Positions 1-44,503 of a DNA stretch of 44,503 nucleotides are shown piece after piece. Source of the DNA: a virus; the IMG/VR virus record IMGVR_UViG_3300046006_003927, positions 1 to 44,503 of that record, one strand, 5' to 3'. The position numbers were made by a program, and so were the translations under genes. How positions within the stretch are numbered: the first letter of the stretch is position 1; the number at the start of each line of letters is the position of its first letter. The notes beneath the pieces are model-generated. The model did not search any database. It was not told where the DNA came from and saw nothing but the letters and a program-made list of their open reading frames with translations.

Positions 1-1
1 A

Positions 2-661
2 GGAGCATTTAACAAAGAAGGCTGGTTGGTAACATTTCCGTCGATTGAATATAAAAAGGCAGCAATTCAGAAAGGAACTCATTTTGAGTCGGACCCAACT
101 CACGGACAGGGCGGAATGAATCTTTATTATAAGAAACGAGGCAAACAAAAGCGCACCAACCAACAAGGACCAAGCGCAACAGAGCCAACCGCCCCGCAAG
201 GCGGAGCCACCCCACCAACAACCCCAGTAAAAGAACCGGCAGCAGAAAAACAACCGGCAAATATAGGGTCCGCTCCATCTGATAAACCAGCGGTCGTGAA
301 ACCGGAACAAAAACCAGCGAGTTCTGGGGCAAATTCGGGAGTTTCTGATACAATCCCACCGGATGTAACCAAAAACGCTCCCACAGGCAACGGCGGGGCA
401 TCTGGTGGGGCATCTGGCGCGACTCCGGGCGCAACTTCCGCCGTTGGTGCCGGGACAATCCCAACACCTTCCGCCCCAGATTATGTTGCACTGTCGGCCA
501 AATTCGCCCAACAAAAAGGTTGGACCTCTGTTCCGTACGGAGAATGGAGAAATCCTATGGGAGAAGCTTCGGCGGTCGTCGGAATGACCGGTGAAATTGT
601 TCCAATAAAGAACGTGGACCGGGAAGAATTTAAAATATTTGCTCAAAAGAATGGTGCATAA
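2..661 (+). CDS. hypothetical protein, 5' end outside the window
   Basis: The frame is open to the left edge, so the true start is missing and only about 220 C-terminal residues are seen. A basic segment with a GGMNLYYKKRGK stretch is followed by about 100 residues of low-complexity Pro/Ala/Gly/Thr-rich linker. The protein ends in a compact 55-residue module with GWTSVPYGEWRNP. Such a linker between two folded parts is common in phage structural or scaffold-like proteins, but I do not recognise the family. The stop overlaps the next start as TAATG, so the two genes are probably co-transcribed and translationally coupled. Confidence 0.6.
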   Translation, partial: GAFNKEGWLVTFPSIEYKKAAIQKGTHFESDPTHGQGGMNLYYKKRGKQKRTNQQGPSATEPTAPQGGATPPTTPVKEPAAEKQPANIGSAPSDKPAVVKPEQKPASSGANSGVSDTIPPDVTKNAPTGNGGASGGASGATPGATSAVGAGTIPTPSAPDYVALSAKFAQQKGWTSVPYGEWRNPMGEASAVVGMTGEIVPIKNVDREEFKIFAQKNGA

Positions 662-1056
662 TGCGTGAATATGACACACAGTTGTTGTGTACGTTTGCTA
701 CATATCAAACATATTTGCAGGAGGTTCGTGCGTTAGTTCAATATTACGATATACCCGAAAATGCCGTGTATGTATTACAGAGCACATTAGATTTTAATGA
801 CATATTTTTAACGTTCAATGCAAAACGTGGAAAAATTGAGTTTTATCCAAGGACGATGTCAGTGCACCGTAAAAAAGAATATAACGTAATATATTCTATC
901 AATGCACTCAACGAATTGATTAGATCAGAGACCGGCGGAATGTCTGGTCGAGAATATCAAGTAGACTGGGAACAATACAGAAACTCTTTCATATCCACAA
1001 GCGGAGGAAAATTCCGCGTCACCCCCACAAAATTGTTAACAATATCTCGACTATAA
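661..1056 (+). CDS. hypothetical protein, 131 aa
   Basis: The start overlaps the previous stop (TAATG). The protein is mixed alpha/beta with many Tyr and Phe residues and no signal peptide, membrane segment or catalytic motif that I can see. In T4 the genes just before gene 32 are the helicase loader 59 and the late co-activator 33. This protein has no convincing similarity to either in the motifs I know, so function is left open. It is the last gene before a 200-bp regulatory gap. Confidence 0.65.
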   Translation: MREYDTQLLCTFATYQTYLQEVRALVQYYDIPENAVYVLQSTLDFNDIFLTFNAKRGKIEFYPRTMSVHRKKEYNVIYSINALNELIRSETGGMSGREYQVDWEQYRNSFISTSGGKFRVTPTKLLTISRL

Positions 1057-1153
1057 ACGAGATTTTTTGTTCGATTTTTTGGCGTCTAGATACTTATTAA
1101 TAACCGAGAAATGCAGTACGGTTGATTAATAAAAAGATTAATCTTATTATAGA

Positions 1154-1182
1154 TTGACGAATTGCAATTCTTGGTTCATATT
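1154..1182 (+). promoter_or_regulatory. sigma70-like promoter upstream of gp32
   Basis: TTGACG at 1154-1159, a 17-bp spacer, and CATATT at 1177-1182. It lies in the 200-bp gap before gp32. The -35/-10 layout matches the other TTGAC promoters in this window. Confidence 0.5.
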
Positions 1183-1204
1183 ACCGGATATTAACTATTT
1201 GGTA

Positions 1205-1256
1205 ACTGAAACTAACTAGCTAAATTAAACATTAAACATTAATAAATAAAAATACT
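1205..1256 (+). promoter_or_regulatory. candidate gp32 autogenous translational operator
   Basis: The last 50 nt before the gp32 start are almost pure A/T with repeated TTAAACATTAAACATTAA units and no Shine-Dalgarno. In T4, gp32 binds cooperatively to an unstructured UUAAA-repeat leader covering its own ribosome-binding site. The resemblance of the repeats and their position suggests the same feedback. I did not identify the upstream pseudoknot that nucleates binding in T4. Confidence 0.4.
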
Positions 1257-2072
1257 ATGGCATTAGACATATCAAAAATTAAAGCTCGCTTGGAGAGCAT
1301 GAAAGCAAATTCGAACAAATCGACAAGCATCTGGAAGCCAACTCCGGGAAAAACCACGGTGAGATTTCTTCCTTATACGCACAGTCCGGAATTTCCATTC
1401 GTTGAATTATTGTTTCACTACAACTTAAACGGTAAGACATATTTGAGCCCTACGTCGTTTGGTCGACCGGACCCGATTGTGGAGTTTGCAACTAAACTTA
1501 AGAAGAATAGTTCAAGCAAAGAAGAGTGGACCAAAGCTAGGGCGCTGGACCCAAAACCAAGAACATACGCGCCGATTCTAGTGCGCGGACAAGAAAATGA
1601 AGGTGTAAAATTCTGGGGAATGGGCAAGACTGTATATCAATCCGTACTTGATATCATGAATGACTCCGACTTCGGAGATATTACCGATTTGAATACTGGT
1701 CGCGATATTCTTGTAGAATTTAAGACTGCTGCCGAGACTGGTAAGAGCTTCCCGGAAACAACTGTTCGTCCGAGGGGAAATACAACTCCGGCATTTGCAT
1801 CGACGGATAAGGTTCTGTTTGAGAAGGTTAAGCATCAACGAAACATTGTGGAACTATTTCCAGAACTGTCGTATGATGAATTGACCGCAGTCATGGATAC
1901 GTGGGTGAATTCCGTCGAAGGAAATCCGGACGGAGAAGAAGCTCCCATTCCAACAATCGTTGACGATAGTGAAGCACCAGTGATTGTGAGTTCCACAACA
2001 AAGGCATCGGTGAAATCGCCGATATCGCCAACTGCGGCAAAGCAAGAGTTCGATGACATGTTCAACTCTTAA
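1257..2072 (+). CDS. 32: single-stranded DNA-binding protein, gp32-like
   Basis: A 271-residue homologue of the T4 gp32 ssDNA-binding protein, which coats replication and recombination intermediates. The N-terminus (KPTPGKTTVRFLPY, then FVELLFHYNLNGKTYLSP and GRPDPIVEF) is the typical OB-core opening in T4-like phages. A core segment KFWGMGKTVYQSV and an acidic C-terminal tail ending QEFDDMFNS follow; in T4 the tail contacts partner proteins. The cysteines that form the zinc ribbon in T4 gp32 are absent, so this is the zinc-less form. It heads the block gp32-uvsX-rnh-gp41, which is a coherent replication/recombination set. Confidence 0.9.
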   Translation: MALDISKIKARLESMKANSNKSTSIWKPTPGKTTVRFLPYTHSPEFPFVELLFHYNLNGKTYLSPTSFGRPDPIVEFATKLKKNSSSKEEWTKARALDPKPRTYAPILVRGQENEGVKFWGMGKTVYQSVLDIMNDSDFGDITDLNTGRDILVEFKTAAETGKSFPETTVRPRGNTTPAFASTDKVLFEKVKHQRNIVELFPELSYDELTAVMDTWVNSVEGNPDGEEAPIPTIVDDSEAPVIVSSTTKASVKSPISPTAAKQEFDDMFNS

Positions 2073-2116
2073 AGTTGAATTAGTCTAACTGATAGATAAT
2101 AAATGATATAATGATG

Positions 2117-2134
2117 CGCCAGCCAATGCTGGCG
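2117..2134 (+). other. GC-rich hairpin between gp32 and uvsX
   Basis: CGCCAGC, a CAAT loop, then GCTGGCG: a perfect 7-bp stem in an otherwise A/T-rich gap. It lacks a clean U-tract, so it may be an attenuating or RNA-stabilising hairpin rather than a full terminator. Confidence 0.5.
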
Positions 2135-2160
2135 TATCTTATATTGACCCTTTTACATAT

Positions 2161-3402
2161 ATGGAAAAATTAGAAAAACTTGAAAAGAAGAAACGCGTCG
2201 AGGTGGAAATGGATTCACAAGATAATCTTGGTGAAGTCTTAGCCGAGGCAATTAACAAAGCCCAAGGAGAAAAGGTAGCATTTTTCTTGGACGAGGATGA
2301 AGACGCCTCGCAAGTGACGGATTGGATTACAACCGGAAACGATTTAGTGGATTTGTCCATCGCAAATCGACCAAATGCGGGAATCCCAGTCGGCAGAATA
2401 ACCGAATTGACTGGCCTCGAAGGCTCTGGAAAGAGTTTGATGGCCGCTCATATAATAAAAGCTACCCAACAAAAAGGCGGAATGGCTGTTTTATTTGACA
2501 CCGAATGCGCAATTGAAAGAAATTGGTTGGCCGGAATTGGTGTAGACGTCAGCAAGGGAAACTTGATGATTGTAAACATGAATATTCTAGAACACATATT
2601 CGACTCAATTGAGCAAATTATTGTGGGAGTCCGCAAGGCGAATAAAAACAGATTAGTGACGATTATTGTGGATAGCATCGCGGCCACGTCTACGTTGAAA
2701 GAAATGGCGGCGGACCACGGTGTAGATGGATACGCCACAGGTAAAGCTATCATCACCAGCAAGGCAATGCGAAAAATTACACAATTGATTGCAAAGCAAC
2801 GAGTATGTCTAATATTTGCAAATCAACTTCGCCAAAAAATTGGGTTTGTTGGCCTCGGAGATCCGTGGACAACCAGCGGAGGAAAAGCACTCGCATACCA
2901 CGCATCGCTTAGATTGCGGCTCAAGCCGGTGGGACAAATCAAGACTGCTGACAAAAATGTCGTTGGCGTGAAGACAAAATGTACGGTGATAAAAAACCGC
3001 ATGGGACCGCCACTGAAAAGCGTCGAGTTCAACATTTTCTTCGACCGTGGTATCGACAATTATGGAAATTGGCTTGAAAAATTGCTCGAATGGGATGTAA
3101 TCACGAACGCGAAGAAGGAAAAGAGCGACGTGAAAAAGTCCAAGAAGGAAAAAGACGCAGAGAAAGAGGAAGATAAGAAAGCGAAAAGTCTTCAATTCAT
3201 CATGACAGTCGAGGGCAAAGAGCCCGAGACTGTGGTGTTTGAAAAGAAAGAATTCACTAAATTGATAGCCGACAGACAGGAATGTAGAGATTATCTATAT
3301 ACCAAGCTGTGCGATGAGTTTATTATGAAATATAGAACTCCGTCTGGCGACGCTGGCGATGACATCGAAATTGATGCTGTTGGCGAGGGTATGGACGAAT
3401 AA
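2161..3402 (+). CDS. uvsX: UvsX-like RecA recombinase
   Basis: A 413-residue RecA/UvsX-family strand-exchange ATPase for recombination-dependent replication and repair. The Walker A loop GLEGSGKS follows the RITELTG lead-in. Walker B is IIVDSIAA. The downstream ANQLRQKIG and TSGGKALAYHASLRLRL segments match the RecA core (DNA-binding loop 2 region). A Lys/Glu-rich charged insertion (about residues 318-340) separates the core from an acidic C-terminus. The first residues are also highly charged. It sits between gp32 and the FEN nuclease, as expected for partners in T4-type recombination. Confidence 0.92.
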   Translation: MEKLEKLEKKKRVEVEMDSQDNLGEVLAEAINKAQGEKVAFFLDEDEDASQVTDWITTGNDLVDLSIANRPNAGIPVGRITELTGLEGSGKSLMAAHIIKATQQKGGMAVLFDTECAIERNWLAGIGVDVSKGNLMIVNMNILEHIFDSIEQIIVGVRKANKNRLVTIIVDSIAATSTLKEMAADHGVDGYATGKAIITSKAMRKITQLIAKQRVCLIFANQLRQKIGFVGLGDPWTTSGGKALAYHASLRLRLKPVGQIKTADKNVVGVKTKCTVIKNRMGPPLKSVEFNIFFDRGIDNYGNWLEKLLEWDVITNAKKEKSDVKKSKKEKDAEKEEDKKAKSLQFIMTVEGKEPETVVFEKKEFTKLIADRQECRDYLYTKLCDEFIMKYRTPSGDAGDDIEIDAVGEGMDE

Positions 3403-3410
3403 AAATTAAT

Positions 3411-3436
3411 CGCGTGGAGTGAAATACCTCCACGCG
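3411..3436 (+). other. strong intercistronic hairpin
   Basis: CGCGTGGAG pairs perfectly with CTCCACGCG (9 bp, 8-nt loop) 12 nt before the rnh start. No U-tract follows, so RNA processing, stabilisation or translational control is more likely than termination. Confidence 0.6.
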
Positions 3437-3447
3437 GTTCTCATTAC

Positions 3448-4512
3448 ATGGAAAACGATACTAAGAAAAAATTTACGTCTCTATTTGCTCAAATAAAAGA
3501 GGAGCACGCCACGGCTGTAATCACACCGAGGACTAAAAATAGTGACATACTGGTTATTGATGGTACCAATAATTTTATACGCACTTGGTCGGTAGTCCCA
3601 ACTCTTAACGATAACGGAGAACACGTCGGCGGAGTGAGTGGGTTTTTAACTACAATCGGACATGCGATTAAATTACTAACTCCCACGAAGGTCATTATTG
3701 TTTTTGATGGAAAGGGCGGGTCGCAGAGAAGAAAGAAACTATATCCGGACTACAAGAATAAACGGGCAATGAAAGTCCGAGTGAATCGAGCATACGAGGA
3801 AATGAGCGACCCACAGACCGAACAGGATTCTATGATAAATCAACTCATGATGCTCATTGACTATTTAAAGTCTTTGCCGGTGAGTGTGGTAGCTATAGAT
3901 TATATAGAAGCCGACGACACGATTGGATTTATCGCGACTCAAATGTATCCTACGTCACGAATCACAATCATGAGCGCAGACAAGGATTTCTTACAACTGG
4001 TAAATGACCGAGTGTCCATTTGGAGCCCCACAAAAAAGAAATTGTACGGAGTTCAAGACGTAATAAATGAATACGGAATACACCCAATAAACTTCATATA
4101 CTACAGAATCCTCGAAGGAGATACATCGGATAATATAGGAGGTGTTAAAGGTATCGGACTAATAACAGCAAAAAAGAGATTTCCTGTCCTACTGGACAGC
4201 AAAGAAACTTCCGTTGATGCCATCCTGACTATCGCCAAGGAACGGGTGAATGAGAGTAAAGTATTCTCAACCGTAGCAGACAGTGCCGATATCTTGGACA
4301 GAAATTACAACCTGATGCAATTAAAGACACCGAGTTTTTCTCCGACGTTACAACTGAAAATTTTCGACACCGTAGACAACGTTAACAAATATAATAAGCT
4401 AGAATTTATGCAGAAGATAGCAATGCGTAAAATGCAAGCGAGCATCCCAAATTATCTAGCGTGGGTAAATGAAGTATTCAACCCACTATCAGTATTTTCA
4501 ACGTCAGAATAA
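3448..4512 (+). CDS. rnh: RNase H / 5'-3' FEN-type exonuclease
   Basis: A 354-residue FEN/PIN-fold nuclease like T4 RNase H, which removes RNA primers and flaps on the lagging strand. Metal-binding acidic motifs appear in order: VIDGTN, VFDGKGGSQRRK, EADDTIG, SADKD and GDTSDN. The last runs into the helix-3-turn-helix GVKGIGLITA that contacts DNA. About 40 charged residues precede the first Asp motif. The gene ends one base before the following ATP-grasp gene. Confidence 0.88.
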   Translation: MENDTKKKFTSLFAQIKEEHATAVITPRTKNSDILVIDGTNNFIRTWSVVPTLNDNGEHVGGVSGFLTTIGHAIKLLTPTKVIIVFDGKGGSQRRKKLYPDYKNKRAMKVRVNRAYEEMSDPQTEQDSMINQLMMLIDYLKSLPVSVVAIDYIEADDTIGFIATQMYPTSRITIMSADKDFLQLVNDRVSIWSPTKKKLYGVQDVINEYGIHPINFIYYRILEGDTSDNIGGVKGIGLITAKKRFPVLLDSKETSVDAILTIAKERVNESKVFSTVADSADILDRNYNLMQLKTPSFSPTLQLKIFDTVDNVNKYNKLEFMQKIAMRKMQASIPNYLAWVNEVFNPLSVFSTSE

Positions 4513-4513
4513 T

Positions 4514-5308
4514 ATGAAAGCATTCGTAAAAACAAACAACGGCACATTTCCAAACATCAATTTTTATTGTGCGTGGGAAGCATTTAACACACTGGGATAT
4601 GACGTTGTTTGTTTTGAAGAAAAGGATTTGGATAAACTTGATATAACTATACACACACCCCTGTTCGCCGGAGTGACAGTATTTCGCAAGGCGATTGACA
4701 AACTTGGTGTGAATTATCCACCGTTTGATTGCTATCCAGAGGTGTTAAATCCGCACTACGCCAGAAAAATTGAAAAAAGTACACTCGGAGAAGTGCGGGC
4801 AAAGTTTAATGATGACGAGATCCCGGTATTTGTAAAACCAATCAAGCCGAAAGAATTCAATGGTGTGGTATTAAAGTCGATGTTAGATTTACTTCCAATT
4901 TACACCAAGAAGGACGATGTGCCTGTTTATGTTTCTGACCCAATTGACATTGTGTCCGAATTTCGTGTTTATGTCATGGAAGGCGAGATTCTAGCGGTTA
5001 AGCATTATTATGGCGAGTGGCAAATAGTACCAGACATAAATTTTGTGGAAGAAGTCGTAAGAAATTACAAGCCAAGTCCCGTAGCATACGGGGTAGACGT
5101 TGGTGTAACCAACAATGGCCAAAATTTTGTTATAGAGGCTAATGATGGATGCAACTTGGGCAATTACGGCTTAGATTCTATACATTATGGTGAGATGATT
5201 ATTGCCAGATGGGTAGAAATAGTCGGCGGAGGAAATAATAAGTCCGACGGCTTGAAGAATTTAATGCAAGCCAGAGCGGAAGAGATTAGAAAAAGTCTCC
5301 ACCGATAA
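4514..5308 (+). CDS. ATP-grasp domain protein (R2K-clade-like)
   Basis: The best start is the ATG at 4514, one base after the rnh stop; an earlier in-frame ATG at 4469 would overlap rnh. The 264-residue protein has ATP-grasp features: FVKPIKPKEFNG with the nucleotide-binding lysine, SEFRVYVMEGEILAVKHY, then VDVGV and FVIEANDGCNLG with metal-binding Glu/Asn. This matches the small phage and polyvalent-protein R2K ATP-grasp group. The substrate is unknown. These enzymes usually ligate an amine to a carboxylate, so peptide-tag or n-amino-acid ligation is possible. Its position inside the replication operon is unexplained. Confidence 0.7.
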   Translation: MKAFVKTNNGTFPNINFYCAWEAFNTLGYDVVCFEEKDLDKLDITIHTPLFAGVTVFRKAIDKLGVNYPPFDCYPEVLNPHYARKIEKSTLGEVRAKFNDDEIPVFVKPIKPKEFNGVVLKSMLDLLPIYTKKDDVPVYVSDPIDIVSEFRVYVMEGEILAVKHYYGEWQIVPDINFVEEVVRNYKPSPVAYGVDVGVTNNGQNFVIEANDGCNLGNYGLDSIHYGEMIIARWVEIVGGGNNKSDGLKNLMQARAEEIRKSLHR

Positions 5309-5325
5309 CGTTTAGTATTTATCAT

Positions 5326-5353
5326 TTGACTATGCCCAGATATCGGGTAAGAT
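5326..5353 (+). promoter_or_regulatory. sigma70-like promoter for the helicase gene
   Basis: TTGACT at 5326-5331, a 16-bp spacer, and TAAGAT at 5348-5353; the gp41 start is 17 nt further. The predicted leader would be only about 10 nt. Confidence 0.65.
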
Positions 5354-5370
5354 AGAGCCATCAACTTATT

Positions 5371-6768
5371 ATGGCACCAGTAATCATCGACAATCTGCAC
5401 AAGTTTGGCTTGGAATTCCAAGTAAAAATCATAGCAGGAATATTAACCGACAAAGTTTTTTTGGAGCGCGTCGTTGACATCATAGATGTCGAAGCGTTCG
5501 AAAACGAATCCCATCGCTGGATTCTAAAAGAAATTATTCAATATCATATACAATACAAGGATTTGCCGACATTCCAAGTTTTCAAGGTTCGCATTGTAAC
5601 CATAGAGAACGAGGAATTCAAGGCCGCTATCACGGAACAACTTAGGTCCGTGCACGCGAAGATTTCTGAAAAAGATTTGCAATTCGTGAGAGAACAATTT
5701 TTGGAATTTTGCAAAAATCAAAAATTGAAGAGTGCCATCATGGACTCCGTTGACCACTTGAAGAGTGGTGAATACGAAAAGATTAAGTCCCTAGTTGACG
5801 GCGCAATGAAAGCGGGCATGGAACGAAACCTTGGCCATAATTATCACGTCGATATAGCAACGCGCATGAGTGAAATGTGCCGAAAAACTATTTCTACGGG
5901 ATGGGCACCGGTTGATAAATTGTTGGATGGTGGACTCGGGCCGGGAGAACTTGGCATTGTAGTTGCCCCTGCTGGTATTGGCAAATCTTGGCTGTTGTGC
6001 TCACTCGGAGCCCGCGCCATGAAACAAGGCAAAAATATTGCACATTTCACCTTAGAGTTAAATGAAAATTATGTTGGCCTTCGGTATGACTGCTGCTTCA
6101 CGGGAATCAACTTCCAAGAGATTAAATATAAACAGGACGAGGTTGCCGAAAAAATCAAGGGAATCAAAGGTAAACTATTTGTCAAATATTTCCCTCTTAA
6201 AACGGTAAGTGCACAATCACTCAAATTCCATGTAGAAAGAATACAGGTATTAGAGGGAATCCGCATTGATGAAATGATCGTGGATTACGCCGACATTCTT
6301 CGACCAATTGAGAAAGAAAAGAACAGCAACAGTTATTCTGAGGCCGGTGGTATATACGAAGAATTGCGCCAAGCGGCTGGAGAATTACAGATTCCGGTTT
6401 GGACAGCATCTCAGACCAATCGTGGCGGTGGCCAAGAGGACGTCGTTCAAGCTCACAACATCGCGGACAGTTATAGAAAGATTATGACTGCGGACTTTGT
6501 CATCAGCGTTTCGAGAAATGTGCAGGATAAAGCAAATAATACCGCCCGGTGCCATATTATAAAAAACCGATTTGGTCCGGATGGAATTACACTTTATGCC
6601 AAAATGGACACTGGAAACGGCCAGATTGATTTATTTGACGCGGATTCAAAAGAATCCACGGGAATTAAATCTATTATGGAAGGCGATGAAAATACCGTGA
6701 AAAGTTCATTGAAGGCGAAGTGGAATGCATCGCGCCAAAAGCAAAATGGAGAAAACGCAGATTTATAA
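5371..6768 (+). CDS. 41: replicative DNA helicase, gp41/DnaB-like
   Basis: A 465-residue hexameric replicative helicase with an N-terminal helical domain (about residues 1-165) and a RecA-type motor. Walker A is VAPAGIGKSW. The lead-in STGWAPVDKLLDGGLGPGE is characteristic of DnaB/gp41 proteins. Walker B is EMIVDYADIL, followed by the ASQTNRGGG sensor segment and a basic arginine-finger region (ISVSRN, IIKNRFG). The primase partner gp61 is not in this window. Its own promoter is visible upstream. Confidence 0.92.
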   Translation: MAPVIIDNLHKFGLEFQVKIIAGILTDKVFLERVVDIIDVEAFENESHRWILKEIIQYHIQYKDLPTFQVFKVRIVTIENEEFKAAITEQLRSVHAKISEKDLQFVREQFLEFCKNQKLKSAIMDSVDHLKSGEYEKIKSLVDGAMKAGMERNLGHNYHVDIATRMSEMCRKTISTGWAPVDKLLDGGLGPGELGIVVAPAGIGKSWLLCSLGARAMKQGKNIAHFTLELNENYVGLRYDCCFTGINFQEIKYKQDEVAEKIKGIKGKLFVKYFPLKTVSAQSLKFHVERIQVLEGIRIDEMIVDYADILRPIEKEKNSNSYSEAGGIYEELRQAAGELQIPVWTASQTNRGGGQEDVVQAHNIADSYRKIMTADFVISVSRNVQDKANNTARCHIIKNRFGPDGITLYAKMDTGNGQIDLFDADSKESTGIKSIMEGDENTVKSSLKAKWNASRQKQNGENADL

Positions 6769-6849
6769 GAAAAAATTAAAAAATATATTTTCCAATTTTA
6801 TTTTTTTAATAACTACTTATTTTCACCTTTAAATACAAAAAACTTTAAC

Positions 6850-7824
6850 ATGACAATTTTTGACGAACAAATCGCACGCAAACCGAACCGCTATCCTTGG
6901 GCACAAGAATACATAGACGCCATGTGGGCTGGACATTGGACTCCAAACGAGTTCACTTTTACGTCCGACTTGCAACAATATAAAACAGAAATGACCGCAC
7001 AAGAGCAGTTGATTATTAAAAATGCTCTGAGCGCAATTGGACAAATTGAGATATCAGTAAAGAAGTTTTGGGCCAAATTGGGCGATGTATTACCACATCC
7101 AGCCATGAGCGATTTGGGAATAACGATGGCAAACATCGAAGTTATTCACAATAATGCGTACGAAAAACTACTCGAAGTGCTGCAAATGCAAGACGTATTT
7201 GAAGAAAACTTAAAACTTGATATTATTCAAGGGCGTGTCAAATATTTGCGCAAATATTTAGACAAGAATTACACAGATTCTCGTAAACAGTATATATATT
7301 CGCTGACTCTTTTTACGCTATATGTAGAAAACGTATCTCTATTTAGTCAATTTTATATTATTAATTGGTTTAATCGTTATAAAGGTCTACTAAAAGATAC
7401 AGCACAACAAGTTGCATATACAGCAAAAGAAGAAACACTTCATGGTCTTGCTGGTGTAAAAATTATAAATACAATTCGACAAGAATTGCCGGAGTTATTT
7501 GACGCGGAACTTGAAGCTCGTATTTTACACGAAGCAGAAGAATCATACAATGCCGAATCAAAATTGATAGATTGGATGATTGGAGATTATAAAGACGACA
7601 AAATTAGTGCCGATATTCTTAAAGGATACGTACAAAGAAGATTGAACGACTCGCTAGAAATGATTGGCTTCAAGAAAATTTTTGATGTACCGCAAGAAAT
7701 TATTGAGTTGACTATGTGGATGGATGAGGATGTAATGGGAAACACTATGACGGATTTCTTTCACAAGCGTCCCGTAGAGTATTCCAAAAAAACGCAATCA
7801 ATACAAGCAACCGATTTATTTTAA
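6850..7824 (+). CDS. nrdB: ribonucleotide reductase, class I small subunit
   Basis: A 324-residue ferritin-like radical-generating subunit that feeds dNTP synthesis. The metal ligands appear in order: Glu in QIEISVKKFW, Glu-His in NIEVIHNNAY, Glu in YVENVSLF, and Glu-His in KEETLHG. The Tyr of HNNAY sits at the radical-tyrosine position. Length is normal for a compact phage or class Ib-like NrdB. It is followed by nrdA after only 5 bases; most genomes have nrdA first, so the order is reversed here. Confidence 0.93.
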   Translation: MTIFDEQIARKPNRYPWAQEYIDAMWAGHWTPNEFTFTSDLQQYKTEMTAQEQLIIKNALSAIGQIEISVKKFWAKLGDVLPHPAMSDLGITMANIEVIHNNAYEKLLEVLQMQDVFEENLKLDIIQGRVKYLRKYLDKNYTDSRKQYIYSLTLFTLYVENVSLFSQFYIINWFNRYKGLLKDTAQQVAYTAKEETLHGLAGVKIINTIRQELPELFDAELEARILHEAEESYNAESKLIDWMIGDYKDDKISADILKGYVQRRLNDSLEMIGFKKIFDVPQEIIELTMWMDEDVMGNTMTDFFHKRPVEYSKKTQSIQATDLF

Positions 7825-7829
7825 TATAT

Positions 7830-9479
7830 ATGAGCAAGGATATTTACTGGTTAAACAAAGATTCTGTCACATTTCTTGAACGAGGATATCTTCCCAAAGG
7901 CCAAACCGCCGAGGAAAGAATTCACGAAATCGCAAAAGCGGCAGAAAAAATTCTAAAGAAAAAAGGATTTTCCGACAAGTTCGAGGCATATATGCATAAG
8001 GGATGGTATAGTTTATCATCTCCGATATGGGCAAATTTTGGAAATGGTCGCGGATTGTCTATTTCGTGTAACGGTTCATATGTGTCTGACACAATGACTT
8101 CTATTCTGGAAAAAACTGCCGAGGTTGGTATGCTCACAAAGTACGGTGCCGGTACCTCTGGATACTTTGGAGAACTGCGTGCAAGAGGCACTCCAATTAG
8201 CGTTGGAGGAACCAGTTCCGGTCCTGTTCATTTCATGGAAATGTTTGATAGCGTGACGAGAGTGGTTTCACAATCAAACGTTCGTCGCGGTTCATTTGCA
8301 GCATATATGCCGATTGACCACCCGGATATTATGGAATTCCTTGGTATTCGCGAAGAAGGTCATGCTATTCAAGATTTGAGCATTGGCGTTTGCGTAAGCA
8401 ATAAGTTCATGCGCAAGATGATTGATGGGGACAAGGATGCTCGGGGTGTTTGGGCCAAGGTTCTTAAGAAACGGTTCGAGTCTGGATATCCTTACATTTT
8501 CTTTAGTGACAACGTAAATGATAATGCTCCTCAAGTATACAAGGACAAGAAGATGAAGATATATGCTTCCAATCTTTGTTCCGAAATCTGCTTGAGTTCT
8601 TCACCAGATGAAACATTTGTTTGTAATCTATCGTCTATGAACCTGCTTCATTATGACGATTGGAAGACAACGGATGCAGTCGAAACACTGACATACTTCC
8701 TCGATGCTGTGATGGAAGATTATATTCATGCAACTGAAAATATTCCATTCCTCAAGGCCGCTCATAATTTTGCTAAAAATCAACGTGCTCTTGGTATTGG
8801 CGTATTGGGTTGGCATTCTTATCTACAAAGCAAGATGATTGCTTTTGAGAGTATGGAATCCAAAATGCTCAACACCCAAATACATCGCGTTATTCGAGAC
8901 AAGAGTATTGCTGCAAGTAAAGAAATGGCAAAGGAATATGGAGAACCGACATTGTTGAAGGGCTACGGATTGAGAAATGTCACTACGATGGCGATTGCTC
9001 CAACTACGAGCAGCTCATTTATATTGGGTCAAGTATCTCCTTCGGTCGAACCGCTTAACAGCAATTATTATACAAAAGATTTGGCTAAAGGCAAGTTCAC
9101 TTATCGTAATCCATATCTTGAAAATGTATTGGAAAAGCATAATAAGAACACTCAAGAAGTGTGGAAGACTATTTTGCATAAGGGAGGAAGCGTCCAACAT
9201 CTTGAGTTCTTGAGCGACCACGAAAAAGAAGTATTTAAGACTTTCGGTGAAATTTCACAAAAAGAAATTATAATTCAAGCGGCATCACGACAAAAGTATA
9301 TCGACCAAGGGCAAAGCATAAATTTGCAAATTCATCCAAAAACATCTGTGAAGGATGTAAATCAACTAATGATTTTTGCTTGGGAACAGGGCGTAAAGTG
9401 CCTTTATTATCAACGAGGAACCAATCCTGCCCAAGAATTGGGGAGAAGTATCTTAGACTGTAAGAGTTGTGAAGCTTAA
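7830..9479 (+). CDS. nrdA: ribonucleotide reductase, class I large subunit
   Basis: A 549-residue catalytic subunit reducing ribonucleoside diphosphates. Active-site residues are all visible: C80 (SISCNGS), the N-x-C-x-E motif with C250 and E252 (ASNLCSEI), C265 (VCNLSS) and the radical-transfer tyrosine pair Y526-Y527. A C-terminal shuttle pair C544/C547 ends the protein. No N-terminal ATP-cone is present, so the usual dATP overall-activity shutoff should be missing, as in other phage enzymes that favour sustained dNTP supply. A terminator follows immediately. Confidence 0.94.
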   Translation: MSKDIYWLNKDSVTFLERGYLPKGQTAEERIHEIAKAAEKILKKKGFSDKFEAYMHKGWYSLSSPIWANFGNGRGLSISCNGSYVSDTMTSILEKTAEVGMLTKYGAGTSGYFGELRARGTPISVGGTSSGPVHFMEMFDSVTRVVSQSNVRRGSFAAYMPIDHPDIMEFLGIREEGHAIQDLSIGVCVSNKFMRKMIDGDKDARGVWAKVLKKRFESGYPYIFFSDNVNDNAPQVYKDKKMKIYASNLCSEICLSSSPDETFVCNLSSMNLLHYDDWKTTDAVETLTYFLDAVMEDYIHATENIPFLKAAHNFAKNQRALGIGVLGWHSYLQSKMIAFESMESKMLNTQIHRVIRDKSIAASKEMAKEYGEPTLLKGYGLRNVTTMAIAPTTSSSFILGQVSPSVEPLNSNYYTKDLAKGKFTYRNPYLENVLEKHNKNTQEVWKTILHKGGSVQHLEFLSDHEKEVFKTFGEISQKEIIIQAASRQKYIDQGQSINLQIHPKTSVKDVNQLMIFAWEQGVKCLYYQRGTNPAQELGRSILDCKSCEA

Positions 9480-9500
9480 ATACTATAAAAACATCACAAA

Positions 9501-9524
9501 CCGCCGATAACTCGGCGGTTTTTT
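9501..9524 (+). terminator. rho-independent terminator after nrdA
   Basis: CCGCCGA, a TAAC loop and TCGGCGG form a perfect 7-bp stem followed by TTTTTT. It ends the nrdB-nrdA transcript 20 bases after the stop. Confidence 0.9.
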
Positions 9525-9615
9525 GTTTCTCATTATTTTAAGGAAACTCCCCGGTATTATATGATTTTTAATAGTATTTAGTATAAATTTATAAGCGAAA
9601 TTGAGAGTTAGGAAC

Positions 9616-9623
9616 TATTTATA
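9616..9623 (+). promoter_or_regulatory. TATTTATA box (putative late promoter)
   Basis: Octamer TATTTATA, 20 nt before the start at 9644. The same octamer precedes seven other putative late genes in this window (one copy reads TATTTATT). Confidence 0.5.
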
Positions 9624-9643
9624 TACTAAACGTATATACACTT

Positions 9644-10351
9644 ATGAATAGAGACGAATTAAAACAAGCCATCAAAAAGATTATATTACAAGAAATCACC
9701 AATAATCAGTTTGGTACTCCAAACCACGCCGACGATGTAGAAGGCGCGAAAGCGGTCGATAAGCTAATAGGCAAAGATGGTAAGACCATAAGTTCTCCGG
9801 GGACCGGTAAGGTTGTTGGCGATAAGAAGAATCATAATGTAGCATTTTCTCGTCAGAGCGATGATAACTACGACGTAGTGTCAATCACAAATGGGTCGGA
9901 TAGAAAAACCGCTAAAGGATTGACGTTGGACAATGCGGTCAAGTTTGCTAAAGACCACGCGGATACATCCGACACCTCATACGTTGAAAAAGCCCGCGCC
10001 AAGTCTATAAACTCCGGCAAAGAAATAAAACCGGAAAACCGCGATTCCAAGGTCGAAGACACGATGGAAGAGACTGATGAAGATACACAGAAAGATATTG
10101 CGGACGACAATGACAAGAAAGCGGAGGAGAAAGTTGATAAAGATTTGGCTCCGGTAAATTCAGATGTAGCTAGCCAGATGGGTGGAGCATTGGTGGATAA
10201 GATTGAAAAAATTATTGACCGAGTCCTTAAAGGAAAAGACAAAGTGGAGCCAAAGACGGCGTATTTAAAAACCGACTCTAAAATGGAAAGTCCTGACAAA
10301 TTAACTGTCAAAGACAAGGGAACCCCTGCATTTAAAGAAAAAAAGAAATAA
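9644..10351 (+). CDS. putative internal head protein with capsid-targeting-like N-terminus
   Basis: A 235-residue, very hydrophilic Lys/Asp/Glu-rich protein with no membrane segment or enzyme motif. The first residues (MNRDELKQAIKKIILQE) form an amphipathic peptide ending in L-Q-E. That resembles T4 capsid-targeting sequences, which the prohead protease cuts after (L/I)-x-E. Three other proteins here begin with the related MKKSEL(K/A)xxI. A TATTTATA box lies 20 nt upstream, and the next gene starts 3 bases after the stop. Packaging into the head is an inference from these features. Confidence 0.65.
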   Translation: MNRDELKQAIKKIILQEITNNQFGTPNHADDVEGAKAVDKLIGKDGKTISSPGTGKVVGDKKNHNVAFSRQSDDNYDVVSITNGSDRKTAKGLTLDNAVKFAKDHADTSDTSYVEKARAKSINSGKEIKPENRDSKVEDTMEETDEDTQKDIADDNDKKAEEKVDKDLAPVNSDVASQMGGALVDKIEKIIDRVLKGKDKVEPKTAYLKTDSKMESPDKLTVKDKGTPAFKEKKK

Positions 10352-10354
10352 CAT

Positions 10355-10849
10355 ATGAAAAAATCTGAACTAGCGGAGTTGATTGCCGAAGTTATCTCAG
10401 AAATTAAATTGGACGAAAAAAACAGGTGTTGGACTGGTTATAAACCCACACCCGGCGTAGCGCCATATGAAAAAGGTAGTTGTGAAAAAGTTGAGGAGAA
10501 CGATAATACCGAATCGGAAGATTTACGCGGCAGAGTAAAAGAAGTTGTCAAGGGAATGGTAAGAGAAATATTTCAAGGCGAACTTGATGAGGGTGGCACT
10601 GCTGACAAAAAAGGACACAAAAGTAAAAAAGGTGGACTTACTCAAAAAGGAAGAGATTCGTATAACAAAAAAACTGGAAGCAATCTTAAAGCTCCCGTCA
10701 CAAAATCACATCCAAAGGGCAAAGATAAATCACGTAAGGCATCATTCTGTGCAAGAATGTCTGGGGTAGAGGGTCCAATGAAAAAACCAAACGGCGAACC
10801 AACCCGCAAGGCTTTGGCCCTGCGCAGATGGAAATGCCAAGAAGAATAA
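10355..10849 (+). CDS. DUF6321-like protein with capsid-targeting-like N-terminus
   Basis: A 164-residue basic protein. It opens with MKKSELAELIAEVISE, which has two I-x-E sites of the prohead-protease type. A cysteine motif RCWTGYKPTPG...KGSC follows (residues about 24-44), common in large-phage virion proteins. The C-terminal module runs from GLTQKGRDSYNKKTGSNLK through SFCARMSGVEGPM to TRKALALRRWKC and matches the DUF6321 pattern. Probable DNA-associated or internal virion protein; the family has no established biochemical function that I know. A terminator follows. Confidence 0.75.
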   Translation: MKKSELAELIAEVISEIKLDEKNRCWTGYKPTPGVAPYEKGSCEKVEENDNTESEDLRGRVKEVVKGMVREIFQGELDEGGTADKKGHKSKKGGLTQKGRDSYNKKTGSNLKAPVTKSHPKGKDKSRKASFCARMSGVEGPMKKPNGEPTRKALALRRWKCQEE

Positions 10850-10876
10850 TAATCTTAATCCTATCACTCAATCAAA

Positions 10877-10905
10877 AAACCCACCAAATCAGGTGGGTTT
10901 TTATT
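10877..10905 (+). terminator. rho-independent terminator
   Basis: AAACCCACC pairs with GGTGGGTTT across an AAATCA loop, followed by a T-rich run. It closes the 9644-10849 unit before the rIIA promoter. Confidence 0.88.
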
Positions 10906-10933
10906 TTTAGTACTAAAAAATGATAAAAACTGC

Positions 10934-10961
10934 TTGACTTTCTATATCCGCCGTGTAGGAT
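10934..10961 (+). promoter_or_regulatory. sigma70-like promoter for rIIA
   Basis: TTGACT at 10934-10939, a 16-bp spacer, and TAGGAT at 10956-10961; rIIA starts 22 nt later. Confidence 0.6.
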
Positions 10962-10983
10962 GTGCGACGTAATAACTTAACAC

Positions 10984-13173
10984 ATGATTATCGCCCAAAC
11001 ACAATCGTCTCCTGTTCTGACCAGTGCAACCGCCACACCGTCCCGCTTCAAGATTAAAGCGAGTGCGAAGGCATTCAAAATCCTCTCTGGATTTTATTCC
11101 GAGCCGGTGCTTGCTATTCCCCGTGAGTTGGGCGCAAACGCGTGGGATAGCCACGTTAAGGCCAAAAACACGGCAACCCCGTTTCAAGTCCATGCTCCAA
11201 ATACTCTTGAGCCGTGGTTCTCTGTTCGCGATTTTGGTACCGGACTTAGTCCCGAACACATCGAGACTATTTATACCACGTATTTTGAGTCCACCAAAAC
11301 TGCGGACAACGACTCCGATGGATGTATGGGACTTGGCAGCAAGACTCCGTTCAATTACACCGACAATTTTAACGTAACTTCTTGGGTCGACGGGGTCAAG
11401 CATGTCTATAACTGCTACATTGACGAGACTGGTAGTCCGAATATCCTGCACATCATCACCGAACAATCTTCCGAGCCCAATGGGCTGGAAGTTAAGTTTG
11501 GTGTTAAGATTGCCGAAATTTCGATGTGGATTGACAAAATTACCCGAGCTTACGAACCGTTTCGCCACCGTCCAAAAATTGTCGGCGCAAATATCGAATT
11601 TGCTCCGCGAGTTTATCTTTATGAAGGCAAGAATTGGGGGTATCGCAATACACAAGGTTATTATACTAATCGCTCGTGTAATGCATTCATGGGAAATTAT
11701 TGCTATCCGGTTTCTCATCAAGCGATGCGGTCTGCCATCTATGCTGCGTCTGCCAAGGGCTACATTCCCGGCGTAGAAAACGCATTTAGTTACGGCGGGT
11801 TCGATTTCTTTTTTGACATCGGTGATATTGAAGTCGCACCAAATAAGGAACAACTTCAATATGAGGATGGTAATAGCACGGCAGAAAAGTTGCTGGAAGC
11901 AGCAACACGTGCCATCGAAGAGTTGAAGGCGCAAGTTAAACAATCCGTGGAAGTTCCGACCAGTCGATGGAATGCAATGGAATTGCACAATAAATATAAT
12001 GGGTACAACAACAAGTATACAAACATCAAGAATTTTATTGGCGACATTTCAATCTCTTACAATGGCGTTACGATTGATTCACCCAACGATAATGTATCGC
12101 GGGTGCATAGCGCACTCGGCCTACTGACTGCGTCAAGTGTCCTTGCGCCTTTTCAACTTCACCTGTTGGAGAGAATCAATGGAAAATTCAAGCGGACTGG
12201 TACCTACTGTCCACACGCTGATGGGAAGGAGATTGTGATTTTTTATACGAATTCTGATTCCATTAAAAAGGCGCGAGTTCGCCACTATCTCAACACCAAG
12301 TATCCGACGGGTGCGATTCCACTCTGCTACACAGTTACTGATTTGTCTAACAATGCTGCTACATTTTTTGCACACCAGAAATATTTCGGTTGGAATGATG
12401 CATCCATAGTCAACATCGAAACTCTTCCAAAGCCACCCGCCACCCCTCGCCAAGCTCGTACGGCGACTACTGATGAAATCTTTTATTATTCCTTGGCCGA
12501 ATTCATCAAACCGATTAAGAATCGTACTCCGCATGCATACAGGGCATCTCGCGCCGAAGCGATTGATTCGAAAAATACTTATTATTACGTCGATTTTTTG
12601 TACTCTGACGCTATGTGGAATGGTAAAAATATTAGTGATGTTATGACACCACTTCTTTCTGCGTTCGTGGATAATAAATTGAATGGCAAGGAAATCGCGG
12701 TTTTTGGCATCAATCGAAAGAATCTTCATCTGATGAAGGTTGGTACGTGGATTAATGTTGCCGACGAAGTTGCTAAGGTCTTGAAAAATGATAAGGCAAA
12801 ATACGAAGACGAATATTATCGCGCAACGAACACAAGCGATGCCCATAATTATTCTAGTTTGTATAACAAACTTATTCGGAGTAAGTCCGAACTCGCAAAT
12901 ATCGCTCGCGTTTCCACCCGGAAAATGTTAGAGGATTTTATGAGAGCATATTTGGATTCAACAAAGCTGAATCTAGTTTCGCACGAAACTATCATGTTTT
13001 ATAAAATATTTGGGGTCGAGTCCAAGTCTCACGCAAAATGTGGATTTGATTACGTAAAGTTTCAGGCCGACATTGAACAAAAATACATGGGCGTTTTTGA
13101 CATTGTTTCCGACTATTCCAATGTCACACATGGGATTGTGAAAATCATCAACTTTATCGACAAAAATTCCTAA
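10984..13173 (+). CDS. rIIA: rIIA-like GHKL ATPase protein
   Basis: A 729-residue homologue of T4 rIIA, the membrane-associated protein that lets T-even phages grow on lambda (Rex) lysogens. The GHKL ATP-binding motifs are clear: N-box PRELGANAWDSH, G1 VRDFGTGLS, then ESTKTADNDSDG and G2 GCMGLGSKTPFNYTD. These align with the T4 protein along the N-terminal half. The C-terminal half is divergent and longer regions are unrecognised. It is paired with rIIB as in T4, with its own promoter. Role: exclusion or lysis control by homology; the mechanism is not settled for the family. Confidence 0.9.
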   Translation: MIIAQTQSSPVLTSATATPSRFKIKASAKAFKILSGFYSEPVLAIPRELGANAWDSHVKAKNTATPFQVHAPNTLEPWFSVRDFGTGLSPEHIETIYTTYFESTKTADNDSDGCMGLGSKTPFNYTDNFNVTSWVDGVKHVYNCYIDETGSPNILHIITEQSSEPNGLEVKFGVKIAEISMWIDKITRAYEPFRHRPKIVGANIEFAPRVYLYEGKNWGYRNTQGYYTNRSCNAFMGNYCYPVSHQAMRSAIYAASAKGYIPGVENAFSYGGFDFFFDIGDIEVAPNKEQLQYEDGNSTAEKLLEAATRAIEELKAQVKQSVEVPTSRWNAMELHNKYNGYNNKYTNIKNFIGDISISYNGVTIDSPNDNVSRVHSALGLLTASSVLAPFQLHLLERINGKFKRTGTYCPHADGKEIVIFYTNSDSIKKARVRHYLNTKYPTGAIPLCYTVTDLSNNAATFFAHQKYFGWNDASIVNIETLPKPPATPRQARTATTDEIFYYSLAEFIKPIKNRTPHAYRASRAEAIDSKNTYYYVDFLYSDAMWNGKNISDVMTPLLSAFVDNKLNGKEIAVFGINRKNLHLMKVGTWINVADEVAKVLKNDKAKYEDEYYRATNTSDAHNYSSLYNKLIRSKSELANIARVSTRKMLEDFMRAYLDSTKLNLVSHETIMFYKIFGVESKSHAKCGFDYVKFQADIEQKYMGVFDIVSDYSNVTHGIVKIINFIDKNS

Positions 13174-13180
13174 AATAAGA

Positions 13181-13209
13181 TTGACAAATAACAAAGCGAC
13201 ACATAATAT
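13181..13209 (+). promoter_or_regulatory. consensus sigma70-like promoter for rIIB
   Basis: TTGACA at 13181-13186, a 17-bp spacer, and TAATAT at 13204-13209: the best consensus match in the window. The rIIB start is 28 nt downstream, behind an A-rich leader. Confidence 0.75.
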
Positions 13210-13237
13210 ATTCAACGTTAAGCAATAAAAACTAAAA

Positions 13238-14284
13238 ATGAGCAACACTAAAACTAATATCCCGTACGTCATCAAGACGAATGGTTCCGTAACACTCTAT
13301 CTTAAGAGCGAGTGTCTTACTGTGGCAACAGACCACCCTAATTATAGCAAGATTATCGCCGCAATCAAGGCGGGGGAGTTCGACGAGATCGAGAATCTGG
13401 TGAATGTTGCAAAGGCAGTCACCCAGTATTCTGGCAATCGCATTGCCGTCATCAACGGACAAATTTTTGTGAATGGATTTGTTGTACATAATACTCTCAC
13501 CGACCGCATTTTGAAGATGATGACGGAAGGATTTAAGTTCGACCATATGATGAAGTTTCTCGAAAACTTGATGGAAAACCCATCGGCGCGTTCGGTTAAC
13601 GAAACTTATTGGTTTTTGGAGAACTATGGATTGCCAATCACCGAGGACGGCTGTTTTCTCGCGTACAAGGCCGTGAAAAATAACTATACCGATATCTACA
13701 GCGGTAAGTTTGACAATTCTATCGGCAAGGTCGTTGCAATGCCACGAAATATGGTTGATGATAATTATGGCGTCGATTGTTCTCAAGGACTGCACGTCGG
13801 GGCGCTGGATTATGTGGTCGGATATGGTCACTTTACCAAGGGTGAAGTGCGTGCCGCCGATGGCAATCGACTTCTGATTGTCAAGGTTAATCCTAAGAAT
13901 GTTGTTTCTGTGCCGAAGTACGAAGGGCACACGAAGATGCGGGTATGCGAATACACCGTTGTTTCTCAAATTACCGACATTGTGAAGGAATTGGACAAGG
14001 TGGTTTACACCGCCGACGCCGTCGAGATTTCTCCCGATTACGATAATTCTGATTGTGGATGCTCGGACAACTGCGGACTTGACAATGCAGACGATTACAC
14101 CGACGATTACACCGACGAGACCGAGGGCGATGACTCCAACAGTGAATATAGTATTGGTTACAAGTTGGGGTCCGACGACATTCTGTCTGGAAAAGAATAC
14201 CAGTTTTCACTTGACGGAAATGAAACGGACGAATTCCACGACGGATATTCCGACGGATATTGCGATAACGAAGTCACCCAGTAA
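13238..14284 (+). CDS. rIIB: rIIB-like protein with acidic C-terminal extension
   Basis: A 348-residue protein whose central 200 residues track T4 rIIB: FLENLMENPSARSV, ITEDGCFLAYKAVKNNYTD, GKVVAMPR and CSQGLHVG, with KMRVCEYTVV near the end of the conserved part. The N-terminal helix-turn-helix of T4 rIIB is missing. Instead there is an Asp/Glu-rich tail (from about residue 260) containing two short GY repeats (HDGYSDGY). It is expected to act with rIIA in protection against abortive exclusion. It is separately promoted. Confidence 0.92.
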   Translation: MSNTKTNIPYVIKTNGSVTLYLKSECLTVATDHPNYSKIIAAIKAGEFDEIENLVNVAKAVTQYSGNRIAVINGQIFVNGFVVHNTLTDRILKMMTEGFKFDHMMKFLENLMENPSARSVNETYWFLENYGLPITEDGCFLAYKAVKNNYTDIYSGKFDNSIGKVVAMPRNMVDDNYGVDCSQGLHVGALDYVVGYGHFTKGEVRAADGNRLLIVKVNPKNVVSVPKYEGHTKMRVCEYTVVSQITDIVKELDKVVYTADAVEISPDYDNSDCGCSDNCGLDNADDYTDDYTDETEGDDSNSEYSIGYKLGSDDILSGKEYQFSLDGNETDEFHDGYSDGYCDNEVTQ

Positions 14285-14315
14285 GCAATTATAAACAATC
14301 ATAAACAATAAAATT

Positions 14316-14720
14316 ATGCCAAATACAACAAATAAAACTAAGAAAACTCCCATTAACATCGAATGGCCCGAAGGACATTTCACCATTGATGAAATGTGGC
14401 AAAAAGTCGGAGGAGTTGCGGTAATCCCAGCAATTACTCTCCGGTTCCGGCTCAAGAAGGCCGAGGCCGATAACAAGTTGGTGGCCATCGGCAAGATTAA
14501 GCCGGTCATTGGCCGTCCAAAGCTGGTGTACACCAAGGCGAACCCGTCCAAGGCAGTTCTCGATGCGGCAAAGGCCGCAGGAGTCCTCGAACTGGTCGAT
14601 AAGAAGTCCACCGTCTCGGTGGGGGATGTCACATCCGACAAGAAGAAGGCGGTGGTGCCAGCAACTGCAACGGTCGCCGCCACAGCATCGACAGTGTCCG
14701 AACATACGCCAACTGTTTAA
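14316..14720 (+). CDS. small basic protein, possible winged-helix DNA-binding
   Basis: A 134-residue protein. Residues 15-75 look like a winged helix: FTIDEMWQKV as first helix, a second helix over ITLRFRLKKAEADNKLVAIG, and a wing GRPKLVYTK of the type seen in small transcription-like regulators. The C-terminal 40 residues are an Ala/Val/Thr-rich low-complexity tail. DNA binding is an inference from shape only. It lies downstream of rIIB and is closed by a strong terminator. Confidence 0.6.
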   Translation: MPNTTNKTKKTPINIEWPEGHFTIDEMWQKVGGVAVIPAITLRFRLKKAEADNKLVAIGKIKPVIGRPKLVYTKANPSKAVLDAAKAAGVLELVDKKSTVSVGDVTSDKKKAVVPATATVAATASTVSEHTPTV

Positions 14721-14740
14721 AAATAACGTTATTACAACCG

Positions 14741-14773
14741 AAAACCGCCGACAAGAAATTTGTCGGCGGTTTT
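14741..14773 (+). terminator. long-stem terminator
   Basis: AAAACCGCCGACAA pairs with TTGTCGGCGGTTTT (14 bp, 5-nt loop). The A/U arms make it work from both directions, and a TATTTATA box follows 1 nt later. Confidence 0.9.
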
Positions 14774-14774
14774 C

Positions 14775-14782
14775 TATTTATA
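14775..14782 (+). promoter_or_regulatory. TATTTATA box (putative late promoter)
   Basis: TATTTATA only 3 nt before the start codon at 14786, directly after a terminator. Any transcript using it as a -10 element would be essentially leaderless. Confidence 0.5.
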
Positions 14783-14785
14783 CGC

Positions 14786-15418
14786 ATGGACAAAATACCA
14801 GTGCAGTACAAGAAGATACCATTGAACGAGGATTTATTTTACAAATTCAATATGGGAAAAGGTCATTATGTATTATATGACTCTGGAATGGGAGACCCTG
14901 TATCTTATGGACAAATAAATAAAGTAGATGCGCCACTCGTTGCAGAGGCCGAAAAAATTAAAGTTGGAAAGCGCCGTGCGTTTTATGTTTTGGATTATGT
15001 CATGAACAACAACGATGGATGGAAACTTGACCCAGCAAAACCAAATGAAATGCAAAAAAATCCACCACCCAATTTCATGATGGGAAAAGGCAATTTTAAA
15101 ATACCAAAATTGAAAAACGATTGGAGTCTCAATGAAAAACAATTTTATTGGTTTGATATGAAAGACCGACAAGTATTATATGACTCAGATATGGGAACCC
15201 CTGTGTCGTATGGAAGCAATGAACTTGTTAAAGGTTCGATTAAAGGCATAGCAAAGGCAGTTCGAGAAGGCAAACATAGCAAATGTATAATCTGGTATTT
15301 TAAACGGGAAATGAACGGACAGTGGAAAAAACATATTATGCCTATAACTTTGTCGTGGACACTGGATGATACAGAAAAACGAAATATAGTTAATGAAAAA
15401 AAGAATAGTCAAGTGTAA
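14786..15418 (+). CDS. hypothetical protein with two internal repeats
   Basis: A 210-residue protein built from two copies of an about 80-residue unit. The first has FYKFNMGKGHYVLYDSGMG followed by DPVSYG. The second has FYWFDMKDRQVLYDSDMG followed by TPVSYG. Each repeat then has a short helix with VGKRRAFYVLDYV or EGKHSKCIIWYF. I do not recognise the family. The repeat and the aromatic-rich strands suggest a tandem beta-rich binding domain. It is preceded by a TATTTATA box, so late expression is likely. Confidence 0.7.
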   Translation: MDKIPVQYKKIPLNEDLFYKFNMGKGHYVLYDSGMGDPVSYGQINKVDAPLVAEAEKIKVGKRRAFYVLDYVMNNNDGWKLDPAKPNEMQKNPPPNFMMGKGNFKIPKLKNDWSLNEKQFYWFDMKDRQVLYDSDMGTPVSYGSNELVKGSIKGIAKAVREGKHSKCIIWYFKREMNGQWKKHIMPITLSWTLDDTEKRNIVNEKKNSQV

Positions 15419-15425
15419 GATTTAG

Positions 15426-15453
15426 TTGACTAACGCAAATAAACAAGTAATAT
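15426..15453 (+). promoter_or_regulatory. sigma70-like promoter
   Basis: TTGACT at 15426-15431, a 16-bp spacer, TAATAT at 15448-15453. The -10 end is so close to the next ATGs that the message would be leaderless or start at the internal ATG at 15482. Confidence 0.65.
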
Positions 15454-15454
15454 A

Positions 15455-15664
15455 ATGTATATGATTATTGATATATTGTCTATGGTGAAGAGTTGGGACA
15501 TGGGATACCAATTCTTTTTTGTTATTATAATAGCAACATTGGCTACATTTATAGGATTGGCTATCACGGGCGTTGTGGGAGATTTTTTAAACTGTACAAT
15601 ACCGACATTGGCCCACGGTCGTCCCGTAGAAACCGAAGATTCTTCGGGTGAATCTGGCAAATAA
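15455..15664 (+). CDS. small single-pass membrane protein
   Basis: At most 69 residues. One hydrophobic segment of about 25 residues (FFFVIIIATLATFIGLAI) is followed by a hydrophilic, acidic C-terminus. The first ATG overlaps the expected transcription start, so ATG 15461 (leaderless) or 15482 (MVKSW) may be the real start. Function unknown; small inner-membrane proteins of this kind are common early phage products. Confidence 0.55.
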   Translation: MYMIIDILSMVKSWDMGYQFFFVIIIATLATFIGLAITGVVGDFLNCTIPTLAHGRPVETEDSSGESGK

Positions 15665-15704
15665 TTGCCGATTAAGTAAGGCAGTTCACTAATTATAGTG
15701 GTCT

Positions 15705-16517
15705 ATGAGCATAATCCTACCATTTAATACAAATTTCGCCGGTAATCCGGACGGGCTAATTGATGGTCAAAAGGGAACTCTATTCTACAAGAATGGTAAT
15801 TTTTATAAGATAAATTATTCTGGAAGTGCGCATGATAATTGGCATACGGTTGAATTTCAAGCATACAAAACCCCGACATATTTGCGAACAGAAGCGGATG
15901 AAAAATTAGTAGAATACGACCAGTCAACATATCTATACATTAAAAATAGCAATCTTGGAATACTCACCGGCTGGGAATTATTGAGCAACAAGGCGGCGTT
16001 CATTCCAAAGGAAACTCCTACTCCAACCACAACGCCGACGCCAACGGTTACTCCGACAGTTACTCCGACGGTCACAACTACAACGACGGTCACTCCGACG
16101 ACTACTACCACACCAACGGTAACCCCGACGACTACTCCGACAACTACTCCCACGGTTACTCCGACAATCACGGTTACTCCGACAATCACGGTTACTCCGA
16201 CGGTAACTCACACGCCAAGAGCGTCCGCCACACCATTTCCAACGCTCACGGCAACTAGAACTCCGACGCCGACGCCAACGGTCACTCCGACAGTTACTCC
16301 GACGGTCACTCCGACTGTATCGTATTCTCCCACACCCACCCCGACATTAACCCCGACCCCGACCGTCACGCCCACAATTACTAATACTCCCACGGTCACG
16401 CCCACACACACCGTGACGAGAACACCAACTCACACACCAACTCCAACTCCCACAGTAACGCCGACATATGGTGGACTGATGGGATATGCACCGGGCGGCT
16501 ATATGATTTTTCCATAA
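15705..16517 (+). CDS. protein with long Thr-Pro repeat region
   Basis: 270 residues. The first 105 form a compact domain ([20 protein letters not shown] and [13 protein letters not shown]) that looks like a short virion or fibre head domain. About 145 residues of TPTVTPT-type repeats follow, ending in a Gly/Tyr/Pro tip ([14 protein letters not shown]). Such Thr-Pro stalks form rigid, protease-resistant spacers and are often glycosylated. The neighbouring glycosyltransferase cassette makes that attractive but unproven. Probable surface-exposed structural or adhesin-like protein. Confidence 0.65.
16012..16470 (+). repeat. degenerate ACNCC(G/A)AC-type coding repeat
   Basis: Tandem near-repeats of 6-12 bp (ACTCCGACGGTCAC and variants) encoding the Thr-Pro-Val stalk of the gene at 15705. 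Codon choice varies between copies, so it is maintained at protein level rather than being a recent DNA expansion. Confidence 0.8.
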
Positions 16518-16533
16518 ATTTTTACTAAATGTT

Positions 16534-18972
16534 ATGATTAATCCAAAAGAAATTACATTTGTAATTCCGATATTCAACTTAAAAGAGCATAGGATAAATA
16601 ATTTAAAATTTATTTTGCCGTATATTCTCAAGACCGGGTGTGAGGTAATAGTAGCGGAACAAACCGCGAATGGTACCTCAAGTATAACAAATTTGGTCGG
16701 AGAGAATTCTGGGGTTAGACATTTGATATACAAACATCCCAGTGAGAAAATACACAAGACCGGAATAATAAACTGGGCAACTAAGAATCATGTATCTACG
16801 AAATATGTATGGGCGAACGACGCAGATTTTTACATGAAATTTAGCGAGGCTCTGAACGAATTGCCAGCGGGAGATTTCATTCAACCTTACTCAGCCGCAA
16901 AAAAATTGTTTGCCAAAGATACCGAGGAAATCATTTCCGGAAATTACTTGACGGTTTCGTACGAGGATGTGACCGCTGAATATCTTTCATTGTATGGGGC
17001 ATTATCTTTTATATTCAACCGAGATAAATTTATAGAAATCGGCGGCATGGACGAAACTTTATTTGGCTGGGCAAAAGAAGATGAGGTACTGTCAGCGAAG
17101 ATTGCATCGCTTGGATATAGCGTAGAAGTGGGACAGCCGAAAGGAATTCATCTGTGGCATCCTCCGGAGATTGATTCTATTTCTATCGCAATAAAAGACG
17201 TCGCAATAATTACTTGTCATTTCAATTGGACAAACTATGTAAATCCCGTAAGAAATTTAAATAGATTCTTGGACGAAATGGCAGCGGAAGGAATTCCTGT
17301 ATATGGAGTGGAACTATCATTGACCGATACTTTCGTAACCCGGACTAGAGAAAATTGGAAACATATCCGAGTGGATGAAACTAATGTATGCTTTCAAAAA
17401 GAGGCATGTGTAAATTTGGTGGAGAAACTTGTTCCGGAATGCTATAAAAAAATAGCGTGGATAGACTCAGATTTGCATTTCACGAATAGAAACTGGTATC
17501 AAGAAATGTCCAGAAAGTTGGACAAATACAAGCTTGTTCAATTATACGAGAGTGGAAGTGACACGGACAAATTTGGAAAGATAACTTCTACAATAAGTGG
17601 AATTGTGGCGGCGGGAGGACCAAGACTTGGACCGAAATATTTTGGACATCCCGGAGGAGCGTGGGCCGCACAGAGAAGTTTTTGGGAGAACGGTGGACTT
17701 TATTGTCATTCATTTATGGGGGCTGGCGACACTCTGTTAGTAAATACTATTTATAATATTTATGACGGCAATACTGAGCCGACCGCTGGGATATATTTGG
17801 AGTGGAAAAAGAAAATCCAGCTATATGTAAATAAACATGAAATTTCGTACGTCAAGGGCAAGTTTATTCATGAGTGGCATGGGGATAAATTTGAGAGAGG
17901 ATACGGGAGTCGTAATCAAATTGTAGCAAAAATAGATATTGATAAGCACGTAGTTTTGGATTGCAATGGTATAATAAAAATTAAAGATGTACCCGGAAGT
18001 ATCTACGAAGAAATATTGTTATACTTTAATTCCAGAAAAGAGGACGGGAATTTATCCGGCAACATAAATCAATGGCAAAAAGACATGGCGGTCGTAGCTG
18101 TCCATTTTAATTGGGCAGGGTTCGAATCGCCAGTTAGGAATTTGAATAGATTTATATTAGAGATGGAGTCTGAAAATATACCACTCTATGGCGTTGAACT
18201 ATCATTGACCGGAAAATTTGTCACTGAACGATACCCAAATTGGATTAAGGTTAGGGTAAATAAAGAAAACGTTTGTTTTCAAAAAGAGGCGTGTGTAAAT
18301 TTAGCCGAGAAATTCATCCCCGATAAGTACAAAAAGATTGCGTGGATAGATCACGATATATATTTTAAAAATAGAAACTGGTATCGAGAAACATCCGATA
18401 AACTCAACTCCGCGAGAGTAGTTCAAATGTTTTCAGAAGAAATATTTACCGATAGGTTCGGCGAGGAAATATCCACAATACCTTCTCTTATGAAGATTGG
18501 TGGGCCTATGGCGGAAACGGCGGTCGGTAAATATATAGGAACCCCCGGCGCAGCGTTGGCTGCGCAAAGAGATTTATGGCGAAATGGCGGAGGGCTATAT
18601 CCATACTCTATTATGGGAGGAGGAGATACTGTATTATTGTACACAATATATAGAAATTCGAAGAACACATCCGCAACGTCAGCGTCCGGGGCAGCAAAAA
18701 AATTCAAACCCTACGAAATGTGGAAAAACTCTATCCAAGCATGGGCTCAGGAATCTTGTTCGTGTATAGAAGGAGAAATTGTGCATTCTTGGCACGGAGA
18801 TAGAAAAAATAGATCATATGTTGACAGGCACACCATATCGGCAGAAATTAACTGGGACAAATGTATTTCTATCAACAAACGTGGAATTGTTCAAATAAAA
18901 AATGTAACCGATGCAACATACTCCGCAATACTAAATTATTTCAATGGTAGAAACGAAGACGGAAAATTATGA
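16534..18972 (+). CDS. three-domain glycosyltransferase
   Basis: An 812-residue protein with three GT-A-like domains. Domain 1 (residues 1-225) begins ITFVIPIFNLKEHR, has the metal motif NDADFYM and the GGMDETLFGWAKEDE segment typical of galactosyltransferase-type (GT2/GT27-like) enzymes. Domains 2 (about 226-520) and 3 (about 521-812) are a tandem duplication. They share NPVRNLNRF/SPVRNLNRF, YGVELSLT, VCFQKEACVNL, and DxD motifs IDSDLHF and IDHDIYF. It heads a run of sugar and methyl-transfer genes joined by overlaps. The acceptor is unknown: host glycan, virion protein or DNA are all possible. Confidence 0.85.
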   Translation: MINPKEITFVIPIFNLKEHRINNLKFILPYILKTGCEVIVAEQTANGTSSITNLVGENSGVRHLIYKHPSEKIHKTGIINWATKNHVSTKYVWANDADFYMKFSEALNELPAGDFIQPYSAAKKLFAKDTEEIISGNYLTVSYEDVTAEYLSLYGALSFIFNRDKFIEIGGMDETLFGWAKEDEVLSAKIASLGYSVEVGQPKGIHLWHPPEIDSISIAIKDVAIITCHFNWTNYVNPVRNLNRFLDEMAAEGIPVYGVELSLTDTFVTRTRENWKHIRVDETNVCFQKEACVNLVEKLVPECYKKIAWIDSDLHFTNRNWYQEMSRKLDKYKLVQLYESGSDTDKFGKITSTISGIVAAGGPRLGPKYFGHPGGAWAAQRSFWENGGLYCHSFMGAGDTLLVNTIYNIYDGNTEPTAGIYLEWKKKIQLYVNKHEISYVKGKFIHEWHGDKFERGYGSRNQIVAKIDIDKHVVLDCNGIIKIKDVPGSIYEEILLYFNSRKEDGNLSGNINQWQKDMAVVAVHFNWAGFESPVRNLNRFILEMESENIPLYGVELSLTGKFVTERYPNWIKVRVNKENVCFQKEACVNLAEKFIPDKYKKIAWIDHDIYFKNRNWYRETSDKLNSARVVQMFSEEIFTDRFGEEISTIPSLMKIGGPMAETAVGKYIGTPGAALAAQRDLWRNGGGLYPYSIMGGGDTVLLYTIYRNSKNTSATSASGAAKKFKPYEMWKNSIQAWAQESCSCIEGEIVHSWHGDRKNRSYVDRHTISAEINWDKCISINKRGIVQIKNVTDATYSAILNYFNGRNEDGKL

Positions 18973-19463
18973 AATTAAATACACACGAACAATACATAAA
19001 ACAGTTGGCCGAGACTCCTTATTTCGATGGCCGATGGCCATATTACTCGGTTGTTGGACAAGAAGCCGAAAAAATGAATCCCGGTAGCGTGTTGGAGCTT
19101 GGGGCCGCAGGATTTCCTATATTTGTCGACGGCACGACTATGGATATACATCAAAAGTTTTCTCCTACTGTAAAACATGATGGTCGAGTGTCTCCATGGC
19201 CATTCAAGGATAAAACATTCGATTTGTTTATTTCTTTACAAGTGTGGGAACACCTAGACAACAAACAAGGTCAAGCCTTCAACGAAGTTCGCCGAGTTGC
19301 AAAGTCGGCAATATTAAGCTTTCCGTATAAGTGGAAAACCGCCGACCCATTAGATTTTCATAACAATTTAGACGAGACTATATTTGCAAAATGGACAGGA
19401 AACTTACCGGCCAGAACAATCTTAATCGGAACGCGAATGATATATATATTTGATACCTTGTAA
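18969..19463 (+). CDS. class I SAM-dependent methyltransferase
   Basis: 164 residues. SAM motif I is VLELGAAGFPI, an acidic strand end TTMDIHQKF follows, and the post-motif FDLFISLQVWEHLDN matches the Methyltransf_11 family. It lacks an N-terminal target domain, so a small molecule or sugar is the likely acceptor. It overlaps the preceding glycosyltransferase by ATGA and the next gene by TAATG, consistent with one pathway. Confidence 0.8.
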   Translation: MKLNTHEQYIKQLAETPYFDGRWPYYSVVGQEAEKMNPGSVLELGAAGFPIFVDGTTMDIHQKFSPTVKHDGRVSPWPFKDKTFDLFISLQVWEHLDNKQGQAFNEVRRVAKSAILSFPYKWKTADPLDFHNNLDETIFAKWTGNLPARTILIGTRMIYIFDTL

Positions 19464-20077
19464 TGAAGCACATTATAGCAACAAGATGTAGTTTTGAAGA
19501 CTCGATATTATTCGATAAATATTTATCGGTGATGCGGTCCGTATACATACCATCATTATCCACACAAACTAACAAAAATTTTTCTGTGTACATAATGATA
19601 CACCCCCAACATAAAGATGTAATAGAAAACGCATTTAAAGATTCTGGTGTGCATATAATAACCTGCGTATGCGGGTCACTATTGGAGTTTTCTAAGTTGC
19701 TAATGAATACTGGTGCCGAGATTCAAACTCGACACGATTGCGACGACTGGATGGCCGACAGTTATATTGACGACATTCAGAAATGTTATTTGGAGGAATC
19801 GAAACTTTGCGATACATTTCTAATACAGGCCCAGCCAACCAAATATGAAATAAGCAGCGGACACGAATACTCAATGACTAAATACGGCCCATTTAAAACT
19901 TCTATGTTTTTGAGCCTGTGTCAAAAATTAAAAGTTCGCGGTATAATGGATTTTAAACATAATGAATACTGGAAACACGTCCCAGTTGTCAAAGATTTGC
20001 CTAGTGGACTTGTTAAATGGACGGTTCACGGGAACAATTTGACCGCCAAGATTAATCCAAACGACAAAAAAATATGA
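19463..20077 (+). CDS. putative glycosyltransferase (rhamnosyltransferase-like)
   Basis: 204 residues. It opens IIATRCSFEDSILFDKYL, has a TQTNKNFSVYIM strand, and carries an acidic DxDD motif in TRHDCDDWM. This is the arrangement of the putative rhamnosyl-transferase family (GT-A fold). It overlaps both neighbours by 1-4 bases within the sugar cassette. Donor and acceptor are not deducible. Confidence 0.6.
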   Translation: MKHIIATRCSFEDSILFDKYLSVMRSVYIPSLSTQTNKNFSVYIMIHPQHKDVIENAFKDSGVHIITCVCGSLLEFSKLLMNTGAEIQTRHDCDDWMADSYIDDIQKCYLEESKLCDTFLIQAQPTKYEISSGHEYSMTKYGPFKTSMFLSLCQKLKVRGIMDFKHNEYWKHVPVVKDLPSGLVKWTVHGNNLTAKINPNDKKI

Positions 20078-20655
20078 AGACTGCGCACATAGTAGGAAAA
20101 GGCACCACGGCAAAGTCGATAAAAAGGGCAGATTTTCCAAACGACATTTTGGTTGGAATCAACCACGGGGCTATGTTTATAGATGAATTGGACTATATTT
20201 TCGCAAACGATGTAGAAGGGTTGGAAGGAATGGCCGACGAAAAGTTCAACCATGTTAAAAACATAGCAATACCCGAGCATCCGCACGTACAAGGAATTCC
20301 TCGCGCCGATATAACTTATAAGCGAGTAGTTGATAAATTTCCGGGGAAACCAATAAATTTTATAATCTACAATTTGTTCACATGGAAGCCCCAGAACCCC
20401 GATTTGCCAACACCGGAGAGAGCAAATACCTCGGCTGGAATGGCAGTGGGATATTTATTAAAATATGAAAATGTGAAGCAATTTGAGTTGTATGGGATAG
20501 GAAAAGGAAATGGATATCACCAGACCGTATTAGATATATTACCAAAAGAACAAGTAAAATTTAAGAACAATTGGGACGGGCAGCGGAAAGATGATTTGAT
20601 TGAGAGTATAATAAAGGCGTGTGCCAAATATAATGCCAAGGTAAATTTTAACTAA
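20074..20655 (+). CDS. Rossmann-like sugar-cassette protein (GT42/DUF115-like)
   Basis: 193 residues. The N-terminus HIVGKGTTAKSI has the glycine-rich turn used by sialyltransferase-like and DUF115 proteins (usually GNGPSL). LVGINHGAMFIDELDYIFANDV and the later TSAGMAVGYLLKYENVKQFELYGIG fit that fold. It overlaps the previous gene (ATGA). Assignment is by pattern only; another nucleotide-sugar enzyme is possible. Confidence 0.5.
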   Translation: MKTAHIVGKGTTAKSIKRADFPNDILVGINHGAMFIDELDYIFANDVEGLEGMADEKFNHVKNIAIPEHPHVQGIPRADITYKRVVDKFPGKPINFIIYNLFTWKPQNPDLPTPERANTSAGMAVGYLLKYENVKQFELYGIGKGNGYHQTVLDILPKEQVKFKNNWDGQRKDDLIESIIKACAKYNAKVNFN

Positions 20656-20657
20656 TT

Positions 20658-21284
20658 ATGATAACAATAGCATCTGTATTAAGGTCGGGTGGAGATTATA
20701 ATGCTTCACATGTCGCTATTCTAGAAGCGTCCGTAAAAAAACATTTATCGGTCGAACATTCGTTCGTATGTTTATCGGATGTAGAATGTGGAGTTGAGCG
20801 AATCCCCCTCACCGACGGCTGGTCCGGTTGGTGGTCTAAATTGGAACTTTTTAAAATACCGGGACCAGTCATTTATTTTGACTTGGATACTATTATAATA
20901 AATAATTTAGATTCTATAGTAGAAAAAATGTTAGTCCCCGAATTCTGTATATTACGAGATGTTTTCATCGGGAAGAAAGACCCACACTCAATGCAATCAA
21001 GTGTGATGTCGTGGCGTGGAGATATGAGTGAGTTATATAAAACATTTCTGGAGTCTCCCGAGAAATATATTAAATTATACAAAGGAGACCAAGATTTTAT
21101 ATATGCACAACTTGGGAAAACCAGAGCTGCGTATTATCAAGATATATTGCCAAACAATATTATGAGTTATAAAGCACATCTCAGAGGTAAACCAATACCA
21201 CCGGAAACTAAAATAGTGATATTTCACGGATTACCCAGACCATGGCAACAAACTCAAATTCCTTATGATAATATTAAAAAATAA
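20658..21284 (+). CDS. putative glycosyltransferase, GT-A with DLD motif
   Basis: 208 residues. It has an N-terminal strand ITIASVLRSGGDYNASHV, a central WWSKLELFKIPGPVIYFDLDT with the metal-binding DLD, and a late GDQDFIYAQLG segment. This is the order seen in GT8-like enzymes. The C-terminal IVIFHGLPRPW also fits. Its 3' end overlaps the next methyltransferase by 20 bases. Confidence 0.75.
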   Translation: MITIASVLRSGGDYNASHVAILEASVKKHLSVEHSFVCLSDVECGVERIPLTDGWSGWWSKLELFKIPGPVIYFDLDTIIINNLDSIVEKMLVPEFCILRDVFIGKKDPHSMQSSVMSWRGDMSELYKTFLESPEKYIKLYKGDQDFIYAQLGKTRAAYYQDILPNNIMSYKAHLRGKPIPPETKIVIFHGLPRPWQQTQIPYDNIKK

Positions 21285-21882
21285 TTGGTGGGTTCCTGAA
21301 ATAGATACACACTGCTTTCAGGCGGTGTTAAAAGAAGTCGAGGCCGTCGATGAACTCGCCAACCTTTGCAAGACCAAGCGGGTGTGTATCCAAGCGGGAG
21401 GAAATCTCGGAATTTGGCCAAAAAAGCTATCTACTATATTCGACTCGGTGTACACATTTGAACCCGACTTGGAAAATTGGCAAGCCCTTGAAAAAAATTT
21501 GGTCGGTATAAATAATATACATGCAAAAAATTGCGCGCTTGGAGCAATTCCGGGAAAAGTATCAATAGATAGACTGAAACCGAATAATGTTGGAGCGCAC
21601 CAAGTTAAAGATGGGGCGGACACAGAAAGAATAACTATAGATAGTTTAAATTTGTCCGAAGTTAGTCTTATACAACTGGACGTGGAGGGAAGTGAACATG
21701 ATGCGATATTGGGAGCAAAAGCTACTTTATTGCGAAGTAATCCTATTGTTGTATTGGAGTTAAAGGGGTTGGGAAAGCGGTATGGACATTCCGACGCAAA
21801 TACGGTAAAACTGCTCGGAGAGTTGGGATTTTCTCATATAAAAACCATCAAGCGCGACTGGGTATTTTCGAAACTTTCTTGA
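21265..21882 (+). CDS. FkbM-family methyltransferase
   Basis: 205 residues. SAM-binding region RVCIQAGGNLGIWPKKLS, acidic strand VYTFEPDLENW, then the hallmark IDSLNLSEVSLIQLDVEGSE and PIVVLELKG. These are the FkbM family landmarks; members O-methylate sugars or lipids. It ends the sugar cassette. The next promoter begins inside its last codons. Confidence 0.85.
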   Translation: MIILKNNWWVPEIDTHCFQAVLKEVEAVDELANLCKTKRVCIQAGGNLGIWPKKLSTIFDSVYTFEPDLENWQALEKNLVGINNIHAKNCALGAIPGKVSIDRLKPNNVGAHQVKDGADTERITIDSLNLSEVSLIQLDVEGSEHDAILGAKATLLRSNPIVVLELKGLGKRYGHSDANTVKLLGELGFSHIKTIKRDWVFSKLS

Positions 21883-21906
21883 CATCTAATAAAAATTATC
21901 TAAGAT
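21879..21906 (+). promoter_or_regulatory. sigma70-like promoter for the kinase-polymerase block
   Basis: TTGACA at 21879-21884, a 16-bp spacer, TAAGAT at 21901-21906. The kinase ATG begins only 6 nt after the -10 box, so the transcript should be leaderless. Confidence 0.7.
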
Positions 21907-21912
21907 GGGTAT

Positions 21913-22359
21913 ATGAAACCCAATTTATTTGTTATGGTAGGAATTAGCGGCTCTGGAAAGAGCACCTATTCCAACAAGTTGAAGACCGACTTTTCAGCCG
22001 AACTGGTCGAGACCGATGCAATTCGCGTGGAATTGAGCGGAGATGCACAAGACCAGACCCAAAATGGTCGAGTATTTTCCGTTGCCAAGGACCGCGTCGC
22101 GAAGTATTTGGCGGAGGGAAAGAATGTTATTATCGACGCGACCAGTCTGTCTATCAAGGACCGTAAGGATTGGGTCGAGATTGGCAAAGCCAACTCGGCG
22201 CTCATCAATGCTTATTTTGTAGATACGCCAGTCAATGTCGCTAAACAGAGAAATTCTTCTCGTTTGCGCCAAGTTCCGGAGTGGGTTATCGACAAGCAAG
22301 CATCTAAGCTACACGCCCCGACTCGTTCTGAGGGATTTGATGCGGTTTCCGTGGTATAA
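21913..22359 (+). CDS. polynucleotide 5'-kinase-like P-loop kinase
   Basis: 148 residues. Walker A GISGSGKST near the N-terminus, ETDAIRVELSGD as the acceptor region, IIDATSLS and the lid arginines RNSSR follow the kinase half of T4 Pnk. The 3'-phosphatase half of T4 Pnk is missing, so this is a kinase-only enzyme of about the expected domain size. It may phosphorylate RNA or DNA 5' ends. With the RNA ligase and 2H phosphoesterase downstream it could form an RNA-repair set. Other small-molecule kinases of the AAA_33 group remain possible. Confidence 0.7.
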   Translation: MKPNLFVMVGISGSGKSTYSNKLKTDFSAELVETDAIRVELSGDAQDQTQNGRVFSVAKDRVAKYLAEGKNVIIDATSLSIKDRKDWVEIGKANSALINAYFVDTPVNVAKQRNSSRLRQVPEWVIDKQASKLHAPTRSEGFDAVSVV

Positions 22360-22381
22360 CACCGAGTCAAACTGTTCCAAT

Positions 22382-24937
22382 ATGTACCAAGCTATTTACT
22401 GCGAGCACAAGACCGGCATTGTTCATCTATGGGACGATATAAATGGATATGTAAATTTTAAACACAAGCCATACGCATATAAACGTTCCCAAAATGGGAA
22501 GTATATGTCGATTTATGGCGATAAGCTAGACCGGGTAGAGAAGTATAATTTCAAAGACCCATCATTATTTGAATCCGACGTTCCGTGGGATACCCGCGTT
22601 CTGATTGATGCGTACACCGACAGTGATGAAATGAGCATAAATCACCGGATTGCAATTTTGGACATTGAAACGGATTCCACCGGAGGATATCCCAACATAG
22701 AAATTCCGGAGCAAAAAATCACCGCTATTGCATTGAGGGATGATGCGAACGACAAGTATTACTGTCTTGTTTTGGACGAGGAAAACGTTGTGGCGGACGA
22801 AGTGACCGGAAATATTAATATTTTAGGATATCGAACTGAGCAGTCACTGTTGACGGAGTTTCTTAAGAGATGGCGCAGCGTGAACCCGACGATTGCCACT
22901 GGGTGGAATACTGATGGATTTGACTTCATGTATCTATCGGCTCGATTGGACGCCGTGTTAGGAGATGGCGCAAAAAATGGTTTATCTCCTATCAATGTTT
23001 GCTATTTCAATAAATATAAAGACAAGATGACGATTGCCGGAGTCAATTGTCTGGATTATCTTGTTCTATATAAAAAGTATAGCGGAAAGAACCTACCAAA
23101 CTATCGACTAGATACCGTCGCAAAAGAGGAGTTGAAAGAGGGAAAGATTGTGTATCAAGGGTCGCTTGATAGCTTAAAACGCACAGACATTAAAAAATTC
23201 ATCGAGTATAATTTACACGACGTTGTGTTAATCAAACGACTGAATGATTCTCTCCAATTTATTGAATTGGCGATGTCGATTTGTCACGTATGTCACGTGG
23301 GTTATGAAGAGTTTCATGTGTCGTCCAAATTCTTGGAAGGCGCGTTGCTAACGTATCTTAGGAGAAAGCATTTGGTTGCACCAAACAAACGACCAAAGTC
23401 CGAAGAAGATATAGACGATTTAGCAATTTCCGACGGAGATGATGATGACGACGACGTTGGATTTGAGGGTGCTTATGTAAAAGACCCAATCCCCGGTAGA
23501 TACGATTGGATTTGTAGCGCGGACATCAATTCGCTGTATCCATCGGTTATTATGAGTTTGAATATTTCGCCCGAGACAAAGCTGGATGTTATAGCCGAGT
23601 GGAGTCCTGAGAAATTAATCAAGAAGTCTGCCGATACAATTCAATTTGCCGGTGACCCATATACATACGCACAGTTCTCGGAAATTGTGACGGAGAACAA
23701 TCTATCTGTGAGTTCAAACGGCGTAGTTTACGATCAAAACAAGCTCGGTTGTATTCCCGATATTTTGAAAACGTGGTTCGCCGAACGTCTGGAGTTTAAA
23801 ACCAAGATGAAAGACGCGAGCAATCGCATGAAGAAAAGTAATTCACCGGAGGATAAGGCTGACTACGTTTTCTGGAAGAGGCGACAACACGTGCAGAAGA
23901 TTCTGTTGAATTCTCTGTATGGTGTATTGGGATTGTCTGTGTTTAGATTTTACGACTTAGACAATGCCGCCGCAGTTACATTAACTGGGCAAGATATCAT
24001 TAAAACTTCGGCGAAGTACGTAAATGGTAAATTCAATAAACGTTGCAATAGTACAGACAAGGACTATGTAGTTTACATTGATACCGACTCATTGTACTTG
24101 GACATAAACTCGCTGGCAATACATGACAAAATTGTGGACATTAAACCGTACGCAATTAAAACTATCAAAGAAGTTGAGGCGGATTTAAATAATTTTTACG
24201 TCGTCATGATGTTGAGAATGTTCAACTCGACCGACAATCGAATCAAAATCGCCGCCGATGTTGTGGCACAGTCCGCTTTCTGGGTTGTTAAAAAGCGTTA
24301 TGCCATGCATAAAGTGTATAACATGGAAGAAAGCAAAGACATGGACGACATTGAAATCAAGGGACTAGACGTTGTTAGGTCGTCTTATCCGAGGAAATTC
24401 CGAGATTTCATGAGTTCTGTATTGTCCGATATTCTCAAAGGTACTACTAATTTGGCTCTAAACACTAAGGTATTGGAGTTCAAGCGAACAATGCCATCAT
24501 TCAATTTAGAGGACGTGGCAAAAAATACATCCGTTAGATTCATCTCAAATACTGCCGCTAAGACAAACTTTAATCCACCAAGCCGGGAGCCATTCCAGTT
24601 TGTGTATGGGGCCACGGCACAATGTAAAGCTTCACTTGCATATAACGACATGTTGAAGAATTATAATGAGGGTGGAACCGAGCCGATATTGAGCGGAGGA
24701 AAAATCAAGTGGGTTTATCTCAGAGACAATCCATTTGGGTTGAATGGTATGGCGTTCAAAGATGACGGAAAAGACCCACAAGTAATAATGGATTTTATTT
24801 TGACATACATCGACCGAGAAGCTATATGGAACTCGGAATTGGAAAAGAAATTGAAAGCATTCTACGAAGCATTGCGTTGGGATTTTTATTGCGACGAAAT
24901 TGAGGCCGTTCAACAATTTTTCACATTTGACGATTAA
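22382..24937 (+). CDS. 43: family B DNA polymerase, gp43-like
   Basis: The start at ATG 22382 (MYQAIYCEHKTG) matches the expected N-terminus; the frame opens earlier but overlaps the kinase. The protein has 851 residues. Proofreading motifs: ILDIETDS (Exo I), NTDGFDFMY (Exo II), YNLHDVVLI (Exo III). Polymerase motifs: SADINSLYPSVIM (A), KILLNSLYGVLG (B), VYIDTDSLYLD (C), then KKRYAMHKVYN. An acidic loop (about residue 350) interrupts the fold between Exo III and motif A. The C-terminus QQFFTFDD resembles the clamp-binding peptide. The clamp and loader genes follow directly. Confidence 0.95.
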   Translation: MYQAIYCEHKTGIVHLWDDINGYVNFKHKPYAYKRSQNGKYMSIYGDKLDRVEKYNFKDPSLFESDVPWDTRVLIDAYTDSDEMSINHRIAILDIETDSTGGYPNIEIPEQKITAIALRDDANDKYYCLVLDEENVVADEVTGNINILGYRTEQSLLTEFLKRWRSVNPTIATGWNTDGFDFMYLSARLDAVLGDGAKNGLSPINVCYFNKYKDKMTIAGVNCLDYLVLYKKYSGKNLPNYRLDTVAKEELKEGKIVYQGSLDSLKRTDIKKFIEYNLHDVVLIKRLNDSLQFIELAMSICHVCHVGYEEFHVSSKFLEGALLTYLRRKHLVAPNKRPKSEEDIDDLAISDGDDDDDDVGFEGAYVKDPIPGRYDWICSADINSLYPSVIMSLNISPETKLDVIAEWSPEKLIKKSADTIQFAGDPYTYAQFSEIVTENNLSVSSNGVVYDQNKLGCIPDILKTWFAERLEFKTKMKDASNRMKKSNSPEDKADYVFWKRRQHVQKILLNSLYGVLGLSVFRFYDLDNAAAVTLTGQDIIKTSAKYVNGKFNKRCNSTDKDYVVYIDTDSLYLDINSLAIHDKIVDIKPYAIKTIKEVEADLNNFYVVMMLRMFNSTDNRIKIAADVVAQSAFWVVKKRYAMHKVYNMEESKDMDDIEIKGLDVVRSSYPRKFRDFMSSVLSDILKGTTNLALNTKVLEFKRTMPSFNLEDVAKNTSVRFISNTAAKTNFNPPSREPFQFVYGATAQCKASLAYNDMLKNYNEGGTEPILSGGKIKWVYLRDNPFGLNGMAFKDDGKDPQVIMDFILTYIDREAIWNSELEKKLKAFYEALRWDFYCDEIEAVQQFFTFDD

Positions 24938-24939
24938 CG

Positions 24940-24967
24940 TTGACAAACGTTCTTGGAAATGTAACAT
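24940..24967 (+). promoter_or_regulatory. sigma70-like promoter for the clamp gene
   Basis: TTGACA at 24940-24945, a 16-bp spacer, TAACAT at 24962-24967; the clamp start is 15 nt downstream. Confidence 0.65.
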
Positions 24968-24982
24968 CGAACAATATTTATT

Positions 24983-25702
24983 ATGCAAAAAAGCAGCCTA
25001 CTACGTTTTATTGAGCTATATAATCTATCCGGCACGGTAGAAAAAGTTAAGTTGGTTTCTGACGGAACCAACCTAAAAGCTAAAATTGTGACCGACGATA
25101 AAAGTTTGGCCGGATGCATCGAATACAAAAATTTACCAATCGAGGCCGGGGAATATGCAGTCCATGATACTGCACAACTCAAAAAGATGCTGAGTATTTT
25201 CGATGACACATTGAATATCGGAATCGACAAGGTAAACGGAAGAAATGTAAGTTTTTCTTTTAAGGACAAGACAGCAGAATCTTTGTATATGTTGGCCGAT
25301 TTGTCGGTTATCCCCAGAACAGTGAGTGTTCCAAACACCATTGTATTCGACTTGGAACTTGCACTGGATGATAGTTTTATGGAAAGATTCATTCGGGCTA
25401 AGTCCGCGCTGTTGGAGGCCGAAACATTCACCATAATGATGAATGACAAGGGAGCGGTCGAAGTAATCGTTGGACACAGTAACATCAATAGCAATAGGAT
25501 TAAGTTGGTGGCAACACCAGTCGGAGTGCCCGCTCCCAAGAAGGATATCACCTTTAATGCCAACTATTTCAAGGATATTTTGTTAAGAAACCGTGGAACG
25601 CCAAGTGTATTGAAAATCAACACCGACGGAATCGGACACGTGAATTTCACGTGCGCAGATTATGTTGCCGATTACTATTTGTTAAAGACCGCGATTAAAT
25701 AA
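24983..25702 (+). CDS. 45: sliding clamp, gp45-like
   Basis: 239 residues, close to the 228 of T4 gp45. Alternating strands with a central VIPRTVSVPNTIVFDLELALDD linker between two clamp subdomains and a C-terminal VNFTCADYVADYYLLKTAIK strand fit the trimeric clamp. Position between polymerase and clamp loader supports the call. In T4 the clamp also activates late transcription with gp55 and gp33. Confidence 0.88.
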   Translation: MQKSSLLRFIELYNLSGTVEKVKLVSDGTNLKAKIVTDDKSLAGCIEYKNLPIEAGEYAVHDTAQLKKMLSIFDDTLNIGIDKVNGRNVSFSFKDKTAESLYMLADLSVIPRTVSVPNTIVFDLELALDDSFMERFIRAKSALLEAETFTIMMNDKGAVEVIVGHSNINSNRIKLVATPVGVPAPKKDITFNANYFKDILLRNRGTPSVLKINTDGIGHVNFTCADYVADYYLLKTAIK

Positions 25703-25703
25703 T

Positions 25704-26657
25704 ATGAGTTTTATAGAAATAGACGAAACTGCACAATCTCCAGTAGCACATACTCTCTGGGTGGAGAAGTATAGACCTATTGGACTTGACCAATATGTTG
25801 GAAACGACACACTAAAAGCAAAAATAAAACAATATATCGCGAATAATGATATTCCACATCTGTTGTTTTATGGAAGTGCGGGAACAGGCAAGACGACATT
25901 AGCAAAACTAATTGCTAGCAGCATCAAATGTGATGTAATGTATATCAACGCATCGGATGAAAATGGAATCGAGACGGTTCGCGTAAAAATCAAGAATTTC
26001 GCGTCTACAATTGGATTCAACAATTTGAAGATTATTATATTGGATGAGGCCGACTATTTTACTCCAGCCGGTCAAGCTGGTTTGCGTAATACGATGGAAA
26101 CTTTCAGTGAACATACTAGGTTTATATTAACCGCAAACCATCACGAGAGAATAGTTGACCCGATTATTTCTCGCTGCCAACTATTCTCAATTACTCCACC
26201 GTCGAAAAACGAAGTGGCGATGACGCTATTAAGAATATTGACCGCAGAAAATGTGAAGTTCGAGAAAAAGGACATCGCGTTAATCGTTCAATCTCATTAC
26301 CCAGATATCCGGGCGGTGATAAACACAGCCCAGCGGAATGTGATTAGCGGCGAATTGAAAGTGGCAACGGAGGATGTTGCGCAGGGCGACCTTAAAACGA
26401 AGCTACTGGCACACTTGATGAATAAAGATACGAAACGGGCGTTCACGGACATTCGGCAATTGATGGCGAATAATTCAATCAAAAGTTATTCCGATTTTTA
26501 TACATATATGTACGAACAAGTTGAAGTATATGCACCCGAGAATGTCGTGGAAGTTGTTGTTATTCTGGCCGACAGCCAGTTCCAAGACGCACAGGTTGTA
26601 GACAAGGAAATTTGTTTCGCCGCGTGTATCAGCAAAGTTTTAAATTCAACCAAATAA
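25704..26657 (+). CDS. 44: clamp loader large subunit, gp44-like
   Basis: A 317-residue AAA+ RFC-like ATPase that opens gp45 onto primer-template junctions. WVEKYRPIGLDQYVG, Walker A GSAGTGKTTLAK, Walker B IIILDEADYF, sensor 1 RFILTANH and the SRC motif IISRCQ are all present. It starts one base after the clamp stop. A gp62 partner is not recognisable among the next genes. Confidence 0.93.
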   Translation: MSFIEIDETAQSPVAHTLWVEKYRPIGLDQYVGNDTLKAKIKQYIANNDIPHLLFYGSAGTGKTTLAKLIASSIKCDVMYINASDENGIETVRVKIKNFASTIGFNNLKIIILDEADYFTPAGQAGLRNTMETFSEHTRFILTANHHERIVDPIISRCQLFSITPPSKNEVAMTLLRILTAENVKFEKKDIALIVQSHYPDIRAVINTAQRNVISGELKVATEDVAQGDLKTKLLAHLMNKDTKRAFTDIRQLMANNSIKSYSDFYTYMYEQVEVYAPENVVEVVVILADSQFQDAQVVDKEICFAACISKVLNSTK

Positions 26658-26661
26658 AATT

Positions 26662-27063
26662 ATGTATTCAGCAGTATTATTAGACGAAAAATCTCAACTT
26701 GCTCTATCAGCATGGGCAGATAAAAATATCAAAATCAATGGCGTTAGATTACCCATTGTTGTTCGTGACAATGGTTGGAAAATGATTTGTCATCATATGA
26801 CAATAAAGTTTGGCGGCACTCCCGAGTTTGTTAAACAATATCTTGGCACAGAACAAAACCTTGAAATCACTCATTATGGAATGAGTGACAAGGCTGTTGC
26901 TGTGCGTGTTGTTGGTTTTCATAGTGAAAACAAAATTCCTCATATCACTGTGGCAGTAAATGTTAAAAATGGTGGAAAGCCAGTTGACAGCAACAAAATC
27001 ACTGAATGGCTTACAGTTGAAAAAGGACCAACGCTAAAAGGCGTCGTGACAGAACTACAATGA
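26662..27063 (+). CDS. 2H phosphoesterase-like protein
   Basis: 133 residues with the two diagnostic H-x-T motifs: HMT (H45-T47, in CHHMTIKFGG) and HIT (H94-T96, in PHITVAVN). The 2H fold hydrolyses 2',5' bonds or 2',3'-cyclic phosphates and includes RNA-repair enzymes and the T4 anti-CBASS protein Acb1. The length is close to Acb1, but I cannot see Acb1-specific residues with confidence. Context next to replication genes and upstream of an RNA ligase fits RNA end repair or nucleotide-signal degradation. Confidence 0.75.
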   Translation: MYSAVLLDEKSQLALSAWADKNIKINGVRLPIVVRDNGWKMICHHMTIKFGGTPEFVKQYLGTEQNLEITHYGMSDKAVAVRVVGFHSENKIPHITVAVNVKNGGKPVDSNKITEWLTVEKGPTLKGVVTELQ

Positions 27064-27278
27064 AAATCAACGACGCTGTATTCTTCACAGACAACACAAC
27101 TGTTCGTCTGGAAACTGACAAGGGCAACTTTTATCTCACCGATAAAGGCAAGTTTTATAACATGCATCCGATAAACGTGATGGCAGATGAAATCAAGGTA
27201 GCAGAATTGAAAGAAATCAAATCTGTTGCCAAAAAGGGTGGATATAAAAACGACAAAGAAGTGAAGAAATGGTTATGA
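27060..27278 (+). CDS. hypothetical protein, 72 aa
   Basis: Overlaps the 2H gene by ATGA. A small beta-rich start (DAVFFTDNTTVRLET and NFYLTDKGKFYNM) is followed by a Lys-rich helix. No recognised family. Coupled translation with its neighbours supports it being real. Confidence 0.65.
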   Translation: MKINDAVFFTDNTTVRLETDKGNFYLTDKGKFYNMHPINVMADEIKVAELKEIKSVAKKGGYKNDKEVKKWL

Positions 27279-28177
27279 ATAAAGACAATGTAAGTGGACT
27301 AATTATAGGTTCTCTTGTAGGCGATGCACTTGGAGTACCGGTAGAATTTCGTCCACGGGAAGTTTTGCGTCAAAATCCCGTCGTTGACATGCGTTCGTTT
27401 GGCACACATTTTCAACCAAAAGGAACATGGTCGGATGATGGTTCATTACTTCTTATAACATTGGAGACGCTTATAAACAAGGAACCACCGGTCGAAGCAT
27501 TGAAAAAGTTCGTGAAATGGGTCAACGAGGGATATTGGACTGCACACGGCGACGCATTTGATATTGGAAACACCACAGCAGACGCAATAGCGGGCTTTAT
27601 GCAGCACGGTAAGCCTTCCGCCCCCCATACGCCACAAAGCAACGGAAATGGCGCATTAATGAGGATTGCGCCACTTGCTCTGTTCGTGGATTCAAAGCAT
27701 ACAAAACCGGAAGAGTTATATAAACTCTGTGGAGAATGGTCTGCACTTACCCATGGACATGAAATATCGGCATTTGCCTGCACTTATTATACAATGTTGA
27801 TTTCTCTTATTCTAAGTGGATGTTCATTGTCGGAGGCTCACTTGTATACTTGCTCATTGACTGAAAAATTCGCACCAAAAGAATTTGATAGATTATTGAG
27901 TTCGATAAAGCACATCTCAGATTACAACCTAGAAGATATAAAGTCTGATGGGTATTGTCTACACACACTGGAAGCGGCAGTTTGGGCAGCATTCAATAGT
28001 CCATCTTACAAAGACAGTGTGTTGATGGCAGTAAATATGGGAGAAGACACGGACACGACTGCGAGCGTGTGTGGAGGAATCTTGGGGGCATATTATGGAA
28101 AATCTGCAATACCTAAAGAATGGGTACAATCTCTGGCAAGACTAAATGATATTGAAAACTTAATCGCAAAAATATGA
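27275..28177 (+). CDS. ADP-ribosylglycohydrolase
   Basis: The start at 27275 overlaps the previous stop as ATGA; another ATG lies 6 bases upstream. The protein has 300 residues of the DraG/ARH family, which removes ADP-ribose from proteins or nucleic acids. Metal ligands: GTWSDDGS near residue 50 and GEDTDTTAS near residue 255, plus the N-terminal GSLVGDALGVPVEF typical of the family. A phage ADP-ribosyltransferase-like gene lies at 40079-41641, so the phage may both add and remove ADP-ribose, or this may counter host ADP-ribosylating defences. Confidence 0.9.
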   Translation: MNKDNVSGLIIGSLVGDALGVPVEFRPREVLRQNPVVDMRSFGTHFQPKGTWSDDGSLLLITLETLINKEPPVEALKKFVKWVNEGYWTAHGDAFDIGNTTADAIAGFMQHGKPSAPHTPQSNGNGALMRIAPLALFVDSKHTKPEELYKLCGEWSALTHGHEISAFACTYYTMLISLILSGCSLSEAHLYTCSLTEKFAPKEFDRLLSSIKHISDYNLEDIKSDGYCLHTLEAAVWAAFNSPSYKDSVLMAVNMGEDTDTTASVCGGILGAYYGKSAIPKEWVQSLARLNDIENLIAKI

Positions 28178-28473
28178 AATCTAAACTTGACCAAATGTAC
28201 AATGAGATTGAAACCGGATGGAATGTCGGTCTAAAAAAGCTTAGAGAAGGAAGCACCCCCTTGACCGAAAGCGCACGAAAGTCGATAGAAGAAACAAGAA
28301 ATAACGTTGTGGAAGACATGCGCGATGCAAACATATATAGACACATTGGAGTTCCGGGTGCAGCGGAATCTTCGGACCCCGGCGATGATATTGAACATTG
28401 GCAAGAAATATATGACTGGTGTTCTCGAATATTATCTATAATAGACGAAATGTTAGCACATAAAACTATATGA
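28174..28473 (+). CDS. hypothetical protein, 99 aa
   Basis: ATGA overlap with the glycohydrolase. Predominantly helical and charged, with C-terminal EHWQEIYDWCSRILSIIDEML. No recognised motif. Operon position is the only context. Confidence 0.65.
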   Translation: MKSKLDQMYNEIETGWNVGLKKLREGSTPLTESARKSIEETRNNVVEDMRDANIYRHIGVPGAAESSDPGDDIEHWQEIYDWCSRILSIIDEMLAHKTI

Positions 28474-28727
28474 ATCGTCGTAGATTTCTAACAACATTGT
28501 TTGGGTTGGCAGCGGCTCCTGTTATAGTAGCGAGAGTATTGTCGGCACCACCCAAGCCGACATTATTGGCTTTCAAAGGAAAGCGGTTTATGGAGACTGG
28601 ATATGTATATGCTCCATACATTCCAATGCTTATTACACCGATGATAGATATAAAACCAATGAGAAACTCACCACTCGGTAAAGTATTTTACATGAATAAG
28701 TATTATACAAAACATACAACCTTGTGA
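28470..28727 (+). CDS. small protein with twin-arginine-type signal
   Basis: 85 residues, ATGA overlap upstream and GTGA overlap downstream. The N-terminus MNRRRFLTTLFGLAAAPVI has an RRxFL motif, a hydrophobic core and an Ala-rich end (VLSAP), as in Tat signal peptides. The remaining 55 residues contain VYAPYIPMLITPMID and KVFYMNKYYTK, which recall C-terminal strands of some phage capsid proteins; that likeness is weak. A Tat-exported or membrane-anchored phage peptide would be unusual. Confidence 0.6.
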   Translation: MNRRRFLTTLFGLAAAPVIVARVLSAPPKPTLLAFKGKRFMETGYVYAPYIPMLITPMIDIKPMRNSPLGKVFYMNKYYTKHTTL

Positions 28728-29023
28728 TTACTGTCGTAAACAAATACAAACACACTCCAACACCAAATGATATTTATATTGGTCGCGGCTCTGCATTTGG
28801 AAATCCATATGTGATTGGCAGTGAATATACACGAGATAAAGCAGTGGATGCATATTGTACATACTTGAATGCCAAGCGGCAATATAATGCACAATTTAGA
28901 CATGAACTGCAAAAGATTGCCGACAAAGCAAAGATAAGTGACATAAACCTCGTGTGTTATTGCAAGCCACAAAGATGTCATGGAGATATTTTGAAAGAAT
29001 TGTTAGAGTCGGAGTATTTATAG
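28724..29023 (+). CDS. DUF4326 protein
   Basis: 99 residues, GTG start overlapping the previous stop. IYIGRGSAFGNPYVIG, RDKAVDAYCTYL, and the C-terminal LVCYCKPQRCHGDIL with conserved Cys/His are the DUF4326 signature. The family is widespread in phages; no established activity. The cysteine cluster suggests metal binding. Confidence 0.85.
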   Translation: MITVVNKYKHTPTPNDIYIGRGSAFGNPYVIGSEYTRDKAVDAYCTYLNAKRQYNAQFRHELQKIADKAKISDINLVCYCKPQRCHGDILKELLESEYL

Positions 29024-29043
29024 AAATATTTCTTTATTATATA

Positions 29044-29071
29044 TTGACAATTTCAATATTTGAAACATAGT
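29044..29071 (+). promoter_or_regulatory. sigma70-like promoter
   Basis: TTGACA at 29044-29049, a 16-bp spacer, CATAGT at 29066-29071. The same CATAGT -10 variant recurs at 32238. Confidence 0.55.
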
Positions 29072-29127
29072 TATACTTCGAAGTCACCATTGTGGTGCTA
29101 GTAACTAAAATAACAAAAGGTTGAAAT

Positions 29128-30039
29128 ATGTCATATAAACATGGTATTGGTATGTCCGTTTGCATAAATGGACGAGCAACAAAGGAATATTCTAAAGATG
29201 GAACTTCCTTTATAGAAGCAAGGCATGGTACTAATTATACCGTGAAACTCAAAAACGATAATGGCTATAAAGTAATGGCTGTATTGTCGGTAGATGGATT
29301 GGATGTTGTTACAGGCAAACCAGCCGAAGACAGTAACAAAGGCTATATTCTTGATCCATACAGCAGTGTAGAAATAAAAGGCTACAGAATCAGCGACAAA
29401 GAATCTGCGGCATTTATTTTTACAAGCAAAGGCAAGAGTTATGTACAACAAACAAGCGGAGATGCCAGAAATTCTGGTGTAATTGGTGTAAGAGTATTTG
29501 GTGAAAAATCAAAACCTCAACCAATTTCGCAACCATATCCGGTGAGTCCGTGGAATCCATTTCCATATTCAATATCTTATGCAACAGGTAGTGGTTTTAC
29601 GCAAACATATACAAACTATGTTTCTACGGGCGGTACAACTACTTGTGCAACAAATGCCGCAACATACACCACATCCAACAATACTCTTGGATGTTATGGA
29701 ACAAATGCCGCAACATTTACTACCGAAACCGCAATCACAAGCAGAAATCTCGGACTAAATACCAGATCGGCAATATCAAATACATTTGATACTCCGTTGA
29801 GTTACAAACAATTTGACACTGGTACTGGTTGGGGCAAAAAGTTGGACGACAGAGTAAAAAAAGAATACTTTGATAAAGGAGAACTTCTTGCCGAGATTGT
29901 GTCTTATTATGCTTCACGCGAAGCATTGGAAACTATGGGAATTGATTTGTCTGATAGTCCAAGAGTTACCGAAGAAGAAAAAAAGCCACAGGCATTTGGT
30001 AGCAAATATTGCCAACCACCAACTGGATGGGTCGGCTAA
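29128..30039 (+). CDS. conserved protein of unknown function, 303 aa
   Basis: The N-terminal 130 residues show the pattern VLSVDGLDVVTGKPA, GYILDPYSSVEIKGYR and AAFIFTSKG, which I recognise from a widespread uncharacterised protein of bacteria and viruses. The middle is a Thr/Asn/Ala-rich low-complexity segment with two CATNAATYTT/CYGTNAATFTT copies. The C-terminus is helical and acidic. One of the few genes with a plausible weak Shine-Dalgarno (AAAGG 9 nt upstream). Confidence 0.75.
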   Translation: MSYKHGIGMSVCINGRATKEYSKDGTSFIEARHGTNYTVKLKNDNGYKVMAVLSVDGLDVVTGKPAEDSNKGYILDPYSSVEIKGYRISDKESAAFIFTSKGKSYVQQTSGDARNSGVIGVRVFGEKSKPQPISQPYPVSPWNPFPYSISYATGSGFTQTYTNYVSTGGTTTCATNAATYTTSNNTLGCYGTNAATFTTETAITSRNLGLNTRSAISNTFDTPLSYKQFDTGTGWGKKLDDRVKKEYFDKGELLAEIVSYYASREALETMGIDLSDSPRVTEEEKKPQAFGSKYCQPPTGWVG

Positions 30040-30068
30040 AAAATAAACAATCAAATACAAAACTTTAT

Positions 30069-30761
30069 ATGAAAAAAATTATTCACGCACTAACAATCAT
30101 CGACAAATCAAGCAGTATGAATCCTTATCGCTCTCGTACCATTGAAGGGATCAATGAAAATATCAACGCTCTCAAAAAAGAAGTAGATGCCGACACGGAC
30201 ATTCTTAATACTCAACTTCAATTCAGTGCAACTGGAAATTCTTGGGGATGGAATGGGGGAGCAAAAACCCAAGAAACGGACTTAAAGTTTGTTCGGGTTG
30301 GTCAAAAGGTACAAGAATTGACGGATATGACCAATGAACAATATGAACCAGCGGGCGGCACTCCATTACTTGATGCTATTGGTCTTGGTATTGAAAAAGT
30401 AAAAGATTTCCACGGTGACAAGCTCGGTGAAGATAATCTCAAGATCATTGTGACAATCTTTACTGACGGAGAAGAAAACTCGTCCATCAAGCATGATCGC
30501 GCAAGTATCAAGAAGATGATTGATCATTTTCAATCTGATGGAAAGTGGACTTTCACTTTCGTTGGCTGTGGATCGTTTGATAATGTAGCGGCAACATCTG
30601 CTGCTATGGGGATAAATGCCGCCAATACGATTGCAGTCGCTGACAGTGACGCAGGAAGATCAGTTGCCAATGCTAAAATTGCAACCTCATATACAAACTA
30701 TGTAAGGTCTGCAAAATTGGGAGTGGTTGACAACGACCTGTTTACAGAAAAAAGTCTATAA
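30069..30761 (+). CDS. von Willebrand factor A domain protein
   Basis: 230 residues from the ATG at 30069. The MIDAS metal site is complete: DKSSSM (DxSxS), the Thr of GGTPLLDA, and the Asp of FTDGEEN. A TerY-like single vWA domain that binds partner proteins through a divalent metal. Its partner is not evident. A terminator follows. Confidence 0.85.
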   Translation: MKKIIHALTIIDKSSSMNPYRSRTIEGINENINALKKEVDADTDILNTQLQFSATGNSWGWNGGAKTQETDLKFVRVGQKVQELTDMTNEQYEPAGGTPLLDAIGLGIEKVKDFHGDKLGEDNLKIIVTIFTDGEENSSIKHDRASIKKMIDHFQSDGKWTFTFVGCGSFDNVAATSAAMGINAANTIAVADSDAGRSVANAKIATSYTNYVRSAKLGVVDNDLFTEKSL

Positions 30762-30765
30762 TACG

Positions 30766-30791
30766 AAAACCCACCTTTCGGTGGGTTTTTT
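30766..30791 (+). terminator. rho-independent terminator
   Basis: AAAACCCACC, a TTTC loop, GGTGGGTTTTTT. It separates the vWA gene from the RNA-ligase promoter that starts 2 nt later. Confidence 0.9.
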
Positions 30792-30792
30792 A

Positions 30793-30820
30793 TTGACTTA
30801 TTGTTATTTTGGTTCATGGT
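30793..30820 (+). promoter_or_regulatory. sigma70-like promoter for the RNA ligase
   Basis: TTGACT at 30793-30798, a 16-bp spacer, CATGGT at 30815-30820. The ligase ATG at 30830 leaves a leader of only a few bases. Confidence 0.45.
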
Positions 30821-30829
30821 AATACAATT

Positions 30830-31855
30830 ATGAGTGAACGTAAATTAGCATCAATCCAGAAAATAACGGAAATCCTACCAATTGACGGTGCGGATAAGAT
30901 TGTGTGTGTAAAAATTCTGGGGTGGCAATGCGTGGCACTAAAGACTGAATTCAAAGTTAATGACCTTTGTGTTTTTTTTGAAATAGATAGTGTTCTTCCC
31001 ATCGCACAATGGAATGATCATTTGAGAAAAGAACCAAACAAGCAATTGCGTATAAAAACTATACGTTTGAGAGGCACATTGAGTCAAGGTCTTGCCATGC
31101 CACTTTCTATTCTTCCAGACGGACAATATGAAGTAGGTCAAGATGTTACACAATTGGTTGGCGTAACCAAATATGAACCATTTGTTCCAGCACATCTATC
31201 TGGTGTGGCCAAAGGAAACTTTCCAGCATTTTTACACAAAACCGATGAACCTCGTTTACAATCCAGCCCTAATGTCTTACAAGAAGCCATTGACAAAAAT
31301 CTTGTGCTTGTTGGCACACTCAAAATGGACGGTACAAGTTTTACTGCGTATCGAAGAGACGCTGATTTTGGCGTGTGTTCTCGCAACTTGGATTTGACGC
31401 AAACAGAGGACAATGCTCATTGGAAGATGGCTCGCAAGATCAAACTTGAAGAAATTCTTCGCAGTGAATCTCGCAATCTTTGTGTACAAGGTGAAATGGT
31501 TGGTCCCGGTATTCAAGCCAACCGTCTTGGATTCAAAGAAGTTGAACTGCATTTATTCAATTTGTATGACATCGACACAGGCAAGTATTTTAGTCATAAC
31601 GAATTGATTGAATTTGGAAAGAAGCACAATATAAAAGTTGTTGAAACACTTAGTGTTATTCAGTTTAGTAATGATATGGCACCCAGAGATGTTAATTATC
31701 TTTTGAACATTGCCAATGAGCTAAACTATTCCAACGGCACTCCCGCAGAAGGTATTGTTTGGCGTCCAACCGTTGAAACATACAGCGAAGTTCTTAAAGG
31801 TCGCATGAGTTTCAAGACCATCAGTAACCGTTACTTGGAAAAATACAAAGAATGA
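30830..31855 (+). CDS. RNA ligase, DRB0094 (Rnl5) family
   Basis: 341 residues from the ATG at 30830. An N-terminal OB-like domain (LPIDGADKIVCVKILGW, VFFEIDSVLP) precedes the nucleotidyltransferase. Motif I K165-x-D-G (LKMDGTSF), the SRN segment, motif III GEMVGPG, motif IV EGIVWRP and motif V MSFKTIS are all present. This matches the Deinococcus-type ligase that seals 3'-OH/5'-PO4 RNA ends. With the 5'-kinase and 2H phosphoesterase it could rebuild cleaved tRNAs. Confidence 0.92.
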   Translation: MSERKLASIQKITEILPIDGADKIVCVKILGWQCVALKTEFKVNDLCVFFEIDSVLPIAQWNDHLRKEPNKQLRIKTIRLRGTLSQGLAMPLSILPDGQYEVGQDVTQLVGVTKYEPFVPAHLSGVAKGNFPAFLHKTDEPRLQSSPNVLQEAIDKNLVLVGTLKMDGTSFTAYRRDADFGVCSRNLDLTQTEDNAHWKMARKIKLEEILRSESRNLCVQGEMVGPGIQANRLGFKEVELHLFNLYDIDTGKYFSHNELIEFGKKHNIKVVETLSVIQFSNDMAPRDVNYLLNIANELNYSNGTPAEGIVWRPTVETYSEVLKGRMSFKTISNRYLEKYKE

Positions 31856-32106
31856 AAACTTATAAAGGTTTTATCTTTGGACCAAATAAAATACCCAAGA
31901 AAGGCGATGCTTTGCTTTGGGTAATAGGAGACAGAGTGATCAATGGCGAGTGGCATCTGAAGGTTTCAGCCGACAATCTCACCGCCGTTGTTCCATATAC
32001 AGGCCAAACTGTTTATAACCTGCGTGCTGCTCCTTATGAGATGGGCCATGATTATAATGATGTGCTGAAAAGGGTCGAAGCGACTCTTGGCAATCAAACA
32101 TACTAA
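31852..32106 (+). CDS. hypothetical protein, 84 aa
   Basis: ATGA overlap with the RNA ligase. Beta-rich (YKGFIFGPN, LLWVIGDRVINGEW) with no recognised domain. Tight coupling suggests a role linked to the ligase, but nothing else supports it. Confidence 0.65.
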   Translation: MKTYKGFIFGPNKIPKKGDALLWVIGDRVINGEWHLKVSADNLTAVVPYTGQTVYNLRAAPYEMGHDYNDVLKRVEATLGNQTY

Positions 32107-32214
32107 CAAATATCTCTTCATGATATTATGAGCACTGAATTGCATGTAAAGTTGTTATAATAAGTGATTTATGTAAAAAAATGCAAAAAAGATGATATTT
32201 TTCGAAAAAAGTGT

Positions 32215-32243
32215 TTGACAATTCATTTTTTTCCATACATAGT
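32215..32243 (+). promoter_or_regulatory. sigma70-like promoter for a short gene
   Basis: TTGACA at 32215-32220, a 17-bp spacer, CATAGT at 32238-32243, then TATTTATTAAATAAC. It drives an isolated 43-codon frame. Confidence 0.6.
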
Positions 32244-32276
32244 TCTATTTATTAAATAACAGTAATAACAAATTCA

Positions 32277-32408
32277 ATGAGACATTATTCAATCAAATCG
32301 CAATCCGTGACCTCCAAGTGGAGTGTGCGCTTTAATGCGACACAACCTACACTCGGAGCCAATGAAGGCGACTTGTTGGGTGGTCCGGTTGAGGAAAAGA
32401 TTTTCTAA
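32277..32408 (+). CDS. short protein, 43 aa
   Basis: An ATG at 32277 opens a 43-codon frame (MRHYSIKSQS...GPVEEKIF). It has its own promoter 34 nt upstream and a hairpin terminator 26 nt downstream, so it is a complete transcription unit. No SD is visible. The sequence is not recognised. It could be an early host-takeover peptide, or the transcript could act as RNA. Confidence 0.5.
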   Translation: MRHYSIKSQSVTSKWSVRFNATQPTLGANEGDLLGGPVEEKIF

Positions 32409-32434
32409 ATAAAAATCAAATCCAAAACCTCCGG

Positions 32435-32466
32435 AACCACCCTCTAAAAAAGAAGGTGGTTTTTTA
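32435..32466 (+). terminator. terminator after the 43-aa frame
   Basis: AACCACC pairs with GGTGGTT across a 13-nt A-rich loop, followed by TTTTT. Confidence 0.7.
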
Positions 32467-32585
32467 ATTTTAGGGAAAGTAAGTAAGAAAAAGTTTGACA
32501 GAAGATAAAAAAGAGTCAAGGTGACAGAAGATAAGAAAAAGAAAGGGTAGCGAAAGAGAAAGTTAAAAAAAGTTCGAAAAGATAG
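32467..32585 (+). other. purine-rich non-coding stretch
   Basis: The + strand is almost all A and G, with two copies of TGACAGAAGATAA (about 32493 and 32522). No reading frame or fold was seen. It precedes the promoter of the RNA array. Confidence 0.5.
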
Positions 32586-32613
32586 TTGACAGCGAAAGAT
32601 AAAAGAGTAAGAT
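32586..32613 (+). promoter_or_regulatory. sigma70-like promoter upstream of the RNA array
   Basis: TTGACA at 32586-32591, a 16-bp spacer, TAAGAT at 32608-32613. No coding frame follows, so it probably drives the leader RNA and tRNAs. Confidence 0.6.
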
Positions 32614-32713
32614 GGTCAGCGTTGTAGTAGCAAAGGCGAAACAACAAAAAGTTTTTTCACAGTACAATTTTGACAGGTAAAAGCGCACCTAGAAAGCGTG
32701 CTAAAATAGCCAC

Positions 32714-32735
32714 CGGCCCATTTAGGGACCGTTTT
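32714..32735 (+). terminator. possible attenuator hairpin in array leader
   Basis: CGGCCC, an ATTTA loop, GGGACCG (one bulged A), then TTTT. It lies between the array promoter and the first tRNA. Confidence 0.45.
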
Positions 32736-32828
32736 GTGGGAATCAATATCAATAAGTTCAGGTAGGGTTGAGGTTAGAGTGAGTAACTTTATTGTGAGGC
32801 CGAAGTATAAGTTATTTTTAATAAAGTT

Positions 32829-32878
32829 GGAGAGATCAACAATAAGATACGCAAGTAGCGTATTGAGTTGGCCTCTCC
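32829..32878 (+). ncRNA. structured leader hairpin before the tRNA array
   Basis: Three nested helices: GGAGAG/CTCTCC, CAAC/GTTG and TACGC/GCGTA with an AAGTA loop. It is a compact 50-nt stem with internal loops, 50 nt upstream of the first tRNA. Function unknown. Confidence 0.5.
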
Positions 32879-32928
32879 TAACAATTTCAAGTCGTTCTAC
32901 TGACCGACTCTAAATAAATCAGTTATAT

Positions 32929-33007
32929 GGAAGTCAAGCTATTCGGGACGGGCACCTCCCTCTTAAGGAGAACATTCGTGTGGGTTCAACTCCCACGGCT
33001 TCCACCA
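32929..33007 (+). tRNA. tRNA-Lys(CTT)
   Basis: Acceptor GGAAGTC/GGCTTCC with A73 and encoded CCA. The anticodon loop CTCTTAA gives CTT. T-arm GTGGG-TTCAACT-CCCAC. One C-A mismatch tops the anticodon stem. The variable loop (8 nt) matches that of the tRNA-Lys(TTT) at 35664. Confidence 0.8.
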
Positions 33008-33045
33008 TTTTTTCAAAATAATTGATGTTATGTGAGTATATATTA

Positions 33046-33053
33046 TATTTATT
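33046..33053 (+). promoter_or_regulatory. TATTTATT box (putative late promoter)
   Basis: TATTTATT within TATTATATTTATTTTT, 15 nt before the holin-like start. One base differs from the TATTTATA form. Confidence 0.4.
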
Positions 33054-33068
33054 TTTACACATCAAATT

Positions 33069-33401
33069 ATGAACGACCATAAAGATTTACTTGGAGAATT
33101 TCTGTCCGGTGGATGGATTGTAGCAATAATCGGAGCAGCGGGTATGATAGCAAGATTGCTGACCGACGATGTAAAGATTACACTGATGCAACAAGTTAAA
33201 AGAATACTTGCCGCATCAATATGTTCTGTCATTACATGGTTTTTATTAGAAAATGTAGATTTAAGTAGTCTGACTAAAGCCGTAACATACGGAGTAGTTG
33301 GAGTAATCAGTCCAGAAATTTTAGAAGGTTTGTCGAAGTTGGGAAAGAGTTTTGCAAAAAATCCTTTCAAATTCTTCAGGCGGACAAAAAAGATTGAGTA
33401 A
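33069..33401 (+). CDS. holin-like membrane protein
   Basis: 110 residues with three hydrophobic segments (WIVAIIGAAGMIARLL, ILAASICSVITWFLL, AVTYGVVGVISPEIL) and a basic C-terminal tail (FKFFRRTKKIE). This layout and the GGWIVAIIGAAGMIARLL start resemble the HP1/LydA-type class of phage holins. A late box precedes it. No endolysin is adjacent, so the lysis role is inferred. Confidence 0.65.
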   Translation: MNDHKDLLGEFLSGGWIVAIIGAAGMIARLLTDDVKITLMQQVKRILAASICSVITWFLLENVDLSSLTKAVTYGVVGVISPEILEGLSKLGKSFAKNPFKFFRRTKKIE

Positions 33402-33405
33402 TAGT

Positions 33406-33482
33406 GCGGGGTTGATGTTTAACGGTTAGCATACGAGTTTTCCAAACTTGATGTGGGGGTTCGAATCCCCCACCCCGCTCCA
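33406..33482 (+). tRNA. tRNA-Gly(TCC)
   Basis: Acceptor GCGGGGT/ACCCCGC, T73, CCA. Anticodon arm CGAGT-TTTCCAA-ACTTG. T-arm GGGGG-TTCGAAT-CCCCC. Complete cloverleaf. Confidence 0.93.
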
Positions 33483-33485
33483 ATT

Positions 33486-33548
33486 TGTACTAGGTTTGGT
33501 GTTCCAACCATTCCGAAGATATATAGCAAACACTAAATACGCAGTACA
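33486..33548 (+). ncRNA. non-canonical RNA unit 1
   Basis: TGTACT/AGTACA closes a 63-nt unit. An inner TTTGGTGTT/AACACTAAA helix encloses CCGAAGATAT. It is followed by GCAAATTT, close to the CCA-N-TTT trailer of the neighbouring tRNAs. No tRNA arms are recognisable. Confidence 0.35.
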
Positions 33549-33559
33549 GCAAATTTTTT

Positions 33560-33645
33560 GGCTTATTATACCGCTAAGGACGCGGTTCGCACTGTAAATG
33601 CGAAGCCCTCGGGCTGGGTTGGTTCGATACCGACATAAGCCACCA
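33560..33645 (+). tRNA. tRNA-Tyr(GTA)
   Basis: Acceptor GGCTTAT/ATAAGCC, A73, CCA. Anticodon arm TCGCA-CTGTAAA-TGCGA. Long class II variable arm and T-arm GTTGG-TTCGATA-CCGAC. Confidence 0.95.
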
Positions 33646-33652
33646 TTTTTAT

Positions 33653-33728
33653 CCGCTTATAGCTCAATTGGCAGAGCACGCTCTTTATAGGGGCATGGTT
33701 GTGGGTTCAACTCCTACTGGGCGGACCA
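33653..33728 (+). tRNA. tRNA-Ile(TAT)
   Basis: Acceptor CCGCTTA/TGGGCGG, A73, CCA; D-stem GCTC/GAGC. The anticodon loop TTTATAG gives TAT (AUA codons). T-arm GTGGG-TTCAACT-CCTAC. It reads AUA directly, without the usual lysidine-modified CAT tRNA. Confidence 0.82.
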
Positions 33729-33739
33729 ATTTATAATAC

Positions 33740-33827
33740 GGAAAGTTGGCAGAGTGGTCTAATGCAGGACTTTGCTAAAGTCCCGATCCGAAAGGGTCCA
33801 TAGGTTCGAATCCTATATTTTCCGCCA
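33740..33827 (+). tRNA. tRNA-Ser(GCT)
   Basis: Acceptor GGAAAGT/ATTTTCC, G73, CCA. Anticodon arm GGACT-TTGCTAA-AGTCC. Long variable arm with a CCGAAAGG hairpin. Class II as expected. Confidence 0.95.
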
Positions 33828-33828
33828 A

Positions 33829-33897
33829 ATTTAGATTCTTGCAAGACGGTGTTCCTTTGAATTGCAATTCAATCGAAGTGACCGCAGCTGAAGTCAG
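33829..33897 (+). ncRNA. non-canonical RNA unit 2 (5' part)
   Basis: Contains the palindromic hairpin TTGAATTGCAATTCAA followed by TCGAAG. Its end GTCAG pairs with CTGAC at 33972-33976, enclosing the CAT tRNA-like sequence. No T-arm of its own. Confidence 0.3.
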
Positions 33898-33967
33898 TGG
33901 TGAATGATATAATGGCATTATTTCTCCCATAAAGGAGAATATCTGGGTTCGACTCCCAGTTTACCGA
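33898..33967 (+). tRNA. tRNA-like, anticodon CAT, no CCA
   Basis: Acceptor TGGTGAA/TTTACCG. Anticodon arm TTTCT-CCCATAA-AGGAG with C at position 33. Normal T-arm CTGGG-TTCGACT-CCCAG. The D region is 3 nt short and irregular, and CCA is not encoded. It is held inside a GTCAG/CTGAC helix. Either a degenerate Met tRNA or one needing host CCA addition. Confidence 0.5.
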
Positions 33968-33993
33968 AAAGCTGACATGAGGCAAAACTTTAC

Positions 33994-34068
33994 GCCGAAT
34001 AAACATAAATGGTAATGTGCTAGTCTTGTAAACTAGATAAGCGGGTTCGATTCCCGCATTTGGCTCCA
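33994..34068 (+). tRNA. tRNA-Thr(TGT)
   Basis: Acceptor GCCGAAT/ATTTGGC, T73, CCA. Anticodon arm CTAGT-CTTGTAA-ACTAG. T-arm GCGGG-TTCGATT-CCCGC. Confidence 0.93.
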
Positions 34069-34071
34069 ATT

Positions 34072-34145
34072 TGTAGGTCGCAATATTCTGAATTATAATT
34101 CAGCGAAGATATTCCAATTATTGCGTTAGTGGAATTCGCCTATAA
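34072..34145 (+). ncRNA. non-canonical RNA unit 3 (tRNA-sized)
   Basis: A 74-nt unit closed by a 7-bp acceptor-like helix TGTAGGT/GCCTATA. It contains hairpin CTGAATTATAATTCAG, then CGAAGAT, then ATTCC/GGAAT with a 15-nt loop. It has tRNA length but no canonical D or T arm and no CCA. Confidence 0.4.
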
Positions 34146-34153
34146 CAATTTAT

Positions 34154-34229
34154 GCCGTGTGACATAGCTGGTTGTGATGACTCCTCTGCAAAAGGATGGA
34201 GATTGGTTCGATTCCAATACGCGGCTCCA
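34154..34229 (+). tRNA. tRNA-Cys(GCA)
   Basis: Acceptor GCCGTGT/ACGCGGC, T73, CCA. The loop CTGCAAA gives GCA. T-arm ATTGG-TTCGATT-CCAAT. One mismatch at the top of the anticodon stem. Confidence 0.88.
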
Positions 34230-34237
34230 ATTTATAT

Positions 34238-34311
34238 GCGGGATTAGTTTAGTGGTAGAATGTGACATTGCCAATGTCGATACGGGAGTTCGATTCTCCC
34301 ATCCCGCACCA
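34238..34311 (+). tRNA. tRNA-Gly(GCC)
   Basis: Acceptor GCGGGAT/ATCCCGC, A73, CCA. The anticodon arm carries TTGCCAA, and the T-arm CGGGAG-TTCGATT-CTCCC region is normal. Confidence 0.93.
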
Positions 34312-34313
34312 CT

Positions 34314-34439
34314 TTGACAGGATGGAATGGGCGTCGTATAGTTGGTAAATCAACTTGCAGTCCAACGTGAACCAACCCAGCAGCAACGAAGCGTGAGAAA
34401 AGTTGAGTTCTCATGTGAAGCTAGTAGAAGTTCTGTCAA
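34314..34439 (+). ncRNA. non-canonical RNA unit 4
   Basis: 126 nt closed by TTGACAG/CTGTCAA. It includes a D-arm-like TAGTTGGTAAATCA, a GTTGG/CCAAC pairing, a TGAGAA/TTCTCA hairpin, AACGAAGCG and AAGCTAGTAGAAG. No T-arm, no CCA. Confidence 0.35.
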
Positions 34440-34448
34440 TAATTTTAT

Positions 34449-34526
34449 GGCCATGTGACGTAACTGGATAAACGTGTTAGTTTTAGAAACTAAATTCTGT
34501 GGGTTCGAGTCCCACCTTGGCTACCA
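34449..34526 (+). tRNA. tRNA, anticodon TAG (Leu codon CUA), short variable loop
   Basis: Acceptor GGCCATG/CTTGGCT (one mismatch), A73, CCA. D-stem ACGT/ACGT. Anticodon arm TTAGT-TTTAGAA-ACTAA. T-arm GTGGG-TTCGAGT-CCCAC. The variable loop is only 5 nt, whereas bacterial Leu tRNAs are class II. The charging identity is therefore uncertain. Confidence 0.8.
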
Positions 34527-34530
34527 TTTT

Positions 34531-34607
34531 AGGTCGAAACAATGAGTTGCATAAATTCAATGAAACGGTTGGTTAATAACCAACAGCCACTTTTCTTGGC
34601 GCGACTT
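34531..34607 (+). ncRNA. non-canonical RNA unit 5
   Basis: AGGTCG/CGACTT closes 77 nt. The middle hairpin GTTGG-TTAATAA-CCAAC has a 7-nt anticodon-like loop. A second hairpin GCCA-CTTTTCT-TGGC also has a 7-nt loop. tRNA-like in outline but not canonical. Confidence 0.4.
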
Positions 34608-34611
34608 TTAA

Positions 34612-34735
34612 TTTTGATAGTGTATGTGTTTTCGTCTCTAAAATCTTACGGCACATGGAAGACGTGTAACGGGTTCAAAGTCCGACCACTTTGCATTGAG
34701 CAGAGTGAGTAAGCCAACCATATACATTATCAAAA
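34612..34735 (+). ncRNA. non-canonical RNA unit 6 with 17-bp terminal stem
   Basis: TTTTGATAGTGTATGTG pairs with CATATACATTATCAAAA over 17 positions (two G-U), the longest closing stem in the array. Inside is a T-arm remnant CGGG-TTCAAAG-TCCG directly followed by ACCACTTT, i.e. CCA plus the usual trailer, but without an acceptor partner. Confidence 0.45.
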
Positions 34736-34742
34736 AATTTAT

Positions 34743-34818
34743 GGGAGTTTGGTGAAGGCGGTCCTCACGTCGCACTGAAGATGCGAAGAAGTTGGTTCAA
34801 TTCCAACAGCTCCCACCA
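34743..34818 (+). tRNA. tRNA-Phe(GAA)
   Basis: Acceptor GGGAGTT/AGCTCCC, A73, CCA. D-stem GTGA/TCAC. Anticodon arm TCGCA-CTGAAGA-TGCGA. Confidence 0.93.
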
Positions 34819-34824
34819 TTTTAT

Positions 34825-34898
34825 TGAGATATGTTGTAGTGGTAGCAACGGAGTCTTTGAAACTCTTAGTCTTGGTTCGATTCCAAGTATCTCAGCCA
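34825..34898 (+). tRNA. tRNA-Gln(TTG), copy 1
   Basis: Acceptor TGAGATA/TATCTCA, G73, CCA. The anticodon loop CTTTGAA gives TTG. Identical over all 74 nt to the copy at 35131. Confidence 0.93.
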
Positions 34899-35041
34899 GT
34901 TTGAGAAACCTATACCAATAGGTGTATAAGCCGAACGGCCCGAGAGGGATGGACGTGAGCTATAGCATGGATGTGTAATCGAAAGAGTATCCACCAAGAC
35001 TTGTTCTTGGCGCAAAAATCCATTGTGACAACACCTCAAAC
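34899..35041 (+). ncRNA. non-canonical RNA unit 7
   Basis: 143 nt closed by GTTTGAG/CTCAAAC. Internal hairpins CCTAT-ACCA-ATAGG, CCC-GAGA-GGG and CCAAGA-CTTGT-TCTTGG are strong. It contains TCGAAAGAGTATCC. No tRNA arms or CCA. Confidence 0.45.
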
Positions 35042-35047
35042 ATTTAT

Positions 35048-35123
35048 CGGAGTGTGGTGACAAAGGTTGTCGATTCGTTTTGGAAACGAAATTATGCAGG
35101 TTCGAGTCCTGTCACTCCGACCA
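35048..35123 (+). tRNA. tRNA-Pro(TGG), copy 1
   Basis: Acceptor CGGAGTG/CACTCCG, A73, CCA. Anticodon arm TTCGT-TTTGGAA-ACGAA. Paralogue of the tRNA at 36553, with paired compensatory changes in three stems. Confidence 0.93.
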
Positions 35124-35130
35124 CTTTTAT

Positions 35131-35204
35131 TGAGATATGTTGTAGTGGTAGCAACGGAGTCTTTGAAACTCTTAGTCTTGGTTCGATTCCAAGTATCTCA
35201 GCCA
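35131..35204 (+). tRNA. tRNA-Gln(TTG), copy 2
   Basis: Exact duplicate of 34825-34898, including the TTTTAT leader, 306 nt downstream. A recent duplication. Confidence 0.93.
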
Positions 35205-35211
35205 TTTTTAT

Positions 35212-35286
35212 TGCGATATAGTGTTAAGGTAGCACAGCCCGACTGTTAATCGGGAAGTGATGGTTCAAGTCCATCTTTCGCAGCCA
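35212..35286 (+). tRNA. tRNA-Asn(GTT), copy 1
   Basis: Acceptor TGCGATA/TTTCGCA (one mismatch), G73, CCA. Anticodon arm CCCGA-CTGTTAA-TCGGG. Confidence 0.9.
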
Positions 35287-35290
35287 TTTT

Positions 35291-35447
35291 ATTATACAAC
35301 AACTGCGGAGATAGTAATTCCAAAAAAGTTGTTACTGTATGAGTAGAAGATATCGTGAATTAATTACTATGTCACGTGAAGCGAAAAATATAGGATAATA
35401 TAAAGGTGAAGCCTCATCTTGAATGGGTTAAATTCCCAAAGGCATTT
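35291..35447 (+). ncRNA. non-canonical RNA unit 8 with pseudoknot
   Basis: AACAACT (35298) pairs with AGTTGTT (35327), and ATAGTAATT (35311) pairs with AATTACTAT (35362). The two helices interleave as an H-type pseudoknot. Further on, a T-arm-like TGGG-TTAAATT-CCCA lies between GCC and GGC before ATTTTT. Confidence 0.45.
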
Positions 35448-35451
35448 TTAT

Positions 35452-35529
35452 TCTCATCGGGCTGGCATGGTGTTAAGCACGTGACTGTTAATCACGATAA
35501 GCGTGGATCGTTACCACGGGTGGGAGCCA
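35452..35529 (+). tRNA. tRNA-Asn(GTT), copy 2
   Basis: Acceptor TCTCATC/GGTGGGA, G73, CCA. Anticodon arm CGTGA-CTGTTAA-TCACG. The T-loop ATCGTTA departs from TTCNANT. Unrelated in sequence to copy 1. Confidence 0.85.
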
Positions 35530-35530
35530 A

Positions 35531-35653
35531 TTTAATGTAGCTGAGAACGGATGCAAGCGGTATACCGAAACGCCGAAAGGTTGACCTTGGAAACAAGCGG
35601 TATGTGTCGATACAAAAGTATCATAACAGAGTGGAACTCACACTCTCATTAAA
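35531..35653 (+). ncRNA. non-canonical RNA unit 9 (tRNA with insertion-like centre)
   Basis: TTTAATG/CATTAAA acceptor-like stem, D-arm-like GCT...AGC, variable-arm-like GATAC-AAAA-GTATC and T-arm-like GAGTG-GAACTCA-CACTC. The anticodon region is replaced by about 60 nt containing a direct repeat CAAGCGGTAT (35554 and 35594). No CCA. Confidence 0.45.
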
Positions 35654-35663
35654 AATTTTATAT

Positions 35664-35742
35664 GGAACTAAAGCCACAGTGGACGGGCAGCGGTCTTTTA
35701 AACCGTTAATTCGTGTGGGTTCAACTCCCACTGGTTCCACCA
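35664..35742 (+). tRNA. tRNA-Lys(TTT), copy 1
   Basis: Acceptor GGAACTA/TGGTTCC, A73, CCA. Anticodon arm GCGGT-CTTTTAA-ACCGT. T-arm GTGGG-TTCAACT-CCCAC. Confidence 0.93.
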
Positions 35743-35772
35743 TTTTGTTAGCTTTTTTGTACATATGAGTTA

Positions 35773-35780
35773 TATTTATA
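35773..35780 (+). promoter_or_regulatory. TATTTATA box (putative late promoter)
   Basis: TATTTATA in TTATATTTATAG, 22 nt before the start at 35803. Confidence 0.5.
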
Positions 35781-35802
35781 GAAATACCACCATTATTTAC
35801 AT

Positions 35803-36228
35803 ATGAAAAAAAGCGAACTTAAAGATATTATAGCCGAATGCGTTACCGAAGTCATTCAAGAACAAGGTTTACCAGAAGGTTGGGGACAAGACATGTTGAA
35901 AGGTTTGAAGAAGACCTTCACGGGCGATGGTCCAGACAGTGGAGCAGCACATTATGATAGAAATGCAAAAATGCACAATAAACGCGTGGATTACAGTAAA
36001 GCATCTATCGGAGATAAGTCTAAGATGCGGGCCGGAGCAAGAAAAACGGTAGAGGCTTCGAAACAAGAATTTGAAACTAAGTTAAAAGAAATGCTGCGCA
36101 GTGCATTCGTAGAAGCCGAATCAGTCGGAATGAAGCGCGAAGACGTAACAAAAGCATTTCGTTCCGCAATCACGAGTATTTTTAACAAATATAAAAGACT
36201 CGAAGAGATAGCAGAAGAACAACAATAA
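35803..36228 (+). CDS. putative internal head protein, MKKSEL family
   Basis: 141 residues. N-terminal MKKSELKDIIAECVTEVIQE ends in I-Q-E, the (I/L)-x-E pattern of T4 capsid-targeting peptides. The rest is hydrophilic, Lys/Glu-rich and helical with no enzyme motif. A TATTTATA box precedes it and it sits isolated inside the tRNA array. Packaging is inferred from the shared N-terminus with 10355 and 42817. Confidence 0.65.
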   Translation: MKKSELKDIIAECVTEVIQEQGLPEGWGQDMLKGLKKTFTGDGPDSGAAHYDRNAKMHNKRVDYSKASIGDKSKMRAGARKTVEASKQEFETKLKEMLRSAFVEAESVGMKREDVTKAFRSAITSIFNKYKRLEEIAEEQQ

Positions 36229-36238
36229 TTTTTAGGTG

Positions 36239-36369
36239 ATGTGTGAGGTTTCACTGACTCACACTTAGTCGAGAAGCTCGATAACCTTTTGGGTGTGAGG
36301 GGCGACTATCGTGTCGCCGACATCTTTGGTCCCCACCAATTTGTCGCAATGGGGCAATACCTCACACAT
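36239..36369 (+). ncRNA. non-canonical RNA unit 10
   Basis: 131 nt closed by a perfect 10-bp ATGTGTGAGG/CCTCACACAT. Inside are TCGAG-AAG-CTCGA and GGCGAC-TATCGT-GTCGCC hairpins. CCCCACCAATTT also lies inside, which looks like an acceptor end with CCA and trailer. Confidence 0.5.
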
Positions 36370-36380
36370 ATAATTTATAT

Positions 36381-36463
36381 AGCAGAGACAAGCCAAGGGA
36401 CGCTGAGTGCGCTCATAACGCATCCGAAAGGTATGATGGATTCGATTTCCATCTCTGCTACCA
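36381..36463 (+). tRNA. tRNA, anticodon CAT, with extended variable arm
   Basis: Acceptor AGCAGAG/CTCTGCT, A73, CCA. Anticodon arm GTGCG-CTCATAA-CGCAT. The variable region is about 12 nt with a CCGAAAGG mini-hairpin like the Ser tRNA. T-arm ATGGA-TTCGATT-TCCAT. A Met-type anticodon on a class II-like body is unusual. Confidence 0.8.
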
Positions 36464-36474
36464 ATTTCGTATTC

Positions 36475-36540
36475 GTGTTTCGGACCAAAAGAATATAGAG
36501 TGACATACGACTCTTTCAATTGGAAAAATCAGAGCACCCA
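36475..36540 (+). ncRNA. non-canonical RNA unit 11, CCA-ended
   Basis: GTGTTT pairs with GAGCAC, immediately followed by CCA-ATTT. An inner hairpin AGAGT/ACTCT has an 8-nt loop. At 66 nt it is shorter than a tRNA and lacks a D-arm. Confidence 0.4.
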
Positions 36541-36552
36541 ATTTATTTTTAT

Positions 36553-36628
36553 CAGTGTGTGGTGCAAGAGGTTGGCGATTCCGCTTGGAACGGAAATTAT
36601 GTAGGTTCGAGTCCTATCACACTGACCA
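36553..36628 (+). tRNA. tRNA-Pro(TGG), copy 2
   Basis: Acceptor CAGTGTG/CACACTG, A73, CCA. Anticodon arm TTCCG-CTTGGAA-CGGAA. Paralogue of 35048 with compensatory pair changes, indicating selection for structure. Confidence 0.93.
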
Positions 36629-36639
36629 ATTTTTAACAT

Positions 36640-36685
36640 ACACAGTAGTCCTCTTGATTTATATCAATGTCAATAATGGCTGTGT
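36640..36685 (+). ncRNA. non-canonical RNA unit 12 (46 nt)
   Basis: ACACAG/CTGTGT closes a 46-nt unit with hairpin TTGAT-TTAT-ATCAA. Smallest of the closed units. Confidence 0.35.
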
Positions 36686-36693
36686 GAAACTTT

Positions 36694-36770
36694 GGAGTGG
36701 GAGCTTATGAAGCACAAGCAATAGATTGTCAATCTATAGAAAGTCGGTGCAAATCCGATGCACTCCGCCA
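36694..36770 (+). tRNA. tRNA-Asp(GTC), copy 1
   Basis: Acceptor GGAGTGG/GCACTCC (one mismatch), G73, CCA. Anticodon arm ATAGA-TTGTCAA-TCTAT. T-arm GTCGG-TGCAAAT-CCGAT. Confidence 0.9.
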
Positions 36771-36804
36771 ATTTTACGATTTGAATATGGACGCATATTC
36801 ATTC

Positions 36805-36883
36805 GTCGCGTCTGATTCAAGGTGACTGGCAGTCCTTGTGGCTGGGTTCTAGACTAAGTTGTTTCGACTACAACGGCGCGACA
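36805..36883 (+). tRNA. tRNA-like, no CCA, anticodon arm unresolved
   Basis: Acceptor GTCGCGT/GCGCGAC (7 bp) and a textbook T-arm GTTGT-TTCGACT-ACAAC. The middle 45 nt have the right length but offer only GATT/AGTC and AGTC/GACT pairings, so no standard anticodon loop forms. CCA is absent. Confidence 0.45.
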
Positions 36884-36897
36884 TATTTAAATTTTAT

Positions 36898-36973
36898 GGT
36901 GTTATAGTGTAAAGGTCGCACTGGCTGATTGTCAATCAGCAAGACGGGGTTCGAGTTCCCCGTAACACCGCCA
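36898..36973 (+). tRNA. tRNA-Asp(GTC), copy 2
   Basis: Acceptor GGTGTTA/TAACACC, G73, CCA. Anticodon arm GCTGA-TTGTCAA-TCAGC. Standard cloverleaf. Confidence 0.93.
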
Positions 36974-36980
36974 CTTTGAG

Positions 36981-37006
36981 TCGCAATATGGAAACATATA
37001 TGCCGA
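36981..37006 (+). other. short GAAA-tetraloop hairpin
   Basis: TCGCA and ATATG pair with CATAT and TGC-CGA around a GAAA loop, followed by TTTT. A spacer hairpin between two tRNAs. Confidence 0.4.
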
Positions 37007-37014
37007 TTTTATAT

Positions 37015-37090
37015 GCGCACGTCGTCCAACTGGATAGGACATCAGATTACGAATCTGAGAATTAGGGTTCGAATCCCTACGAGCGCACCA
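37015..37090 (+). tRNA. tRNA-Arg(ACG)
   Basis: Acceptor GCGCACG/CGAGCGC (one mismatch), A73, CCA. Anticodon arm TCAGA-TTACGAA-TCTGA. A34 would need host TadA to become inosine. Confidence 0.92.
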
Positions 37091-37096
37091 TTTTAT

Positions 37097-37173
37097 GGAG
37101 ACGCTGGCAAAGTAGAGCCGACCTCGCTTCGAACGAGTTATAACTATAGGTTAGAGTCCTATCGCCTCCACCA
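37097..37173 (+). tRNA. tRNA-Arg(TCG)
   Basis: Acceptor GGAGACG/CGCCTCC (one mismatch), A73, CCA. The loop CTTCGAA gives TCG. T-arm ATAGG-TTAGAGT-CCTAT. Reads CGA without inosine. Confidence 0.88.
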
Positions 37174-37176
37174 ATT

Positions 37177-37334
37177 TTTGAGCGGCAGCGTGGAAGGACA
37201 TGCAGCCTTGAGAAGTTCTATTACGCACAGTATAGTGTACATAAAGCTGTGCCTCTGAAACGAAGCGATGACTACCTAATAGATCGGGTCAGATTCAATG
37301 TCATCAATAGGTATCAATTCCTATCCGACTCAAA
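37177..37334 (+). ncRNA. non-canonical RNA unit 13
   Basis: 158 nt closed by TTTGAG/CTCAAA (extended by CGG/CCG). Hairpins CACAG/CTGTG and GATGAC/GTCATC. T-arm-like ATAGG...CCTAT next to the 3' stem. Contains AACGAAGCG, shared with unit 4. No CCA. Confidence 0.45.
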
Positions 37335-37338
37335 TTAA

Positions 37339-37546
37339 TTTTGAATAGCAGCTCGGAGTGTAGAAAAGTTTTTCCCTTTTCGGTACGAGCATGGGGTTAA
37401 ACCATCAGCGGAAAAATAAGCAACGAAAAGCCTCTAAGTTCATAACAATATGTTAAATGGGAAAATAATAACATGTTGGAATTTATGCGCAAACAGGAAA
37501 CTCGCTATAGTGTAGATATATAAAGCAAAACTACATCTATTCAAAA
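37339..37546 (+). ncRNA. non-canonical RNA unit 14 (208 nt)
   Basis: A perfect 10-bp terminal stem TTTTGAATAG/CTATTCAAAA. An inner hairpin ATGG-GGTTAAA-CCAT with a 7-nt loop. Longest unit in the array, no reading frame, no CCA. Confidence 0.45.
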
Positions 37547-37549
37547 ATT

Positions 37550-37644
37550 TTTGGATATGTTGCGGAACGTCTAGACAATTAACGCAAAGCTAGTCAAAGA
37601 GAATTAACATTCTTGATTGTAAGTTCAAATCTTACCTATCCAAA
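37550..37644 (+). tRNA. tRNA-like with enlarged D region, no separate CCA
   Basis: Terminal stem TTTGGATA/TATCCAAA and T-arm GTAAG-TTCAAAT-CTTAC are good. A TTGCG/CGCAA stem with an 18-nt loop replaces the D-arm. An AAGAG/TTCTT stem with an 8-nt loop could present TAA. It contains AAGCTAGT. Reading as Leu is only a guess. Confidence 0.4.
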
Positions 37645-37655
37645 TTTTTTAATTT

Positions 37656-37836
37656 ACAGAGAGTTAAGGGTACAGCCATTGGAATATCGCAGTGGGTTCA
37701 TGTAGCGTAATAAGCACTCTTGACCAAACACTTTCTAATATTTGGACAGAAGTCTAGTTGTTTGTAAAACAGGAGTCGGTGTAATCATATTGATGTTTTT
37801 CAACAGGCAACCGTGCGCGGAATAATCGGGTGCTGT
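37656..37836 (+). other. non-coding spacer with hairpins
   Basis: 180 nt between RNA units. Hairpin CCAAA/TTTGG near 37720 and weak end pairing ACAG/CTGT. No frame or tRNA arm resolved. Confidence 0.3.
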
Positions 37837-37844
37837 TCATTTTT

Positions 37845-37920
37845 GGCCCTATAGAATAATGGTTGAGTTCGCCTGCCTTTCAAGCAGGAGAGCCGGGATC
37901 GTGACCCGGTGGGGCTACCA
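37845..37920 (+). tRNA. tRNA-Glu(TTC)
   Basis: Acceptor GGCCCTA/TGGGGCT, A73, CCA. Anticodon arm CCTGC-CTTTCAA-GCAGG. T-arm CCGGG-ATCGTGA-CCCGG. Confidence 0.92.
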
Positions 37921-37921
37921 A

Positions 37922-38048
37922 TTTGTCATCATTGAGGGCAGAAATATGAAATAGCAGTGGTGTAATGGTAGCACAGGGACAGCAAATCTTGCGATATGGT
38001 TCGATTCCATGCAGTGAAAAATAAGTCTGAGCGACCTGAAATGACAAA
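37922..38048 (+). ncRNA. non-canonical RNA unit 15 containing a degenerate tRNA
   Basis: TTTGTCAT/ATGACAAA outer stem and TCATTG/CAGTGA inner stem. Inside are a D-arm-like GTG...TAATGGTA...CAC and a T-arm ATGG-TTCGATT-CCAT. The anticodon-like loop CAGCAAA (GCA with A33) has weak pairing. No CCA. Confidence 0.45.
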
Positions 38049-38056
38049 AATTTTTG

Positions 38057-38262
38057 TTGAGGAGGTTGGTCTAGAGGCAGCAATCCTATAATGAGTAGAG
38101 TCCGTACTCCAAGCTAGTAAAAGTGCAGCGATGAATTCTCGAATTCTGCATTTCCCATTACCAACTATAATGGTTCGCGTGGAGGCAATTCAGACGCGAA
38201 CCGATAAGAACTACGGAATTGACCTTAGCTCGGTGCCGAAAATGTAAGCGCAAATATAGTTG
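38057..38262 (+). ncRNA. non-canonical RNA units 16/17 with alternative pairing
   Basis: GTTGGT (38065) can pair with ACCAAC (38160). The overlapping CAACTATA (38162) can instead pair with TATAGTTG (38255). Independent hairpins GAGTA-7nt-TACTC, TGCAG/CTGCA and the 9-bp GGTTCGCGT/ACGCGAACC (38172-38202) are strong. Contains AAGCTAGTAAAAG. Confidence 0.4.
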
Positions 38263-38330
38263 TTATATATTTGGCCGCGAAACGGTGTTAGCTCTTTTGG
38301 CGTAATAGCACACTCTTCAAAAATATTTAA
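38263..38330 (+). other. spacer with tRNA-5'-half-like sequence
   Basis: Contains TTAGCTCTTTTGGCGTAAT, resembling a tRNA D-arm, without a T-arm or acceptor partner before the next tRNA begins. Confidence 0.3.
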
Positions 38331-38332
38331 AT

Positions 38333-38411
38333 GGCGATATCGTCTATGTTTGGAAAGGACAGGATATTCTCAATATTCAAAGGTCGGTTCGACTCCCGAC
38401 TATCGCCACCA
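38333..38411 (+). tRNA. tRNA-Glu(CTC)
   Basis: Acceptor GGCGATA/TATCGCC, A73, CCA. Anticodon arm GGATA-TTCTCAA-TATTC. T-stem GTCGG/CCGAC with an 8-nt loop. Confidence 0.85.
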
Positions 38412-38413
38412 TT

Positions 38414-39772
38414 TTATGTTTTCCATTTACGAATTAAGTTTTTCAACTTGATTCTGTGCTCGCGGATTTTTTGCTTACTGCGCAATCTGATATAATTAGC
38501 AACTTCCTCCGCGCCACCAAAAGTTAACATTTCAACTATATCGTTAATATCTTTTGGAATAAATTTTTCTTGGGTCTGTGGGTCGGCGAACATGTATGTT
38601 TGATTTGAAGAATTTCGATATGCTTGATATTTTTTCATCGCATTCCCTAACACACTTTCTAGATTGAAATCGGATAATCTCACCAAGTTTTCGTAACTAG
38701 AATCGTCCAATACACCGCGAACAATATTTGACATTGGTTTGCCGTAAGTTTTAATATTCACAACGTGTGTTATAGCGTTGGTGATTTGGTCGAGATAATC
38801 TCCGTCGTAACTTTTCAAGAACTTGGTCAAATCTTTAGAGAGGAATACACCATTGTCTCTTCCATGATGAAAGATGCACCACCACGCTAAGTTTTTTCCC
38901 AGCGCATCGTAATCTTCGGTTCCTAGATATTCTTCTAGGTCGTCCTCTATACGACCGTCGTCTAGGATGTTATAATGTTCTGCTATTAGCGTAGACAGTT
39001 TAGGAACAAACTCGTCGCCATGATCTTTTACCCACTCTTCGTTTTTCTTTTCTTCCACTTCTTGCTGTCTGTCTGAAATATTGCTTTCATCGTCATCAAG
39101 GTATTCCGTTAATTTTTCCATTGCTTCTTCCGGCAATATTTCTGATAAATATTCCCCCGGTCTAGACATGGTATGGTCCTGAGAATTATACAATGTCCAA
39201 TCACGACTGTTCGCCCCGGACGGAGAGAGCAACGCCAATCGAGCCATTGGTTTTTCAGATTCTCGGTCATGTATAAGAATTACGGTGTTTTCAGAGTAGT
39301 AATCCTGCCAATAATCTTCGCTGCTTGAAATACACCAGTTGGTTTTTCCGGCTGCAAAATTTCCAACTGCATCTTGTGAGCGCGGACCGACAATTAAAAA
39401 TCTGTCATCTTCGTAAATCAGTTCGGTGTCTGCGGCTAATTTTTCTCTGTTGCTAAGTTTCTTCGCGGCTTCGTCGGTGGCTCGGACAAACTCTTCATAA
39501 GTTTTGTACTTGTTGATGTCAATGCTTGATAGCTTGTTGAAGTGCACCTTAATTCTCTGTAACAAATCATTAGCGAACACTTTGTTTTCAATTTTGTCGG
39601 ATACGGTGACGATCTTTCCAAGCCAGTCGAGATACTTCTTGTTGGCGGTAAAGTCGCCATCTATAAGTAAGTTCTGCATCCATAATGGGAGGTTTACGTA
39701 TTTCTCTTGAAAGTCAGAAACTCGACTTTCCAGCAATAAATATGGCAATAAAGATGATAATTTGATGTGCAT
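38414..39772 (-). CDS. putative virion-packaged protein with WCIS-type domain
   Basis: 452 residues on the minus strand. N-terminus MHIKLSSLLPYLLLES has L-L-E, a possible prohead-protease site. A central domain contains GKTNWCISSSEDYWQDYYSE, TVILIHDRESEKPMARLAL and a D-W-TLYNSQDHTM end. I know this Trp-Cys pattern from large-phage proteins without assigned function. The C-terminal third is helical and basic. A TATTTATA box (minus strand) lies 7 nt upstream. Convergent to the tRNA at 38333, ending 3 nt from it. Confidence 0.7.
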   Translation of the reverse strand: MHIKLSSLLPYLLLESRVSDFQEKYVNLPLWMQNLLIDGDFTANKKYLDWLGKIVTVSDKIENKVFANDLLQRIKVHFNKLSSIDINKYKTYEEFVRATDEAAKKLSNREKLAADTELIYEDDRFLIVGPRSQDAVGNFAAGKTNWCISSSEDYWQDYYSENTVILIHDRESEKPMARLALLSPSGANSRDWTLYNSQDHTMSRPGEYLSEILPEEAMEKLTEYLDDDESNISDRQQEVEEKKNEEWVKDHGDEFVPKLSTLIAEHYNILDDGRIEDDLEEYLGTEDYDALGKNLAWWCIFHHGRDNGVFLSKDLTKFLKSYDGDYLDQITNAITHVVNIKTYGKPMSNIVRGVLDDSSYENLVRLSDFNLESVLGNAMKKYQAYRNSSNQTYMFADPQTQEKFIPKDINDIVEMLTFGGAEEVANYIRLRSKQKIREHRIKLKNLIRKWKT

Positions 39773-39779
39773 TAGTAAT

Positions 39780-39787
39780 TATAAATA
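39780..39787 (-). promoter_or_regulatory. TATTTATA box (putative late promoter)
   Basis: On the minus strand TATTTATA, 7 nt before the start of the 452-aa gene. Confidence 0.5.
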
Positions 39788-39836
39788 TAATGCAGTGATT
39801 ATAATAAACGATTTTACAGAATTTGATTTATAATAT

Positions 39837-39911
39837 GGTGTGGTAGAACAATGGTAGTTCAACGTCTTGATAAGGCGAAGGTTGTGGGTTCGACTCCCAC
39901 CCGCACCACCA
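39837..39911 (+). tRNA. tRNA-Ile(GAT)
   Basis: Acceptor GGTGTGG/CCGCACC, A73, CCA. The anticodon loop TTGATAA gives GAT. T-arm GTGGG-TTCGACT-CCCAC. One mismatch at the top of the anticodon stem. Confidence 0.9.
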
Positions 39912-39915
39912 ATTT

Positions 39916-39990
39916 GAAGAAGTAGCTCAGAGAAAGAGCGCCGGTGTTTCAACGTCTGTGAGGTCGGTGGTTCAAGTCCACCCTTCTTCG
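39916..39990 (+). tRNA. tRNA-like, no CCA, anticodon unresolved
   Basis: Acceptor GAAGAAG/CTTCTTC with G73, D-stem GCTC/GAGC and T-arm GGTGG-TTCAAGT-CCACC are perfect. The anticodon region offers GTTTCAA (TTC) or CTGTGAG (GTG) loops but neither has a good 5-bp stem. The 3' end is GATA, not CCA. Confidence 0.6.
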
Positions 39991-39999
39991 ATATTTTAT

Positions 40000-40076
40000 G
40001 GGGTCGCATGTACTAAGGATAGCGACGGATACTTGCAATATCTGTGATGTGAGTTCGATTCTCACCGATTCCACCA
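40000..40076 (+). tRNA. tRNA-Ala(TGC), copy 1
   Basis: Acceptor GGGGTCG/CGATTCC, A73, CCA. Anticodon arm GGATA-CTTGCAA-TATCT. T-arm GTGAG-TTCGATT-CTCAC. Confidence 0.9.
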
Positions 40077-40078
40077 AT

Positions 40079-41641
40079 TTAACTTGGATCATATCCAAAC
40101 TCATGAAGACTATCGCCTGTAGTAAATAAATGCATAGCCGAAACAGTCTTTGTTAAGATTTTATAATCTCCCATAAGAGTATTTCTGCCGTGACTAATAG
40201 CGTATCTTTTATTTATTGTCACCCAATCACCGGGATTGATTTTTAAACCTTTCAATTTCTTCGATTTGAGCGCGTCCATCTCAGCAAACAATTTTTCAAG
40301 CAAAGCGTCTTTGTTATATTTTAACTCGGGATATAAATCGGAATATTTACTGCCTACTGGTAAAAATCCAAATTTCATGATGTACCCGGCAACGGTTGAT
40401 ATATCTTTAATTTTATTATCCGTGTCTTTGTTTAAGTTTGGTACTGCCCTGTATATTCTAACTTGCTTGTTGGGGTTTCCTCTTGCACTTTGTATTATAG
40501 ATACGGTCTCAGCATCACTGTATTCAGTTGATCGATCCCCATAATATTGTTCGGCCTTCGATGAATAAACATCGTCTGGATAAATTTTTGTTAAATCGTG
40601 CAATGGTGCTCCGCCATCTTTATCTGGCGCACGGTGTTGACCTTTATAATCTTCTTGTTCAGACAATTTTAATTGGTCACGCTGGTCGTTTGATATAGCG
40701 TTTTTACTTTTTAGTTTATCAAAGAACAACTTCACTCTTGGGTCGGATGATAATAAACTATCGGATGCTGCCTCTTCCATCCAGTGTTCTAATAAAGTTG
40801 TCAAATCCTCGCGGTTGACGGCGTTGTTAATCAAAATATTTTTGTCTTTTATATCACCCTTAAATCTCATTGGAACATTTGATCCCACTTTTTTATATCC
40901 AATTTTTTCTAATTGATTGGATATTTTTTCCGGAACTGCAAAAATAGCCGGTGTGGATGAGTGTAGCAAATCCAATAGCATATCTATACCAGTTTTACCA
41001 GTCTCGGGTGCAAAATGCGAAACGGCAAATGTATCACCGATGAATTGACCAACGAGATAATCTTTGGAGTTATATGGATTATAAATAGTCCCATGTCCGC
41101 TTTGTAAATGTGAAATTAAATCGGTAGGATTTATACCTGCACGAACCGCGTATTTTTCGTAGTTATCTTGAATAGTATGTGCTTCTTCTTCACCTGTAAC
41201 ATCTCTAAAATTTGAAGATAGCCGAGTATCGGATTGCGGCAACTTAGTTACTGTATATGCCTCAGATACCTTACTTGTATTTATTTTTTCCGATTTTATT
41301 ATTTTTATTTGCCGTGGAGAAAATACAAAACAGTCAAATTGACCATCAGCGTCTTTGAGGATTACTCCATCAAATCCATTACCTTTAATCTGACCAAGAC
41401 CAAGCTTGTCGTATTCATCCCACCCAGCAGGATTATTAATGGTGACTTCGGCAGTAATTAGGTAACCTTTACCTTGTGCACCCGCTTCGTTTGACAATAT
41501 TTTGTTTTTATCAGACGTAAACCATATAATACCTTGAGTAGTTTTTTTCAAGTCAAACTTTTTAAATTTTGAACCTGTTCCATGATACACAGTCAATGGT
41601 TTCGACTGAATCTCGTTAAGTAAATCTTTTAATTTAATCAT
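40079..41641 (-). CDS. ADP-ribosyltransferase-like, multi-domain (Alt-like candidate)
   Basis: 520 residues, minus strand. MIKLKDLLNE is followed by IQSK, mimicking the T4 Alt capsid-targeting peptide with L-N-E as cleavage site. An N-terminal ART-like domain follows (VYHGTGSKFKKFDLKK, IIWFTSD, GFDGVILKD, CFVFSPRQIK). Residues about 170-290 resemble a phage acetyltransferase-like region (LLHSSTPAIFAVPEKISNQL). The C-terminal ART-like module has VRIYRAVP, NPGDWVTINKRYAISHG and GDSLHEFGYDP. Like T4 Alt it may be injected to ADP-ribosylate host proteins. Co-transcribed with the SWIM-like gene 6 nt upstream. Confidence 0.75.
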   Translation of the reverse strand: MIKLKDLLNEIQSKPLTVYHGTGSKFKKFDLKKTTQGIIWFTSDKNKILSNEAGAQGKGYLITAEVTINNPAGWDEYDKLGLGQIKGNGFDGVILKDADGQFDCFVFSPRQIKIIKSEKINTSKVSEAYTVTKLPQSDTRLSSNFRDVTGEEEAHTIQDNYEKYAVRAGINPTDLISHLQSGHGTIYNPYNSKDYLVGQFIGDTFAVSHFAPETGKTGIDMLLDLLHSSTPAIFAVPEKISNQLEKIGYKKVGSNVPMRFKGDIKDKNILINNAVNREDLTTLLEHWMEEAASDSLLSSDPRVKLFFDKLKSKNAISNDQRDQLKLSEQEDYKGQHRAPDKDGGAPLHDLTKIYPDDVYSSKAEQYYGDRSTEYSDAETVSIIQSARGNPNKQVRIYRAVPNLNKDTDNKIKDISTVAGYIMKFGFLPVGSKYSDLYPELKYNKDALLEKLFAEMDALKSKKLKGLKINPGDWVTINKRYAISHGRNTLMGDYKILTKTVSAMHLFTTGDSLHEFGYDPS

Positions 41642-41647
41642 GATATA

Positions 41648-42193
41648 TTATTCTTCGTAAGTTATATCAAATTGTCGATTTTGGTCCACTACTTCATCGA
41701 GCTTGCCGGACAGTGTTGGTTGGAGACTTGCTGATAATTTCTTTTTTAGGCCATCTTTTAAAGCTAACAGATGTTTGCAAAGTCCCGGACGATTTTCCGG
41801 ATTTAACATATCTGCTGGCATTCCATTAGATTTATTCAAACTATTGAATCCTAATGGACTTGCTCCTTTTTTATTGTTAGCGTATGCCCAACGAAATTTA
41901 TAATCTGGACATCCACAATCAACTTCGCACATGAGTCTATCTGGGCGAGTAACTTCTTTAGATTTTGGAAATGTAATTCTACCTTTCCAAGATTTACCCG
42001 TGGTGTTATTATCTGGCGCACTTCTAAAAGAGAAATTCCAGTATCTTTCATCTCTGTTAGACAGAACGGGCAATGTTTGTACTTTCATATTCTTCGCTCG
42101 GTTCTTTCTGGACGGCGTGGACGAATTGAATAATTGGTAAAAACTCATTCTCTCGGTCAATAGGCTGCGAGCAAGGTTTGCTAGTGAAATCAT
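41648..42193 (-). CDS. SWIM zinc-finger-like protein
   Basis: 181 residues, minus strand. It carries CEVDCGCPDYKFRWAYANN and, after about 35 residues, GLCKHLLAL, giving the C-x-C...C-x-H ligands of a SWIM finger. The same pattern occurs in structural proteins of cyanophages and other T4-like phages. N-terminus MISLANLARSLLTE ends in L-T-E, a possible prohead-protease site. First gene of a two-gene minus-strand unit with the ADP-ribosyltransferase. Confidence 0.75.
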   Translation of the reverse strand: MISLANLARSLLTERMSFYQLFNSSTPSRKNRAKNMKVQTLPVLSNRDERYWNFSFRSAPDNNTTGKSWKGRITFPKSKEVTRPDRLMCEVDCGCPDYKFRWAYANNKKGASPLGFNSLNKSNGMPADMLNPENRPGLCKHLLALKDGLKKKLSASLQPTLSGKLDEVVDQNRQFDITYEE

Positions 42194-42196
42194 ATG

Positions 42197-42204
42197 TATA
42201 AATA
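42197..42204 (-). promoter_or_regulatory. TATTTATA box (putative late promoter)
   Basis: Minus-strand TATTTATA, 3 nt before the SWIM-like start. Confidence 0.5.
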
Positions 42205-42235
42205 TAGGTTAGATGTTATAAAATGTAAAGATAAC

Positions 42236-42311
42236 GGGGAAATAGCTCAATTGGTAGAGCACCGCATTTGCAATGCGAAGGTTGTGGGTTCGAGCCCCAT
42301 TTTCTCCACCA
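42236..42311 (+). tRNA. tRNA-Ala(TGC), copy 2
   Basis: Acceptor GGGGAAA/TTTCTCC, A73, CCA. D-stem GCTC/GAGC. The loop TTTGCAA gives TGC. Host-like D-arm sequence, distinct from copy 1. Confidence 0.92.
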
Positions 42312-42339
42312 TTTATAGTAAACAGTATGCGTGCTTATT

Positions 42340-42657
42340 ATGCAAAACATATACTATAATCCAAAAGAATGCGGTTTAGAAATTGTCGATGTACTTGACG
42401 ACCCTCAAGACTACGCGTTTAATACTCTATTGATAGTTCGGGCGACCGACACCAATCGAGTGTATTACGCAGCAAGTGCGGGGTGTTCTTGTCCCGTCCC
42501 GTTCGAAGAATATCATTATGCTTCGGCTGATGATAACGATTTGAACGAGGTGACATATGAGACGTTAGACAGCTTCATTAATGTAGTGAATAATTTTCCT
42601 GTTTCCATTGATGAAAGAAAAGATGCTATCCGCAAGGTTGAAGCACTATTAAAGTAA
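42340..42657 (+). CDS. DUF7574-like protein
   Basis: 105 residues from ATG 42340 (MQNIYYNPKECG); a GTG three codons earlier is also in frame. YYNPKECGLEIVDVLDDP, FNTLLIVRATDTNRVYYA and SAGCSCPVPFEEYHYAS match the DUF7574 pattern seen in many phages. Conserved Cys-x-Cys near the middle. Role unknown. It lies between two tRNAs and is followed by a small terminator-like hairpin. Confidence 0.75.
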   Translation: MQNIYYNPKECGLEIVDVLDDPQDYAFNTLLIVRATDTNRVYYAASAGCSCPVPFEEYHYASADDNDLNEVTYETLDSFINVVNNFPVSIDERKDAIRKVEALLK

Positions 42658-42670
42658 ACATCGGAGTCGA

Positions 42671-42688
42671 GGGAGAAATCCCTTTTTT
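42671..42688 (+). terminator. small terminator-like hairpin
   Basis: GGGA-GAAA-TCCC followed by TTTTTT, ending exactly where tRNA-Lys begins. Confidence 0.5.
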
Positions 42689-42764
42689 GGTCTTATAGCT
42701 CAATCGGTAGAGCAGGAAGCTTTTAACTTCTTGGTTCGGGGTTCGAGTCCCCGTGGGACCACCA
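42689..42764 (+). tRNA. tRNA-Lys(TTT), copy 2
   Basis: Acceptor GGTCTTA/TGGGACC, A73, CCA. D-stem GCTC/GAGC. The loop CTTTTAA gives TTT. More host-like than copy 1. Confidence 0.94.
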
Positions 42765-42805
42765 TTTACATTAAATATAATAAGTAAATTTAAAATTGAA
42801 GTATA

Positions 42806-42813
42806 TATTTATA
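42806..42813 (+). promoter_or_regulatory. TATTTATA box (putative late promoter)
   Basis: TATTTATA in GTATATATTTATATTT, 3 nt before the start codon at 42817. Confidence 0.5.
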
Positions 42814-42816
42814 TTT

Positions 42817-43278
42817 ATGAAAAAATCCGAATTAAAATCTTTGATAAAAGAAGTAATACAAGAAATCGAGCTTAACCCTGAATATAGTGTGAATTCAGAC
42901 GAACAGGTAAGAATTGCAATAAGACGCAGTTATAAACCCTTCCCAAAAGCGAAATTTTCCTCCCCCAACGAGGAATTATTTCAAAAATATCTTCGAGCCG
43001 CACAAGCTTGGGCTGCTCAAAATTTAGCGGATTCGAAAAACGGTGCATTGTTATCAAAGCAAGGAAAATTACACACGAGAATAAGACCAGACGCTAAAGA
43101 TAGTGACCTAGTTTTACGGTTTGACGACGGATATGAAAATTTTGATGAGTTTCTATTAGACTACGACCAAAAACAAATAAGTCAGCATGAATATATATGG
43201 ATTTCGCCGCGACATATTGCAAAATACGTAATGGGAGAAGTGGCGGACAGAATCGTAATTCCGGGAGAAACAAAATAA
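42817..43278 (+). CDS. putative internal head protein, MKKSEL family
   Basis: 153 residues from ATG 42817; an upstream TTG in frame would add seven hydrophobic residues encoded by the late box itself, so it is rejected. MKKSELKSLIKEVIQE gives I-K-E and I-Q-E sites as in capsid-targeting peptides and is nearly identical to the starts at 10355 and 35803. The mature part is mixed and moderately charged, with QHEYIWISPRHIAKYVMGE near the end. Unknown function. Confidence 0.7.
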   Translation: MKKSELKSLIKEVIQEIELNPEYSVNSDEQVRIAIRRSYKPFPKAKFSSPNEELFQKYLRAAQAWAAQNLADSKNGALLSKQGKLHTRIRPDAKDSDLVLRFDDGYENFDEFLLDYDQKQISQHEYIWISPRHIAKYVMGEVADRIVIPGETK

Positions 43279-43289
43279 TAAAATTTTAT

Positions 43290-43365
43290 GCTGGGGTAGC
43301 ATAGTGGCTAATGCAGCGCGTTTACATCGCGCCTATCGGGGGTTCGAGTCCCTTCTCCAGTACCA
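43290..43365 (+). tRNA. tRNA-Val(TAC)
   Basis: Acceptor GCTGGGG/CTCCAGT, A73, CCA. Anticodon arm GCGCG-TTTACAT-CGCGC. T-arm GGGGG-TTCGAGT-CCCTT. Confidence 0.92.
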
Positions 43366-43366
43366 A

Positions 43367-43449
43367 TTTCAATATAAAAAACCAGTATAGCCCAAAGATA
43401 ATTCAGCGGTCTGGGGTGATGCATCACTTGTCTGTTTGGGATATTGAAA
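43367..43449 (+). ncRNA. non-canonical RNA unit 18
   Basis: 83 nt closed by a perfect 9-bp TTTCAATAT/ATATTGAAA. Second helix CCCAAA/TTTGGG, and palindromic GTGATGCATCAC inside. No T-arm, no CCA. Confidence 0.45.
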
Positions 43450-43490
43450 CTAATTTAATGTGATGAGCCCTAGTTTTTGTATTTGGTATA

Positions 43491-43498
43491 TATTTATA
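43491..43498 (+). promoter_or_regulatory. TATTTATA box (putative late promoter)
   Basis: TATTTATA in GGTATATATTTATATT, 4 nt before the NUDIX start. Confidence 0.5.
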
Positions 43499-43502
43499 TT
43501 AC

Positions 43503-43892
43503 ATGATAAAATTGAAAGACTTGATCGGAACACCGTTTGCAGTGTTTGTTTTAGCCAAAGCAAATGGTGGATATGCTGCTACAACTCGTGCAGCTGATCG
43601 CAATGAGCAAGGAAGAATTGGATTGCCCGGTGGAAAAGTTGATATTGGCGAATCGCCAGTTGAAGCAGTAACAAGAGAAGCTAAAGAAGAAGGATGGGAA
43701 GTAAAAGTAACAAACACAACACCCATACACACACAATTGGTTGATGGAAAACTTGTGCATTGGTATGCTGGAGAATCTGCCATAAAATTGAATAATTTCA
43801 AAGAAAAGGGAAGAATAACTCCCATAGTTGCAACTCGTGAACAGATTTTATCTTCTGGTTATGGAAATGAAAATCTGTACAATCATATATAA
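43503..43892 (+). CDS. NUDIX hydrolase
   Basis: 129 residues. The Nudix box is intact: GGKVDIGESPVEAVTREAKE followed by EGWEV, with all acidic metal ligands. Such enzymes cleave nucleoside diphosphates linked to another group. Candidate substrates are mutagenic dNTPs, NAD/ADP-ribose or RNA caps. The first seven residues MIKLKDL are identical to those of the ADP-ribosyltransferase-like protein. With the late box this suggests a packaged, co-injected enzyme, though no clear (I/L)-x-E site follows. Confidence 0.88.
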   Translation: MIKLKDLIGTPFAVFVLAKANGGYAATTRAADRNEQGRIGLPGGKVDIGESPVEAVTREAKEEGWEVKVTNTTPIHTQLVDGKLVHWYAGESAIKLNNFKEKGRITPIVATREQILSSGYGNENLYNHI

Positions 43893-44298
43893 TTTAGCAG
43901 TTACGACGTTCTGAAACAAACGATCCAGCCTACTGTTCCGCTGTAACCCGAGCAGTTGCATTTTTGGTAAACGTGAAAAGAAATAGTAAAGAATAGAACA
44001 CGAGTCATCGTACTTGTGTCACACTAGGCTATCCATCTAGCTCCTTAATAGGAATAAATTTACAACCATCTTCTTTCAGTATAACAAGTGCTCAAAACTT
44101 GTTCGTTCATATGTTTTCGTAAAAGCATATCAACAGAAGCAGTGGATTGGTTCAATCGTTAGTTCTTTTGCGTAAAAAGACAATATTTGTCACTCAATGC
44201 CTCTTAACAATGCACAATTTTAAGTGAGTTTTACGGCAGTTACAGGGGTAGCCCCTTGGGTGGGAGGCGCACACCAAATCACGCCTATTCTATTTTTA
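43893..44298 (+). other. non-coding region with several hairpins
   Basis: No gene seen. Hairpins CACGAGT/ACTTGTG (43999-44018), AACAAGT-GCTCAAA-ACTTGTT (44083-44103, 7-nt loop), ATATG...CATAT (44109-44130) and GGGG-TAG-CCCC (44245-44255) stand out. They probably form further non-canonical units. Confidence 0.4.
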
Positions 44299-44326
44299 TT
44301 GACATTGCATGATATTTATGTAGTGT
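44299..44326 (+). promoter_or_regulatory. possible promoter for the last tRNAs
   Basis: TTGACA at 44299-44304, a 16-bp spacer, TAGTGT at 44321-44326. The tRNA-Pro starts 10 nt later. Confidence 0.4.
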
Positions 44327-44336
44327 TATAGTTTAT

Positions 44337-44412
44337 CGGAGTGTAGCGTAACTTGGTAGCGCACTCGCTTTGGGAGCGAGCGGTCCGGGTTCAAATCCCG
44401 GCACTCCGACCA
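44337..44412 (+). tRNA. tRNA-Pro(TGG), copy 3
   Basis: Acceptor CGGAGTG/CACTCCG, A73, CCA. Anticodon arm CTCGC-TTTGGGA-GCGAG. T-arm CCGGG-TTCAAAT-CCCGG. Cleaner and more host-like than the other two Pro tRNAs. Confidence 0.95.
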
Positions 44413-44418
44413 TTTTAT

Positions 44419-44494
44419 GGCGTTTATAGTGTAGTGGTTCGCACGGAAGTTTGTGAAACTTTCAGGACGATTTCGAATATCGTTAGACGCCCCA
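44419..44494 (+). tRNA. tRNA-His(GTG)
   Basis: G-1 paired with C73 (the His identity element), acceptor GCGTTTA/TAGACGC, CCA. Anticodon arm GAAGT-TTGTGAA-ACTTT. Confidence 0.93.
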
Positions 44495-44503
44495 ATTTGT
44501 CTT

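Follow-up and report, generated by a model that had tools for sequence, protein, structure and literature searches.

Structured RNAs interleaved in a viral tRNA array include probable look-alikes of host translation RNAs

The tRNA cluster of phage T4 contains, like the array described here, RNA genes that are not tRNA genes. They encode the stable RNAs rnaC (139 nt), which has a T-arm before its 3' end, and rnaD (119 nt), or 'species 1 and 2'. Some ribosomal-protein mRNAs have leaders, those of L1 and L10 among them, that imitate a protein-binding site of rRNA. The ornate RNAs GOLLD and ROOL are large, phage- or prophage-borne and often located near tRNA islands, and they have no known function (PMC12286853).

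We analysed a window of 44,503 nt, the whole of IMG/VR virus record IMGVR_UViG_3300046006_003927, for which an earlier note had proposed about 18-20 non-canonical structured RNA units of roughly 46-208 nt between the tRNAs. We delimited ~21 units, close to that count, but they span a wider size range (41-268 nt). All coordinates of units and their parts refer to the + strand. Homologues, covariation and discrete boundaries support the proposal itself. In comparisons with ~13 related phage arrays, the units recur as discrete cassettes of conserved boundaries and lengths, at the same or at shuffled positions, and fixed positions show rapid swapping of units between arrays. Unit identity is mostly 91-99% where compared, as high as that of the true tRNAs, versus 67-70% for neighbouring coding DNA. 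Units and tRNAs have common A/T spacers. An RNA ligase gene is found near the array.

The recurrence of closing stems was borne out. We compared the terminal stems of 54 non-redundant gaps (36-280 nt), drawn from 13 related arrays, with those of dinucleotide shuffles: 44% were significantly better (p<0.05; 5% expected), and the mean MFE z was -1.63. These controls, for stems and covariation alike, leave shared ancestry in. The same test detected no significant closing stem in units h (35287-35451) and k (36464-36552) or in the 5' part of 33828-33993. An encoded CCA separates the units from the tRNAs of the arrays: it is present in 320 of 329 called tRNAs versus 1 of 25 strong-stem units. Several units have no tRNA part at all. 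At the gathering score, Rfam reported tRNA alone in all loci scanned, with no GOLLD, ROOL, tmRNA or other family. Searches of named phages and plasmids with parts of the array returned only tRNAs from the phages and nothing from the plasmids.

Compensatory changes were found in several unit families. Changes on both sides of a pair affect 5 of 21 pairs in unit a (33485-33549; 7-bp closing stem), a clade-specific family with six homologues, and 4 of 23 pairs in unit e (34530-34607; closing stem AGGTCG..CGACTT; four homologues). Seven such pairs were counted both in unit n2 (37339-37546; seven sequences) and in unit n4 (37658-37736; eight divergent sequences, including locus L069). Units l1 (36639-36686; 8-bp stem, six homologues with uninformative variation) and n5 (37743-37839; several homologues, closing stem of 7 bp) showed no covariation, having diverged too little. 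The four stems singled out in the earlier note are all exact, namely those of unit n2 (37339-37348/37537-37546, 10 bp), unit f (34612-34735; 34612-34628/34719-34735, 17 bp), unit j (36239-36369; 36239-36249/36359-36369, 11 bp) and unit p (43367-43449; 43367-43375/43441-43449, 9 bp). Unit f, with eight homologues, is 97-98% identical in five phages; in G007, where an internal hairpin is changed, identity is 86%. Unit p has a homologue in G006 (80%), as does unit i (35531-35653; 7-bp closing stem, 78%).

The other units are conserved to various extents. Unit c (34071-34145; 8-bp closing stem) is 97-99% identical in G002 and G006, unit h 98-99% in four phages, unit k, with its weak stem, 99% in G007, and unit l3 (36778-36893) 99% in G001; unit m (36978-37010), a hairpin in a 41-nt gap, has a homologue in G002. 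Unit d (34314-34439) has a 10-bp closing stem (p=0.015), and at its position, between Gly and Leu tRNAs, several relatives have a 117-nt tRNA-like unit instead. No homologue was found for units b (33834-33990), g (34899-35041; 7-bp closing stem, p=0.035) and j. Some units are visibly related to tRNAs: b contains a tRNA-like element (33898-33967) with an unclear anticodon and no CCA, n3 (37550-37644) is tRNA-derived, with an acceptor-like stem and a T-arm, a replaced D region and no CCA, and the 8-bp closing stem of o2 (37922-38048) encloses a tRNA-like T-arm element. A 'tRNA-SeC(tca)' (39915-39991, + strand) has a tRNA shape without CCA and groups with the units. Conversely, one 'unit' gap contains a true tRNA missed by ARAGORN, a tRNA-Asp-like gene with CCA at 36694-36767. 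An abiF-like match at 44191-44227 (E 0.82) was attributed to chance. Based on the conserved recurring cassettes, the stems, the covariation and the missing CCA, the units are therefore maintained RNA genes and not decaying tRNAs.

Two of the units, at 38057-38320 and 37174-37341, are members of families that occur widely outside this clade and have no entry in Rfam 15. Sequence, structure and covariation show that the first, o3, reproduces the uL11-binding fold (H43/H44) of the 23S GTPase-associated centre (GAC), with an extra variable helix. It was identified by nhmmer homology to locus L109, unique motifs and covariation in 68 relatives; the L109 copy is identical to E. coli 23S rRNA 1055-1088 at 34/34 positions (E=4e-10). 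When the units were compared with E. coli 16S, 23S and 5S rRNA, only L109 stood out; the remaining hits (E 0.1-0.9) are no better than chance, given how many queries were run. Unit n4 was considered as a second GAC mimic on account of GCGTAATAAGCAC and rejected, as its homologues do not keep the motif.

Unit o3 has all four traits of its family, i.e. both core motifs, the closing stem and the inserted helix. Its 8-bp closing stem (38057-38064/38313-38320) encloses an H43-like segment (about 38061-38095), in which the H43 hairpin carries the 1067-loop motif GGTCTAGAGGCAGC at 38068-38081, exact to GGYYTAGARGCAGC (0.02 expected), an inserted helix starting A-T/G-C/A-T/G-C, a variable domain, and an H44-like segment TTTGGCGTAATAGCACAC at 38296-38313 with the 1095 loop GCGUAAUAGC. 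Both core motifs are exact and unique in the window (0.02-0.03 expected). We found 74 distinct GAC-mimic sequences. Of the loci that the 3' motif picked out in IMG/VR, 73 also have the 5' GAC motif; in part, the search patterns themselves enforce the invariance of the 3' motif (H44, 1095 loop) and that of 1062-1075. Outside both patterns, covariation was detected in the closing stem, H43 pairs 1057-1081 and 1058-1080, pair 1082-1086 and a 4-bp inserted helix (p<=0.0005 versus shuffles). The tertiary pair 1082-1086 is retained, with 97% standard pairs versus 63% after shuffling in 68 sequences (TA 39, CG 15, AT 8). The covarying helix is inserted between 1088 and 1091 and the three-way junction is thus not insert-free; hence, o3-type RNAs are mimics rather than rRNA fragments. 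The insert occupies a single fixed point, ranges from 53 to 367 nt and is strongly variable in sequence, while the cores are constant. Folding energy does not set the GAC-mimic unit apart (MFE z=-0.85) and is uninformative here.

Unannotated GAC-mimic loci are present in isolated phages of Pseudomonas, Aeromonas, Serratia, Erwinia, Cronobacter and Xanthomonas, and so they are not assembly chimaeras. Many L109 matches came from records called 'phage' but carrying host 23S rRNA, which we set aside. A tRNA lies within 1 kb of 44 of the 74 mimics, always on the same strand (44/44) and in many cases at most 10 nt away; the other 30 loci have none within 1 kb in the stretch covered. In Pseudomonas putida phage pf16, the mimic is flanked by tRNA-Asn and tRNA-Pro.

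The second unit, n1 (37174-37341), was shown at the same three levels to reproduce the tRNA elbow minus the anticodon arm and CCA. Its pattern is unique in the window (0 expected). The unit has an acceptor-like stem (37177-37182/37329-37334), a D-arm-like hairpin (about 37184-37207) and, after a variable insert, a T-arm-like hairpin starting at 37307. In relatives of n1 from IMG/VR contigs and Acidovorax phage AP1, the closing stems differ but stay complementary, such that pairing is kept while the letters change. Units n1, n3 and o2 fall below the tRNA (RF00005) cut-off and are absent from the matches even at E<=10.

With one unit copying the L11-binding part of the host ribosome and another the tRNA elbow, this virus of bacteria probably produces RNA imitations of the machinery with which its host makes proteins. 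We are highly confident about what the units are. The best explanation of the array, to which we give an even chance, is that it harbours independent stem-closed RNA genes, some of them mimics of translation RNAs that would bind host proteins in trans. Judging from their position and the spacers, the non-coding RNAs are probably co-transcribed with the tRNAs and released at the shared A/T spacers, and the comparison of arrays shows that selection keeps the units and that phages exchange them as cassettes. Most likely, the GAC mimic would then bind uL11 in trans, and n1 would bind tRNA-elbow binders or tRNA-directed defence factors. Titration or redirection of such proteins would change translation or weaken a response of the host, e.g. 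RelA/(p)ppGpp signalling, for which uL11 is needed. Little uL11 may be free relative to ribosomes, so titration would need high RNA levels, and many units have no detectable mimicry, so a single function for all is doubtful. As for the mechanism, our best guess is that the RNAs bind or titrate proteins of host translation, which we hold tentatively, a little below even. The decoy or sponge role put forward earlier is favoured in the form of a uL11-site mimic and a tRNA-elbow mimic, with binding or titration as its conjectural part. The other early suggestion, precursors of odd tRNAs, fits no unit well because the units have no CCA and most have no anticodon arm.

Alternatively, the rRNA- and tRNA-like cores might be scaffolds only, conferring stability and precisely processed ends, with the acceptor and T-arm serving RNase P and the GAC fold serving stability, and the variable inserts acting, e.g. 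as antisense or regulatory RNAs. The constant cores around GAC inserts of 53-367 nt are consistent with this idea, and the 117-nt tRNA-like family shows the same design. Nevertheless, we consider it unlikely: the GAC fold would be an odd choice, as the exact uL11 and 1067/1095-loop features are unnecessary for stability, and an unsystematic look revealed no shared insert targets. Equally unlikely, in our view, is that the units are decoys for specific host defence factors acting on tRNA or rRNA by cleavage or binding, such as anticodon nucleases or ribosome-dependent toxins, with the mosaic turnover reflecting an arms race. The swapping of units at fixed positions and the nearby ligase gene would fit such a role, since RNA ligase is part of tRNA repair in T4, as would the many tRNA-like units devoid of an anticodon arm; yet the latter cannot bait anticodon nucleases, no host defence aimed at the GAC is known to us, and the conserved core argues for an invariant target. 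That the GAC and elbow mimics bind tRNAs or each other, as chaperones or processing aids of the phage tRNAs, is improbable. The mimics are frequently embedded in tRNA arrays and share their strand, and in the ribosome the GAC contacts the elbow of the incoming tRNA, but free GAC RNA is not, to our knowledge, a good tRNA binder, and many GAC mimics are located away from tRNAs. Lastly, decaying tRNAs, intron remnants or neutral spacers are a most improbable explanation: some units are tRNA-derived and devoid of CCA, but compensatory changes, conserved lengths, tRNA-level identity despite diverged coding DNA and units without any tRNA part contradict it for the conserved families, and thereby the degenerate tRNAs of the earlier note for most units, as does the single insertion point shared by 74 GAC mimics. 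Decay is still possible for the homologue-less 33834-33990, 34899-35041 and 36239-36369.

Returning to mimicry in trans, large-phage tRNA arrays might carry a toolkit of translation-RNA mimics, the commonest being the GAC copy, which would capture uL11 or its partners during infection and so reprogramme host translation or stringent signalling; we regard this as quite possible, if somewhat short of an even bet. Searches of the open-licence literature for phages in connection with mimicry of rRNA, with uL11 or with the GTPase centre yielded nothing relevant, and as far as Rfam and that literature show, free-standing phage RNAs copying a functional centre of the ribosome are undescribed. If the idea is correct, ribosomal RNA can be added to the list of host molecules for which phages have RNA imitations. 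The idea also offers a reading for the stable RNAs of the T4 tRNA cluster, long known without a function. The unannotated occurrence of the mimics in isolated phages makes it directly testable.

Compared with the cis-acting L1 and L10 mRNA leaders, the units are stand-alone RNAs between tRNAs. They share with GOLLD and ROOL a phage-borne location near tRNAs, but no core, and the loci scanned gave no match to those Rfam models. Relative to tRNA (RF00005), n1, n3 and the 117-nt family keep the acceptor-like stem and T-arm, and the 117-nt family also the D-arm, but units have no CCA, most have no ordinary anticodon arm, and the inserts are variable. The mimic retains, from the 23S GAC (H42-H44, the uL11 and thiostrepton site), H43 with the 1067 loop, the 1082-1086 pair and the H44 1095 loop; in contrast, it is free-standing, its closing stem is unrelated in sequence, the bL10-binding part of H42 is left out, and a variable domain of 53-367 nt separates 1088 from 1091. 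GAC mimicry was not seen in the T4 cluster region examined. The units share with rnaC and rnaD their position in a phage tRNA cluster, with two such RNAs in T4 and ~20 units in this array.

The long tRNA array of the window, an IMG/VR virus record of 44,503 nt, follows an RNA ligase gene (30809-31855), in a genome that encodes the T4-like replication genes UvsX, DnaB-type helicase, DNA polymerase and RIIA. Among named phages, Microcystis phage Mel-JY01 has the closest DNA polymerase (41% identity). Arrays are found at the same place in near-identical contigs and in about 13 divergent relatives (RNA ligase identity about 63-82%). Single genes within the array code for small proteins (35803-36228 and 42796-43278) with the common start MKKSELK...I..E, and related DNA is found in other arrays. 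tRNA-Gln(ttg) occurs twice (34825-34898 and 35131-35204), as identical genes at a distance of about 300 nt from each other. tRNA-Ala(tgc) (40000-40076), which has an unusual-looking D-arm region, scores as a tmRNA in a permissive Rfam scan (27.9 bits, E 3.7e-8, below the cut-off) and not as a tRNA.

On the evidence of their sequences, the units between the tRNAs are maintained, independently folding RNA genes, and two of them, o3 and n1, are mimics of translation RNAs. The lengths of the gaps between the same tRNAs repeat across relatives (Leu-216-Phe, 165 nt before Asn, Thr-85-Cys, Gly-117-Leu). Most units with homologues are 91-99% identical over their full length, with ends at the spacers, and neighbouring coding stretches are 67-70% identical; some homologues reach no more than 73-86%. 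The true tRNAs are mosaic in the same way, and the units thus behave like tRNA genes, i.e. they are conserved, discrete and exchangeable. A/T spacers such as TTTTAT and ATTTAT, which occur 3' of tRNAs and units alike, are probable processing sites of the units. CCA is encoded in 1 of 25 strong-stem units, compared with 320 of the 329 called tRNAs. The earlier note had proposed structured units with recurrent closing stems; the four stems that it named are all exact, and for 44% of 54 non-redundant gaps an equally good terminal stem arose in <5% of dinucleotide shuffles.

Among the tRNA-like elements of the array that lack CCA, the 'tRNA-SeC(tca)' (39915-39991; anticodon UCA) has a 100% identical copy in the related array G007 and a variant with an altered T-loop in G006; it is possibly an opal-suppressor tRNA or a further unit of the series. 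Unit b encloses a tRNA-like element with a TAA-like loop (33898-33967), likewise without CCA, for which our search found no homologue.

Covariation was tested per family, with 4-8 sequences each and with shuffles and slid partners as controls. In families a, e, n2 and n4 and in two units of relatives, changes on both sides exceed those of shuffles, and pairing is far above that of slid partners; the homologue sets of l1 and n5 were uninformative. A 117-nt family present in relatives and not in the window keeps the acceptor stem, D-arm and T-arm, with a structured insert in place of the anticodon arm and 97% pairing vs 80% in shuffles (24 distinct sequences). Another tRNA-shaped unit, seeded with G014_1556, has CCA and the T-loop GGCAGTA instead of TTCRANN, with both-side changes in 9/21 pairs across the related arrays G011, G014, G009, G006 and G004.

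A distant homologue of unit o3 (38057-38320) is an RNA gene of locus L109 that matches E. coli 23S rRNA 1055-1088 at 34/34 bases (E=4e-10) and harbours the H44 sequence GCGTAATAGC further along. The matched part of 23S rRNA belongs to the GTPase-associated centre (GAC), the uL11-binding site; o3 contains both GAC motifs exactly, each occurring once in the window. A scan of IMG/VR for just the 3' motif matched at least 120 stretches; in most of the 80 loci examined among the matches listed, the 5' motif lies 80-394 nt upstream. When L109 and eight named phages are added to these 80 loci, 82 have the 5' motif and 7 lack it. In GTDB genomes, scanned likewise, 14/80 matches in the loci examined have it, at least one of the 14 being doubtful. 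Isolated phages with the mimic include Pseudomonas phages pf16, Astolliot, UNO-G1W1 and Milchi, Aeromonas 4_4572, Serratia BF, Cronobacter GAP32, Erwinia pEa_SNUABM phages and Xanthomonas XacN1. None of their records annotates an RNA feature at the locus, and a few call a hypothetical protein across it. For 44 of 74 distinct loci, a tRNA lies no more than 1 kb away, in each case on the same strand and in many cases at a distance of ≤10 nt; 40/74 are within 300 nt, vs 25 expected at random positions in the same contigs. A subset of the GAC mimics (L122, L125, L126, L127, L129 and L109) has a common insert motif (about CACCCC-GGARACGG-TAAGGC) ahead of the H44 segment and might form a subfamily whose insert is conserved.

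Among 68 in-register GAC mimics, the closing stem, H43 pairs 1057-1081 and 1058-1080 and tertiary pair 1082-1086 covary. A variable domain (median 131 nt) stands at one fixed place instead of 1089-1090. An extra covarying helix joins nt +3 to +6 past 1088 with -1 to -4 ahead of TTTGG, and therefore the three-way junction is turned into a four-way junction. The covarying positions are outside the search patterns; that the 3' motif and 1062-1075 are constant is in part due to the search itself. Shuffles leave ancestry in; shared descent alone is nevertheless unlikely to have caused the covariation, because the pair types vary (up to four Watson-Crick types per pair).

Unit n1 (37174-37341), which a tRNA model scan of the window did not report, is a tRNA-elbow-like RNA. 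It combines an acceptor-like stem with two hairpins, one (GGCAGCGTGGAAGGACATGCAGCC) at the place of the tRNA D-arm and one resembling a T-arm, which are separated by a variable insert. The same plan recurs in relatives from other phage contigs and from Acidovorax phage AP1, whose closing stems are unrelated yet complementary (e.g. CACATCGGGAG/CTCCCGATGTG and GCTGACGG/CCGTCAGC).

The mimic RNAs might bind or titrate uL11 and elbow-binding proteins, respectively. RelA activation on the ribosome requires uL11, and stringent signalling is thus a natural target to test. Alternatively, the RNAs might act as scaffolds, defence decoys or tRNA chaperones. A single function common to all units is doubtful, and none need be assumed.

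The GAC-mimic, n1 and 117-nt families are all absent from Rfam 15. We found no description of them in the open-licence papers searched, and the GAC mimic would on this basis be a new class of RNA. Precedents for the array setting are GOLLD and ROOL, found near tRNA islands (PMC12286853), and rnaC/rnaD of T4, of which the other units, if considered by themselves, would be a variant.
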